A stretch of 47,119 nt of DNA, taken from positions 1 through 47,119 of the forward strand of contig CATLTV010000015.1 of assembly GCA_950059285.1 (NCBI GenBank). The letters run 5' to 3'. The translations under genes were made by a program, and so were the position numbers. This DNA is from an uncultured Pseudomonadota bacterium (GTDB lineage Bacteria > Myxococcota_A > Bradymonadia > Bradymonadales > Bradymonadaceae). A model generated the notes under the pieces. It was given only the letters and a program-made list of their open reading frames with translations. It was not told the DNA's origin and made no database searches. Shown here piece after piece: positions 1-47,119 of this stretch; within the stretch, counting starts at the first letter, position 1, and every line of letters starts with the position of its first letter.

Positions 1-35
1 CGCAACTATCCGCCCCTCCTCGCGTTTCTTGTCTG
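1..35. repeat. Right half of a truncated GGGGCGGCC-family palindrome
   Basis: Positions 10-31 match the right arm of the palindrome at 15045-15114 (15090-15111) with two mismatches, followed by one inserted base and CTG. Positions 2-9 (GCAACTAT) resemble the inner arm of the 33110-33177 element, which reads GCAACA before its GGCCGCCCC. It lies just past the mutS2 stop codon, the same placement as the other elements. The left half would lie outside the window, so this is an inference from similarity. Confidence 0.55.
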
Positions 36-38
36 TTG

Positions 39-2708
39 TTAGTTCCTGAGGAACACAACAGTCACACCATCACCACCCTCTGTACGTTCACCGCTTCTGA
101 ACTCGGTGACGTAGCTTGATGAGGGGAGGGCGGCACGTACAGCGCGCTTGAGCGCTCCTGTGCCATGGCCATGGATGATGTAAGCTCCGCCAAGGTTTGC
201 GCCGTAGACAGCGTCGAGGAAGAGATCGATTTTTTCGAGCGCTTCGTCGACACGCATGCCTCTCAAATCGACGGTGTTATCCTTGGTTTGAGGGAGGAGA
301 CGCACGACATCACCGTTGGAGTCGACACCCTGAGCGACATGAATCTGGTTGCTCTTTTTCTTGGGGGTGTTTTTGTGTCCGCGCTGGTGTGCACGGCGAG
401 CTGACTCGCTGGGGTAATAGAGGTCATCCACAGGGATCTTGACCTTGAGCGCACCCATTTGAACCTGAGCATGATGCTCACCTTCGGAGTAGTGCACCAC
501 GACACCCTTGCGCTTGAAGGCGTGGGCATAGATTTCCATGCCTTCTTCAATGTCACGCATGCTGATCTGGACAAGACCTTTGGGGCCCGTTTTGGGAGCC
601 TTGGTAAAGTCTGCGGCAGTGTTCAGCGTGGGCTCGATGTTCTTGAGGCCATCACGCATTTGCTCAAGTTCTTTCTGCTCTTTTGCATGATTTTCTGCGG
701 CGCCAGCTTTTTGCAAGTAGGCGATACGCTTCTTGATCAGGGAACGAGCTTTATCGAGATCTTTCTTGAGTTTACGTGTTTGTTCATGGACGAGTTCCTT
801 CTCCTGTTGGAGGAGTTTATCGTACTTTTGTTTGAAGCGACGCTTGGTGTTTTCCGCTTCATTGCGGGCGTGTTCCAGGCGACGCATCTCTTTTTCCATG
901 TCCGCGCGTTTGTCCTCAAGCGAGTTCAGGATTTCTTCCACAGATTGATGTTCCTCGCCGTCAAGGACACCACGAGCACGTGAGATGACCTGTTCAGGGA
1001 AGCCGAGTCTTGAGGCGATGCGCAAGGCGTAGGAGCTACCAGGCAAACCATAGATGACATGGTATGTGGGAGCGAGCTTCTCAAGGTCAAAGCCCATGGA
1101 GGCGTTGGCGTAGGTTTCTTTCTGGAAAGCGAGCGTCTTGAGGCTCTCAAGGTGCGTGGTGACGATGGTCTTTGCACCATGTTTTGTGAGCTCATCAAGG
1201 AGTGCGACAGCGAGCGCTGCGCCCTGAATGGGGTCTGTACCCGCAAAGAGCTCGTCAAGGAGGACCAGTGATTTGTGGTCCGTGCGATCAAGGAAGGTGT
1301 TAATGTTGACGAGGTGTCCCGAGAAGGTTGAGAGATCGCGTTCAATGGACTGTTCATCGCCAATATCAGTGTAAATGGCGCGGAACAGTGGCATGGAGCT
1401 GCCCTCATCGACAGGAATGGTCAGACCACATCGAAGCATCATGGCACAGAGGCCGAGCGTCTTCAGGAGGACGGTCTTACCACCCGTGTTGGGACCACTG
1501 ACCACGAGGACCATCTTCTCTTCATCAAGCATCAAATCGTTTGGAATGGTGTCGTTGAAGAGCTCTCCATCGACCTCGCGGCTGTGTTTGAGCCAGAGCA
1601 GCGGGTGCCTTGCTCGCTTGAGCGTGAGGCTGCCTTCGGAGATAGTTGGGATGGTGGCTTCAAGCCTGTTTCCAAGTTTGCCTGCGGCAAAGATCAGGTC
1701 GAGATAGGCGAGTGCATCAAGGCTCTTGAGGAGCGCAGCTTCAAAACGAGCGACCATGGCGCTCAGGCGTTTGAGGATGCGGTCGATCTCTTCCTGAAGT
1801 TCAATCTGTGCCCAACGCAATGCATTGTTGAGCTCAACAATGGCATCGGGTTCCACGTAAGCGGTCTGTCCACTTGAGGAGTAACCGTGAACGATGCCTC
1901 CAAATGTTTTCTTTGAGCTTACGCGAAGGGGCAGGACGTAGCGTTCTTCACGCATGGTGAAGTAATCATCCTGGAGGTGAACCTCCATGGAGTTTGCACG
2001 CAGGAGCTGCTCGACCTTGGCACGGATTCTTTCATGATGGCTTTGCACGGCACGTCGGAGTCTTCCGAGGTCTGCGCTTGCCATATCACTGAGCTTTCCA
2101 TCGGGTTCAACCGCATGGTTGAGTGTATGTCGAAGCTCATCACAAGCATCAAGCATATAGGACGCTTCAGCGAGGTAAGGTGCCTGCGACTTGCGTTGTT
2201 GATAATAGCGAGCTGCGCGTGATGAGACATCACAGTTACGCGCGATGGCATAGAGTGATTCTCCATCAAGGACACCGCCACGTGCGGCGTAGGCGATTGC
2301 TTTACGCACATCGCTGACACCACGAAGGGGTGGGGAGTCATCATCCACGAGCAAGGTTTGGCATTCGTGAACTTCCTGGAGTCGGCGTGTGATTGCCTTT
2401 TCATCCTGGAGAGGACGGAGGCTGCGCGCGAGGATGTAACCCTCGGGGCTCACGGCACCATTGGCAAGTTCTGTGGTGAGGTTGGCCCACTGAAGATCTT
2501 CAAAGCTCTTTCGTGGGATATCGGTGCGCTCCCACTCCATGATGTCTTCAAGTTCAACGTCACTGGAGGAGCCAAGTTTGGCGAGTGGCGCGAGCGTCAG
2601 CTGCATGAGCCTGTCAAGATCATAGGCATCTGCGGGTACGCCAGCAGGGAGGTCTTCGTTGGAGGATGTGGTGTGATCTCCAGTCTGGGATGTTGGGTGG
2701 CTACTCAT
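39..2708 (-). CDS. mutS2: Endonuclease MutS2 with C-terminal Smr domain
   Basis: MutS-family ATPase of 889 residues. MutS2 proteins act on branched or recombination DNA, or on collided ribosomes, rather than in mismatch repair. Visible parts are a MutS core with a long N-terminal helical region, Walker A GPNTGGKT near residue 405, Walker B LVLLDELFAGTDP, the dimer motif STFSGH, a charged coiled-coil region (about 610-700) and a C-terminal Smr nuclease domain (about 815-889) with DLRG and HGHGTGALK. The mismatch-reading N-terminal domain of MutS is absent, which separates it from the mutS at 38382. I chose the ATG at 2708 over one 16 codons upstream because AAGGAA precedes it by 7 bases. The gene stands alone and diverges from the HtrA protease gene. 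Confidence 0.95.
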   Translation of the reverse strand: MSSHPTSQTGDHTTSSNEDLPAGVPADAYDLDRLMQLTLAPLAKLGSSSDVELEDIMEWERTDIPRKSFEDLQWANLTTELANGAVSPEGYILARSLRPLQDEKAITRRLQEVHECQTLLVDDDSPPLRGVSDVRKAIAYAARGGVLDGESLYAIARNCDVSSRAARYYQQRKSQAPYLAEASYMLDACDELRHTLNHAVEPDGKLSDMASADLGRLRRAVQSHHERIRAKVEQLLRANSMEVHLQDDYFTMREERYVLPLRVSSKKTFGGIVHGYSSSGQTAYVEPDAIVELNNALRWAQIELQEEIDRILKRLSAMVARFEAALLKSLDALAYLDLIFAAGKLGNRLEATIPTISEGSLTLKRARHPLLWLKHSREVDGELFNDTIPNDLMLDEEKMVLVVSGPNTGGKTVLLKTLGLCAMMLRCGLTIPVDEGSSMPLFRAIYTDIGDEQSIERDLSTFSGHLVNINTFLDRTDHKSLVLLDELFAGTDPIQGAALAVALLDELTKHGAKTIVTTHLESLKTLAFQKETYANASMGFDLEKLAPTYHVIYGLPGSSYALRIASRLGFPEQVISRARGVLDGEEHQSVEEILNSLEDKRADMEKEMRRLEHARNEAENTKRRFKQKYDKLLQQEKELVHEQTRKLKKDLDKARSLIKKRIAYLQKAGAAENHAKEQKELEQMRDGLKNIEPTLNTAADFTKAPKTGPKGLVQISMRDIEEGMEIYAHAFKRKGVVVHYSEGEHHAQVQMGALKVKIPVDDLYYPSESARRAHQRGHKNTPKKKSNQIHVAQGVDSNGDVVRLLPQTKDNTVDLRGMRVDEALEKIDLFLDAVYGANLGGAYIIHGHGTGALKRAVRAALPSSSYVTEFRSGERTEGGDGVTVVFLRN

Positions 2709-3452
2709 AATATATTCCTTGGGAGGTCGTGTTTCGTATTCTAAATGTAGATGCATATCGCCTGCGTCAAGTGCAGGGGATGCTCTGTAAACTTATCAAC
2801 ATACATCCAGACGTGAAGGTCCTGGGCGCTGCGAAGGTATGGGGCAGCGCGTGGAAGATGCTGTGGTTCTGGCAGAGGTGTGCAGGAAGGTCAAGAAGTG
2901 AACAGGGTTTTTGATGCGTACAGGTACCACGCACAGGGCTGTCTTGTGTGCGTGTACAGGTCATGGGACGACGACGTGTTGCATGGCTTGATTTGCACAT
3001 TTGTGCAAAAGTGTTGCGTGTCTATCGTCTGTTTTGGGCTTGTTTTTGACTATATGTGCAAAAATAAGCGGTTTTCGCCTGTGTGACTTGTCTTCGTCAG
3101 TGTGTGTCCCGTGACGGGGTCAGTGACGGTGTTCTTTGAGCATGTGCATGATGAGGTTCTCCCTGTTGAAGGGCCACGGCGTTGTGTGATGCGGTGGCTT
3201 CTGTTGTATGCGAGCCGTCTAACAGGACCTTGTTGGGAATTATTTCATGGGCCTCATTTTTTTCCAGAATGAAGCTGTGTGATGCCACCCTGGAAAAGAT
3301 GCTCGGGATTAATGTGGGGGTGGTGACTTGTTATACCTTAGCACGGGGGAACGTGAGTTATTTTGTCAACTTGGCCATGTTTTGGTCAACGTTGTTCATC
3401 AGGTCAAAATCTGGTCAGGATGAAGACAGTTTTTAGAAAAACGAGGCAGGGA
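2709..3452. other. Long divergent intergenic region between mutS2 and the HtrA gene
   Basis: These 744 bases separate two divergent genes. The small open frames inside it lack a good ribosome binding site and recognisable protein character, so I call no gene. It must hold both promoters. The only clear structure is the GCACA/TGTGC dyad and extra half-site listed separately. A TTGACG on the minus strand near 2770 lacks a convincing -10 at proper spacing, so no promoter is called. Confidence 0.6.
2992..3062. promoter_or_regulatory. Operator-like dyad with a helix-phased third half-site
   Basis: TTTGCACA (2992-2999), two bases, then TGTGCAAA (3002-3009) form a perfect 8-bp inverted repeat. A further TGTGCAAA starts at 3055, 53 bp from the previous copy and close to five helical turns. 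Placement in the mutS2/HtrA divergent region suggests a repressor or activator site. The regulator is unknown. Confidence 0.4.
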
Positions 3453-4628
3453 ATGATGACGATCAAGAGCGGCACATCAAAGAGGCGTGCGCAACGCCGT
3501 GTGTCTTCTTTGAGTGTGTGTATGATGATGTTGGGTGTACTGAGCATGCCCTCGCTGGTCTGGGCACAATCCACAGGCTCGCCCGAAATAACGCAGAAGT
3601 CTTCAGTCACGGCATCACCATCACACAAGGATCACAGCTGTGGACATGTGGGTGGGTTGCCCGATGTTGCTTCCGTGTTTGACTCCCAAAAAGGGAGCGT
3701 GGTGGCCGTGCAAACAGAGCTTACTCCACAACCAGGACGTTATGGCGTAAGGACCAGCGCCGCGCGCGTCCCTGTGGGGCAAGGTTCAGGTTTCGTCGTG
3801 GATTCAACGGGTTACATTGTGACAAACTATCATGTGATAGACGGTGCCCAGAAGATCAAGGTCCGTTTTGAACAGAGTGACAGGGTATACGAGGCAAAAC
3901 TCGTGGGACAGGACAGGGTGACGGACATTGCCTTGCTCAAGGTAGAGACAGGTGCTCCACTTGAAGCCGTGTCTCTTGGTAGCTCAAAGAACACCCGTGT
4001 GGGAGAATGGGTCGTCGCCATCGGTAGCCCCTTTGGGCTTGAGTATTCCGTGACCACAGGCATCGTCAGCGCCAAGGGGCGCAAGCTTGGCCATGGCCTG
4101 TATGATGACTTCCTACAGACGGATGCTTCAATTAATCCTGGCAACTCGGGTGGCCCGCTGTTCAACCTTCATGGTGAGGTTGTGGGGGTCAATACTGCGA
4201 TCGTCAAGGATGGTCAGGGTATCGGGTTTGCCGTCCCTGTGGACATGCTCAGGATGATTTTGCCTCAGCTCAAAGAGCGCGGTTACGTGGTGAGAGGTTA
4301 CATCGGGGCAAACCTTCGCGATGTGGACTCAAGCTTGATCCAGCAGATTGATACTGTTGGAGATGTCAAGGATGGTGTCCTGGTTGCTGCCCTTGAGGAG
4401 AACGGGCCTGCTCATCGTTCGGGTCTGAGGACAGGTGATGTCATTGTGGCTGTGGATGGCGTGCCTGTGACAGAGCTCCACAAGGTACTCGTCAAAATTG
4501 CCAACACCGCGCCAGGTGACTCCATTGCGGTGGATGCCTTGCGTGGTAAGCGCAGGGTGAGCCTCGCTTTGAAGGTCGTGGAGCGACCTGATACTGAACG
4601 TCCTGTACGCAAGGTTCAAGCGCCTTGA
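3453..4628 (+). CDS. HtrA/Deg-family periplasmic serine protease with one PDZ domain
   Basis: Trypsin-like S1C protease for envelope protein quality control, 391 residues from this start. A basic N-terminus and hydrophobic stretch ending LVWAQ (about residues 15-39) is a signal peptide. The catalytic triad is visible: His127 in TNYHVID, Asp158 in VTDIALLKV, Ser232 in NPGNSGGPL. One PDZ domain follows (about 275-375, with GLRTGDVIVAVDG). A single PDZ is DegS/HhoA-like rather than DegP-like, but the cleavable-looking signal differs from the anchor of DegS. The open frame extends upstream. GAGG at 3443-3446 favours ATG 3453 or 3456, though ATG 3420 remains possible. The gene converges on the helicase gene, separated by a perfect palindrome. 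Confidence 0.92.
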   Translation: MMTIKSGTSKRRAQRRVSSLSVCMMMLGVLSMPSLVWAQSTGSPEITQKSSVTASPSHKDHSCGHVGGLPDVASVFDSQKGSVVAVQTELTPQPGRYGVRTSAARVPVGQGSGFVVDSTGYIVTNYHVIDGAQKIKVRFEQSDRVYEAKLVGQDRVTDIALLKVETGAPLEAVSLGSSKNTRVGEWVVAIGSPFGLEYSVTTGIVSAKGRKLGHGLYDDFLQTDASINPGNSGGPLFNLHGEVVGVNTAIVKDGQGIGFAVPVDMLRMILPQLKERGYVVRGYIGANLRDVDSSLIQQIDTVGDVKDGVLVAALEENGPAHRSGLRTGDVIVAVDGVPVTELHKVLVKIANTAPGDSIAVDALRGKRRVSLALKVVERPDTERPVRKVQAP

Positions 4629-4640
4629 ATTCTCACAACT

Positions 4641-4712
4641 CAAAGACAAAAAGGGCAAAAGGGCGAGGATTTGGCTAGCCAAATCCTCGCCCTTTTGCCC
4701 TTTTTGTCTTTG
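4641..4712. terminator. 72-bp perfect loopless palindrome between convergent genes
   Basis: The arms 4641-4676 and 4677-4712 are perfectly complementary over 36 bp with no spacer; the centre reads GGCTAGCC. It sits 12 bp after the protease stop and 2 bp before the helicase stop. A short T run follows on the plus side. A bidirectional terminator is the simplest role, although 36 bp is far longer than a normal intrinsic terminator stem. Confidence 0.85.
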
Positions 4713-4714
4713 TT

Positions 4715-6901
4715 TTAAAAGACTTGCTCGACCTCGTCTCGGGTGACTTTTCTAAGCAAATCTCCAAGTTGCTTCTTCTTCCAGTTATCCTCGCTGTAGA
4801 CCGCACGAAGCTGGCTGATGAGATCCTTGGCGCGGCGTAGCGCGCCGACAAGGTCGCCAGAGAGGTCTGTAGGGCAGTCAATGTCTTGCATGATGTTGGT
4901 GAGGCTATCGCCCTCGGCCCAACGTTCGGCAAGATGCATGACCGCAGGTGTGAGTACAACTTCGGTGTTGGTGAGTGTGGCCGCTCCCTGGACCACATCC
5001 GTGTGATAAATATCAAAAACCTTGTTGATGATACCGTCCCATTTCTCGGGCGGCATGGCCACACGAGCGCTGCGAGGCAAGGTTTGTACAAGACCGCACA
5101 TCACGCCATAAAGCTCTTCAGGCGAGAGGTCTTCAAGGATGCCACTCATCACAAGCTCGGTGAGGAAGATCTCTTCCATTTTGATTTGTTTGAGCACCTG
5201 AGCTGGAGCCAATAGCTCGTGTTCAGGTGTGATGTAGCCATGAAGCCTGAGGAACTCGACCTTGCGATGGAAGTCCTCCCAGAGTTTAGGGCGCTCTTCC
5301 TCGACGAGTTGTCGTTTGAGTGAGGAGAGTTGTCGCTGATGTTTCTTGAGTCGTGAGTTGCTCTCATCTTCTTCGTGCGAGGTGTGAAGGAGCTGTTCCT
5401 TGTGCTGGATTTGCTCCTTGAGATGTTCAGCCGTGGAGCGACTACGCCATGCCTTGAAGCTCTCACCAAGCAGCGCGCGGATGTCTTCTTCTTGAAAGCG
5501 TGCAAGCAGGTTGACGACCGCATGAAATGCGAGGTTGAACGATGATGTGACGGGCTCACTTTCGCCAGCAAAGAGACGTTTTAACAGGGACTGGACCTCA
5601 TGATAATTTTCAAAGTCCTGTTTGATAATAATATCACCCTCCACATCGATACCACGTCGTCCAGCTCGCCCGGCCATTTGCATGAACTCGCGGACAGTGA
5701 GTGGTGCGATCTCGGTGCCATTGTATTTTGTAAGCGCATCAAAAATGACTGTGCGCGCGGGCATGTTGATGCCAAGCGCAAAGGTGGATGTACAATACAG
5801 GACACGAATTAGACCTGCCTCGTAGAGTGATTCCACGAGCCCTTTGAGCGCGACATGTAATCCCGCATGGTGGAACGCAATGGCGCGTCTGTACATGCTG
5901 CGCATCTTGTCAGGGAGCACGCCTGGGTTGTCTGCCTCAAAGCGGTCAAGGACCTTGTCGATCTTGGCGCGTAGTTCAGGGGGACACAGCGATTTACCTG
6001 TGCGCGTTCTTGAAAGGTCGGTGGCGAGTCGCTCGACCATGGCGCGACTGAAGATGAAGTAGAGGGCAGGGTAGCTGTGTGGATGGAGTGATTCAATGAC
6101 ATGCAGGTGGCGTGTGGTATTGCCTGAATCATTTTTATGACGATCTCGACGGCCACGGCTACGTCGTGGAGGGCGGCTCTTGCCCTGATTACGTCCTTTC
6201 CACTGGGCGTACTTTTTATTGAACTGATTGACAGGGAGGAGACCTGTTTCACGACTCATCATGAAGAACTTGAGCGGCACATTACGCTTGGGTTCGTAGA
6301 TGGTTTGGAACTCTGTTTTACGCACATGGTTAAGCCATGAGGTGAACTCCTCAAGGTTTGAAAGCGTGGCAGAAAGACCAAGAATGCGAATGTCGTGTGG
6401 CAGGTAGATGAGGAGTTCTTCCCAGACGGTTCCGCGATCAGGATCATCAAGGAAGTGGATCTCATCAATGATGACAGCGCGCAGTTGTCGCAGGTCTGCG
6501 AGTTTACTCTCGGCAGGAGCGCGCGTGGTGTTGGCGTCCTCGCTGTCTGCTTCAACGAGGTTTGTGTCGTGGCGCCCTTCAAGGAGGATGTTACGGAGGA
6601 TTTCGGTCGTCATGATGCGCAGAGGTGCATCTCTACGAATGACGAGGTCACCCGTGACAAGGCCGACTTGTTCTTCTCCAAAGTACTTTGCGTACTGGCG
6701 GTATTTCTGGTTCGAGAGCGCCTTGACGGGAGATGTATAAATGACCTCACCACCCTCCTTGAGGATTTGCTCGATAAGGTAATCGGCGATGAGGGTTTTT
6801 CCTGTACCTGTGGGGGCGGACACAATGACGGAGCGTCCGTCCTGGATGGCTTCGATAGCCTGTCGTTGGAAATGATCGAGTTCAAGTCCTCGGTATTGCA
6901 T
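4715..6901 (-). CDS. Ski2/Mtr4-like DEAD/DEAH-box RNA helicase with DSHCT domain
   Basis: Superfamily 2 helicase of 728 residues, presumably an ATP-driven RNA-unwinding enzyme. Motif I APTGTGKT is at 29-36, motif II DEIH at 146-149, motif III SAT at 177-179, and motif VI QMAGRAGRRG around 410-420. The C-terminal third matches the DSHCT helical domain of Ski2/Mtr4 relatives. An insert near residues 232-256 is very rich in Arg and Lys (KSRPPRRSRGRRDR) and may bind RNA. The ATG at 6901 has GGAAG five bases upstream. It is a single gene preceded by a palindromic operator-like promoter region. Bacterial members are found in actinobacteria, cyanobacteria and deltaproteobacteria, and their precise substrate here is unknown. 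Confidence 0.9.
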   Translation of the reverse strand: MQYRGLELDHFQRQAIEAIQDGRSVIVSAPTGTGKTLIADYLIEQILKEGGEVIYTSPVKALSNQKYRQYAKYFGEEQVGLVTGDLVIRRDAPLRIMTTEILRNILLEGRHDTNLVEADSEDANTTRAPAESKLADLRQLRAVIIDEIHFLDDPDRGTVWEELLIYLPHDIRILGLSATLSNLEEFTSWLNHVRKTEFQTIYEPKRNVPLKFFMMSRETGLLPVNQFNKKYAQWKGRNQGKSRPPRRSRGRRDRHKNDSGNTTRHLHVIESLHPHSYPALYFIFSRAMVERLATDLSRTRTGKSLCPPELRAKIDKVLDRFEADNPGVLPDKMRSMYRRAIAFHHAGLHVALKGLVESLYEAGLIRVLYCTSTFALGINMPARTVIFDALTKYNGTEIAPLTVREFMQMAGRAGRRGIDVEGDIIIKQDFENYHEVQSLLKRLFAGESEPVTSSFNLAFHAVVNLLARFQEEDIRALLGESFKAWRSRSTAEHLKEQIQHKEQLLHTSHEEDESNSRLKKHQRQLSSLKRQLVEEERPKLWEDFHRKVEFLRLHGYITPEHELLAPAQVLKQIKMEEIFLTELVMSGILEDLSPEELYGVMCGLVQTLPRSARVAMPPEKWDGIINKVFDIYHTDVVQGAATLTNTEVVLTPAVMHLAERWAEGDSLTNIMQDIDCPTDLSGDLVGALRRAKDLISQLRAVYSEDNWKKKQLGDLLRKVTRDEVEQVF

Positions 6902-6968
6902 GTAAACTTCCGTAATAGTGTTTCTTTAGCGCGTGTGGTGTAGCCACGTTGCGTATGCTTGATCTTTG

Positions 6969-7000
6969 TTTTGTATGATACAAAAATTATGTATTGTCAA
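6969..7000 (-). promoter_or_regulatory. Candidate helicase promoter overlapped by a perfect operator palindrome
   Basis: On the minus strand a perfect TTGACA (7000-6995) lies about 95 bp upstream of the helicase start. A 17-bp spacer gives only a weak -10, CATACA (6977-6972). TTTTGTAT, one base, then ATACAAAA (6969-6985) is a perfect dyad covering that -10, as a repressor site would. Confidence 0.45.
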
Positions 7001-7047
7001 AGAGATAGCGGCAAATGTTGTGTTCTTTGCTCATGTGTAAGAGGAGC

Positions 7048-7106
7048 AAAAGAGCCATATCATGTGGGATGTGCCTCGGGGGCACAAACCATGATATGGC
7101 TCTTTT
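7048..7106 (-). terminator. Terminator stem-loop of the VWA gene with a second hairpin in its loop
   Basis: Arms 7048-7064 and 7090-7106 pair perfectly over 17 bp (AAAAGAGCC at the outer end of the left arm). The 25-base loop contains its own hairpin, GTGCC (7071-7075) with GGCAC (7081-7085). It lies 33 bp beyond the VWA gene stop, and the stem itself ends in a T4 tract on the minus strand. Confidence 0.75.
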
Positions 7107-7138
7107 TCTTCCCGCGTATGGGGGATTATGATGTGTGA

Positions 7139-9001
7139 TTAATGACGGCGCTGGCGTCTGCGCCAGAAGGCGAAGGAGCCAAGGAAGAGAAGAAGAGAGG
7201 TTGGGAGTGAGGGGGCCTGACCAGGAGCTTGCTGACAAGCGGCCTGAGGTTCACTCATATCTGTGCTCTCGTCTTGACCTGCCTGCGCAGGTTGTGCGTC
7301 GTCGAGTTCAAGCGCTGCGCTACAGGAGCAGAGGTCACGCTGTGCATCAGCGGAGCGGAGGAGCTGCATCCATTCGTGGTCTGGTTCTGCGGACATGGGG
7401 ACTGGATCATGATCCAGGGTGTGGGGTGGGTTTGTGCCGCAGCTACAGGCGAAGTCTTCAAAGCTACAGAAGAGACCTGTGTCGAAGTCGAAGCCATCCA
7501 GTTGGGATTGATTGCCGTTCCACTTGTGGGGGGCAGCGCCGCTGAGGTCAGGTTTTGCACGACTGGAGTTGTCGATAAATCCATCACAGTCATCATCCAC
7601 ACCGTTGCAGATGTCGGGCTGAGGTCCAAAGCGAGGGACGCAGACCTCGACGCCGACCTGGCAGTCGACAATGCCTGGCTGACAGCGACCTGTCATGACA
7701 AGGTCACTGTTTTGATCCGTTTCACATGCGCTCCCTGTGTTGTCATCGAAGCCATCGCTGTCGTTGTCGACGCAAGGGACATTGCAATCAAGCCCGGTGT
7801 TTTCACAAAGACAGGCGGCCTGAGTTTCGGTGATCTGCACATTATCTGAGCGTACTTCCTCGCAAAGTTTTGTGGTGAGTGTGACCGTGCGTCTGAAGGG
7901 GTCAGCAAAGCTCCAGCCTTCTCCGATGTAGTCGGCAGCCACGGCGGGAGCGATGCCGCGTTGGTTGACGAGGTAGTCGTAGAACTTGTTGGGGTTGCCT
8001 GCATCAAGAGGTTGCACGCGGATGTTGTTACCAAGAATGGCGTGGTCAAACTCGACGCGTGTGGCTTCTGGGTCTTCATCTGCGCCAGGGAACGCGACAT
8101 AGTTATTGGGGATGTCGAGAGGGAACGTACAGGCGATGGTGCCGAGAAGGTCAAGGAGGTCATCCTTGAGCGCCTGTCCACTGTCTGCTTGTTTTGCGCC
8201 ACGACATGAGAACGCTGCTGCCGCGCTGATGTTGAGCTGATCATTATCACGACGAGGGAGGAGGCAGGGGTCTACAAGTTCATTGGGCTGATAGGTGCAG
8301 CTTCCGTTGGGGTTGTAGCAACACTGTCCTGTACCGCCAGCGGCAGCAAAGAGGTTGTTGGTGACAGGATCTGCGCCGACACCAAAGCCGACGGCGAAGG
8401 TGAGGACCGCGTAATCATTTCTGGCAGCGCAGAGGTAGTGCACTGTTTGTTCGGTCGTTTGTGTGCCAGAGGGCTCACCATCGGTGATGAGCACGCCAAT
8501 ACCTACGCGCTCTGCGGTGCGGAGCTGGTGTGATTCATAGATACGTCGAGCGGCCTGCCCGACGTATGTACCACCATTGGGGTTGTAGGAGTTGACGGTG
8601 GAGATGATGCTGCTCTTTGTATCCTCGCCTGGGAGCACATCCACACCCGAGCTACCACTGAACCAGCCCAGACCAACGCGCACATCATCACAACCTGAGC
8701 GATCCATGGGGGTACATGGACCTGACTTGTAGACGGCGCTTGTCAGTTCTGCGATCGCATCACGGGCGATACTCATTTTGGAGAGCGCGTTTCCGTTGAT
8801 GTCGTAGCCACCTGTCCAGGCCATGGAGCCTGACTTATCGAGGATCACCAGCGCATCTGGAGCGGCGCTCTGTGTCTCGTGTAGGGTGGTTGGAGCACAT
8901 GACTCGTCGAAGTCGTAGTCTTCTGCCCAGGCAATGGAGGTAAGTGCCGTGCTCATAAACACGGAAGTAAGTGCAAGAATATGATGTGTTTTGATCGTCA
9001 T
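7139..9001 (-). CDS. Secreted VWA-domain protein with MopE-type motif and MYXO-CTERM-like tail
   Basis: A 620-residue exported protein. A signal peptide ends near AWA at 26. A von Willebrand A domain starts at about 48 with an intact MIDAS, Asp55-x-Ser57-x-Ser59, so it probably binds a divalent metal and a ligand. A Cys-rich segment follows, including CNGVDDDCDGFIDN, the motif of MopE-type putative metal-binding repeats. The C-terminus has Cys, a Pro/Ser spacer, a hydrophobic stretch and RRRQRR, resembling the MYXO-CTERM sorting tag. The ATG at 9001 was preferred to one 18 codons upstream because GAAGG precedes it by about 6 bases. It is monocistronic, flanked by terminators. The ligand is unknown; surface adhesion or metal-dependent binding is plausible. 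Confidence 0.85.
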   Translation of the reverse strand: MTIKTHHILALTSVFMSTALTSIAWAEDYDFDESCAPTTLHETQSAAPDALVILDKSGSMAWTGGYDINGNALSKMSIARDAIAELTSAVYKSGPCTPMDRSGCDDVRVGLGWFSGSSGVDVLPGEDTKSSIISTVNSYNPNGGTYVGQAARRIYESHQLRTAERVGIGVLITDGEPSGTQTTEQTVHYLCAARNDYAVLTFAVGFGVGADPVTNNLFAAAGGTGQCCYNPNGSCTYQPNELVDPCLLPRRDNDQLNISAAAAFSCRGAKQADSGQALKDDLLDLLGTIACTFPLDIPNNYVAFPGADEDPEATRVEFDHAILGNNIRVQPLDAGNPNKFYDYLVNQRGIAPAVAADYIGEGWSFADPFRRTVTLTTKLCEEVRSDNVQITETQAACLCENTGLDCNVPCVDNDSDGFDDNTGSACETDQNSDLVMTGRCQPGIVDCQVGVEVCVPRFGPQPDICNGVDDDCDGFIDNSSRAKPDLSGAAPHKWNGNQSQLDGFDFDTGLFCSFEDFACSCGTNPPHTLDHDPVPMSAEPDHEWMQLLRSADAQRDLCSCSAALELDDAQPAQAGQDESTDMSEPQAACQQAPGQAPSLPTSLLLFLGSFAFWRRRQRRH

Positions 9002-9144
9002 AATGACCTTCTTTTTGGCAAGTGTTCCTGAGCAAAATAAATGGGGGTGGAACATCCCCTACACTGTCCAGTAAGTGTGGCAATAAGTATGCCGTAACTA
9101 TGGGCAGCTACATGGCTATGGAGCCCTCCAAAGGAGGTGGTTGA

Positions 9145-9182
9145 GTATGAAAAGAGTGCATGACTATGCACTCTTTTCATAC
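9145..9182 (-). terminator. 17-bp perfect stem, 4-nt loop, terminator of the DM-linker lipoprotein gene
   Basis: Arms 9145-9161 and 9166-9182 are perfectly complementary, with loop GACT. It lies 10 bp past the stop at 9193 on the minus strand. A T4 stretch lies inside the stem rather than after it. Confidence 0.75.
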
Positions 9183-9192
9183 CCAGTGTGGT

Positions 9193-10446
9193 TTATTCGG
9201 TCCAGATCGAGACTGCAAAGTCGTTGTTTTGGTCCGTGGTACGGTCCACAACCACGAGGTAGTCGCCATCCGCAGGAACCTCCCAGCCGTCGATCTTGTC
9301 ACCAAGGTCGATGGCGACATGGCAGCTCATGTAATCACAGCTGTCCATGATGTAGATGACGTTATCAGCGGTGTCGCCCACAGCTTCGGAGGCATCCACA
9401 AAGAGTTTGTCGCCCTGGCTCAATCCCTTGACCATAAACGCCATGTCCTGTCCCGGTGTCTGGATTCGACCTGTGAGGTCACCTGGGTCCACGGGATCGG
9501 GCTCGGGATCGTCGGGATCATCACCACCGCCTGGTGTGCCTGCGTTGTTGGGGTTCAGACAGGTGTTGTCTGTGTTCAGATTGAACCTGTCAAAGTAACC
9601 TTCCATGCTTCCTGTATGCATGTAGGGGAGTGAGTCCACAGAGATTGCGTTCTCACAGACGTCGCCACCGCATGCGTCCATGGCGCATGGGAGCGCGCAG
9701 GTTTCTTCAATGGTGGATGCGCCACCCTGCGCACAAATTTCAAGCGTGTTGCCTTCACATGTGGTGGAGCCCACGGGCAGACAGACAAGCGGTGTGAACT
9801 CAAGGTTGACGGTCAGAGAACCGCGTTGGTTCTGACGTGGTTCCGCGATAAGGATGTACTCCTTGCCAGGCTCAAGGAAGAAGTTGGTGTCAAGGCTTGG
9901 ATCACAGAAGCGTCGTGTGGGGCTGTCGCATGTACCTTCATGGAGTTCAAGAACCCAGGCGATGCCCGCTGCGGTAATGTTGGAGTAGACGCCCACAGGG
10001 CTATCCACGGTGAATCTCCACCCTGTCTCGGCGGCAGAGCCAAAGCCGCATGATGTGGCGAACTCGTCGATGACGTTGGATGTGTTGCCCATCAGCACCA
10101 CATTGCTTGATGTGTCGAGCACACCCAGATCCTCCACATTGTTGCACAGGCCATCTGTCACGGTGCCGCCGCCCTGGTCAGGGTCCATGTCTGTGGGAGT
10201 GTCTGTCATATCACCCTCCATGTCAGTCATGTCGCCAGAGGGGTTCTCGCTCATGTCCATATCATCCCCAGAGGTTGTGCCGTCATCCATCTCATCCGTG
10301 TGACCCATATCTGTGGCCGAGACAGGTGGGGGAGGGGAGGTGCCGTTATTGCTTGGGCCACAGGCGGACATGGTGAACAATCCAAGTGCCAGAAGCGCAG
10401 GTCCCAGAGGTGGGCGAAGAGTTTTCAGGGAGGTCTTGGTATCCAT
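9193..10446 (-). CDS. Lipoprotein with Asp/Met-rich linker and Cys-rich domain
   Basis: A 417-residue predicted lipoprotein. The signal peptide ends in lipobox FTMSAC with Cys29. A linker of about 50 residues built from D, M, T, E and S (for example DDMDMSEN, DMTDMEGDM) follows. The rest holds two regions resembling bacterial pre-peptidase or beta-sandwich folds, separated by a Cys-rich piece with eight or more cysteines and a Gly/Asp/Pro-rich linker (GGGDDPDDPEPDP). No enzyme motif is seen. The ATG at 10446 is chosen because AAGGA lies 10 bases upstream and it places the lipobox correctly; the open frame runs 63 codons further up without signal-like character. Probably outer-membrane anchored; function unknown. 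Confidence 0.8.
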   Translation of the reverse strand: MDTKTSLKTLRPPLGPALLALGLFTMSACGPSNNGTSPPPPVSATDMGHTDEMDDGTTSGDDMDMSENPSGDMTDMEGDMTDTPTDMDPDQGGGTVTDGLCNNVEDLGVLDTSSNVVLMGNTSNVIDEFATSCGFGSAAETGWRFTVDSPVGVYSNITAAGIAWVLELHEGTCDSPTRRFCDPSLDTNFFLEPGKEYILIAEPRQNQRGSLTVNLEFTPLVCLPVGSTTCEGNTLEICAQGGASTIEETCALPCAMDACGGDVCENAISVDSLPYMHTGSMEGYFDRFNLNTDNTCLNPNNAGTPGGGDDPDDPEPDPVDPGDLTGRIQTPGQDMAFMVKGLSQGDKLFVDASEAVGDTADNVIYIMDSCDYMSCHVAIDLGDKIDGWEVPADGDYLVVVDRTTDQNNDFAVSIWTE

Positions 10447-10622
10447 CACAGATGCATCCTTATCGTATGGGGGAGGGGCCAGAGGTTGTACTTGGCTAGT
10501 GTCTATGGCGGGGGCCGTAATTCTTTCGTAAAACAGTGTCTGCAAGTATCGGGTCATCGTCAAGCATGTGTACGAAAACCGCTTAAAAACAATTGTTGCA
10601 CCATGTGCATCAAAAAACAACA

Positions 10623-10651
10623 TTGACGACAGCACCTTAAAGCGCTTATCG
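10623..10651 (+). promoter_or_regulatory. Possible sigma-70-like promoter for the structured element
   Basis: TTGACG (10623-10628) is followed after 18 bp by a partial -10, with TATCGT at 10647-10652 (four of six bases). A start near 10659 would begin just ahead of the stem-closed element at 10676-10800. Weak evidence. Confidence 0.25.
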
Positions 10652-10675
10652 TGGGGCGCGATCTATGAGGGTTGT

Positions 10676-10800
10676 ATGAAGTCTCTAACAGGAGCATATC
10701 ATCCACTCAGGCAGGACGCCTGTGTTATCCCGCACTTAGATCCACATGGACAGGAACCCACGGATGGGTTCGCCTCAGGTCTGACACTTCATTGTTTTTG
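10676..10800 (+). ncRNA. Possible structured RNA (leader or small RNA) upstream of the methyltransferase
   Basis: ATGAAGT (10676-10682) can pair with ACTTCAT (10786-10792) to close a domain of about 117 nt. Inside are two clean hairpins: CAGGC (10708-10712) with GCCTG (10718-10722), and GAACCCA (10754-10760) with TGGGTTC (10765-10771) around a CGGA loop. A T5 run follows at 10795-10799. I do not recognise it as 6S, SRP, tmRNA or a known riboswitch. It could also be a 5' leader of the methyltransferase transcript, ending 190 bp before that start codon. Confidence 0.3.
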
Positions 10801-10991
10801 ATGTGCGACCTTGAGTGAAAATAATGACAAGGAAGTTGCATGCTTGATCCAGGCGTTCACTCCACCTGTCTTTCCTCACAGTATACGTACATGCATGTGC
10901 CATAGCAAATGCAGTGTCTGTGCCTGTTGGCAAGGAAATACAGCCGTTGAGTGACCTCTGATGCATGCACCATGTATACAGGCAGAAGACC

Positions 10992-11846
10992 ATGACGGCT
11001 CCGCTTTCCTCCACTCTCCGTTTCGACGCTGAAGCACTCGCTGGTCAGGATGACCAGGAAGGTGTCGTTCTCCCCACTCCTTATTACCATCATGATCGCG
11101 GCATGACCCTTTATCAGGGCGACTCCTTGAAGTTGCTCGAGATGATGGAGCCCGAGCAGTTCGACCTGATCTTTGCTGATCCTCCCTACTTCCTGTCCAA
11201 TGGTGGTATGACCTGTAAGAACGGTCGCATGGTGAGCGTCAACAAGGGCAAGTGGGACCGCTCTCAGGGTGTGGCAGAGAACCACGAGTTCAACTTGCGT
11301 TGGTTGAGCGCCTGTCAGCGTCTGCTCAAACCTAACGGTAGCATGTGGGTCACTGGAACGCATCACGTCATCTTCAGCCTTGGCTTTGCCATGCAAACCC
11401 TCGGGTTCAAAATCCTCAATGACATCTCCTGGTTCAAGGTCAATCCTCCACCCAACCTCTCCTGCCGTTACTTCACGCACTCCACAGAGACGATGATCTG
11501 GGCTGCGCGTGATCAGGACTCTCGCCATACCTTCAACTACAAGGTCATGAAGGAGATGAACGACAACAAGCAGATGAAGAGCATGTGGAGCATCATGGCC
11601 CCTCGTAAAGCCGAAAAGCTTCACGGTCGTCACCCTACACAAAAGCCCATGAAACTCCTGCGTCGCGTGGTCCTTGCCGCCTCCAATGAGGGTGATCTTA
11701 TCCTTGATCCTTTCAATGGCTCGGGCACCACAGGTCTTGCTGCTCTTGAGAATGGCCGTCGTTATGTGGGCATCGACGCAAGCGATGAGTACCTCGACCT
11801 CTCAATTCGTCGCTTTGAGCATCTTGACGAGGATTTCTCCAAGTAA
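10992..11846 (+). CDS. Orphan DpnA-like DNA adenine (N6) methyltransferase
   Basis: A site-specific DNA methyltransferase of 284 residues. Motif IV DPPY is at 63-66 and comes before the SAM-binding motif DPFNGSGTT (about 239-247), the order of beta-class amino-methyltransferases. FADPPYFLSNGG, NPPPNLSCRYF and HSTETMIWA strongly resemble DpnA of the DpnII system and its relatives, so GATC methylation is the best guess; the target has not been shown. No restriction endonuclease gene is nearby, so it is probably a solitary regulatory or protective enzyme. GATC is common in this window, which shows no avoidance. ATG 10992 is preferred to ATG 10965, which has a poorer upstream site. A 62-bp palindrome follows the stop. 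Confidence 0.88.
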   Translation: MTAPLSSTLRFDAEALAGQDDQEGVVLPTPYYHHDRGMTLYQGDSLKLLEMMEPEQFDLIFADPPYFLSNGGMTCKNGRMVSVNKGKWDRSQGVAENHEFNLRWLSACQRLLKPNGSMWVTGTHHVIFSLGFAMQTLGFKILNDISWFKVNPPPNLSCRYFTHSTETMIWAARDQDSRHTFNYKVMKEMNDNKQMKSMWSIMAPRKAEKLHGRHPTQKPMKLLRRVVLAASNEGDLILDPFNGSGTTGLAALENGRRYVGIDASDEYLDLSIRRFEHLDEDFSK

Positions 11847-11859
11847 GCGATTGCATCAC

Positions 11860-11921
11860 ACAATCACAAATACAAGAGGTGAGCCCTTTTAAAAGGGCTC
11901 ACCTCTTGTATTTGTGATTGT
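11860..11921. terminator. 62-bp perfect loopless palindrome after the methyltransferase
   Basis: Arms 11860-11890 and 11891-11921 pair perfectly over 31 bp; the centre reads CCCTTTTAAAAGGG. A T5 run follows (11921-11925), so this is a credible intrinsic terminator for the plus strand, with an unusually long stem. Confidence 0.85.
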
Positions 11922-12044
11922 TTTTCCTCTTTGATCGTGTCAAGGGCTTGAACCTTCTGTGGCCCTTGGATAGGGTAGGTCTATACTTTCTTGACCTGGG
12001 TGTGCTGGGTTTATTTGGATTATTTGTATCAAGGAGTACAACGC

Positions 12045-14141
12045 GTGTCTTTTCTGAAATCATGTCAAGGTCTTGCATCTGTGTTGAGTGCGTTGATGGT
12101 CGTCTCTCTGTTCGGTTGTGGGACCGACGCTCCGCCCGAGGAGAACGTAGAGGCAAACAATGCTGATATGGGAGAAGGGTGTGTGCACTCATGTCTTCTG
12201 GACGATACCCTGTGTAAGAGTGATTACTACTACCTGAAGTGTGAAGTTCAGGCAGACGGATGTCGTGATTACAGCAGGCAGGCTGTGCGCTGCGCCACGG
12301 GCGAAATTTGCAACATCCAAACATCCAAGTGTGAGCCTGATAGCTCTGTGGAGCCTCGTGAATGTGTTTCAAACTGTGAGGGCGGAGATCCTCCACGTTG
12401 TAACGCTGAGGGTGAGGTTGAGACCTGTGAGCTGCGTGATGGTATGGAGTGCTTCACTTATGAGGTGTCTTCCAGTTGTGGTGATGGCGAGGTGTGTACG
12501 GATGGTGTGTGCGGCGAGCCAGCTTGCCCCGAGCCCTGCACCTTGAATGATACGCAGTGTGAAGGTGACCAGGTTCAGGTCTGTCAGGAGATCAATGGTT
12601 GCCTCGTCTTTGGAGTTGCTGAAGACTGTAAAGATGGCTTTGTGTGTCAGAATAACAGCTGTGAAGCCCAGTTAACCTGTGAAGACCGTTGTGTCATCAG
12701 CTCAACAAATATCTGCTCACCTTCAGGCGTGCCTCGTGTCTGCGAGACGCTTGATACAGGCTGTACAGGTTATGTAGAGAAGGATGCCTGCGGTGATGGC
12801 TTTGAATGTGACAATGGCGAGTGTGTTGAGGCAGATGCCTGTCCAGAAGATGCCTGTCTTGTGGGGGCCAAGCGTTGTAGCTTTGGTGATGTCGTCGAGA
12901 TTTGCGAAGTGCGCCAGGATGGTTGTCCTGGCTTTGATCAGCTTGAGAGCTGTGGCGCGGGTGGCTACATTTGCGATGCAACCTCGGGTTCTGCTCAGTG
13001 CGTCGAGCCTCCGATGATGTCCGCTCCTGTGGTCATTAACGAGGTGTTTTACAACATCCCTGGGGCAGATGTTGATCCCACGACCATGCAATCCAAGAGC
13101 TTTATTGAACTTCGCGGCCAGGCGGGTCAGAGCCTCGCAGGTTGGGAGGTCAAGCTTGTCAACGGCTCCAATGGTATGCCTTATCAAACGCTGACACTTC
13201 CTTCGGATGCGGTCATTGGTAGCCAGGGTTTTGCGCTGATTACCACTGATGCACCTGTCAATTACTTCAGAGGCTTGGTGTTTGCGGGGACCTCTATCTA
13301 CGAATTAATCCCTGCATCAACCACGGACGATGGTTTCCAGAATGGCCCTGATAACGTGGAGCTTTACGACGATCAGGGAAGCAAGATTGATGCGATCGGT
13401 TACGGTGACTTCGGAATGGGTGATATCTTCACAGGCGAGGGAACTTCCCCGGGTCGTGTGTATGAGAACCGCTCCCTTGGACGTATTGATGGGATTGATA
13501 CCGACGACAACAGCGCGGATTTTGTGTCGTTCTTCCCCACACCAGGACTTGAGAACGAGGATCTGATCCTGAACGAAGTGTATGTGGATCAGCCAGGCTC
13601 GGATGGTCAGGAAGATGCCATGGAGACCTTCATTGAAATTGTGGCTCCTATTCGCGACTCACAATGGATCGACATGGAGCTTGACCAGTATAACTTGCGT
13701 GCGATCAATGGCTTCGATGGTATGGATTATGTCTTCAATGGCACCAACGCGGGCGTGGACTTCTCGAACTCGTTACTGAACGATCTCTCCCGTTCAACAG
13801 GTGAGATCTCGACGGAAGGCTATGTTGTGGTGTGTAATATTCAGTCCACACCATCATTGATCAATCGCTGCTCCGTGCTCTTTGATGGCGCTGACTTCCA
13901 GAATGGCCCCGACAGTATTGTGCTTGAGTATGACGGGCGCACCATTGATTCGCTTGCTTATGGCACATTCTCGGCCATGGAGCAGGCGTTTGGAGAGGGA
14001 GCACCATTCCCTGTCTCTTCAAGTGATGAGGGCAAGTCCATCAACCGCCTTGATGATGGCACCTACTCACTTGATGACGATGATAACAGCTCGGACTTCT
14101 ACCTGACCTCGCCCACACCAGGCGCGCGAAACGCAGACTAG
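12045..14141 (+). CDS. Lipoprotein with Cys-rich modules and two lamin-tail domains
   Basis: A 698-residue predicted surface lipoprotein. The start is a GTG at 12045: AAGGAG at 12031-12036 lies 8 bases upstream, and this start gives a signal peptide with lipobox LFGC at Cys25. A longer frame from a TTG at 11991 has neither. Residues about 40-325 form repeated Cys-rich modules (C-x3-C, then C-x7-10-C and CGDGF-type turns). Two lamin-tail domains follow, beginning VINEVFYN near 327 and LILNEVYVD near 507, each with GWEV/YNLR-like strands and a closing TPG. Lamin-tail domains in bacteria occur on secreted proteins, sometimes beside nucleases, but no catalytic domain is visible here. Monocistronic between two palindromic terminators. 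Confidence 0.85.
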   Translation: MSFLKSCQGLASVLSALMVVSLFGCGTDAPPEENVEANNADMGEGCVHSCLLDDTLCKSDYYYLKCEVQADGCRDYSRQAVRCATGEICNIQTSKCEPDSSVEPRECVSNCEGGDPPRCNAEGEVETCELRDGMECFTYEVSSSCGDGEVCTDGVCGEPACPEPCTLNDTQCEGDQVQVCQEINGCLVFGVAEDCKDGFVCQNNSCEAQLTCEDRCVISSTNICSPSGVPRVCETLDTGCTGYVEKDACGDGFECDNGECVEADACPEDACLVGAKRCSFGDVVEICEVRQDGCPGFDQLESCGAGGYICDATSGSAQCVEPPMMSAPVVINEVFYNIPGADVDPTTMQSKSFIELRGQAGQSLAGWEVKLVNGSNGMPYQTLTLPSDAVIGSQGFALITTDAPVNYFRGLVFAGTSIYELIPASTTDDGFQNGPDNVELYDDQGSKIDAIGYGDFGMGDIFTGEGTSPGRVYENRSLGRIDGIDTDDNSADFVSFFPTPGLENEDLILNEVYVDQPGSDGQEDAMETFIEIVAPIRDSQWIDMELDQYNLRAINGFDGMDYVFNGTNAGVDFSNSLLNDLSRSTGEISTEGYVVVCNIQSTPSLINRCSVLFDGADFQNGPDSIVLEYDGRTIDSLAYGTFSAMEQAFGEGAPFPVSSSDEGKSINRLDDGTYSLDDDDNSSDFYLTSPTPGARNAD

Positions 14142-14153
14142 AAACGCAGACCA
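14128..14153 (+). repeat. 13-bp tandem duplication across the stop codon
   Basis: GAAACGCAGACTA (14128-14140) is followed directly by GAAACGCAGACCA (14141-14153), 12 of 13 identical. The stop TAG (14139-14141) spans the junction. It looks like a recent slippage or template-switch duplication, a few bases before a perfect palindrome. Confidence 0.8.
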
Positions 14154-14160
14154 AGAATCT

Positions 14161-14222
14161 TCAAAAAAAGAATGAGGGCGGCGAGCTGATTTATCAGCTC
14201 GCCGCCCTCATTCTTTTTTTGA
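14161..14222. terminator. 62-bp perfect inverted repeat with 2-nt loop
   Basis: Arms 14161-14190 and 14193-14222 pair perfectly over 30 bp around TT. The stem has GAGGGCGGCGAGC and an A7/T7 outer part. It acts after the lamin-tail gene, probably as a terminator for the plus strand. Confidence 0.85.
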
Positions 14223-14251
14223 GGAGAATAAAATTGTTGGTGAATTGTTCC

Positions 14252-14280
14252 TTGATTTGAATACCGTTCGTCGTTATACA
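14252..14280 (+). promoter_or_regulatory. Sigma-70-like promoter of the zinc-ribbon gene
   Basis: TTGATT (14252-14257), a 17-bp spacer, then TATACA (14275-14280). Spacing is ideal and the site follows a terminator, 138 bp before the ATG at 14418. Confidence 0.5.
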
Positions 14281-14417
14281 CGGCGTCCAGTACGCTTCCT
14301 GTTTTTGGAAGCAGCCTTTTGTTGCCCTTTTGCAAAGGGGCGTCGTTTGAAAAGTGAATAGCAAAGATCGATTTGGTGGGCTTTTGTGAGTGCACCACAG
14401 AGAGTAGGAAAGAACCC

Positions 14418-15041
14418 ATGGGTGAAAGAAGAAGTTACGAGTTTACATGTGTGTCGTGTGGTGAGATGGATACGCTCCCGTTTGAGCCCAAGGGTGATGT
14501 CAAATGCAAGGATTGCTTCCGTGCTGAACGTGAGATCCGTCGCCGTCATGCTCCTGTGCAGAAACACAACACTCGCGTGATGTTGCCCATTGTCTGTTGT
14601 CAATGTGGTAAAAAAGAAACCCTCGATCATATGCCAAAAGGCAAGAAACTACACGAACTTATGTGCTCCGAGTGTACCGAGGAAATGCTTGGTGCAAAGT
14701 CGACATGGAACGAAGTCAGGCAGCAAAAGCGCTCCGAGCGCAGACGCTCCTGGAAGGTCTCCTGCGATGAGTGTGGTGTCCCCATTTTCATGAATACTCG
14801 CCCACGTCGTGAAGAGTTCTACCTGTGTGGTAGCTGCGAAAACGACCACGTGCGCGCCACTGGCGATGCGCTTGCGAACGCTGACAAGGTGACAGGTGGT
14901 GTGCATAAACGTGCAGGCCGACGCCGCATGTTTGTCCCTGACGCGCCAACTTCAGCTGCACTTGCACCCTCTGTGTTTGATACGCCTGCTCAAGATCTTG
15001 CCACAGATCAGAGCGCTTCTGTGAAGGGCGAAGAAGAATAA
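14418..15041 (+). CDS. Three-zinc-ribbon protein
   Basis: A 207-residue basic protein with three CxxC...CxxC pairs: CVSC/CKDC (about residues 10-36), CCQC/CSEC (about 60-87) and CDEC/CGSC (about 114-142). Each is a likely Zn ribbon. The first resembles the small CxxC-x17-CxxC ribbon proteins common in deltaproteobacteria. The C-terminal 50 residues are acidic and low in complexity. Zinc ribbons of this type usually bind RNA, DNA or RNA polymerase; the role here is unknown. The ATG at 14418 has AGGAA about 8 bases upstream, whereas the open frame reaches a TTG at 14373. It converges on a small lipoprotein gene and ends 4 bp before a palindrome. Confidence 0.8.
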   Translation: MGERRSYEFTCVSCGEMDTLPFEPKGDVKCKDCFRAEREIRRRHAPVQKHNTRVMLPIVCCQCGKKETLDHMPKGKKLHELMCSECTEEMLGAKSTWNEVRQQKRSERRRSWKVSCDECGVPIFMNTRPRREEFYLCGSCENDHVRATGDALANADKVTGGVHKRAGRRRMFVPDAPTSAALAPSVFDTPAQDLATDQSASVKGEEE

Positions 15042-15044
15042 GCT

Positions 15045-15114
15045 CAGCAATAAACGCGAGAAGGGGCGGCCATTTGACTTGTCAAATGGCCGCCCCTTCT
15101 CGCGTTTATTGCTG
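15045..15114. terminator. 70-bp palindrome (34-bp arms, TT loop), GGGGCGGCC family
   Basis: Arms 15045-15078 and 15081-15114 pair perfectly. The core is GAGAAGGGGCGGCC. The right arm contains the stop and last two codons of the minus-strand lipoprotein (15106-15114), and the left arm carries the mirror copy CAGCAATAA right after the zinc-ribbon stop. Neither flank has a T tract, so it is not a canonical intrinsic terminator. Confidence 0.85.
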
Positions 15115-15456
15115 TTGAAGCGGTCTTAGATCACAGGTTCCTGCATTGCAGTACGCTTCAGATGGTGTGGGTGCTGCACAATCTGCGATTGCACGGCAGC
15201 GCCCTTCAAAGCGCGTCTCTCGCTCATTGTCTTTGTTTACCTCGTCGACCTCCGAGACATTCACGCTCGCTTGAGCTGAGCACACGCATGCTCTTGAGAG
15301 ATAGACAATGGTGCACTCGCTATCCTGCGCGCAGCTTTGATCGTAGTCCTCTGCTTCGGGCTGTCCAGAAGGGTCTCCTGTGAACCGTCCACAGGCAGTG
15401 CTCAATGTGAGGATGAAGATAAGAAGTGGTCCAATATGTCGTTTACAGGTAAGCAT
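15106..15456 (-). CDS. Small Cys-rich lipoprotein
   Basis: A 116-residue predicted lipoprotein. The signal peptide ends in LSTAC with Cys22, and the mature part has eight further cysteines (SCAQDSEC, ACVC, RCRAIADC, YCNAGTC), consistent with four disulfides in the periplasm or on the outer membrane. An AAGGA lies about 10 bases before the ATG. Small proteins of this cysteine pattern are common in deltaproteobacterial secretomes, without known function. Its last codons lie inside the palindrome, so the GLN-rich end (LQQQ) may be shaped by that element. Confidence 0.75.
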   Translation of the reverse strand: MLTCKRHIGPLLIFILTLSTACGRFTGDPSGQPEAEDYDQSCAQDSECTIVYLSRACVCSAQASVNVSEVDEVNKDNERETRFEGRCRAIADCAAPTPSEAYCNAGTCDLRPLQQQ

Positions 15457-15547
15457 CAGGTGAAAATCCTTGAATCGAGAGGTTGGAATGCAATACTCAT
15501 CATAATAGATGATTGTGACAGGGCCTGAAATCGTTTAAGGAGATAAG

Positions 15548-15570
15548 TTACAGCACAGTATGTGTTGTAA
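15548..15570. promoter_or_regulatory. Dyad operator upstream of rpsA
   Basis: TTACAGCACA (15548-15557), three bases, then TGTGTTGTAA (15561-15570) are inverted repeats matching at 9 of 10 positions. A TATACA (15583-15588) lies 12 bp downstream with no good -35, so the site overlaps the -35 region, as for an activator. Its CACA/TGTG inner halves recall the dyad at 2992-3009. Confidence 0.45.
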
Positions 15571-15632
15571 GAGTAGTAGCGCTATACACAATTTATCAAT
15601 CTTTATTGAGTAACACAAAGGATCACGAGATC

Positions 15633-17300
15633 ATGAGCGAACCCACCTCTTTTGATGAGCTTTATAACAGCGTTCAGAAGGCTTCTTTTGTTGAGGAAGT
15701 CTCGGATGGCTTTATCTTCTCTCTTGTAGGTTATGGAGACGATGCTCCACAACTTGTGGTGGATGCTTCCGAGTTTAATGCAGAACGCACTGTGCCTGAA
15801 GGTGAGGTTGAGGTTCTGGTTGAGCGCCCATGGGGCGGCACCTACTGGAGCGCGTCTGTGCTCAAGGCCGAAAAACTCGCCATGTACTCCATCCTTGAAG
15901 AGCTCGCCGCCGAGAAAAAGACGCTGCGCGGTGTGATTGTGGGCTCCAATCGTGGTGGATTGATCGCTGATGTTGGTGTGCGCGGCTTCATCCCCTGGAG
16001 TCAGGTTGATCTCCATCGTGTGAATGATGCGAGCCCTTACATTGGTAGGGAAGAAGAGTTCTCGGTCATGGAGTTTGACGCCGACAAGTGCGAGCTTGTG
16101 CTGAGCCGCGCATTGCTCCTCAAGAAAGAACTTCATCAGCAAACAAAACTTACGCGTGAGCGTCTGGTCAAGGGCGAGGTCTTTGATGGCGTGGTTCGCA
16201 CGATCAAACCTTATGGCGCGTTTGTTGATGTGGGTGGTGTTGAAGGTTTGCTTCATGTCACCAACATGAGCTGGGCGCGCGTGGATCAACCTGATGAGTT
16301 GTTCCGCGTGGGTGATGAGGTCAAGGTCATGGTGTTGGATTACGACATCAAAAAAGATCGCCTCTCTCTTGGTCGCAAGCAGTTGCTCAATGATCCGTGG
16401 AAGGATGTGTCAAGCAAGTTCAACGTTGGTGATGTGGTGACCGGATCGGTCGTCAGCCTCGCTGATTATGGCGCATTCGTCGAGATCGCGCCTGGTCTTG
16501 AAGGTCTTGTTCATGTGACCGAGCTTTCCTGGACTTCTCGTGTGGAACACCCGTCTCAACTTCTTGAAATTGGTCAGGAAATTGGCGTGAAAGTGTTGTC
16601 CATAGATACGGATGAGCGTCGTGTCTCCTTGAGTATCAAGCAGTTGACACCAAACCCATGGGAAGTGTTCGCCAAGAACGTCAATGAAGGCGATATCCTC
16701 TCTGGTGAGGTGCGCAATGTGACCGACTTTGGCGCGTTTATCGAGGTCGCCCCAGGTGTTGAAGGTCTTGTTCATGTGAGCAATGTGTCATGGACAGAGA
16801 AGAGCATTGATCCTGCAAAGTTCTTCAAGATTGGTGCAACTCAGGAGGTCAAGATCCTCTCCATGGATGTGGAGTCCGAGCGACTTGAGCTTGGTATCAA
16901 GCAGCTTGTGAACGACCCATGGGCAGATGTGGAGCAGGTCGCAAAGCCTGGCACCAAGGTCCCTGTGGTGATCACCAGAACTACCGAGTTTGGTGCATTT
17001 GCACAGATCAAGGAAGGCATTGAGGGCTTGATTCATATCTCCGAGTTGAGTCAGGATCGCGTTGAGAATGTGTTGAGTGTGGTGCGCGTGGGTCAGGAAG
17101 TTGATGCTCTTGTACTTAGCGTGGACAGAGGTTCACAACGTATTAGCCTCTCTCTCAAGCGTGATCAGGTCGATGAGGAGCTTGCAAGCTCGTACTCCTC
17201 TGATGATGATCTTGCGACAAGCACACTGGGCGATATTTTGCGCGAGCAACTTGGTCTTGATGCTCCTGTTGCTGCCGAAACCGTATCCGAGGAAGAGTAA
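15633..17300 (+). CDS. rpsA: 30S ribosomal protein S1
   Basis: A 555-residue RNA-binding ribosomal protein for mRNA docking. Five clear S1 OB-fold domains are seen (starting with TLRGVIVGSNRGG, then GEVFDGVVRTIKPYGAF, GDVVTGSVVSLADYGAF, GDILSGEVRNVTDFGAF and a final divergent one with TRTTEFGAF), after a degenerate first domain. GAFV/I and EGLxHVT/S repeats are typical. The acidic tail is normal for S1. ATG 15633 is chosen because AAGGA lies 10 bases upstream; a TTG 9 codons earlier is possible. The following gene starts at the very next base, so the two are probably translationally coupled. Confidence 0.93.
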   Translation: MSEPTSFDELYNSVQKASFVEEVSDGFIFSLVGYGDDAPQLVVDASEFNAERTVPEGEVEVLVERPWGGTYWSASVLKAEKLAMYSILEELAAEKKTLRGVIVGSNRGGLIADVGVRGFIPWSQVDLHRVNDASPYIGREEEFSVMEFDADKCELVLSRALLLKKELHQQTKLTRERLVKGEVFDGVVRTIKPYGAFVDVGGVEGLLHVTNMSWARVDQPDELFRVGDEVKVMVLDYDIKKDRLSLGRKQLLNDPWKDVSSKFNVGDVVTGSVVSLADYGAFVEIAPGLEGLVHVTELSWTSRVEHPSQLLEIGQEIGVKVLSIDTDERRVSLSIKQLTPNPWEVFAKNVNEGDILSGEVRNVTDFGAFIEVAPGVEGLVHVSNVSWTEKSIDPAKFFKIGATQEVKILSMDVESERLELGIKQLVNDPWADVEQVAKPGTKVPVVITRTTEFGAFAQIKEGIEGLIHISELSQDRVENVLSVVRVGQEVDALVLSVDRGSQRISLSLKRDQVDEELASSYSSDDDLATSTLGDILREQLGLDAPVAAETVSEEE

Positions 17301-19010
17301 TTGAACTCTGTATTTCATGAGCTCTGGTGGGGGACGCATCGCTTCTCCTCCAGAGCTATGTTTTTGGCCTGTGAACATGGCCATCTTGACACATCTTCAG
17401 GCGCGGTAACCTCACAAAGTAAAGAGTTTTTTCTGACTCATATCAACCACTTGTGGGGTGGTGTTCTGTTGGGTGAGGTCTATCCTACGCGACCTTCCGA
17501 GGGTTCGATAACCCGAGGTTTTGTGGTTGATTCTGCATCTTCTCTACATGCCTTGTGCGAGCTTATTACCGAGCTAAGACAGGTGCGTGAAGATGTGAAG
17601 TTTGGCCTGCATATTGAACAACCTGGTGCCTGGGATGACGCGTTGCTTGCGAACCTGTGTGAGCATCTTGACTGGGTTGAGTATGACCTCACAGAGTTGA
17701 CAGGCGATGTGCTTGAACGCACTCGCGTACTTTTTCAGGATTCCGATACACAACTTGCTGTGAGCGTGGGTCTTGACCCTGATGAAGGGGTGGAGCAACT
17801 TGAGCTGCCTCGTGCGTTACTCGCGCAGGTAAACGTGACCAGTGCGCCTGTTTTGGTGCATGTGTCTTTTGCTCGCGATGCGTACAAGCATTGTGTTGCA
17901 GGGAGTGAGCGTGCGAGCGCAAAGCTTGGTAAACTTGCACAGCAACTGGTTCAGGACACTCCTCATTTTTTGATGGTGTCAGGACGTATCAAGCACGCTG
18001 AAGATGGTCGTCGAGTGCTTGATTTCCATGGCGCTTCATTCATCGGGATGACTCGCGCAGCGCTGGCAGAACCCCAGATCTTGCGACGAGATGCCGAGCG
18101 TAAAATGAGCATCTTCTGTACAGGGTGTATGGCGTGTGTGCCTGAAGTATCCAGGGCTGTACAGGCAGTGCTTCCTCAGCGCATGTGCAATTTGCATGTG
18201 CCCTCATCATTTGATGCAAGCCTCATGAGCGGAAAGTCTCTGGCGATGATTGGCGCGAGTTATATGGCGCTCACCATGGCCGAGCAGGCAGCGTTGGCGG
18301 GTGCAACACAGGTCACGGTGTACACCATGGGTGTGACGCAAGGTGGGCTGATGCGTCTGCGAGGCAGGATTCCTGGGCAAGCCGAGAGTGCCGAGGCCGT
18401 CTTTCAGCGTCTTGAGCAGTGTCGAGCACAGCCCGTTATTCAGTGGGACAATACACCATATCAGGCACATGAACTTGTAGAGAAGATTGCCAACGAACCT
18501 GTTGATGAGGTTTTTGTAAGTCTAATGCCAGACATGGTTTTTTGTGCTGATGGTACAGGTTTGCCTGACGTTCAGCAACTTGATGCCATGCGCGTATTGC
18601 AAGAGGGGAGCACACGGCGAGCCTATCCTGATATGAGCTTTGCACATCCGATTATTGTGCTGGGCACAGACCTGTTTGCTGCTGATCTTGCGCTCTACAT
18701 TCGTATGCAAGATCACCCCGTGTGGTACGTCAGTGAGCAGGTGGCAGGAGACTCTCATGAAGCGTGGCAAGAGGTATGTGTGGCGCGCTTGAAAGATAGA
18801 GGTGTGGAGATGCTTGATCGCTTACCTTGTGAGGGGGAAACCTTGCCTGAGAGCTGGGAGAAAGGTGTGTATGTCGTGGACACACGTGGTGGTTTTCAGG
18901 TGAGCGGGCTTGAACGTGAGCTTGTGAGCACTCTGGGGCGTGATGTGACCATTGTCAGGGATACTTACGAGCCTCTCGCTTTATTGAAGATGGTTCAAGA
19001 GATTATATAA
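17301..19010 (+). CDS. Degenerate Old Yellow Enzyme/FadH-like protein (probable pseudoenzyme)
   Basis: A 569-residue protein with the layout of 2,4-dienoyl-CoA reductase-type flavoenzymes: a TIM barrel (about 1-265, ending with a VSGRI...FIGMTRAALAEPQILR strand-loop), a Cys cluster (about 275-297), then a Rossmann region (from about 315). The catalytic and cofactor motifs are eroded. The Gly-rich loops read IGASYMA and LGTDLFA instead of GxGxxG, and the Cys spacing is C-x2-C-x2-C-x16-C rather than the usual C-x2-C-x3-C-x11-C. The N-terminus lacks the OYE flavin motif. The start is a TTG at 17301 directly after the rpsA stop, with GAGGAAGAG upstream; ATG 17358 is an alternative. Co-expression with S1 is likely; role unknown. 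Confidence 0.7.
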   Translation: MNSVFHELWWGTHRFSSRAMFLACEHGHLDTSSGAVTSQSKEFFLTHINHLWGGVLLGEVYPTRPSEGSITRGFVVDSASSLHALCELITELRQVREDVKFGLHIEQPGAWDDALLANLCEHLDWVEYDLTELTGDVLERTRVLFQDSDTQLAVSVGLDPDEGVEQLELPRALLAQVNVTSAPVLVHVSFARDAYKHCVAGSERASAKLGKLAQQLVQDTPHFLMVSGRIKHAEDGRRVLDFHGASFIGMTRAALAEPQILRRDAERKMSIFCTGCMACVPEVSRAVQAVLPQRMCNLHVPSSFDASLMSGKSLAMIGASYMALTMAEQAALAGATQVTVYTMGVTQGGLMRLRGRIPGQAESAEAVFQRLEQCRAQPVIQWDNTPYQAHELVEKIANEPVDEVFVSLMPDMVFCADGTGLPDVQQLDAMRVLQEGSTRRAYPDMSFAHPIIVLGTDLFAADLALYIRMQDHPVWYVSEQVAGDSHEAWQEVCVARLKDRGVEMLDRLPCEGETLPESWEKGVYVVDTRGGFQVSGLERELVSTLGRDVTIVRDTYEPLALLKMVQEII

Positions 19011-19012
19011 CG

Positions 19013-19088
19013 GACCAAAAAGAGACGGAAAAAGGGGCGGCCATTTGACTAGTCAAATGGCCGCCCCTTTTTCCGTCTCTTTTTGGTC
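19013..19088. terminator. 76-bp perfect loopless palindrome, GGGGCGGCC family
   Basis: Arms 19013-19050 and 19051-19088 pair perfectly over 38 bp; the centre is TTTGACTAGTCAAA. It is the longest in the window. It starts 2 bp after one stop codon and reaches into the TGA of the convergent gene (19087-19089). Its inner 46 bp nearly match the core of the 15045 element, but its outer arms are unrelated. Confidence 0.88.
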
Positions 19089-19620
19089 ACTCTTCAAGGT
19101 GAATGTGAAGATCGCGGAGATATTCTTTTTCATCGTCGCTGAGGTCCTGAAGTGGCGTATCATCCTCTGCTTGATTTTCCTGCTTGGTCGTTGACGTTGC
19201 GAGTGCTTTCTTGCGTTTGGAGAGGAATGCCACGGCGACAACAGCGAGCACAAGTGCGATAAGAATCAGCACAATGAGCATCATGTTATCTTTGGGTGGA
19301 GGCTCCACAATGCGGAACTGTTCGCCGTATGTGGCCACAACCTGATTTTTGATCTCTTCCTTGTCGAGTCCTTTTTTCGCGAGATCCTGGATATCTCGAC
19401 GAACCTTCGCCGCGTTGGGAGAAGGGCACATCATGAGTGTCTTGCCAGGACAAAAAGGGCTGTAGATTTCGTTGCTTACCTCAACTGTGAGCCTGGACAC
19501 TTCACCCGTTTCTCGTGACGAGTCAGCAGGTTGCTGCGCGTGAAGTGGGGCACAGAGGAAGAGGGCCACGCTCAGGAGCATGGCGTGTAAAGTGCGACGA
19601 ATGAGACGTTGGTTGTGCAT
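19087..19620 (-). CDS. CcmH/NrfF-like cytochrome c maturation family protein
   Basis: A 177-residue membrane protein. A signal peptide ends near LHAQ, then a CcmH-like domain (about 45-100) carries SPFCPGKTLMMCPSPNA and a helical YGEQF-type end, followed by a transmembrane helix (about 113-133) and an acidic cytoplasmic tail. In classical CcmH the thiols are CxxC; here they are C-x7-C, seen in a divergent deltaproteobacterial subtype, so heme-thiol reduction is uncertain. The start at 19620 lies 5 bp after the M61 peptidase stop, so both are one operon. No other ccm genes are present. Confidence 0.7.
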   Translation of the reverse strand: MHNQRLIRRTLHAMLLSVALFLCAPLHAQQPADSSRETGEVSRLTVEVSNEIYSPFCPGKTLMMCPSPNAAKVRRDIQDLAKKGLDKEEIKNQVVATYGEQFRIVEPPPKDNMMLIVLILIALVLAVVAVAFLSKRKKALATSTTKQENQAEDDTPLQDLSDDEKEYLRDLHIHLEE

Positions 19621-19624
19621 GGCG

Positions 19625-21418
19625 CTATTGACCTGTGAGAGAGAGCCAGGAAGAGAGCAGCTCGCGTTGCTCTTGTGTAAGGTCATCAAGAGGTTTGATG
19701 GCGTAGGTGTCTGCGGGAGGAGCCGCAGTGGTAATTGTTTTCTCCAGGATCTGACCGCGTCGATTGAGGAGAACGGTGGTTGTATGGTTCGGCGCGTATT
19801 TTTGCAAGAGCGCGTTCCAATCCGCCGTCGAACTTACTCGCCAGTGATCAAACGCGATGATTTCATCGCCCGCATAAATACCTGCGTGATAGGCAGGAGA
19901 GTCTGTGGGGACAAATGTAACGCGGAGTTGACCTTGTTGATCCTTGGTTTGAACGCCTGTCCACGCCGAGGGAATGGCTTGTTTGTGGGACTTTTCAAGC
20001 TGTAGGCCGCAAGGGGCGAGGTAGTGTTGCCAGTCGATTTCCTCGGTGGATTTGATGAGTGTCTGGATTTCAGCAGAGACATCTACCCCTGTGGCCTTGA
20101 GGATCCATTCTGCGTAGCTGTCTTCCTTGTAGCCCTCTCCTGTATCGACGTAGTGTTGCCAGAGGAGTTGAAGGACATCATCCAGGGAGTGTTTGTTTTG
20201 TGTCTTTGCACGCAAGAAGAGGTCGAGCGCAAAGCATACAAGTTCGCCCTTGAGGTAGTAGGAGACGCTAGAGTTTTTGGTGTGTTCATCGGGGCGGTAA
20301 AGTTTGACCCAGGCATTAAAGCTTGATGTTTCAAGGTCATGCAAGAGTCTTCCTGGTGTTTGTTCCAGGATTTGAACTGCCTTTGCGATAAGCTCCAGGA
20401 AGTGCTCGCCTGAGATAAGCGAGGAGTTGAGCAGCCCAACATTCTCGTAGTAGCTGGTGATGCCTTCCACGGTCCAGAGGTCGCGCGTGTAGTTTTCATG
20501 TTGGTAGTCAAAGGGCCCAAGAACTTCGGGGCGGATGCGCTTCACGTTCCAGGTATGGAAGTGCTCATGAGAGACAAGACGCAGGAAGTTTAGATAGGAC
20601 TTGTTGGGGCGATGGCTCGCGTCAAACTCTGCGCCAGGAGGGCTATCATTGAAGCCCATCGAGGGGTAAAGAAGGAGTGTGGAGTTGTGGTGTTCAAGGC
20701 CACCAAATCCATCTTCGCTCAGGTGGACGATAAACGTGTAGTGTTCGTAGGGGAGTCCGCCAAAAAGGTTGGCATGTGCGAGTACGATCTTTGAGACATC
20801 GTCTTTGAGTCGCGCTTCGTTGAAGTTGCCTCTTCCCCATATGGCGATTTCATGAGGTACATCAAGCACATCGAAGTATATGGATGTGTGGCAACCTAAT
20901 TCCACGGGTGTGTCAAAGAGGATGTCGAAGTTTTCGGCGAGGTAGATTTTCTTGTCTTTATCCAGACAGGTCAGACCTGTGGCGACACGCCATTGCGCGG
21001 GGACATCGAAGGTGATTTCACTGCTGCGGTCGAGCTGCCCGTGAGGGTAGAGGAAGGTTGAGACACCATTGAGAGAGCCATGTGTGGCATCAAGGTGGTT
21101 GGTACGCACGGCAAGTTCATGAGAGAAGACCTCGTAGTTGACGTTGACTTCTGGGGTGTGCGCGGGGAAGGAGACCTTCCATGTGGCCTTGTCCTGTTGG
21201 GTGATGTGGAGGGGAGTACCATCAGGAAGAGAGGCCGATATATTTTGAATGTGACGTGCGTACTCACGAATAAGATAGCTTCCTGGGCTCCACGCGGGCA
21301 TGGAGAGAAGGATGGATGTCACGTCTTCCTGAATATCAGCAATGTGCATGGAGATATGGAAGAGGTGGCTATCGGGGTTAGGCGTGGAGACGCTGTACTG
21401 GATCGGGGATAGTGTCAT
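19625..21418 (-). CDS. M61-family glycyl aminopeptidase with PDZ domain
   Basis: A metallo-aminopeptidase of about 597 residues. The zinc motif HEHFH lies in SHEHFHTWNVKRIRP (about residues 285-300), followed by LWTVEGITSYYE with the third zinc ligand. A beta-rich N-terminal domain and a C-terminal PDZ (GVQTKDQQG...SPAYHAGIYAGDEIIAFD) complete the family layout. The open frame extends to 21532, but that stretch is not family-like. ATG 21418 or 21424 fits the family start, without a clear Shine-Dalgarno site. No obvious signal peptide with this start, so it may be cytoplasmic. The stop is 5 bp before the CcmH-like gene. Confidence 0.85.
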   Translation of the reverse strand: MTLSPIQYSVSTPNPDSHLFHISMHIADIQEDVTSILLSMPAWSPGSYLIREYARHIQNISASLPDGTPLHITQQDKATWKVSFPAHTPEVNVNYEVFSHELAVRTNHLDATHGSLNGVSTFLYPHGQLDRSSEITFDVPAQWRVATGLTCLDKDKKIYLAENFDILFDTPVELGCHTSIYFDVLDVPHEIAIWGRGNFNEARLKDDVSKIVLAHANLFGGLPYEHYTFIVHLSEDGFGGLEHHNSTLLLYPSMGFNDSPPGAEFDASHRPNKSYLNFLRLVSHEHFHTWNVKRIRPEVLGPFDYQHENYTRDLWTVEGITSYYENVGLLNSSLISGEHFLELIAKAVQILEQTPGRLLHDLETSSFNAWVKLYRPDEHTKNSSVSYYLKGELVCFALDLFLRAKTQNKHSLDDVLQLLWQHYVDTGEGYKEDSYAEWILKATGVDVSAEIQTLIKSTEEIDWQHYLAPCGLQLEKSHKQAIPSAWTGVQTKDQQGQLRVTFVPTDSPAYHAGIYAGDEIIAFDHWRVSSTADWNALLQKYAPNHTTTVLLNRRGQILEKTITTAAPPADTYAIKPLDDLTQEQRELLSSWLSLTGQ

Positions 21419-21523
21419 GTGCATAAATTGAGGTGTAAAGGTTTTAAGAAAAAAGAACAGGCAGGTGATGCTGCCTGGGCATATGATGTGTGTGGCGCAA
21501 ATTTTTTGCAAGTTCAAGCACAG

Positions 21524-21557
21524 AGAGCGCATCTTTTCTTGAGAAAAGATGCGCTCT
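21524..21557 (-). terminator. 16-bp perfect stem, 2-nt loop, terminator of the Tad-like operon
   Basis: Arms 21524-21539 and 21542-21557 pair perfectly around TG. It lies 31 bp past the stop at 21589 on the minus strand, at the end of the Tad-like run. A T4 tract lies inside the stem. Confidence 0.7.
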
Positions 21558-21588
21558 TCATCCTCTGGTTTCGAAAAAACAGATGAAC

Positions 21589-22629
21589 CTAGTCGGATGT
21601 CATCGTATCAATGATGGATCCGCCCGTGTCATTATCAGGGTAGATTGAGATAGTGACAAATTCGCCGTTGCGCTGGAATGTGAGGAGTTTGGTGTGTTCA
21701 AACTGAGGGTTTTGGCTGGCGATACGCTGGTGAAGTGTTTTGCCTGGCATGGGTAGCCAGCCATTGCGAGGCATGGCTTCACGGTAGAAGCGTGCAACAT
21801 CGTCAGGTGTGGAGGGCGCGGTGAGGATCTGTTTGACGTAAGGTTTGTCGTTGGCAACGGTGGCGAAGCGAGTCAAGCGAGCGCAGCCAATACAAGAGGG
21901 GATGCTCAGGTCAGGTGCGTTGTCGGTGAGTGTGCTTTCGGGGTCTTGAAAGCGCTCGTCCATGGTTTTTGTGACATCAAAGTCTTCATCCGACCAGGTT
22001 GCAGTGACGGTTGATTCGTTTTTGATGGGGTTCCAGTTTGCCTCAACGTAGCGGTGCATTTTGAAGAGGTTGTGGAAGTTTGAGGGGGCGTATTCTTCGT
22101 TGTCCTGATTGTAGTGAAACTGGAGGTGGTCGACATCAATGACAGCGCCATTCATGATGACACGGTCTTCATCGTGGTAGGCGACCTGTACTTCACCTGC
22201 GAGTGAGGCTGCGGCACGTTCATTGGCAGCGACCTTGAGTTTTTTTGGATCTTTGAGGAGTTCCTTGTCGAGCTGAACGCCCCATGTTTTGGAGTTTACG
22301 CCACGATCCACAAACGCGCGTTGATACTCATCGATGAGTTCATTGGGGCGTTTGGGCGAGGTGCGCGTAGAGAAGTAGATTTCAGTGCCATTGTAGTTGT
22401 AGATGCGAGGCTTTTCGTGGCCAAGGTCATCAAGTGCAGCGACAAACTTTTGTGTGGAGGTTTGGGGTGCGAGGACATCAAGGTCCACGATGTCAGCTTG
22501 TGAGTCCTGAACTTCTCCATCAGGGTTTGCGACAAGGAAGAGCGCACCGATGGCAAGGATGGTAGATCCTGCGAGCCCAAGCTTGAGGAGCGTTTTGATA
22601 TGCTTCGTTGTGGTGTTCTGATTCGACAT
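21589..22629 (-). CDS. Membrane-anchored protein of unknown function, last gene of Tad-like operon
   Basis: A 346-residue protein with one N-terminal transmembrane helix (about 18-38, GLAGSTILAIGALFLVA) and a large, probably periplasmic, part. No catalytic motif is recognised. A CIGC motif sits in DLSIPSCIGCARL (about residue 245), and a small domain near the C-terminus (DDVARFYREAMPRNGW) resembles the fold used by small periplasmic modules of the AsmA/DUF type, without certainty. The ATG at 22629 is 13 bp after the stop of the TadE-like gene, with AGGA upstream, so it is co-transcribed. It may be an assembly partner of the pilin-like proteins encoded upstream. Confidence 0.65.
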   Translation of the reverse strand: MSNQNTTTKHIKTLLKLGLAGSTILAIGALFLVANPDGEVQDSQADIVDLDVLAPQTSTQKFVAALDDLGHEKPRIYNYNGTEIYFSTRTSPKRPNELIDEYQRAFVDRGVNSKTWGVQLDKELLKDPKKLKVAANERAAASLAGEVQVAYHDEDRVIMNGAVIDVDHLQFHYNQDNEEYAPSNFHNLFKMHRYVEANWNPIKNESTVTATWSDEDFDVTKTMDERFQDPESTLTDNAPDLSIPSCIGCARLTRFATVANDKPYVKQILTAPSTPDDVARFYREAMPRNGWLPMPGKTLHQRIASQNPQFEHTKLLTFQRNGEFVTISIYPDNDTGGSIIDTMTSD

Positions 22630-22642
22630 GATGAAGCTCATC

Positions 22643-23590
22643 CTAGTAATTGGTGTCAAAGGTGTAACTTTCTCTGAAGTTCACGGCCAGGAGTGTGGAG
22701 TAGAGCTGTTGGCTCATGAGGGTCATGTGAGAGACGGTGTTGGTCTGTAAGTAATCCTGGTTGTTGGCGGCGGCGCGTGGTGCGAGCAGTGTCGTGAAGC
22801 CTGCGGAAAGTTGTGGTGCGCCAGGGAGCATGGGGTGCACCACGGTTTCCTGGTGAAAACCTTGCGCGTTGCCATATCTGAAGCCCGCAGCGAGCGCCAG
22901 ACGCGATGAGTTTGAGGTGAGCGCACGGGTATAGATGTCGCCCTCGGGGTTGTTTGTGGGGTCACCCGAGAGGAGCAGTTGATAGGACGAGGCAGACATC
23001 GTTGTGGGCAGGTTAATGCTATTTGGAAGGTCGTTGAGCGTATTGGTGTCGTTGAGTAGCTGGAACGCCGCGCGCTGCTGTGTGGGATCAAAGATATCTC
23101 CGACAGAGTCTGTGAGCGCGAGCGTATTCAGGTTATAGCGCGCATGTGCTGTGGAGATTTTGGAGTAATTATCCAGGCCAAGCGAAGAGTCGATATGGTT
23201 GTTGTTGTAGAGCCTGCCCACCATAAAGTTGGCTTCGCCCATGTGGCCGCCAGTGCCTGTGGCTTGCCAGCGTTGCTGCATGAAGTTGAGCGCGTCGGCG
23301 TTTGCTGTTTGTGTGCTGAGGTTATTGCCAGCGAGCACAGCACCAGCCGAGGCAGTGGTGTATGTTTCATCGGGTGTCTGGAAGTCGCCTGTTTGTACAG
23401 CGAGCGCATTATCCCACATTTGGGAGCTGGCACGGATTTGTGTTTCAATGCCAATATGCTGCATTTTTGAGAGCGCAAGTGTGGCAGAGAAGATCAGGAC
23501 AAACACGGGGAGCACAACGACAAATTCGGTGATGGTTGTGCCGTCTTCATCCAGGTGAAGTGTGCGAATGAAGTGAAAAGGATGTTTCAT
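22643..23590 (-). CDS. TadE-like pseudopilin
   Basis: A 315-residue protein whose N-terminus has the TadE signature: basic start, then DGTTITEFVVVLPVFVLIFSA, a type III signal-like segment with Glu at the processing region followed by a hydrophobic helix (about 20-42). The rest is an Asn/Ala/Thr-rich extracytoplasmic part with no motif. TadE proteins are minor pilins of Flp/Tad pili. Start ATG 23590 overlaps the previous stop as ATGA, showing tight translational coupling. Confidence 0.75.
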   Translation of the reverse strand: MKHPFHFIRTLHLDEDGTTITEFVVVLPVFVLIFSATLALSKMQHIGIETQIRASSQMWDNALAVQTGDFQTPDETYTTASAGAVLAGNNLSTQTANADALNFMQQRWQATGTGGHMGEANFMVGRLYNNNHIDSSLGLDNYSKISTAHARYNLNTLALTDSVGDIFDPTQQRAAFQLLNDTNTLNDLPNSINLPTTMSASSYQLLLSGDPTNNPEGDIYTRALTSNSSRLALAAGFRYGNAQGFHQETVVHPMLPGAPQLSAGFTTLLAPRAAANNQDYLQTNTVSHMTLMSQQLYSTLLAVNFRESYTFDTNY

Positions 23591-25500
23591 TTTGTGAATC
23601 CTTGTGCTGCCGAAGATCCCATGGCACGTGTGGCGCGCTCCATGGTGTTGGATTCCTGTTGCCAGACCTCGGGGTGATGATCTGCGGTGCCTGATGCGTG
23701 GCCGATGCTGTTGTTAACCTCAAGGTAGGGGAGCGCCTGGAGGTATGCATTGTACAGGAAACTTCCTGAAGGCACACCCAACGCATTTTCTACATTGGCC
23801 AGTTCATCTTCTCTGGAGATGGGTCGTACACGTGCTGTCCACGATGCGTGCCAGTCTCCATCCGTGGTTTGCTGTGTGACAATTTCACCACGCGCCATGG
23901 TCCATATACCTGAGCCCTTGGCATTTGCAGGCAAGCTGGTGGCATAGTTTTGTGTCATGAAATCAAAGCGTGTCATGCCAGGACCAGTGCCACCTTCCTG
24001 AGGTGTGAAATCTGAGCCCTGATAGTAACCAAAGACGATGTTACTCATGCGCATCTGACTCAGGTCACGCACCGAGGCAGCTGAGTTCTTGGGGTTCGTG
24101 GTCAGAAGGTATGGTGCGCTGATGGCCGAGTCAAAGATGGGCGGGCGAGCGCCTGGGAAGTTATTGTTGTTGTAGTCATCGTCATGACTACTGTGAATGC
24201 GTGTGTTCCCCGAGGCTGTAGTGCGTGTGCTCAGGTAACCTGTTTGGCCCATGTTACAGAGCGTGTAACCACCGAGCATTTTGATGGACTGGCTCAGTCC
24301 ATCGGTCATGAGGACGGAGGTTGAGAAGTCAAAGCCAGGTCCTGTACCTGGGTTACCTGTGAAGATCCCTTGTGTGGATTCGTTTTTCAGGGTCTTCATA
24401 TGGATGTTGAGTTCACGTTCAAAGAGCGGGTCTACAAGATCGCCCGACGATGGATTGAGTGCAAACTGACTGCACATGTTTCCGCGTTGAGTACCAAACT
24501 GTGCAGCGAGCCCCACGGGTTTGTTGCTGTTTAGCGTGTTGGGGATGTTGTTAAAGCTCCAGTCAAAATCCATGTTGCTGTTTGGAGATGCGCCATTGGG
24601 GTAGTTGCCCGCGCCAGCAGGGGTCAAATTGGGTGGTGGTGGATACGCGGTTGCCATGGTTGCACCGTTAAGCGACGCGCGGCCAAGTGCTTCACTGAAG
24701 GCCCACCATGGGGTGATGACCTGCATGTACTCCTGGTAGCGTGTCAATTGACGGAGTTCCTTGTGGAACTTGTCAAGGCCACCATAAAAGCGAGCGGGTT
24801 CGTTGCTCTCTTTGTTCTCGGTGTGTGCGGCCATGTAGAGGCCACGATAGCGTGAACCAAGACCATAGTTTTGATCCTGACATGTGACAGGCGCATCGGG
24901 ATCGTTAGGGTCAAAGGTGACGCGACAAATGCGAATATCCTTGGTGGTATCACTGTAACCACCATAGCCCACGTTGTCATACAGCGTGGAGGAGTGCTTG
25001 GCGTCGGCTTTTTGTTCCTTGATGGCGATGTGAATATCGCAGCATTTCTGGCCTGTGGGAATGCATGCGCCGCCACTTGATGCATCGGGATCAGTGCATG
25101 AGCGTGGTGTGACGATGGCTGTGCACTCGGGACCTGTCTGCGCGAGCTGACCGCTCTGGCATGCGTATCGGATCGCGAGCGTGTACTGGTAGTAGTTGTT
25201 GAATGCAGAGTAATAGGTCAGGTGCAGTCCCACGATAGAACGTTTGGTGACGTTGACGTAGGCGTTGGCGTTCATGGTGCGGGCCTTGATCGCCGCCTGA
25301 CTGTAAGCTGCTGCATCTGTAGCTGTCTGGAGCTTGATCTTTTCACGAGTGACATTGCCCGCGTCATACATGGTCAGGGCAAGAAGGAACAAGATCATGG
25401 TCGCTGCGAGCGCAGCAAGGAGGATCGCGCCATCTTCATCCCGATCAAGTCGTTGGATTTGTTTGAGCACTCGCTTTTTGAGCATGGGTCGACTCATCAT
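23587..25500 (-). CDS. TadG-like protein (Flp pilus-assembly Tad family)
   Basis: A 637-residue protein. The N-terminus has a basic segment, then DEDGAILLAALAATMILFLLALTMYDAGNV, the Tad/TadG family membrane anchor (about 20-50), followed by QTATDAAAYSQAAIKAR, another family hallmark. The remainder is a large, Cys-containing extracytoplasmic region (CTDP...CIPTGQKCCDIH). No VWA domain was recognised, unlike classical TadG. Start ATG 25500 has GAGG about 6 bases upstream and lies just after the previous stop at 25509; ATG 25512 overlaps that stop (ATGA) and is the alternative. Part of a three-gene Tad-like cluster. Confidence 0.75.
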   Translation of the reverse strand: MMSRPMLKKRVLKQIQRLDRDEDGAILLAALAATMILFLLALTMYDAGNVTREKIKLQTATDAAAYSQAAIKARTMNANAYVNVTKRSIVGLHLTYYSAFNNYYQYTLAIRYACQSGQLAQTGPECTAIVTPRSCTDPDASSGGACIPTGQKCCDIHIAIKEQKADAKHSSTLYDNVGYGGYSDTTKDIRICRVTFDPNDPDAPVTCQDQNYGLGSRYRGLYMAAHTENKESNEPARFYGGLDKFHKELRQLTRYQEYMQVITPWWAFSEALGRASLNGATMATAYPPPPNLTPAGAGNYPNGASPNSNMDFDWSFNNIPNTLNSNKPVGLAAQFGTQRGNMCSQFALNPSSGDLVDPLFERELNIHMKTLKNESTQGIFTGNPGTGPGFDFSTSVLMTDGLSQSIKMLGGYTLCNMGQTGYLSTRTTASGNTRIHSSHDDDYNNNNFPGARPPIFDSAISAPYLLTTNPKNSAASVRDLSQMRMSNIVFGYYQGSDFTPQEGGTGPGMTRFDFMTQNYATSLPANAKGSGIWTMARGEIVTQQTTDGDWHASWTARVRPISREDELANVENALGVPSGSFLYNAYLQALPYLEVNNSIGHASGTADHHPEVWQQESNTMERATRAMGSSAAQGFTK

Positions 25501-25508
25501 AAAAATCC

Positions 25509-26396
25509 TCATTGAGTGGGTACTTGCATTGGGATGGTGTATTCGCGCACGTAAATGCTGTAGCCCACCTTGGAGGAGTCCTCAAAGATGTAGCTGAACC
25601 AGGGGAACGCAAGGAAGTGGTTGTATGTCACGCGTGCGGTGATTTGCCCACCTCCCACGGCGCATGTGGCCATGGTGTTGGCATGTGCTGCCTTGAGTTT
25701 GTATGTGGCACGTTGTGAAAAAGGGCTCGTGTCAAGCGCATCAGCAAAGGTTTCTGGCGCAGTGTAGGGGTTTGATGGAGGGCTGATTGGTCCTGAAATT
25801 GTCACCTGATCAGAGAAGTGCGCGGCCATAATCCCCAAAAGGTTATCGAGGTCAGGATCGGTGGTGCTGACGGGGCCTCCTGCAACGGGAGCGAGCACGG
25901 CTGCGGCAGCAAGTGTCGCGCGTTTGTTGAGGTCCACGCTGGCGGCTGCGCCAATATCTGCGTTACGAGAGAGCTCGCCTTCCCAGACCCAGCAGGTTCG
26001 GCCAGCCTGATATACGCTCAGGTTTGTCAGCATACCTGCGATGTTATTGATCATGAGCTGTGATAAGCCGCCCGTCAGCAGGAGGAAGGGGGTGATCACA
26101 ATCAATGTCTCAAGCATGACCTGACCACGGTTCAAACGGACCACACGGGGTGTGCGCTCTGTTGGACGCTTAAACCAGGTGTACACACCCATGCACATCG
26201 CCCAGAAGAGTGTGCTGTACATCAGGTGTACGAATTGTGCCTGTGATGCATAAGATGTCTTGCCTAACAACAACATACGTGTCGTGGCCGTGTCAGAAAA
26301 TAACCATGAAAACACGATTCCAATCAAGCCAATGGCCAGTACATGTTTGGCCACTCCCACTACCACGCCAAGGAGACTCCATTTTTTCAACATCAT
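25509..26396 (-). CDS. TadE-like membrane protein with extra N-terminal helices
   Basis: A 295-residue protein. Two hydrophobic helices (about 8-30 and 53-70) come before a TadE-like segment, RGQVMLETLIVITPFLLLTGGL (about residues 90-115), so the pilin-type anchor is internal rather than N-terminal. The C-terminal part is Ala/Thr-rich and extracytoplasmic. Start is ATG 26396 or 26393; the longer frame to 26498 has no signal character. TATAAC on the minus strand at 26447-26442 could be its -10. First gene of the operon leading to 21589. Confidence 0.65.
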   Translation of the reverse strand: MMLKKWSLLGVVVGVAKHVLAIGLIGIVFSWLFSDTATTRMLLLGKTSYASQAQFVHLMYSTLFWAMCMGVYTWFKRPTERTPRVVRLNRGQVMLETLIVITPFLLLTGGLSQLMINNIAGMLTNLSVYQAGRTCWVWEGELSRNADIGAAASVDLNKRATLAAAAVLAPVAGGPVSTTDPDLDNLLGIMAAHFSDQVTISGPISPPSNPYTAPETFADALDTSPFSQRATYKLKAAHANTMATCAVGGGQITARVTYNHFLAFPWFSYIFEDSSKVGYSIYVREYTIPMQVPTQ

Positions 26397-26618
26397 CGTG
26401 GACCTGCCATTATTTTGTGGATTGTGATGCAAAAGTGCTCCGTTATACACATTCAATAAAACATTCGAACCAGTTGAACACACCTCATCACCAGTCAATG
26501 CGCTTCTTAATGCAGAGTACGTGCCATGTAGTATTCATGGCTCATTCTACATCCTTGATATGCTCAGGTGTGAATCTTTGTCACATTTATGCGGTATTGA
26601 TACCTCATCGTGTTACGT

Positions 26619-28112
26619 TTACTCGTAAAGAGCGTTGAATTCCTTCTCCGCAGCTTCCTGCGCCTTGGGGTCAAGTTTGGGCATATCCTTGGGGATAATT
26701 TTTGAGGGATCTTCTGCGCGTCGCTGTGAGAACTTGCTCTGGCCAATCTTGTGAAGGGCATTGTTGTTACGTGACGCTGATGCGTTGTAATTGCCCGATT
26801 TATCCACGCGTTGTGTGGTGGAGTTGCCCTGGAAGTTTGACTTGATCGCTGAAGAGTGGATGTCTTTGGCAAGCCTTGAGATTAACAGGCTGTTGCGACT
26901 GTGTTTGTTGATGAGCGCTGCATGAAGCCGATGACTTGCCTCACGTGTGGTGACATGTGTCAGTCGCAATCGCACATTGTCACAGAGCAGCCCCTCAATA
27001 GGTTGATCTGGGTTTTGTGATGCGCTCACTTGCACCTCTGTACAGACTGACATCCAGAACGAGGTGTCCTCGCGAAACGCAGGTGCGCGAAGTTGACACA
27101 CATCAACATTGTGGCTGTAAAATGCCTCTGTAATCTCCACACTGTCGATGTCCATGCTCTCACACGCCGTGAAAAAGGCATAGCGCTTGAGGCGCTCACT
27201 TTCCAGGAATCCCAGTCGAAGCTCCTCTCGCCCGTGCATTTCGGAGATCATGCGTGCAGCGATCGGTTTTTCATAGATGGGGTTGTGTGGAGAGCGAAGG
27301 AGCTGCTCGGCGAGCGCGTCGGCGGTGAATGTGTCCTCAAGCATCAACGCATGACAGCTTTTTTGTTGTGTGGCGTGTTCTGGGCGAGTGTCCATGGCGC
27401 ATGACAGAAGCGCAGCGGCTGCGCTGTCAATGTGTTTACTTGCCTGAATCAAGGTGGCTGCCCACACGCGGATCTCGTCGGTGTTATCACTGCTATACAA
27501 AGCCTTGTACCACTGATCGACCATGCGCTTTTGCCAGACACCTTCGAGCGGGTGATCCTTGAGGCACGCATGAAAGAGGCTGGGAGTTTGCTTGAGGCCA
27601 TCAAAGGCAAGCTGCCTTGTCTCCTCGCTTTGCGAGGTCATGAGTTGTTGGCAGGCATTGATTGCAAAGGTTTCGTTGGGGTCCTTCATGGCAGCCATCA
27701 GGACAGGTGTGATCTCACGGCTGCCTGCCTGCGAGATAAACCACGAGCGTACATCGTTCTCTTGCCACATCAAACCAAATACACCACCAAACGCAATCGT
27801 GGTGAGGACACTGATTGCCCCCAATGAGATGTAATGAAGTGGGGGTGTTTTGCTGTTGTTTTGTGTGGCAATCAGCGTGCAGATCGCTCCGATTGGTAGC
27901 GATGCTGCAAAGAGTAGAAGTACAGGCGTGGATTGAGAGAACCACTGCGCGGCAGCAAATGAGAGGATCAACACGCCTGCAACTACGCTGAGTGTGGCGC
28001 TGCTCAAGACAACTCGTTGGATGGGATTTGGCTCATAGGCACTTGAGAAAGTTCTTCTCCAGACCTCTTGAAGCCACCCTTTCATGTGGTTGTGAGCTGT
28101 GCTCTCTGACAT
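26619..28112 (-). CDS. Membrane protein with three N-terminal helices and HEAT-like region
   Basis: A 497-residue protein of no recognised family. Three transmembrane helices are visible (about 34-58, 60-82, 93-115). Residues about 125-330 are helical and look like HEAT/Armadillo-type repeats (ITPVLMAAMKDPNETFAINACQQLM, TRQLAFDGLKQ), and the C-terminus is polar, rich in Asn, Ser and Lys. HEAT-like parts suggest protein binding. The start ATG 28112 has GGTGA about 4 bases upstream. It lies 222 bp upstream of the Tad-like run on the same strand with no clear terminator between, so possible co-expression. Confidence 0.6.
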   Translation of the reverse strand: MSESTAHNHMKGWLQEVWRRTFSSAYEPNPIQRVVLSSATLSVVAGVLILSFAAAQWFSQSTPVLLLFAASLPIGAICTLIATQNNSKTPPLHYISLGAISVLTTIAFGGVFGLMWQENDVRSWFISQAGSREITPVLMAAMKDPNETFAINACQQLMTSQSEETRQLAFDGLKQTPSLFHACLKDHPLEGVWQKRMVDQWYKALYSSDNTDEIRVWAATLIQASKHIDSAAAALLSCAMDTRPEHATQQKSCHALMLEDTFTADALAEQLLRSPHNPIYEKPIAARMISEMHGREELRLGFLESERLKRYAFFTACESMDIDSVEITEAFYSHNVDVCQLRAPAFREDTSFWMSVCTEVQVSASQNPDQPIEGLLCDNVRLRLTHVTTREASHRLHAALINKHSRNSLLISRLAKDIHSSAIKSNFQGNSTTQRVDKSGNYNASASRNNNALHKIGQSKFSQRRAEDPSKIIPKDMPKLDPKAQEAAEKEFNALYE

Positions 28113-28492
28113 TCGATCACCAATTGACTCTAAGCGTTATGGGTGGGCCGCTGCTATATACCAAATCAAACAACCATTTAAGAGAACAGAACCACCTCAA
28201 GAACATCCACGACTGGAATGTCACGGATGTATTTGCTTCAATGACATGTGAACCAGGGTAGACGACCTGTCTAAATCTACCAGACGATCCCACTACTTGA
28301 AAAGTCTCGACCTGTTTAGAGCCTCTTAAACCTTCGATTCTTGGCTCCTTCATCGTCGACACGCTTTACATTTGGCTCTGTTCTGGGGCATAGAGCTTGG
28401 TGGCAGGTGTCATCTTTTACGATACCTTTATGTGATTGGATCGCAGTAACTGCTTTTAATCTGCGATGATACGTGAACAAGGATTGTGTCTT
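28113..28492. other. Divergent intergenic region, no clear element
   Basis: These 380 bases separate divergent genes. I see no good reading frame, no long inverted repeat and no confident promoter. A 6-bp ATGTCA/TGACAT pair around 28218-28246 is too weak to call. It must contain promoters for both flanking genes. Confidence 0.5.
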
Positions 28493-29614
28493 ATGTCCAG
28501 GAACTCATCATCAACTGTGTACTCGGAGCGTCACCTTGAAGGGAAACATACCTTGCTGACAGGTTTCCCAGGTTTCCTCTCTCAAGAACTCCTGAAACGA
28601 CTTGCGGTCGCTCAACCTGATGCCCAGTTCTCCTTGCTGATCCTTCCTGTGATGTGTGCGGTCGCCGATCGCATGATTCATGAACTCTGCCTTGATGTCC
28701 CTGAACTCAAAGGTCGACTCCACCTCATCGAAGGCGATATCTCCAGGCCCTATCTTGGCCTTGAACGCACGCGTTACAATGAGCTGACGGAGAGCGTCTC
28801 GATGGTTTGGCACCTTGCAGCGCTTTATAACCTCGCTGTCGACAAGTCCATTGCGTTTGATGTCAACCTCAAAGGAACTCGCCATGTGCTCGAGTTTTGC
28901 GCTGCGTGTACCTCCTTTGAGCGTTTGAACTACATCTCCACATGCTACGTGTCTGGCGATCGTACAGGTGTGATTCGTGAGAAAGAACTCTCCTGTGGAC
29001 AGTCCTTCAAGAACCATTATGAGTCCTCCAAGTTCTGGGCTGAGGTCGAAATTCAGCGCTACATGCAGACGCTCCCCATTACGGTCTTTCGCCCCTCCAT
29101 CGTTGTGGGTGACTCGCGTACAGGACGCACCGTCAAGTATGATGGGCCTTATTATATCTTCAAGCTCATTCACAAGATCCCCTCCTGGATGCCTCTTGTG
29201 AACATCGGCAAGGGCAATGCCTATGTGAACCTTGTCCCCGTGGATTTTGTCAGCGAAGCGATGGCTTACCTTGGGACACATCCTGATCATGCAGGTCAGG
29301 TCTTTCAACTTGCTGACCCCAACCCGATGAAGGCGCGTGATGTGTTAGAGATGGTGAGCGATCTGTTTGATCGCCCTGGCGCGCGTGGCTCCTTGCCCTC
29401 ATCCATGGTGGAGAGTGCTCTGGAATTACCCCTTGTGGAGCGCCTACTCGACTTGCCTGCGGAAGTGTTGACCTACTTTAACCATGAGGCGATGTACAAC
29501 ACCGAGCAGACAGCCAAGGCCCTGATGGAGACCTCCATTCGTGTGCCTCACCTCTCCACATACCTCGCCGTTTTGATCGATTTTTACAAGAAAAATAAAG
29601 AGCTTGGCTCCTGA
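28493..29614 (+). CDS. Extended SDR / thioester-reductase-like NAD(P)-dependent oxidoreductase
   Basis: A 373-residue Rossmann protein related to the NAD-binding-4 (fatty acyl-CoA / thioester reductase) family. The cofactor loop is TGFPGFLS (residues 23-30), catalytic Tyr176-x3-Lys180 is in HYESSK with Ser149/Thr150 upstream (NYISTC), and GDISRPYLGL matches the family's second-strand region. The probable reaction is NAD(P)H-dependent reduction of an activated acyl group or a sugar-nucleotide-type reaction; the sequence does not settle the substrate. ATG 28493 is favoured by AAGGA 9 bases upstream over an earlier in-frame ATG. Monocistronic; its 3' region can form alternative stems. Confidence 0.8.
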   Translation: MSRNSSSTVYSERHLEGKHTLLTGFPGFLSQELLKRLAVAQPDAQFSLLILPVMCAVADRMIHELCLDVPELKGRLHLIEGDISRPYLGLERTRYNELTESVSMVWHLAALYNLAVDKSIAFDVNLKGTRHVLEFCAACTSFERLNYISTCYVSGDRTGVIREKELSCGQSFKNHYESSKFWAEVEIQRYMQTLPITVFRPSIVVGDSRTGRTVKYDGPYYIFKLIHKIPSWMPLVNIGKGNAYVNLVPVDFVSEAMAYLGTHPDHAGQVFQLADPNPMKARDVLEMVSDLFDRPGARGSLPSSMVESALELPLVERLLDLPAEVLTYFNHEAMYNTEQTAKALMETSIRVPHLSTYLAVLIDFYKKNKELGS

Positions 29615-29625
29615 TTGGTGTGGTG

Positions 29626-29683
29626 TTGCCCTGTCGGAAGAGATGCTTTTTTGACAGGGCGCAGATGAGATGTTTCAGGGCAA
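29626..29683 (+). promoter_or_regulatory. Mutually exclusive stem pair (attenuator-like) after the SDR gene
   Basis: GCCCTGTC (29628-29635) can pair with GACAGGGC (29653-29660), or the overlapping TTGCCCTG (29626-29633) can pair with CAGGGCAA (29676-29683). Both are 8-bp perfect stems and cannot form together. No T tract follows either, so simple terminator function is not supported. Confidence 0.3.
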
Positions 29684-29693
29684 TGGGTGGAAG

Positions 29694-29722
29694 TTGAATA
29701 TCAATGCGCAAGCGCGTATAGT
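29694..29722 (+). promoter_or_regulatory. Sigma-70-like promoter of the first TIG lipoprotein gene
   Basis: TTGAAT (29694-29699), a 17-bp spacer, then TATAGT (29717-29722). Predicted start near 29729, giving a leader of about 135 nt to the ATG at 29863. Confidence 0.6.
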
Positions 29723-29862
29723 TTGATTCATGATCATGTGACCAGAGACGTGTGGTGCAACCATTTGTTTTTTCTGCGCATATTGATCACGAGCGCTTTA
29801 CTTATTTTGATATCTCAACTTCGTACGTACGCATATGTACGTCATACTCAAGGCCAGAGATT

Positions 29863-32800
29863 ATGATTCTCTCCTTTTTGCTCCCCTTTATGTCGGCGAT
29901 CGCGCTTCGACTCCCACGCTTTTCTCGTGCTACATTTCCCAGTTATGACAACAGGTTGATGGCATATGCTGTGCTCACATGCATGGTGTTTGTCCTCGGC
30001 TCTGGGTGTGCGTCTGGGTGTGATGATGACTCGACGCAAGGTGAGGATATGGCTGCGCTGGACATGTCTACTTATGTGGATATGCCAGATGTCTCTGTCG
30101 AGGATGCCTCGATAGATCGTCCTGATACGTCTCAAGATATGCGTCGTGACATGGGGGATATTGTGGTCGTGGATGATATGCCCACGGTACAGCCTGACCC
30201 TGACATGTCGACTTCTCCCATTGATCTTGGTGCCTTTGATTTTGGTGCGCCTGAGGAAGATCAAGGGTTGCTTCCCTTGACCTTTGCGCAGGTGACGCCT
30301 TCACGAGGACCTGTGGATGGCGGCACTCCATTTGTCATTGATGGTACTGGGTTTACGGCCAATACGGTCGTCTTTTTTGGTTCGCAACAGGCATCCGTGG
30401 AGCTTGTGAGCGGTGTGCTTGTCGGCGAGACACCTGTGGCTCAAGGTCCAGGTCCTGTCACTATTCGCCTGATTGATCCTGATCAGGGGGATGTGATTCA
30501 GGAAGACGCTTTTACCTACACACCAACCTTTACGCTCAGTGCGGTGTCTCCCTCCAGAGTCCCTGTCGCAGGCCTCATCGAAGTAGAGGTGCAGGGCAGG
30601 GGATTTGACGCAGAGACGCGTGTCTCGTTTGGTTCGCACACGGCGCTCTCTCATGAACTTGTAGATGATACACTTCTTCGCGTGATTGCGCCCCCCCATG
30701 CCGAAGGGAGTGTTGACGTGCGAGTGAGCAACCTTGATGCAACCCGTGTGCTTGGTGATGCTGTAACGTATTATACACCCACACAGATTCATGATGTGAA
30801 GCCTGGATCTGGACCGCTTCAGGGCGGACAGGTGGTTGAGGTTTCTGGTGATGGTTTTGAACCAGGGATGGAGTTTCGTTTTGGTTCTCAGCTCGCGATC
30901 GTAGAATATGTCAAGGTACAGCAAGGTGATGATGTGGCGGCGGTGCGTACACCTGCTGTTGGCTCGGGCGGTCTGGTTCACGTCTCGGCGTTGACGCCTT
31001 CGGGTCAGGCAGCGCTCAAAACCAACGCGTATTTTTATGCTGAAGACAGCTCTGTGTTGGATATTGTGCAGATCGATCCTGCCAGAGGACCTGCCTCGGG
31101 TGGGCAATCTGTGCGCCTGATCGGGACTGGCTTTACACATATGCCTCCTGTGACTGTCTCGTTTGGTGGTAATAACGCCACGGTGTTGAAGCAGCAAGAG
31201 GGGTATCTTTTGGTGTCCACGCCATCTTCCGCTACCCTGGGTTCTGCCGATGTGCTGATTGATGGCACGCTTGTGGGTTCGTATGAGTATCTGATGGACC
31301 TTCAGGTGAATGCAGTCGCACCCTCGGAGGTCAGCGTATCTGGTGGTGAGGTTGTGACCGTGTCTGGAACAGGTTTTGACGCCAACACCTCGGTGTTTGT
31401 CGGCGGTGTTGAAGCAACCTCCGTGACCGTGCTCTCTGACTCCGAACTTGAGGTCGTAACTCCTCCTTATCCTGCGGGGGCGGTAGACATCAAGGTCGTA
31501 CGAGATGGTCTTGAAGATACGCTTGAAGATTGTTTGACGTATGTTGAAAACATTGAAATCTATGGGTTTGATCCTGTGCGAGGAAGTATCGCGGGCGGAA
31601 CATATGTGACCTTCCGTGGACGAGCGCTTGACCAGATCAAGGATGTGAGCTTTGGTAATCAGATTGTTCAGGAGCTGATTTACCTTGATTCACAGACGCT
31701 TGCCTTGAAAACGCCTGCGGCACTTCTTCCTGGTTCTGTGCCTGTCTCGTTTACCACGCTTGCTGGCAATGTCATTCATGCCAGTCAGGAGTATTTGTAC
31801 TTTAATCCTGGCGCACGTTTTGGTGGTGCCTGGGGAAGCTCCATTCAGGGCGCTGTCAATGTGACTGTCTACTCGCAAGGTGGTGGTTCGATTGAGAACG
31901 CTTTTGTGATGCTGTCTTCTCGTGCAGATACACAGTATCAAGGCTTTACTGATAGCAACGGTATGATCACGCTGTCTGGCCCCGAGGTCTTTGGTGAGCA
32001 GAGTGTGACGGCCATTGCGGCGGGGGATTCTTCTGCGACTGTACAGCGTGTAGATGCCGAAAATATCACGATATTTTTGTCGCCTCCGCCAAACCCTGGC
32101 AATCCTCCCGGAGGACCATTGCCCGCCACATTTCGGGGGCAACTCACAGGTTTGAACAAGCTTGCTGAACCAGGTCCATCGCAGTTTGCCATGGCGATGG
32201 TGTTAACCACGCAGCTCACGCCTGGCACGCCAAACCCAAGCCCTGGCTCGCAAAATACACTACTCGCTGATGGTGAATACATCATCAATACTCGCCTTGG
32301 TGACCTTGCGTTGATCGCTCTCGGTGGACTCTATGATAACAACACACAGACCTTTACTCCGCTGCGTATGGGCGTTGTGCGATACCTCTTTGCCTCAGAA
32401 GGCATGGTCTACAATGACGTGGATATTGACCTCGATATCGTGCTTGACCAGACGCTCTCCATCAAGATGAACAACACGCCATCGTATCCCACGGGGCCAT
32501 CAGGAAAGCAGGTCAAGACATGGATGGACTTCGGGTTTGAAGGTGTCTTTGGTGGGCTGCCTGTTGCGCGTGGCGATGACTCTGCCAGCTTGTTGCAAAT
32601 CAACAGCTTGCCAGAACTTGTCGACCAACTCTCTGATGTGGACCTGTTTATCGAGGCAAGCACAACCACGGGTGGAAATGCGCCCTATAGCGTGGGGCTC
32701 TTGCGTGGTGTGACACAGCTAAATCAAATCCTCAATGTGGATATGCTTGATGTGCCGATCATGACCTCTCCCTCCGAAGGTGCGCGGCCCCAGGATAATT

Positions 32801-33111
32801 TAATCACCTTCTCGTACAACTCGCCCGACAAGCCTGACCTTTATTATGTGCGTGTTCAGACCTTGATGCAGGAGACGCGCTGGGAGGGGTTCCTTCCTGG
32901 TGATGCGACAAGTCTAAGTCTGCCCGACTTTCCTGACTTCTCCTCTCTTCCTCCTGAACTCAGGCCGTTTCCTTACAGCAATGAACTTCTGATGATTGCG
33001 ATCATTGCGATTAAACAACCTGGCCTTGATTTTAACCAGTTTGATTACACCTCGCTGAATCAAGAGCTGTGGACCGCATATTCTGTCTCTGTGCATACCA
33101 TTACGCTGTGA
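29863..33111 (+). CDS. Large lipoprotein with six TIG/IPT domains (paralog A)
   Basis: About 1082 residues. The N-terminal hydrophobic segment ends in a lipobox-like LGSGC (about residue 49), followed by an Asp/Met-rich linker (DMAALDM, DMRRDMGD). Six TIG/IPT immunoglobulin-like domains cover about 139-646; each starts with a V-x-P-S-x-G-P-x-x-GG-type turn and has GxGF and FG strands. A carboxypeptidase-regulatory-like beta domain (about 646-741, RFGGA...AFVMLSSRADTQYQGF) and a long C-terminal region follow. This is an adhesin-type or surface scaffold layout; no enzyme is seen. The start is uncertain: ATG 29863 has AAGG upstream, ATG 29959 gives a more normal signal length. It is a tandem paralog of the next gene. 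Confidence 0.82.
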   Translation: MILSFLLPFMSAIALRLPRFSRATFPSYDNRLMAYAVLTCMVFVLGSGCASGCDDDSTQGEDMAALDMSTYVDMPDVSVEDASIDRPDTSQDMRRDMGDIVVVDDMPTVQPDPDMSTSPIDLGAFDFGAPEEDQGLLPLTFAQVTPSRGPVDGGTPFVIDGTGFTANTVVFFGSQQASVELVSGVLVGETPVAQGPGPVTIRLIDPDQGDVIQEDAFTYTPTFTLSAVSPSRVPVAGLIEVEVQGRGFDAETRVSFGSHTALSHELVDDTLLRVIAPPHAEGSVDVRVSNLDATRVLGDAVTYYTPTQIHDVKPGSGPLQGGQVVEVSGDGFEPGMEFRFGSQLAIVEYVKVQQGDDVAAVRTPAVGSGGLVHVSALTPSGQAALKTNAYFYAEDSSVLDIVQIDPARGPASGGQSVRLIGTGFTHMPPVTVSFGGNNATVLKQQEGYLLVSTPSSATLGSADVLIDGTLVGSYEYLMDLQVNAVAPSEVSVSGGEVVTVSGTGFDANTSVFVGGVEATSVTVLSDSELEVVTPPYPAGAVDIKVVRDGLEDTLEDCLTYVENIEIYGFDPVRGSIAGGTYVTFRGRALDQIKDVSFGNQIVQELIYLDSQTLALKTPAALLPGSVPVSFTTLAGNVIHASQEYLYFNPGARFGGAWGSSIQGAVNVTVYSQGGGSIENAFVMLSSRADTQYQGFTDSNGMITLSGPEVFGEQSVTAIAAGDSSATVQRVDAENITIFLSPPPNPGNPPGGPLPATFRGQLTGLNKLAEPGPSQFAMAMVLTTQLTPGTPNPSPGSQNTLLADGEYIINTRLGDLALIALGGLYDNNTQTFTPLRMGVVRYLFASEGMVYNDVDIDLDIVLDQTLSIKMNNTPSYPTGPSGKQVKTWMDFGFEGVFGGLPVARGDDSASLLQINSLPELVDQLSDVDLFIEASTTTGGNAPYSVGLLRGVTQLNQILNVDMLDVPIMTSPSEGARPQDNLITFSYNSPDKPDLYYVRVQTLMQETRWEGFLPGDATSLSLPDFPDFSSLPPELRPFPYSNELLMIAIIAIKQPGLDFNQFDYTSLNQELWTAYSVSVHTITL

Positions 33112-33177
33112 AAATGAGGCCGAGAAGGGGCGGCCTGTTGCTGGCGCAACAGGCCGCCCCTTCTCGGCCTCATTTTC
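33110..33177. terminator. 68-bp palindrome between the two TIG paralogs, GGGGCGGCC family
   Basis: Arms 33110-33141 and 33146-33177 pair perfectly over 32 bp around TGGC. The core is CGAGAAGGGGCGGCC. It begins inside the stop codon (33109-33111) and leaves only 31 bp before the next ATG. Confidence 0.85.
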
Positions 33178-33208
33178 CCGCAACCTTTGATGCTAACCTG
33201 GTAAATTT

Positions 33209-36200
33209 ATGTTGAATTTGGATGACTTCTTTACATTGATAAGCAAACACAGCGCGCTCATGTTGTGTTTGTTCCTCATCGTCGCTCCTTCAGGTATTGG
33301 CTGTTCGGGGTGCAACGATCCTGTTCAGCAAGAACAGGATCTGGGCCTTGATATGGGGTCGATGGATATGGCCCAGGACCAGTCATTTATGATGCCTGAC
33401 ACGGGTGTGGACCTTGGCATGATGCCCGAGGATATGATGGTCGATATGCCAGACCTCTCCAGACCAGATGCTCGTGATATGCCGCTTGATCCGTTTGACT
33501 TTGGTACGCCCGATGACATGACGATCGCTCCCTTTGCTATTGATGGTGTTAACCCGCCTTCTGGCCCTGTGTCTGGAGGGACTCAGTTCAGTGTACAGGG
33601 TTCCAGATTGGTGGATGGGACGCGCGTCTTTTTCTCGGGTGTGGAGGTTGAAGTTGAGAGCGTGGATGGTGCTTTGCTTGGGCGTACACCTCCCGCATCC
33701 AGTGCTGGTGCGGTGAGCGTCAAGGTGATCTCTCCTGATGGCGATGTGGATGCGCTTGATGATGCATTTACCTACGTCGATGCACTGCGTGTGGACTCCA
33801 TTGAACCCAATAAAATTCCTGTAGCAGGTGGTGTGGAAGTGACACTGGTCGGGCGTGGTTTTCATGACCAGATGAGCGTGAGTTTTGGTGCTTTTGAGGC
33901 GCTTCAGGTGACTACCGTGGACAGCACTGTTGCGCGCGTGATCGCGCCTCCTGCGGCAACATCAGGTGTGGTTGACCTGCGCCTGACCATCCCCACGGAA
34001 GGTCTGCTCATTGAGGATGCCATCACCTATTTCGAACCCCTTGATTTGCTCGATGTAACACCTGCGAGTGGTCTGGTGGCTGGTGGTGGTGATGTGCTGC
34101 TCAAGGGCGCTGGCTTTGAATCGGGAATGCAGGTTTATTTTGATCAAACGCCAGCTCAGGTGCTCACGGTGAACGCGCTCAAAGATGAGGCAACCGTGGT
34201 GGTGCCTGCCTCGGCGAGCGCTGGTTATGCGGATATCAGGCTAGTGACATCGGAGGATGTCTCGTTGCATCAGGACGCTTACCTCTATGTCGCGGAAGGC
34301 TCTGCACCTCGTCTTGCCAGGGTGACTCCCTCCACAGGAGCGCTCTCTGGAGGCGATCTTGTGGTGGTCACGGGCTACAATCTTGATCAGCCCTCACTCT
34401 CGGTCTCCTTTGGTTCATCCGATGCAACCATTGTGGACAGGCAAGCTGATCGATTCACTGTGGAGACTCCTCCTGGTGCTGTTCAGGGGAGCGTGGACGT
34501 GGTTCTTTTCGAGAACATGGTGGAGCAAGATCGCATCAGTGATGGGTTTACATATCTTGCGGATATGCGTCTCGACAGCGTGAGTCCCGCCGAGGGGAGC
34601 ACGCTTGGTGGTACGGAGGTCGTGATCTCGGGTGCTGGTCTGGACAATGTGCGTCGTGTGCGTTTTGGCGGTGTGGTGGCCGAGATGACAGCCATTACAC
34701 CAACAGCGCTCACGGTGACAACGCCTGCGCGTTCGGCGGGGCTAGTCGATGTGGTCGTGGAGAGTCAGGAAGGTCTGGTGCGAACCTTGAGCGATGCATT
34801 TCGTTATCAGCAGGCGCTTGAGGTGTGGGGCATGAGCCCAAGCCGAGGCGCTGTGGCAGGTGGAACCTATGTTGAGGTGAGGGGACGTGGCTTTGAAGGG
34901 CAGATGACCGCTCAGTTTGGTAATAACACAGCAAGCATTGTCAGGCGTGTGGACTCTTCAAACCTCTACGTGTATTCACCTGCCTCCACAACGCTTGGAG
35001 AGGTTGATGTGCACATTGGAAGGGCAAGTGATGCGACGCAGGCTCAGGCTCCCTATCCATACCTGTACTTTAACCCTGCTTCGCGCTTTGGGGGCGCTTC
35101 TGGCGCCAACGTCGATGGTGCTGTGAATGTGAGCGTCCTGACCACGAGCGGCGTGCCGATTCCAGGTGCGTTTGTCATGCTCTCCACGCGTCGAGACACG
35201 CGCTATCAGGGTTTGACTGGTGAGCTTGGCATGGTGACGCTCTCCGGGCCTGATGTATTGGGTGCGCAGAGCGTGACAGCGGCAGCAGCGGGTTATTCCT
35301 CGGTCACAGTACAGTCCGTGGATGCTGAAAACATTACAATTCTGTTGAATACAACCTCTCCTCCATCAGGCGGAGGTGGTGCAGGCGATCCTCCTCCATT
35401 TGGTATTATCAAGGGGACACTCGTCACACCTGGCAAGCTGGCAGATCCCACGGATGAAACGCAGTATGATATGGCGATTGTGGGGACAACCTCGGTGAGT
35501 GCTTATGGTGGTAATCCAAATGCAGGGCCAGGCGCAGTTGTTCTTGGTGGCGGCGAGTATGAGATTATCTCACGTATTGGCGATTTGTCGGTGGTGGCGA
35601 TGTGTGGTGTGTTTGATGAAAACACACAAACCTTTGATCCTCAGTATCTTGCTGTGGAGCGTTATATGTCGGTCAGTGACAAGGGGGAATATGATGTGGA
35701 TCTGGTCTGTGACATTCCGCTTGATCAAACCTTGAATGTGAAGCTGATCAACCCCTCATATGCGCCGACAGGACCAACCTCAAACCGTGCCTCTGTGGTG
35801 TGGAACTTTGGTTTTGAAGGCTACTTCAGGCCACCTGTCGTGGCGGACTCCTTACAGAGCGTTTTACCGCTCACCAGGCAGCCCACGCTCACTGGATTGC
35901 TCCAGGACATCACGCTTGATGTCACTGCGGGTAGTTATACCCAGGGCTTCTCGCCGTCGAGCCAGACCTTTGTGGGAGATTTGAGCATGACACAGGGCGT
36001 CTTGACGATGCCACCTTTGCTGGATGTGCCTGAACCTGTCTCACCCATGCCCCAGGGTGTGGTGGAGAACTCAAGGATTTCATGGGAGTCAAGCGGGCCT
36101 TATTTCCCTGACATGTACGTGCTTGTTCTACGAAATGAGTCAGGTCAGACGGTGTGGACGATGACTGTGCCAGGGATGGAGCAGAGCGTGGTGTTGCCGG

Positions 36201-36391
36201 ACTTCCCTGACTTCTCAGGGATTCCTGTGGCAGATCGTCCTGACCCATTTGCTGAAGGCCCCTTGTTCCTGACCATCACAGCGGTGAGGATTCCTGGCTT
36301 TGATTACAATCAGTTTACCTACCAGGACTTCTCCTCTTCACGATGGGAGGCTGTGGCGGTGAATCGCTGGTCGATGAGTTTTCCTGAATAG
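33209..36391 (+). CDS. Large lipoprotein with six TIG/IPT domains (paralog B)
   Basis: A 1060-residue paralog of the preceding gene. The lipobox is near GIGC (Cys32), followed by a longer Asp/Met linker (LDMGSMDMAQD, MMPEDMMVDMPDL). Six TIG domains cover about 108-617, and a carboxypeptidase-regulatory-like domain about 620-714 is the best conserved part between the two (SRFGGA, FVMLSTRRDTRYQG, SVDAENITI). A C-terminal domain ends FNQF/YNQFTYQDFSS-like in both. Function is probably surface binding or cell-envelope scaffolding. The upstream gap of 31 bp after the palindrome lacks a promoter, so it may depend on read-through from paralog A. Confidence 0.82.
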   Translation: MLNLDDFFTLISKHSALMLCLFLIVAPSGIGCSGCNDPVQQEQDLGLDMGSMDMAQDQSFMMPDTGVDLGMMPEDMMVDMPDLSRPDARDMPLDPFDFGTPDDMTIAPFAIDGVNPPSGPVSGGTQFSVQGSRLVDGTRVFFSGVEVEVESVDGALLGRTPPASSAGAVSVKVISPDGDVDALDDAFTYVDALRVDSIEPNKIPVAGGVEVTLVGRGFHDQMSVSFGAFEALQVTTVDSTVARVIAPPAATSGVVDLRLTIPTEGLLIEDAITYFEPLDLLDVTPASGLVAGGGDVLLKGAGFESGMQVYFDQTPAQVLTVNALKDEATVVVPASASAGYADIRLVTSEDVSLHQDAYLYVAEGSAPRLARVTPSTGALSGGDLVVVTGYNLDQPSLSVSFGSSDATIVDRQADRFTVETPPGAVQGSVDVVLFENMVEQDRISDGFTYLADMRLDSVSPAEGSTLGGTEVVISGAGLDNVRRVRFGGVVAEMTAITPTALTVTTPARSAGLVDVVVESQEGLVRTLSDAFRYQQALEVWGMSPSRGAVAGGTYVEVRGRGFEGQMTAQFGNNTASIVRRVDSSNLYVYSPASTTLGEVDVHIGRASDATQAQAPYPYLYFNPASRFGGASGANVDGAVNVSVLTTSGVPIPGAFVMLSTRRDTRYQGLTGELGMVTLSGPDVLGAQSVTAAAAGYSSVTVQSVDAENITILLNTTSPPSGGGGAGDPPPFGIIKGTLVTPGKLADPTDETQYDMAIVGTTSVSAYGGNPNAGPGAVVLGGGEYEIISRIGDLSVVAMCGVFDENTQTFDPQYLAVERYMSVSDKGEYDVDLVCDIPLDQTLNVKLINPSYAPTGPTSNRASVVWNFGFEGYFRPPVVADSLQSVLPLTRQPTLTGLLQDITLDVTAGSYTQGFSPSSQTFVGDLSMTQGVLTMPPLLDVPEPVSPMPQGVVENSRISWESSGPYFPDMYVLVLRNESGQTVWTMTVPGMEQSVVLPDFPDFSGIPVADRPDPFAEGPLFLTITAVRIPGFDYNQFTYQDFSSSRWEAVAVNRWSMSFPE

Positions 36392-36405
36392 TGCAATGAG
36401 TGTGT

Positions 36406-36476
36406 GAGCAAAAAAGATGTCGATGGGGCCAAAATTTACTCCGTAAATTTTGGCCCCATCGACATCTTTTTTGCTC
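36406..36476. terminator. 71-bp inverted repeat (34-bp arms, TCC loop)
   Basis: Arms 36406-36439 and 36443-36476 pair perfectly. The inner arm is GGGGCCAAAATTTAC. It lies 15 bp after the second TIG gene, with T6 inside the distal arm. A second, damaged element follows at once, so the convergent interval holds two. Confidence 0.85.
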
Positions 36477-36480
36477 TGTA

Positions 36481-36543
36481 AATAAACGAGGAGGGGGCGG
36501 CCAAAAAAAGAAAAATTTTTTGCCCCCCCCCCCCCCTTTTTTT
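36481..36543. repeat. Damaged GGGGCGGCC-family palindrome with a C14 homopolymer
   Basis: The left arm AATAAACGAGGAGGGGGCGG (36481-36500) closely resembles the left arm of the 15045 element, AATAAACGCGAGAAGGGGCG. After the loop region (A7-G-A5-T6) the expected mirror should continue as GGCCGCC... but instead reads G, C14 (36523-36536) and T7 (36537-36543). The break in complementarity starts exactly at the distal arm. Either a true degenerate element or, more likely, a sequencing or assembly error at a hairpin. Confidence 0.6.
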
Positions 36544-36564
36544 ACGTACCTGTAGGTTCAACGA

Positions 36565-37752
36565 TTAGTAGTTGAAGGTCAGGCCAAGGCTGACGGCGGA
36601 GCGGTTGCTCGCGGCACCTTCAAAGTTCCAGAATGGGAAGCGGAAAGATGCGTTGTCAGATGTTTTGGGGGGCTGAGAGGAGCTCAAGCTACCGTTCAGG
36701 AAGAAGTTCTTGCTGAGCTGGTAGTTGACGCCAATGGAGCCAGAGGTCTGGTCACCCACGCCGCGATTACCGCGGGAGACGCCTTTACACAGAGGGTCTG
36801 TCTCGCAGTCACCGATGTCGTCAAGCTTGTAGGTCCAGAAACGTGCGTAACGGTAGCGGATGGATGCGGTCATTTTTGGGAGTACGATGAAGTTGAACCC
36901 GATTGTGGGTGCGAGGAAGTACTCGGTGTTTCGACCAGCCATGGCGACGATACCATCACCAAGGTCTTCTGCGCCGTTTGCGCGGAACAGTGGGTTTGCA
37001 TCGTCAATTTTATCGAGGTCAGCAGTGGGAGATGTGTATTTGTGGAAGGTTTTACCTGTGACCAGCGAGCCCACAAAGAACATCTTTCCAAAGAGAGGCT
37101 GACGCATGATGAAGACAGCAAAGGGGTCGACGCGTGTGCTTGCCGCGCGGCTGAAACGACTGGTGGGGAGGCTTGCGCCAAGGTCCACGGAGAAGTTTGT
37201 GCGCGTCTTCTCAAGAGTTTTACCGAACCAGAAGATATCAAGCGAGAGGTCAGAGAGGCGAGTTTCGTAAGGGTAGTTTGCACCACCACCAGAGGTCAGC
37301 CACTGTGACACGCCGATGCTACCTGTGGCGATGAATTGCTTGAGGAAGGAGTAGCTGAAGGATGCGCTACCGTTAAGGCTGACGCGGTCATATGCGTTGC
37401 TGCTCTCAAGGCCAAGTTCAGCATCGTTGGTTCCTTCGTTCTCAAGGCGAACGAATGTACCCTGACCTATGCGTGTACGCAGTGACGCGCCGATGGTCCA
37501 GGCTTTGCTGGAGGCAGCAGCGAGGGGCTGACCAGCAGCGAGAGCTTCCTGCTCATCGATTTCTTCGTCACCATCTTTATCGATAGCTTCGGCGACCTCT
37601 TCTTTCGGGGTCTCTTCGTCAGACTCTTCGCTTTTTTCTTCAGTGGATTTTGCGCTCTCGCCGTCTTGAGCCAGCGCGAGCGCTGGCGAGAAAATGAAGA
37701 GGGCTGCGAGCAGGGCTGTGATTTTATATGTATCGAACATGGACTTGCTCAT
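36565..37752 (-). CDS. Outer-membrane beta-barrel protein with N-terminal EF-hand
   Basis: A 395-residue predicted porin-like protein. The signal peptide ends around ALAQ (about residue 29). An acidic Glu/Lys-rich segment follows, then a calcium-loop motif DKDGDEEIDEQE (residues 58-69), matching the EF-hand ligand pattern at positions 1, 3, 5, 8 and 12, with the usual Gly at 6 replaced by Glu. The rest has alternating beta-strand character with aromatic girdles, ending GLTFNY with a C-terminal aromatic residue, typical for BAM-assembled barrels. The start is ATG 37752 or 37740; neither has a strong ribosome site. The gene converges on paralog B through two palindromes, and an operator-like dyad lies upstream. 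Confidence 0.75.
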   Translation of the reverse strand: MSKSMFDTYKITALLAALFIFSPALALAQDGESAKSTEEKSEESDEETPKEEVAEAIDKDGDEEIDEQEALAAGQPLAAASSKAWTIGASLRTRIGQGTFVRLENEGTNDAELGLESSNAYDRVSLNGSASFSYSFLKQFIATGSIGVSQWLTSGGGANYPYETRLSDLSLDIFWFGKTLEKTRTNFSVDLGASLPTSRFSRAASTRVDPFAVFIMRQPLFGKMFFVGSLVTGKTFHKYTSPTADLDKIDDANPLFRANGAEDLGDGIVAMAGRNTEYFLAPTIGFNFIVLPKMTASIRYRYARFWTYKLDDIGDCETDPLCKGVSRGNRGVGDQTSGSIGVNYQLSKNFFLNGSLSSSQPPKTSDNASFRFPFWNFEGAASNRSAVSLGLTFNY

Positions 37753-37855
37753 TATTATGTTTGTAGATCTTCAGTTCACATCAACGCCACGTGTTGTACT
37801 CCAGGATTGAGGCTAAAGCAAACAGCGTGTCTGTAGGTGTGCTGCAACGATCAAG

Positions 37856-37874
37856 AAGATTGAAGTTCAATCTT
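37856..37874. promoter_or_regulatory. Perfect 19-bp operator-like palindrome upstream of the barrel gene
   Basis: AAGATTGAA (37856-37864), one base, then TTCAATCTT (37866-37874). It lies about 105 bp upstream of the barrel start in the 628-bp divergent region shared with mutS. The rest of that region (37753-38259) shows no gene; it is AT-rich at 38010-38160 and I see nothing else in it. Confidence 0.45.
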
Positions 37875-38259
37875 GATTTGAAAGTGATGGTGCATCGTTA
37901 GGAACCTCATCAACACGTCATGTTTTGGTGATCATTGTGTACCGTGTTTCATGAGGTATTCCCCGATGATAGGGCGTTTTTATGACGGCATTGTTCACAT
38001 CAAGAGAGCAATCCACAATAAAACACAACCATCTATCAACAGGGAGGATGCCTGCAATACAATGCCCTACATGCCTTTATTTATCAAAAAAGTGCAACCA
38101 GAATTTTAAATTCTCACCAAAAAGCAGGGGGCTTCTTGGTAATGTATACGCTTCTTTTTTACGGTGCGCGCGCGGATTGATGTGTGTCAGGTCTGCTGTG
38201 TGAAGGTCATCTTAATGAGTGATGCTATTACGATCGTTTAAACTGTTGCTTCTCGACGC

Positions 38260-38287
38260 TTGCATCCTCAATGTTGAACATTATAAG
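38260..38287 (+). promoter_or_regulatory. Sigma-70-like promoter of mutS
   Basis: TTGCAT (38260-38265), a 16-bp spacer, then TATAAG (38282-38287), 95 bp before the ATG at 38382. The predicted leader is about 88 nt. Confidence 0.5.
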
Positions 38288-38381
38288 GGAGTGGCATGAC
38301 TACTGTCGTAAACCGTCGACAACGGATCATGTGATCTGCCTACACACTTCAAGCGTCTCTAGATTCAAGGAGCTTATCTTT

Positions 38382-41261
38382 ATGGCCGTCAAACTGACCC
38401 CAATGATGCAACAGTACATGGAATGCAAGGAGCGTTACCCTGATGCGATCCTCTTCTTTCGACTTGGCGACTTTTACGAGATGTTTTTTGAGGATGCAGA
38501 GGTCGTCGCGCGCGAACTTGGTTTGACGCTGACTGCGCGCTCCAAGGAGAAAGATGGTGGCATCCCCATGGCAGGTGTCCCCCACCACGCAAGTCAGGGA
38601 TATATCGCCCAGCTGATTGAGAAGGGATTCACCGTCGCTGTGGCCGAGCAACTTGAAGATGCCTCTGCAACCAAGGGCATGGTGCGCCGTGATGTGGTGC
38701 GTGTGATTACGCCTGGCGTGGTGCTTGATACGGACAACCTTGATGCCAGAGCGCCCAACTACGTGGCAGCGATTGATACGCTTGGCGAAGGTTTTGGCAC
38801 AGGATTCGCGATCGCGTATCTCGATGTGTCTACAGGTGATTTTCGTGCCACTGAGGTGTCTTCTGTACAGGACCTTGTGAGCGAGCTTCACCGTGTTGAA
38901 GCCCGCGAGATCCTTGCGCCTGAATATGCGCAGGGAGTGATAGAGCCTTTGCAAACACAGCTACCCAAGGTCTTCTGGCGCTTTAAGCATCGCGCTTATT
39001 TCGATGCCGAAGGACTCGTCAAGACTGTGGCCAAGGGGCCTCGCTTGAAAGAGGACCTTGAGAACGACTCTTACTTCATGGATGACGTCCAGGTTCAGTC
39101 CGTGCTCGCGGGCTTGAATCAAATCGACTTCCTCTTCCCTGAGCTTGTGCAGAGCGCATCTGCTGCGGTGTTGCGTTACATCGTCAAGACTCAGCGTGGC
39201 GTGCCCTCTCATGTGCGCACCATTGAGCCTTACAGGACAAGCGCGTTCCTGCTGCTGGATGACTCCACCAAGTCAAACCTTGAGCTGACCGAAACGCTCA
39301 TGGGCGGCAAGAAGAAGGGGAGCTTGTTGAGCATCCTTGACCACACGGTCACAAGCGCAGGTGGACGTCGCCTTCGTCAATGGCTTGCTTATCCGTTGAT
39401 TGACTCGATGCAAATCACAGCGCGCCACGACGCGGTGGAGGAGTTCATCAAGTACCCCGCGTTGCGACAGGATGTGCGCAAAGCTCTGGATGAGGTCTAT
39501 GATATTGAGCGCCTCTGTGGGCGTCTCTCCAGCGGTTCTGCAAATCCCCGTGACTTGAGGAGCCTGTTGTCCACGCTTGAAGTCTTGCCTCAGGTCAAGG
39601 ATGTCTTGCAGGAGTGTCAGGCCGACTTGCTCATCGATCTGCAAGAATCAATCGACCCTTGTGAAGAGTTATGCGCTTTGATCGACTCCGCCATTGTAGA
39701 GGCACCTCCTGTGACCATCACAGAAGGCGGCATCTTCAAGATGGGTTTCAATGATGAACTTGATGAGATCCTCGACCTCGCCAATCACGGCGTGGACTGG
39801 ATCTTGAAATACGAGGTTGCGCAAAAAGAAGAGACAGGGATCTCAAGCGTCAAGGTCAAGTTTAACAAGGTCTTTGGCTACTTCCTTGAGGTGACAAAAT
39901 CAAACCTTGACCGCGTGCCCGATACCTACATTCGCAAGCAAACACTTGCCAATGCCGAGCGTTACATCACGCCTGAACTCAAGGAGATGGAGGACAAGAT
40001 CCTTCACTCCACAGAGCGTCGTCAGGTGCTAGAGCGTCAGCTCTTTGAAGAGCTTCGCCAGCAGATCGCAGGCCATCTCGGACGCTTGATGAGCACCGCA
40101 AGTCAGCTCGCCAATTTGGACGTGCTCTCCTCACTTGCTGAACTTGCTCAAAAGCGTGAGTACGTGCGTCCCACACTGAACAACAACGGAGACATCAAGA
40201 TTGTTGAAGGACGTCACCCCGTGGTGGAGACAACCATGACGGGCGGCGAGCGCTTTGTGCCAAACGATGTGGATCTTGGAAACGATCATCGACTTGCCAT
40301 TATTACAGGCCCCAATATGGCGGGTAAGTCGACCGTCATCAGGCAGGTTGCCCTGATTACGTTGCTTGCTCAGATGGGTTCGTATGTGCCTGCAAAAGAG
40401 GCGAATATCGGTGTTGTGGATAAGATCTTTAGTCGCGTTGGCGCGAGCGACAACCTCGCCAAAGGTCAATCCACGTTCATGGTGGAGATGACCGAGACAG
40501 CACATATTCTGACCAACGCGACCAATCGCAGCCTTGTGATTCTTGATGAGATCGGTCGTGGTACGGCGACGTATGACGGGCTCTCGATCGCCTGGGCAGT
40601 GGCCGAGTACTTGCACAATGTGCTCGGTGCAAAGACCTTGTTTGCCACACACTACCACGAACTTACCGAGCTTGCAGATGCGCTTCAGGGCGCGTTCAAC
40701 ATGAGCATCGCCGTCAAGGAGTGGCAGGATAACATTATTTTCCTGCGCAAACTTGTGGATGGTCCTGCAAACCGCTCCTACGGTATTCAGGTCGGTCGAC
40801 TTGCGGGGCTTCCTGACCATGTCGTGGATCGTGCCAAGGGGATTCTCGTGCTGCTTGAAGCAGGTCACTTTGATCAACTTGAGGCTGACGGCGAGCAGAA
40901 AGATCCCGAGCAGTTCAAGGCGGAGAAGGCGAAGGCAGCTCAGGCCCGAGAGAAGCTTGAGTCCTCTCACCCTGCGAGAATGGATGCTCAATCGATCGCA
41001 AATAAGGCGTCTAAACCTGCTGAAAAGGTTGAGGAAAGTGTGGCTATTGAGCCTGTTGCAACACCCAAGCAAGTTGCGCCAAAAGAGGCGCCGCAGGCGC
41101 CAGAGCCTCAGCTGAGTTTGTTCGGTTCTGCACAGGGTCCCTCTCCCACAGAACAGTCCGTGCTTGAGGAGCTGCGTAAGGTGTCGGTGGGCAATATGAC
41201 GCCCATCGAGGCGCTCGTGATGCTGGACAAACTTGCGCGTCAGTTGATCTCAGAGCGCTGA
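38382..41261 (+). CDS. mutS: DNA mismatch repair protein MutS
   Basis: A 959-residue mismatch-recognition ATPase. The mismatch-reading motif GDFYEMF is near residue 28-34, followed by connector, lever, clamp and ATPase domains. Walker A GPNMAGKST is near 645, Walker B ILDEIGRGTATYDG near 720, and the C-terminus has the family's PQLSLFG region and a MutS C-terminal helix pair (TPIEALVMLDKLARQL). A Lys/Ala/Pro-rich linker of about 90 residues before the C-terminus makes it longer than E. coli MutS (853). ATG 38382 is chosen because AAGGAG lies 9 bases upstream; the open frame runs 37 codons further up. No mutL is in the window. Confidence 0.95.
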   Translation: MAVKLTPMMQQYMECKERYPDAILFFRLGDFYEMFFEDAEVVARELGLTLTARSKEKDGGIPMAGVPHHASQGYIAQLIEKGFTVAVAEQLEDASATKGMVRRDVVRVITPGVVLDTDNLDARAPNYVAAIDTLGEGFGTGFAIAYLDVSTGDFRATEVSSVQDLVSELHRVEAREILAPEYAQGVIEPLQTQLPKVFWRFKHRAYFDAEGLVKTVAKGPRLKEDLENDSYFMDDVQVQSVLAGLNQIDFLFPELVQSASAAVLRYIVKTQRGVPSHVRTIEPYRTSAFLLLDDSTKSNLELTETLMGGKKKGSLLSILDHTVTSAGGRRLRQWLAYPLIDSMQITARHDAVEEFIKYPALRQDVRKALDEVYDIERLCGRLSSGSANPRDLRSLLSTLEVLPQVKDVLQECQADLLIDLQESIDPCEELCALIDSAIVEAPPVTITEGGIFKMGFNDELDEILDLANHGVDWILKYEVAQKEETGISSVKVKFNKVFGYFLEVTKSNLDRVPDTYIRKQTLANAERYITPELKEMEDKILHSTERRQVLERQLFEELRQQIAGHLGRLMSTASQLANLDVLSSLAELAQKREYVRPTLNNNGDIKIVEGRHPVVETTMTGGERFVPNDVDLGNDHRLAIITGPNMAGKSTVIRQVALITLLAQMGSYVPAKEANIGVVDKIFSRVGASDNLAKGQSTFMVEMTETAHILTNATNRSLVILDEIGRGTATYDGLSIAWAVAEYLHNVLGAKTLFATHYHELTELADALQGAFNMSIAVKEWQDNIIFLRKLVDGPANRSYGIQVGRLAGLPDHVVDRAKGILVLLEAGHFDQLEADGEQKDPEQFKAEKAKAAQAREKLESSHPARMDAQSIANKASKPAEKVEESVAIEPVATPKQVAPKEAPQAPEPQLSLFGSAQGPSPTEQSVLEELRKVSVGNMTPIEALVMLDKLARQLISER

Positions 41262-41295
41262 GATTCGACGTCTCAGGTGTGCGCCCCTTGAATCG

Positions 41296-41335
41296 GGCGA
41301 AAAAAATGGGCCTTGTAAGGCCCATTTTTTTCGCC
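41296..41335. terminator. 19-bp perfect stem, 2-nt loop, terminator after mutS
   Basis: Arms 41296-41314 and 41317-41335 pair perfectly around GT. The stem contains A7/T7 next to GGGCC, so transcripts end in a U-rich strand within the stem. It lies 34 bp after the mutS stop. Confidence 0.8.
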
Positions 41336-41385
41336 TAGTTGTTTTTGTGCGCACTGAACACCACGCTCACAAAGAAGGAGTCGTC

Positions 41386-42756
41386 ATGACACAAGATGTT
41401 GATATTCAGGTTGATTGGTCCAGGGTCGTTACGGATGAGGTCCTTAAACAAAGACTCCCCACCTTGCATCTTGAGGATGTCAGCGCGATCCCCTTTGTGG
41501 ACGGTGTCGCAGGTGTAGAGCAGTATCAGCATCGCGCTCGTGTCAGAGCGCATGATGGCGACCTGTTTGCCTCCACAACGCCTCCTACCAGTGGTTATGA
41601 AGATTACTGCCGCGAGACGTTACGCATGGGCCGAGTGACCGAGGTGCTTGCTGAGCCCGTGGAAGGATATCCCACACAGGTTGCGAAGGCATGCATGCGT
41701 GGACGTGCTTTTGAGCAACTCTGCGAGGTTGCAACAGCTCATGGTGGGCTTGTGTTGCATCCTTATATGGGGCACGAATCTGTATGGGAACTGGCTGAAA
41801 AGATAGAGGAATCAGTGGGGGTTCCCATCTATGTATATGGCCCTCGTCCAGAGGCGTTGTGGGTCGCCAATGATAAAGCTCGCCTGACCGAACTGGTTGA
41901 AGGTATTGATCTTGGTGGGGTGCTCGCTGAGACATTGATTCATCGCGATGTGGCGTCGATTGCGCATGCTTTACGTGACATGGCAAGTCGTCATGACCGT
42001 GTGGCGCTCAAGCGTACGCGTTGCGCCTCGGCCATGGGCAATCAGGTGTTCGCATCAAAAGAACTTCGCGAGATGTCTTCCACGGAGGTTGATCTTCTGG
42101 TTGAAAATTTCCTTGCACACACACAGTGGGGTGGTGATGAGGATATTCTTGTGGTGGAGTGGATCGACTGGACAAGCTCCCCATCCTCACAACTCTGGGT
42201 GCCTGCGCTTCAGGATGCTCATAACGAGGTGCGCGTGGATGGTCTTTATGAGCAGCTGTTGGTAGGAGAGCAGGGTGTCTTCCTTGGCTCCATGCCATCG
42301 AGGTTGTCCGAGTCTGTTGAGGCTCAGATGCGCGAAGTTTCTATTCGAATTTGTCAGGAGTTTCAAAAGCTTGGATATGTGGGGCGTTGTTCCTTTGACT
42401 TTGTGGTCGACAGGCAAGGACGAGCTCGCTTGACCGAGTGCAATGGCCGATGGGGAGGGACAAGTTCACCGATGTATCTGGTGGACAGGTCTGTGAAGGC
42501 CGAGGCCAGACCTGCGTATATTGCACAGGATTTTGTGCATGAAGATCTTGTAGGTATGCGTTTTGAGGAACTTCTGGAACGCATTGGCGAGCATGTGTTT
42601 GATGTGAAGACGCAACAGGGGCGCTTTTTGTTCTACAATGTGGGGCCGTTGGAGAAGAAAGGTAAGTTTGATGTGGTGTCGCTTGGTGACTCACATGAGG
42701 ATGCCTTGCATGGTGTGAAGACAGTTCTTCCTCAGTTGTTGGGGCTTGATAGTTGA
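41386..42756 (+). CDS. ATP-grasp family ligase-like protein
   Basis: A 456-residue protein with an ATP-grasp fold in the C-terminal two thirds. An ATP-binding Lys lies in RVALKRTRCASAMGNQVF (about residues 205-222), and the metal-binding end motif is RCSFDFVVDRQGRARLTECNGRWGG (about 337-361), with Asp, Glu and Asn as Mg ligands. The family joins a carboxylate to an amine or thiol through an acylphosphate; the substrate here is unknown. The N-terminal 150 residues resemble the pre-ATP-grasp alpha/beta domain. ATG 41386 has AAGGAG 5 bases upstream. It leads a same-strand set with the kinase (73-bp gap) and the DUF4132 gene; no terminator is seen between them. Confidence 0.75.
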   Translation: MTQDVDIQVDWSRVVTDEVLKQRLPTLHLEDVSAIPFVDGVAGVEQYQHRARVRAHDGDLFASTTPPTSGYEDYCRETLRMGRVTEVLAEPVEGYPTQVAKACMRGRAFEQLCEVATAHGGLVLHPYMGHESVWELAEKIEESVGVPIYVYGPRPEALWVANDKARLTELVEGIDLGGVLAETLIHRDVASIAHALRDMASRHDRVALKRTRCASAMGNQVFASKELREMSSTEVDLLVENFLAHTQWGGDEDILVVEWIDWTSSPSSQLWVPALQDAHNEVRVDGLYEQLLVGEQGVFLGSMPSRLSESVEAQMREVSIRICQEFQKLGYVGRCSFDFVVDRQGRARLTECNGRWGGTSSPMYLVDRSVKAEARPAYIAQDFVHEDLVGMRFEELLERIGEHVFDVKTQQGRFLFYNVGPLEKKGKFDVVSLGDSHEDALHGVKTVLPQLLGLDS

Positions 42757-42829
42757 CTTGTAAAATAATTTGTGGGGGAATGCTCATCTTACACTATGCA
42801 TGGAGATCTGTATCTTGAAGGAGGCACTT

Positions 42830-44491
42830 ATGGCCAGTGATGTATTGAATGGGCGATACCAACTTGAGCGTCAGCTTGGACAGGGAGGGCAGGCCAAGAC
42901 CTGGCTAGCGCTGGACATGCAGACAGAACAGCAGGTTGTGATCAAGCACCTCTCGCTCAAGGAGATGGAGCGCTGGAAACAGATCGAGTTATTCGAGCGA
43001 GAAGGTGAGGTTTTAAAAGGTCTTGAGCATAGTCAGGTCCCTGAGTATGTGGACATGTTCGTGGATCTTGAAGGTGAGCAGGCAGACTTCTACCTGGTGC
43101 AGGAGTTCATCGATGGGTTGACGCTCGCTGAGGAGTTAAGCTCTCTTGGGTGTTGGGATCAGGAGAAGGCAGTTGATGATCTGAGGTCAATGCTTGAAGT
43201 GTTGCACTGGTTACAGCAGCGTGTGCCGCCTGTGATTCACAGAGATATCAAGCCGACGAACATGATGCGTCGCCAGGATGGTGCGCTGGTGCTGATTGAT
43301 TTTGGCGCAGTACAGCTGGCGGGGACAGATGCTTCTTTTGCATCAACGTTCGTTGGCACAGCCTCTTACATGGCGTTTGAACAAATGAGTGGCAAGGCGT
43401 TGCCAGCCAGCGATGTGTATAGTTTGGGGGTGTCATTTTGCCAGCTACTTACGGGCGTGCCTCCAAGTCAGGTTGAGATGGATGGTAACGCGCTTGGTTA
43501 CGCGTCGTTGCTTCGTGAAGTGGGCGTAAGTGGCCGACTACTGGAAGTTTTGGAGCGCATGATTCAGCTGTCGTTGAACGAGCGATATCCCAATGCGGGC
43601 GCTGCGTTGAGGGCACTTAACCGTGAAGTTGGTCGTGGCACGGTGACTCTGGATGGGCCGATGGTGCCTGTGACAAACGAGGTTGAATTAAGACTGTTGC
43701 TTGGTGAAAAACGCCGTGCCTTTGTTGACAGGTTAGATGTTGCTGATTTCCGTGGATCGGGGTTTTTCTCGGCAGGTTATGTGGAGCGACAGCTGACGCC
43801 CGAACTTCATGAGCAAAACGGTTATAGTAAGGATGCTACGCGTGCTGGGTTTGAGTTCAGACAATATCAAGACTGGTTTGCGTTTCCCTTCAAGGAGAGC
43901 CTTGCTTTTTACCAGGATGAATCAGGTGTGGTGAACATGCTTGATGTTCTGGGGGTGAAGTTTCAGTCCCAGAATGAAAGTCCAATGAAGCGTAACAATG
44001 AGCTCATCACGGTCTTTGAGGATGGTTATTACATTGTGACGCGTCGTGCACGCGAGGGAAGCAATGATGATACGCACAGGGTTGTGGTAGGTCGTCGAGA
44101 TTTTTACCATGATTATCAAGAGCATATGAAGGCTGTGCGCAGGTATGCAGCGCAAGAGAACGTGGCCGTTGTACCGCATCTGAACCTGGAAGAGATTCAC
44201 GCGATTTACAAGGATATGCGTACACACACGGCGAGCAAAAACCGTCTTGTATTGTCGCTAGGTTTGTTTGGTGTCCCTGTGCTGTGGGGCTTGCTGACGT
44301 GGTTCTTTCGGCGTGCAAGCAGTGAGAATAAGAGCACAGAATACAGGCAACCATCATGGAAGTTGGTGGAGCAGGATGCGCTTGACCAGGATGATGGTGA
44401 TGATGTGGTGCGCGTGAAGCTGGACTTCGAAACGACGGCGGTACAGAAGCAAGAACAGCCTGAGGGTGTGACCTTTACAATTGGGGCTTAA
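42830..44491 (+). CDS. Membrane-anchored Hanks-type Ser/Thr protein kinase
   Basis: A 553-residue kinase. Gly-rich loop GQGGQAKTW starts at 17, the catalytic Lys is Lys39 (VVIKHL), the catalytic loop is HRDIKPTN (137-144, Asp139) and DFG is at 157-159, so it should be active. The APE position reads AFE. After the kinase domain (ends about 275) there is a domain of about 190 residues of unknown fold, a transmembrane helix (about 473-493) and an acidic C-terminal tail of about 55 residues outside or inside the membrane. The kinase is N-terminal and cytoplasmic, so the tail is predicted to be outside. ATG 42830 has AAGGAGG 5 bases upstream. It lies between the ATP-grasp and DUF4132 genes. Confidence 0.88.
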   Translation: MASDVLNGRYQLERQLGQGGQAKTWLALDMQTEQQVVIKHLSLKEMERWKQIELFEREGEVLKGLEHSQVPEYVDMFVDLEGEQADFYLVQEFIDGLTLAEELSSLGCWDQEKAVDDLRSMLEVLHWLQQRVPPVIHRDIKPTNMMRRQDGALVLIDFGAVQLAGTDASFASTFVGTASYMAFEQMSGKALPASDVYSLGVSFCQLLTGVPPSQVEMDGNALGYASLLREVGVSGRLLEVLERMIQLSLNERYPNAGAALRALNREVGRGTVTLDGPMVPVTNEVELRLLLGEKRRAFVDRLDVADFRGSGFFSAGYVERQLTPELHEQNGYSKDATRAGFEFRQYQDWFAFPFKESLAFYQDESGVVNMLDVLGVKFQSQNESPMKRNNELITVFEDGYYIVTRRAREGSNDDTHRVVVGRRDFYHDYQEHMKAVRRYAAQENVAVVPHLNLEEIHAIYKDMRTHTASKNRLVLSLGLFGVPVLWGLLTWFFRRASSENKSTEYRQPSWKLVEQDALDQDDGDDVVRVKLDFETTAVQKQEQPEGVTFTIGA

Positions 44492-44599
44492 TCCTGCTTC
44501 ATACGATCATTCAACACATTGAGAGGGGAGGTAGAAGCGCTTAAAATGAGAAGTGTTCAGGCCATGGAGCATGGCTTTTACTCTTATCAGGAGGCGCTC

Positions 44600-47119
44600 A
44601 TGAACGAGCATATTACACATGTCATTCGCGGTTCAGAGGTTCATGGTCATGAGCCTGAAATCGCACAACAAGGTGCATCGTTTATGAATCTTTCAGACAT
44701 CAATCGTGCGATCGGCAAGCTTCAACCTCAGGCAGTGGGGTGCGATGGTTTTCCAGAGTTTGCTAGCGATGTTTTATCTGCATATCACCATAAAATATCA
44801 CTGTTTTTGGCAAAGAGTCAGGCATTGGCCGCGCTCACCGACGCTGAAGAAGAGCCAGCTCCGATTGAGGAGCCTGAATGTGAAGACGCATATCAGCGTG
44901 GTGAGCTGGTGTGCGCGTTATTGATTCGTCTGGGATGGGTGGTGCGTCATACTCGATTTTGCAAGGAGCAGCGTGCAGGTTGGTTGATGCAGGTCCTGAC
45001 AAGCACGCTCGCACAGGATGTAAGTTATCCTGCGCAGTTACTTGTGGAGAGTATCCATGAGTTTGCAAAGCTTGATCACCTTTGTGGGCATGAATTTGTG
45101 TGGTCCGAATTTCTGAGCACACTGGAGAACTATATCGCGACTACAGGTCTCTTTGATGGTTTGATTGGTGCATTGGCAGCGCTGAAGTCGAGTGCCTTGT
45201 TCGAGCGCAGGACCATGCCCGATCGCAATGCGCACTTGTTGAGGATCGAGAAGATGATGTCAGGTTGTCAGGAGCTTCATGTGGAGCTTGGCGCAGCCTG
45301 GGCAGATGCATTACACGAGCATCTTGAGGCGATGGATGAGATGCAACGCGCGCACTGGGATGCGTTGCTAGAGCACATCAGTCGCGTGGCTTTAAAGCCT
45401 TCCAAGCGTTGGCAAAAAGGTTTGCGTGAACATGTGATGAGAGTCGGTGAGGATGCGTTGCGTACTGCACTGCTTCAGTGGTTGCCATTGTTTGGTCGTC
45501 GCGCAACAATTGACTTTGATCATTGCTCCAAACACGATCCTGCGTCGAGCGTGCCATCCGCGCGAAATGAGCAGATGTTAAGGGGACTTGCCTTTGCGTG
45601 TGGCGAACTTGGTGGTGAGACCTTGAGCGTGGTGTTGGGCGATCTTGCGTTGACGAGTTATGACAAGATTCCTGGTCATGGTCCGCGCTCCATCAAGCTT
45701 GGAAATGCATGTATCTGGGCGTTGGGGCACATGAAACAGATGGAATGTGTGGGGCAACTCTGGCGACTCAAACAAAAGATTGGATATGTGAGCGCGGAGC
45801 GTCAGGTTGAGGTCATGATTCAGCAAGCCACCGACAGGTTTATGATCTCACGCGAGGATCTTGAAGACTTGAGCGTGCCTTCATTTGGCCTGGATGCTTC
45901 GGGCATGATGATTGATGAAGTGGGGGACTGGAGGTTTGAACTTGAGCTTGGGCTTGATCGCAAGGTTCAGACACGCTGGGTGAGGCAGCGTGTGAATGGT
46001 CAGACACAACTGTTTAGTTTTCTTCAAGAAGAAGAGGTTTCGCCCACCATTCCACGACAGGCAGTGCGTGCAGAACCAGACAAAAGCGCTCGCCTGGAGG
46101 CGTTACGCAAGGAGCTTGAGAAGACCATTGAGGCGCAGGTGGACAGGCTGGAGTCGATGTACTTGACGCGTCGTTCATGGCCACTTGGTCTTTGGCAGGA
46201 GCGCTTCCTTGAGCACCCCTTGTTGCGTACGGTCTGTGAGGGGGTGGTCTGGCAAGTGGTGGGGAATGCCACGAAGAGCTTTATTGTGAGAGGTGGTGAA
46301 TTGCTTGATATGTCAGGTTGTTATGTGTCCTCTGTTGAGGGGCAATACATTGAGCTGTGGCATCCAGCTGAGGCACGTGAGAGTGAGGTTCAGGGGTGGA
46401 AAGACTTTGTGTTTGCACATCAAATCACACAACCCTTCAAGCAAGTGTATCGCGAGTGTTTTGATCTTGGGCGTGAGCAGGATCTTGATTCGGGCATGAT
46501 GGAGCTGCCTGGTTATGTGCTCAAGCAGCATCAATTTGTGGCACTGTGTAAGCAGCTTGGCTGGCAGGCAAAGTTGCAAGGTTCGTGGCAAAGCACGCCG
46601 CATCCCGTGCGTGTGTTGGATGAGGTTAGTGGCACATCAATTCAGGTCCAGCTCTGGTTAAAACCTGTGCAAGCGGAGTCACTGACAACACGCGCGGGAG
46701 CTTATGTATACACGATTCTTGAGCGTATGGTGTTCCTACGTGAGAGTGGAGAGCTGGTGCCCTTGAGAGAGATAAGTCCTGTGCATTACTCCGAGCTGTG
46801 TCGGGCGCTTGAGTTGTTGATTGGTGTGGCAGGTGTGCAGCCCTCACAGTGTGATGCGGTGTTGTCAGATGCGTTGTGTATGGAGGGTGAAAGTGGCGAG
46901 ATTGTCCCTTTTTCAAACAGCGCAGTTGTCAGAGTACGCGGTGAGGTTCTTGAGCGGATATTAAAGGCATATCACAGGGAGGGCGTGAGTGTTTTTGATG
47001 ACCAGGTGTTATGGTTGACGCTTGGGAATGGCAACGAGGTTGGCCTTGGACTGCACCATGGTCAGTTGCTTAACAGGCAAGGCGAGGAGGTCGTGTTTGC
47101 GTCGGTATGTCCAGGAGGA
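44600..47119 (+). CDS. DUF4132 (MolR-like) protein, truncated by the window edge
   Basis: Reading from ATG 44600 (AGGAGG at 44589-44594, 5-bp spacing) gives 840 codons without a stop to the last base, so the gene continues beyond the window. An ATG 18 codons upstream (44546) is possible but has poorer spacing. The N-terminal 500 residues are largely helical and repeat-like. From about 533 the sequence matches the DUF4132 domain: RFLEHPLLRTVCEGVVWQV, IELWHPAEA, WKDFVFAHQITQPFKQVYRE and KQLGWQAKL. DUF4132 occurs in E. coli MolR (once called a molybdate regulator) and in large, poorly understood bacterial proteins, often near signalling genes. No catalytic site is recognised. Third gene of a likely operon with the ATP-grasp and kinase genes. 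Confidence 0.85.
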   Translation, partial: MNEHITHVIRGSEVHGHEPEIAQQGASFMNLSDINRAIGKLQPQAVGCDGFPEFASDVLSAYHHKISLFLAKSQALAALTDAEEEPAPIEEPECEDAYQRGELVCALLIRLGWVVRHTRFCKEQRAGWLMQVLTSTLAQDVSYPAQLLVESIHEFAKLDHLCGHEFVWSEFLSTLENYIATTGLFDGLIGALAALKSSALFERRTMPDRNAHLLRIEKMMSGCQELHVELGAAWADALHEHLEAMDEMQRAHWDALLEHISRVALKPSKRWQKGLREHVMRVGEDALRTALLQWLPLFGRRATIDFDHCSKHDPASSVPSARNEQMLRGLAFACGELGGETLSVVLGDLALTSYDKIPGHGPRSIKLGNACIWALGHMKQMECVGQLWRLKQKIGYVSAERQVEVMIQQATDRFMISREDLEDLSVPSFGLDASGMMIDEVGDWRFELELGLDRKVQTRWVRQRVNGQTQLFSFLQEEEVSPTIPRQAVRAEPDKSARLEALRKELEKTIEAQVDRLESMYLTRRSWPLGLWQERFLEHPLLRTVCEGVVWQVVGNATKSFIVRGGELLDMSGCYVSSVEGQYIELWHPAEARESEVQGWKDFVFAHQITQPFKQVYRECFDLGREQDLDSGMMELPGYVLKQHQFVALCKQLGWQAKLQGSWQSTPHPVRVLDEVSGTSIQVQLWLKPVQAESLTTRAGAYVYTILERMVFLRESGELVPLREISPVHYSELCRALELLIGVAGVQPSQCDAVLSDALCMEGESGEIVPFSNSAVVRVRGEVLERILKAYHREGVSVFDDQVLWLTLGNGNEVGLGLHHGQLLNRQGEEVVFASVCPGG

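Follow-up and report, generated by a model that had tools for sequence, protein, structure and literature searches.

Long perfect hairpins at gene ends in one bacterial genome, probably two-way terminators with arms homogenised by fold-back template switching

It has long been asked how RNA stems remain perfectly paired while their sequence evolves, and scattered cases have led to template switching being put forward as the answer. Switching of this kind at quasipalindromes has been documented in E. coli and yeast. The associated mutations produce perfect arms from one event (PMC7202029, PMC8604942, PMC8794818), and the same process homogenises arms and inverts the spacer between them (PMC8604942). 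The hairpins described here are alike in their perfect, apparently homogenised arms and inverted spacers; however, the published examples are rare single-locus events, whereas here hundreds of terminators in one genome would be required. Nematomorph mitochondrial DNA also contains many long perfect inverted repeats, each unique in sequence, but these lie within coding sequence and reach up to 284 bp (PMC6649704), while the present hairpins avoid coding sequence and are placed at 3' ends. Bacterial repeated stem-loop families of the REP/MITE type (surveyed in PMC2267715) are likewise dispersed intergenic hairpins, some of which have been copied across loci; unlike them, the present hairpins have only inner cores in common, and their outer arms are locus-specific. 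Intrinsic (rho-independent) terminators, including those that act bidirectionally at convergent genes, share with the present hairpins the 3' position, the G/C-rich stem, and the A-rich 5' and U-rich 3' sides, but ordinary ones lack stems that are perfect over 24-42 bp and in which the A-tract and the U-tract are exact complements.

The host is a relative of predatory bacteria, and the stretch of its DNA that was analysed (47,119 nt, hereafter the window) contains the following elements.

4641..4712, unstranded: perfect palindrome with 36 bp arms, with convergent HtrA-like and Hel308-like genes on either side
11860..11921, unstranded: perfect palindrome with 31 bp arms and no loop, 14 nt past the stop of a CcrM-like methyltransferase gene
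14161..14222, unstranded: perfect hairpin with 30 bp arms and loop TT, 20 nt past the stop at 14141
15045..15114, unstranded: perfect hairpin with 34 bp arms and loop TT, core GAAGGGGCGGCC, inner CATTTGAC, 4 nt 3' of the stop codon of a + strand CxxC-domain gene ending at 15041
19013..19088, unstranded: perfect palindrome with 38 bp arms and a 0 nt loop, core AAAGGGGCGGCC, inner CATTTGAC, occupying the entire gap between convergent genes that end at 19010 (+) and 19087 (-)
33110..33177, unstranded: perfect hairpin with 32 bp arms and loop TGGC, core GAAGGGGCGGCC, its left arm starting within the TGA stop of a + strand gene ending at 33111
36406..36476, unstranded: perfect hairpin with 34 bp arms and loop TCC (the complement of a GNA triloop), 15 nt past the stop at 36391
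36477..36560, unstranded: imperfect hairpin with an unpaired GGGGCGGCC copy at 36494, a 14-C run and a 7-T run
41296..41335, unstranded: shorter perfect hairpin with 19 bp arms, 3' of the mutS gene

The elements at 15045, 19013 and 33110 are as the initial annotation described them: a common core is present in both arms (GGGGCGGCC on the left, its complement on the right), the inner CATTTGAC is common to the first two, and the outer arms are unrelated across the three while being 100% complementary inside each. Six of the seven exact copies of GGGGCGGCC in the window, where 0.29 would be expected, lie inside these three elements, and the hairpin at 36406..36476 is of the same kind with another core. 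RNA folding energies are -64.8 (15045), -68.3 (19013) and -69.4 (33110) kcal/mol, with z from -14 to -16. No perfect hairpin of at least 14 bp was found in dinucleotide-shuffled sequence, and the window had no match in Rfam.

A census of 2.01 Mb out of the 6.65 Mb of the same genome, a draft of 441 contigs, counted 262 perfect hairpins (about 130 per Mb) whose stems measure 24-42 bp, most often 34. At that density, which extrapolates to about 860, the whole genome probably holds several hundred long perfect stems. In 396 kb of same-family relatives no perfect hairpin exceeded 17 bp, and in 150 kb of E. coli K-12 none exceeded 15 bp. When 379 genomes of the phylum were surveyed with a covariance model, the present genome alone was enriched, the 378 relatives having nothing on a comparable scale; the genus is represented by one genome among those compared. 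Loss of rho, sbcD, xseA, RNase HII or mutS was considered as a cause and rejected, as all five are present in the genome.

The hairpins that could be classed as convergent or tandem (n=225) lie at a median of 12 nt past the stop codon, 88% of them within -20 to +50 nt. By junction type, 95 hairpins were counted for 182 convergent junctions, 130 for 785 tandem and 15 for 189 divergent ones; 3 lie within predicted genes. The usual sites are the gaps between convergent genes or the 3' side of the upstream gene in a tandem pair, that is, just past stops and at convergent or transcription-unit ends, as is the case for intrinsic terminators. Nineteen extend at least 6 nt into a gene, with short overlaps, and when the coding arm was checked as the ancestral arm, none of the convergent cases had both sides reaching at least 6 nt into genes.

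From the loop outward, the stems are T-rich, then G-rich at positions 9-15 and then A-rich up to the outer end, an order that makes the 3' arm of the RNA C-rich and then U-rich; the stems that were folded have the stability of G/C-rich terminator stems (-57 to -69 kcal/mol). A simple stem-plus-T-run rule holds at 43% of the gene ends bearing hairpins (stem of at least 14 bp), the 3' arm being U/C-rich, and the U-tracts of the hairpins at 15045 and 33110 are weak. At hairpin-free gene ends, standard terminators are found in 5.6% of cases vs 14% in relatives. The comparison of orthologous intergenic regions, which the initial annotation had proposed for close relatives, was run against other genera, where ordinary intrinsic terminators occur at several of the same gene ends: they follow the orthologue of the gene ending at 14141 in some relatives, and in one relative the end of the CcrM-like methyltransferase gene. 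The outer left arms are 50% A and 9% T, as against 25-28% A and 27-29% T in the first 100 nt past stops without hairpins. This T-poor composition, compared with hairpin-free sequence at the same place, suggests a terminator-like constraint on the arms and argues against plain copying of a flank.

Just outside the stem, complementarity drops at once to about 0.25, i.e., chance level, and within it 40 of 10,312 pairs are mismatched (about 0.4%). The mismatches, which are few, show no preference for G-U (11, vs 15 A-C), and at tandem genes, read in the mRNA sense, the counts, small as they are, come to 1 G-U vs 8 A-C (p 0.04). By these counts and the abrupt edges, the arms are more perfect than selection for pairing alone predicts, which is what template switching would produce. 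Spacer inversion among related hairpins, also expected from template switching, was found as well: adjacent hairpins with a common core carry the inverted loops agtc/gact, further related hairpins carry gaaaa/ttttc and gca/tgc, and 58 of the 66 loops with three bases fit C(GNA)G or the complementary C(TNC)G, the two orientations standing at 31 to 27. Hairpins with a one-sided insert, sought as intermediates of flank copying, number only two in 2 Mb, which counts against such copying.

Words of at least 15 nt are common to 60 hairpin pairs vs 1 in a position-matched null, pairs at most 5 kb apart have common words about 24 times more often (p 4e-6), and one hairpin, identical over a 34-bp arm, recurs at a second, unrelated junction 4 kb away. 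Judged from these shared words, the cores common to several hairpins are shown to have spread through copying by descent; across the 262 hairpins the longest common word has a mean of about 6 nt, most having only short words in common. GGGGCGGCC is the commonest of many cores and occurs in ~30 of the 262 long hairpins (59 in-hairpin matches, two per hairpin). A further 23 copies in the 2.01 Mb (5.3 expected) fall outside any perfect hairpin with a stem of 14 bp or more: 11 belong to hairpins that are imperfect or have a long loop, 3 stand where a contig end truncates a hairpin, and 9 sit in coding sequence, apparently unpaired. The earlier statement that coding sequence holds no unpaired cores has to be softened, since about nine apparently exist in 2 Mb, but single copies are not abundant, and collecting the core across the genome sample did not bring up many unpaired ones. 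An exact core search of genome contigs gave three sphingomonad matches, about the number due to chance, with no long perfect hairpins nearby; viral contigs in which GGGGCGGCC or GGGGCGA occurs in pairs have perfect stems of no more than 22 bp, and plasmid records gave no match.

The hairpins are probably two-way intrinsic terminators in which, in the one genome available for the genus, fold-back template switching acting on the DNA has homogenised the arms. Copying of DNA from arm to arm is supported by the sharp edges, the mismatch spectrum with no lean toward wobble pairs, the loops in both orientations and the scarcity of unpaired cores. The starting point at the gene end would have been an ordinary terminator whose hairpin stem is G-rich, such as is seen in relatives at some orthologous ends; during replication, the nascent strand may then fold back on this hairpin, one arm serving as template to correct or extend the other. 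Selection would retain the products at sites that benefit from strong termination or can put up with it, chiefly convergent and transcription-unit ends, where the hairpins do lie. Inner cores, and at times whole hairpins, would also be copied by some route to other, often nearby, hairpins, which would place common cores alongside unrelated arms. The expected outcome is near-perfect palindromy across about 33 bp in this lineage alone, with stems no longer than about 42 bp, a limit that the instability of longer palindromes may impose. The initial annotation had supposed that a core hairpin landed or arose at a gene end and that one flank was then copied onto the other side; the sharing of cores by copying and the arm-to-arm copying of DNA are kept from that proposal, but the arms are too T-poor to be plain copies of flanks.

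Strong selection acting on both strands could also cause the perfection in A-T and G-C pairs. Selection alone, under which long perfect RNA stems would serve to terminate transcription or shield mRNA 3' ends and would arise via point and compensatory mutations, agrees with the 3' location, the terminator-like composition, and the paired A-T/G-C differences among members of one repeat family. It is an unlikely explanation all the same, because an RNA stem should tolerate G-U pairs, yet these do not exceed A-C and are the rarer kind when tandem genes are read as mRNA, and because the stem edges are abrupt, family members differ through indels and blocks that each arm mirrors from the other, and short stems suffice in relatives having rho and ordinary terminators. 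Distinctly less probable is a REP/MITE-like mobile hairpin, the core of which would insert at gene ends and gain its outer arms upon insertion. Such an element would account for cores common by descent, for whole-hairpin copies at unrelated junctions and for the enrichment among nearby pairs, but constant termini are absent, the outer arms being unrelated save in a few pairs, most hairpins share only short words, and the position is tied to stop codons at gene ends that in some relatives carry terminators.

Two other explanations have very little in their favour. Fold-back reads could create hairpins as an assembly or library artefact, and several contigs of this draft (L033, L094, L152) do start within such hairpins; against this highly improbable origin stand their being locked to gene ends and nearly absent from coding sequence, their base composition, which varies with position, their specific loop types, and their absence from other draft genomes of the family. 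Just as improbably, GGGGCGGCC would be a binding or uptake signal, a recognition word whose copies are paired up as terminators, in the manner of Neisseria or Haemophilus. Being the commonest word and occurring in inverted pairs at gene ends, it has the right appearance, but it is missing from most of the long hairpins, and its single coding copies are few, about 9 in 2 Mb where 5.3 would be expected outside hairpins.

It is conceivable, though rather doubtful, that the lineage has unusually active fold-back copying, owing to some particular polymerase, nuclease or state of repair, by which its terminators would be constantly rewritten, the arms evolving as a unit and the cores spreading. The hairpins raise the question of which lineage trait increased the fold-back rate, and of how a cell having an SbcD homologue tolerates palindromes of 60-85 bp. 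With what are probably several hundred long perfect stems, each with a sequence of its own and almost all placed at gene ends, this genome would be a natural experiment.

The three elements singled out by the initial annotation are perfect inverted repeats (15045-15114, 19013-19088 and 33110-33177 in the window), with stems of 34, 38 and 32 bp and loops of 2, 0 and 4 nt, respectively. As it had described, the left arm of all three contains GGGGCGGCC, matched by its complement on the right side, CATTTGAC is common to the first two, and the outer arms are fully complementary inside each element and unrelated from one element to another. Shuffled sequence contained no perfect hairpins of 14 bp or longer. 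Four further hairpins in the window (4641, 11860, 14161 and 36406) are of the same kind with cores other than GGGGCGGCC, and therefore this core is not the essence of the elements. An imperfect hairpin with a 14-C run and a 7-T run (36494-36550) adjoins the one at 36406-36476. Two large proteins carrying choice-of-anchor Z repeat domains are encoded in tandem at 29752-33111 and 33209-36391, each gene being followed by its own perfect hairpin, the two hairpins unrelated. The window also holds both a MutS2 and a MutS gene (39-2708 and 38382-41261).

The 47 kb window belongs to a source genome that is a 6.65 Mb draft in 441 contigs and the sole representative of its genus in the collection compared. 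Within 2.01 Mb of it, 262 perfect hairpins with stems of at least 24 bp were counted, about 130 per Mb. Stem lengths form a broad peak at 30-37 bp with a maximum of 42, and the prevailing loops are 0, 2 and 3 nt, whereas 4 nt is the preferred spacer length reported by a survey of perfect inverted repeats in bacteria (PMC13155455). Three contigs (C6, C17 and C38) start inside hairpins of the same type (L033:1, L094:1 and L152:1); assembly therefore breaks at palindromes of this kind, which probably makes the count too low. No stem longer than 17 bp was present in 396 kb from thirteen same-family genomes, nor any longer than 15 bp in 150 kb of E. coli K-12. A search with a covariance model built for these hairpins gave at least 150 matches in the source genome (all 150 scored candidates matched). 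Among the best candidates of each genome, none of the other 56 members of the class gave more than five matches, and besides the source only two of the phylum's 379 genomes had strong ones. Because these wide surveys scored just the best candidates and the model is biased towards the base composition seen in the source genome, very different kinds of hairpin could be missed elsewhere.

The hairpins lie at a median distance of 12 nt past the stop codon and, with genes called by simple codon-usage prediction, number 95 against 182 convergent, 130 against 785 tandem and 15 against 189 divergent junctions. Convergent gaps often measure 70-100 nt, the size of one hairpin. Only three hairpins fall within predicted reading frames, possibly through wrong gene calls or recent insertions:

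L029:13563-13615, long perfect hairpin in a predicted reading frame
L083:9922-9993, long perfect hairpin in a predicted reading frame
L095:17881-17928, long perfect hairpin in a predicted reading frame

In the left arm, T-rich sequence next to the loop gives way to a G-rich stretch at positions 9-15 and, further out, to A-rich sequence with about 50% A and 9% T; immediately beyond the stem, complementarity is no higher than expected by chance (about 0.25). Hairpin-free regions after stops are unbiased (25-28% A, 27-29% T), and a standard terminator was found in 5.6% of them versus 14% in relatives. Ordinary terminators stand at several orthologous gene ends in relatives, for example:

G003: after the CcrM-like methyltransferase gene
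G007 and G006: after the gene that precedes the 14161 hairpin
G006: after the L146 gene

At other orthologous gene ends compared in the relatives, a terminator was not evident. Position, anatomy, the few standard terminators elsewhere and those of the relatives indicate that the hairpins are most likely the intrinsic terminators of this lineage, symmetrical enough for both directions; judged from sequence, a terminator function is probable.

If RNA pairing were the sole force keeping the arms matched, G-U pairs should be tolerated. With mismatches allowed, 338 scored hairpins contained 40 mismatches in 10,312 pairs, and the counts differ from this expectation, with 11 G-U against 15 A-C overall and one against eight when tandem genes are read in mRNA sense (p 0.04), these being small numbers under a scoring that penalises every mismatch type equally. 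Of 66 three-base loops, 58 have the form C(GNA)G or its complement C(TNC)G, the two orientations occurring at similar frequency (23/18, 6/6 and 2/3). GNA loops closed by C-G form exceptionally stable DNA mini-hairpins, according to Yoshizawa 1997 as cited in PMC6479982, and inverted spacers are reported to arise as a by-product when the template switches from one arm to the other (PMC8604942). The neighbouring hairpins L021:3632 and L021:3704 have a 15 bp core in common, the loops agtc and gact, and entirely different outer arms. The mismatch spectrum, the loops in both orientations and this adjacent core-sharing pair point to homogenisation of the arms at the DNA level, which seems fairly likely. 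One-sided inserts occur in only two hairpins (L171:1535-1626 and L036:15512-15573); in the former, 25 nt opening with the core-like GGGGCAGCC split an outer 16 bp arm from an inner 17 bp stem, perhaps the trace of a switch event. Loss of rho, sbcD, xseA, RNase HII or mutS was rejected as a cause, as all five genes were found in the genome.

Words of at least 15 nt are common to 60 hairpin pairs versus one under a null model preserving positional composition, and word-sharing pairs are about 24-fold over-represented within 5 kb (5/135, Fisher p 4e-6). The hairpins L104:4524 and L104:8571, at unrelated convergent junctions, have a 34-bp arm in common and differ in one base pair, G-C/A-T, close to its outer end. 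A five-member family with the inner sequence CAGTGATGCGA (TAGTGATGCGA in one member) and loops gaaaa or ttttc forms two clusters in the genome:

L089:13763-13817, 16277-16353 and 16916-16984, three copies
L157:3303-3357 and 5646-5720, two copies

Its arms are 25-36 bp long and lack the G-rich terminator core, and substitutions and indels in the outer part of one arm are mirrored in the other. The shared words, the excess of nearby pairs, the L104 pair and this family show that cores, and sometimes entire hairpins, are copied from locus to locus, as the initial annotation had suspected. Its further proposal, that one flank is then copied onto the other side, is partly supported. The outer left arms have a strong purine bias, which argues against random flank copies. 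Either copied flanks are filtered by selection, or extension begins at the A-tract or U-tract of an older terminator.

In E. coli, template switching at quasipalindromes turns imperfect repeats into perfect ones (PMC7202029), and a role for this process in both the origin and the upkeep of RNA hairpins during evolution has been argued (PMC8794818). Nematomorph mitochondria contain many long perfect inverted repeats, each of unique sequence, but these lie inside genes (PMC6649704). No report of a bacterium with genome-wide long perfect palindromic terminators was found in the literature searched, which included only a minority of subscription papers. The system is an extreme, new form of two phenomena already known: termination at intrinsic terminators and the correction of arms by template switching.
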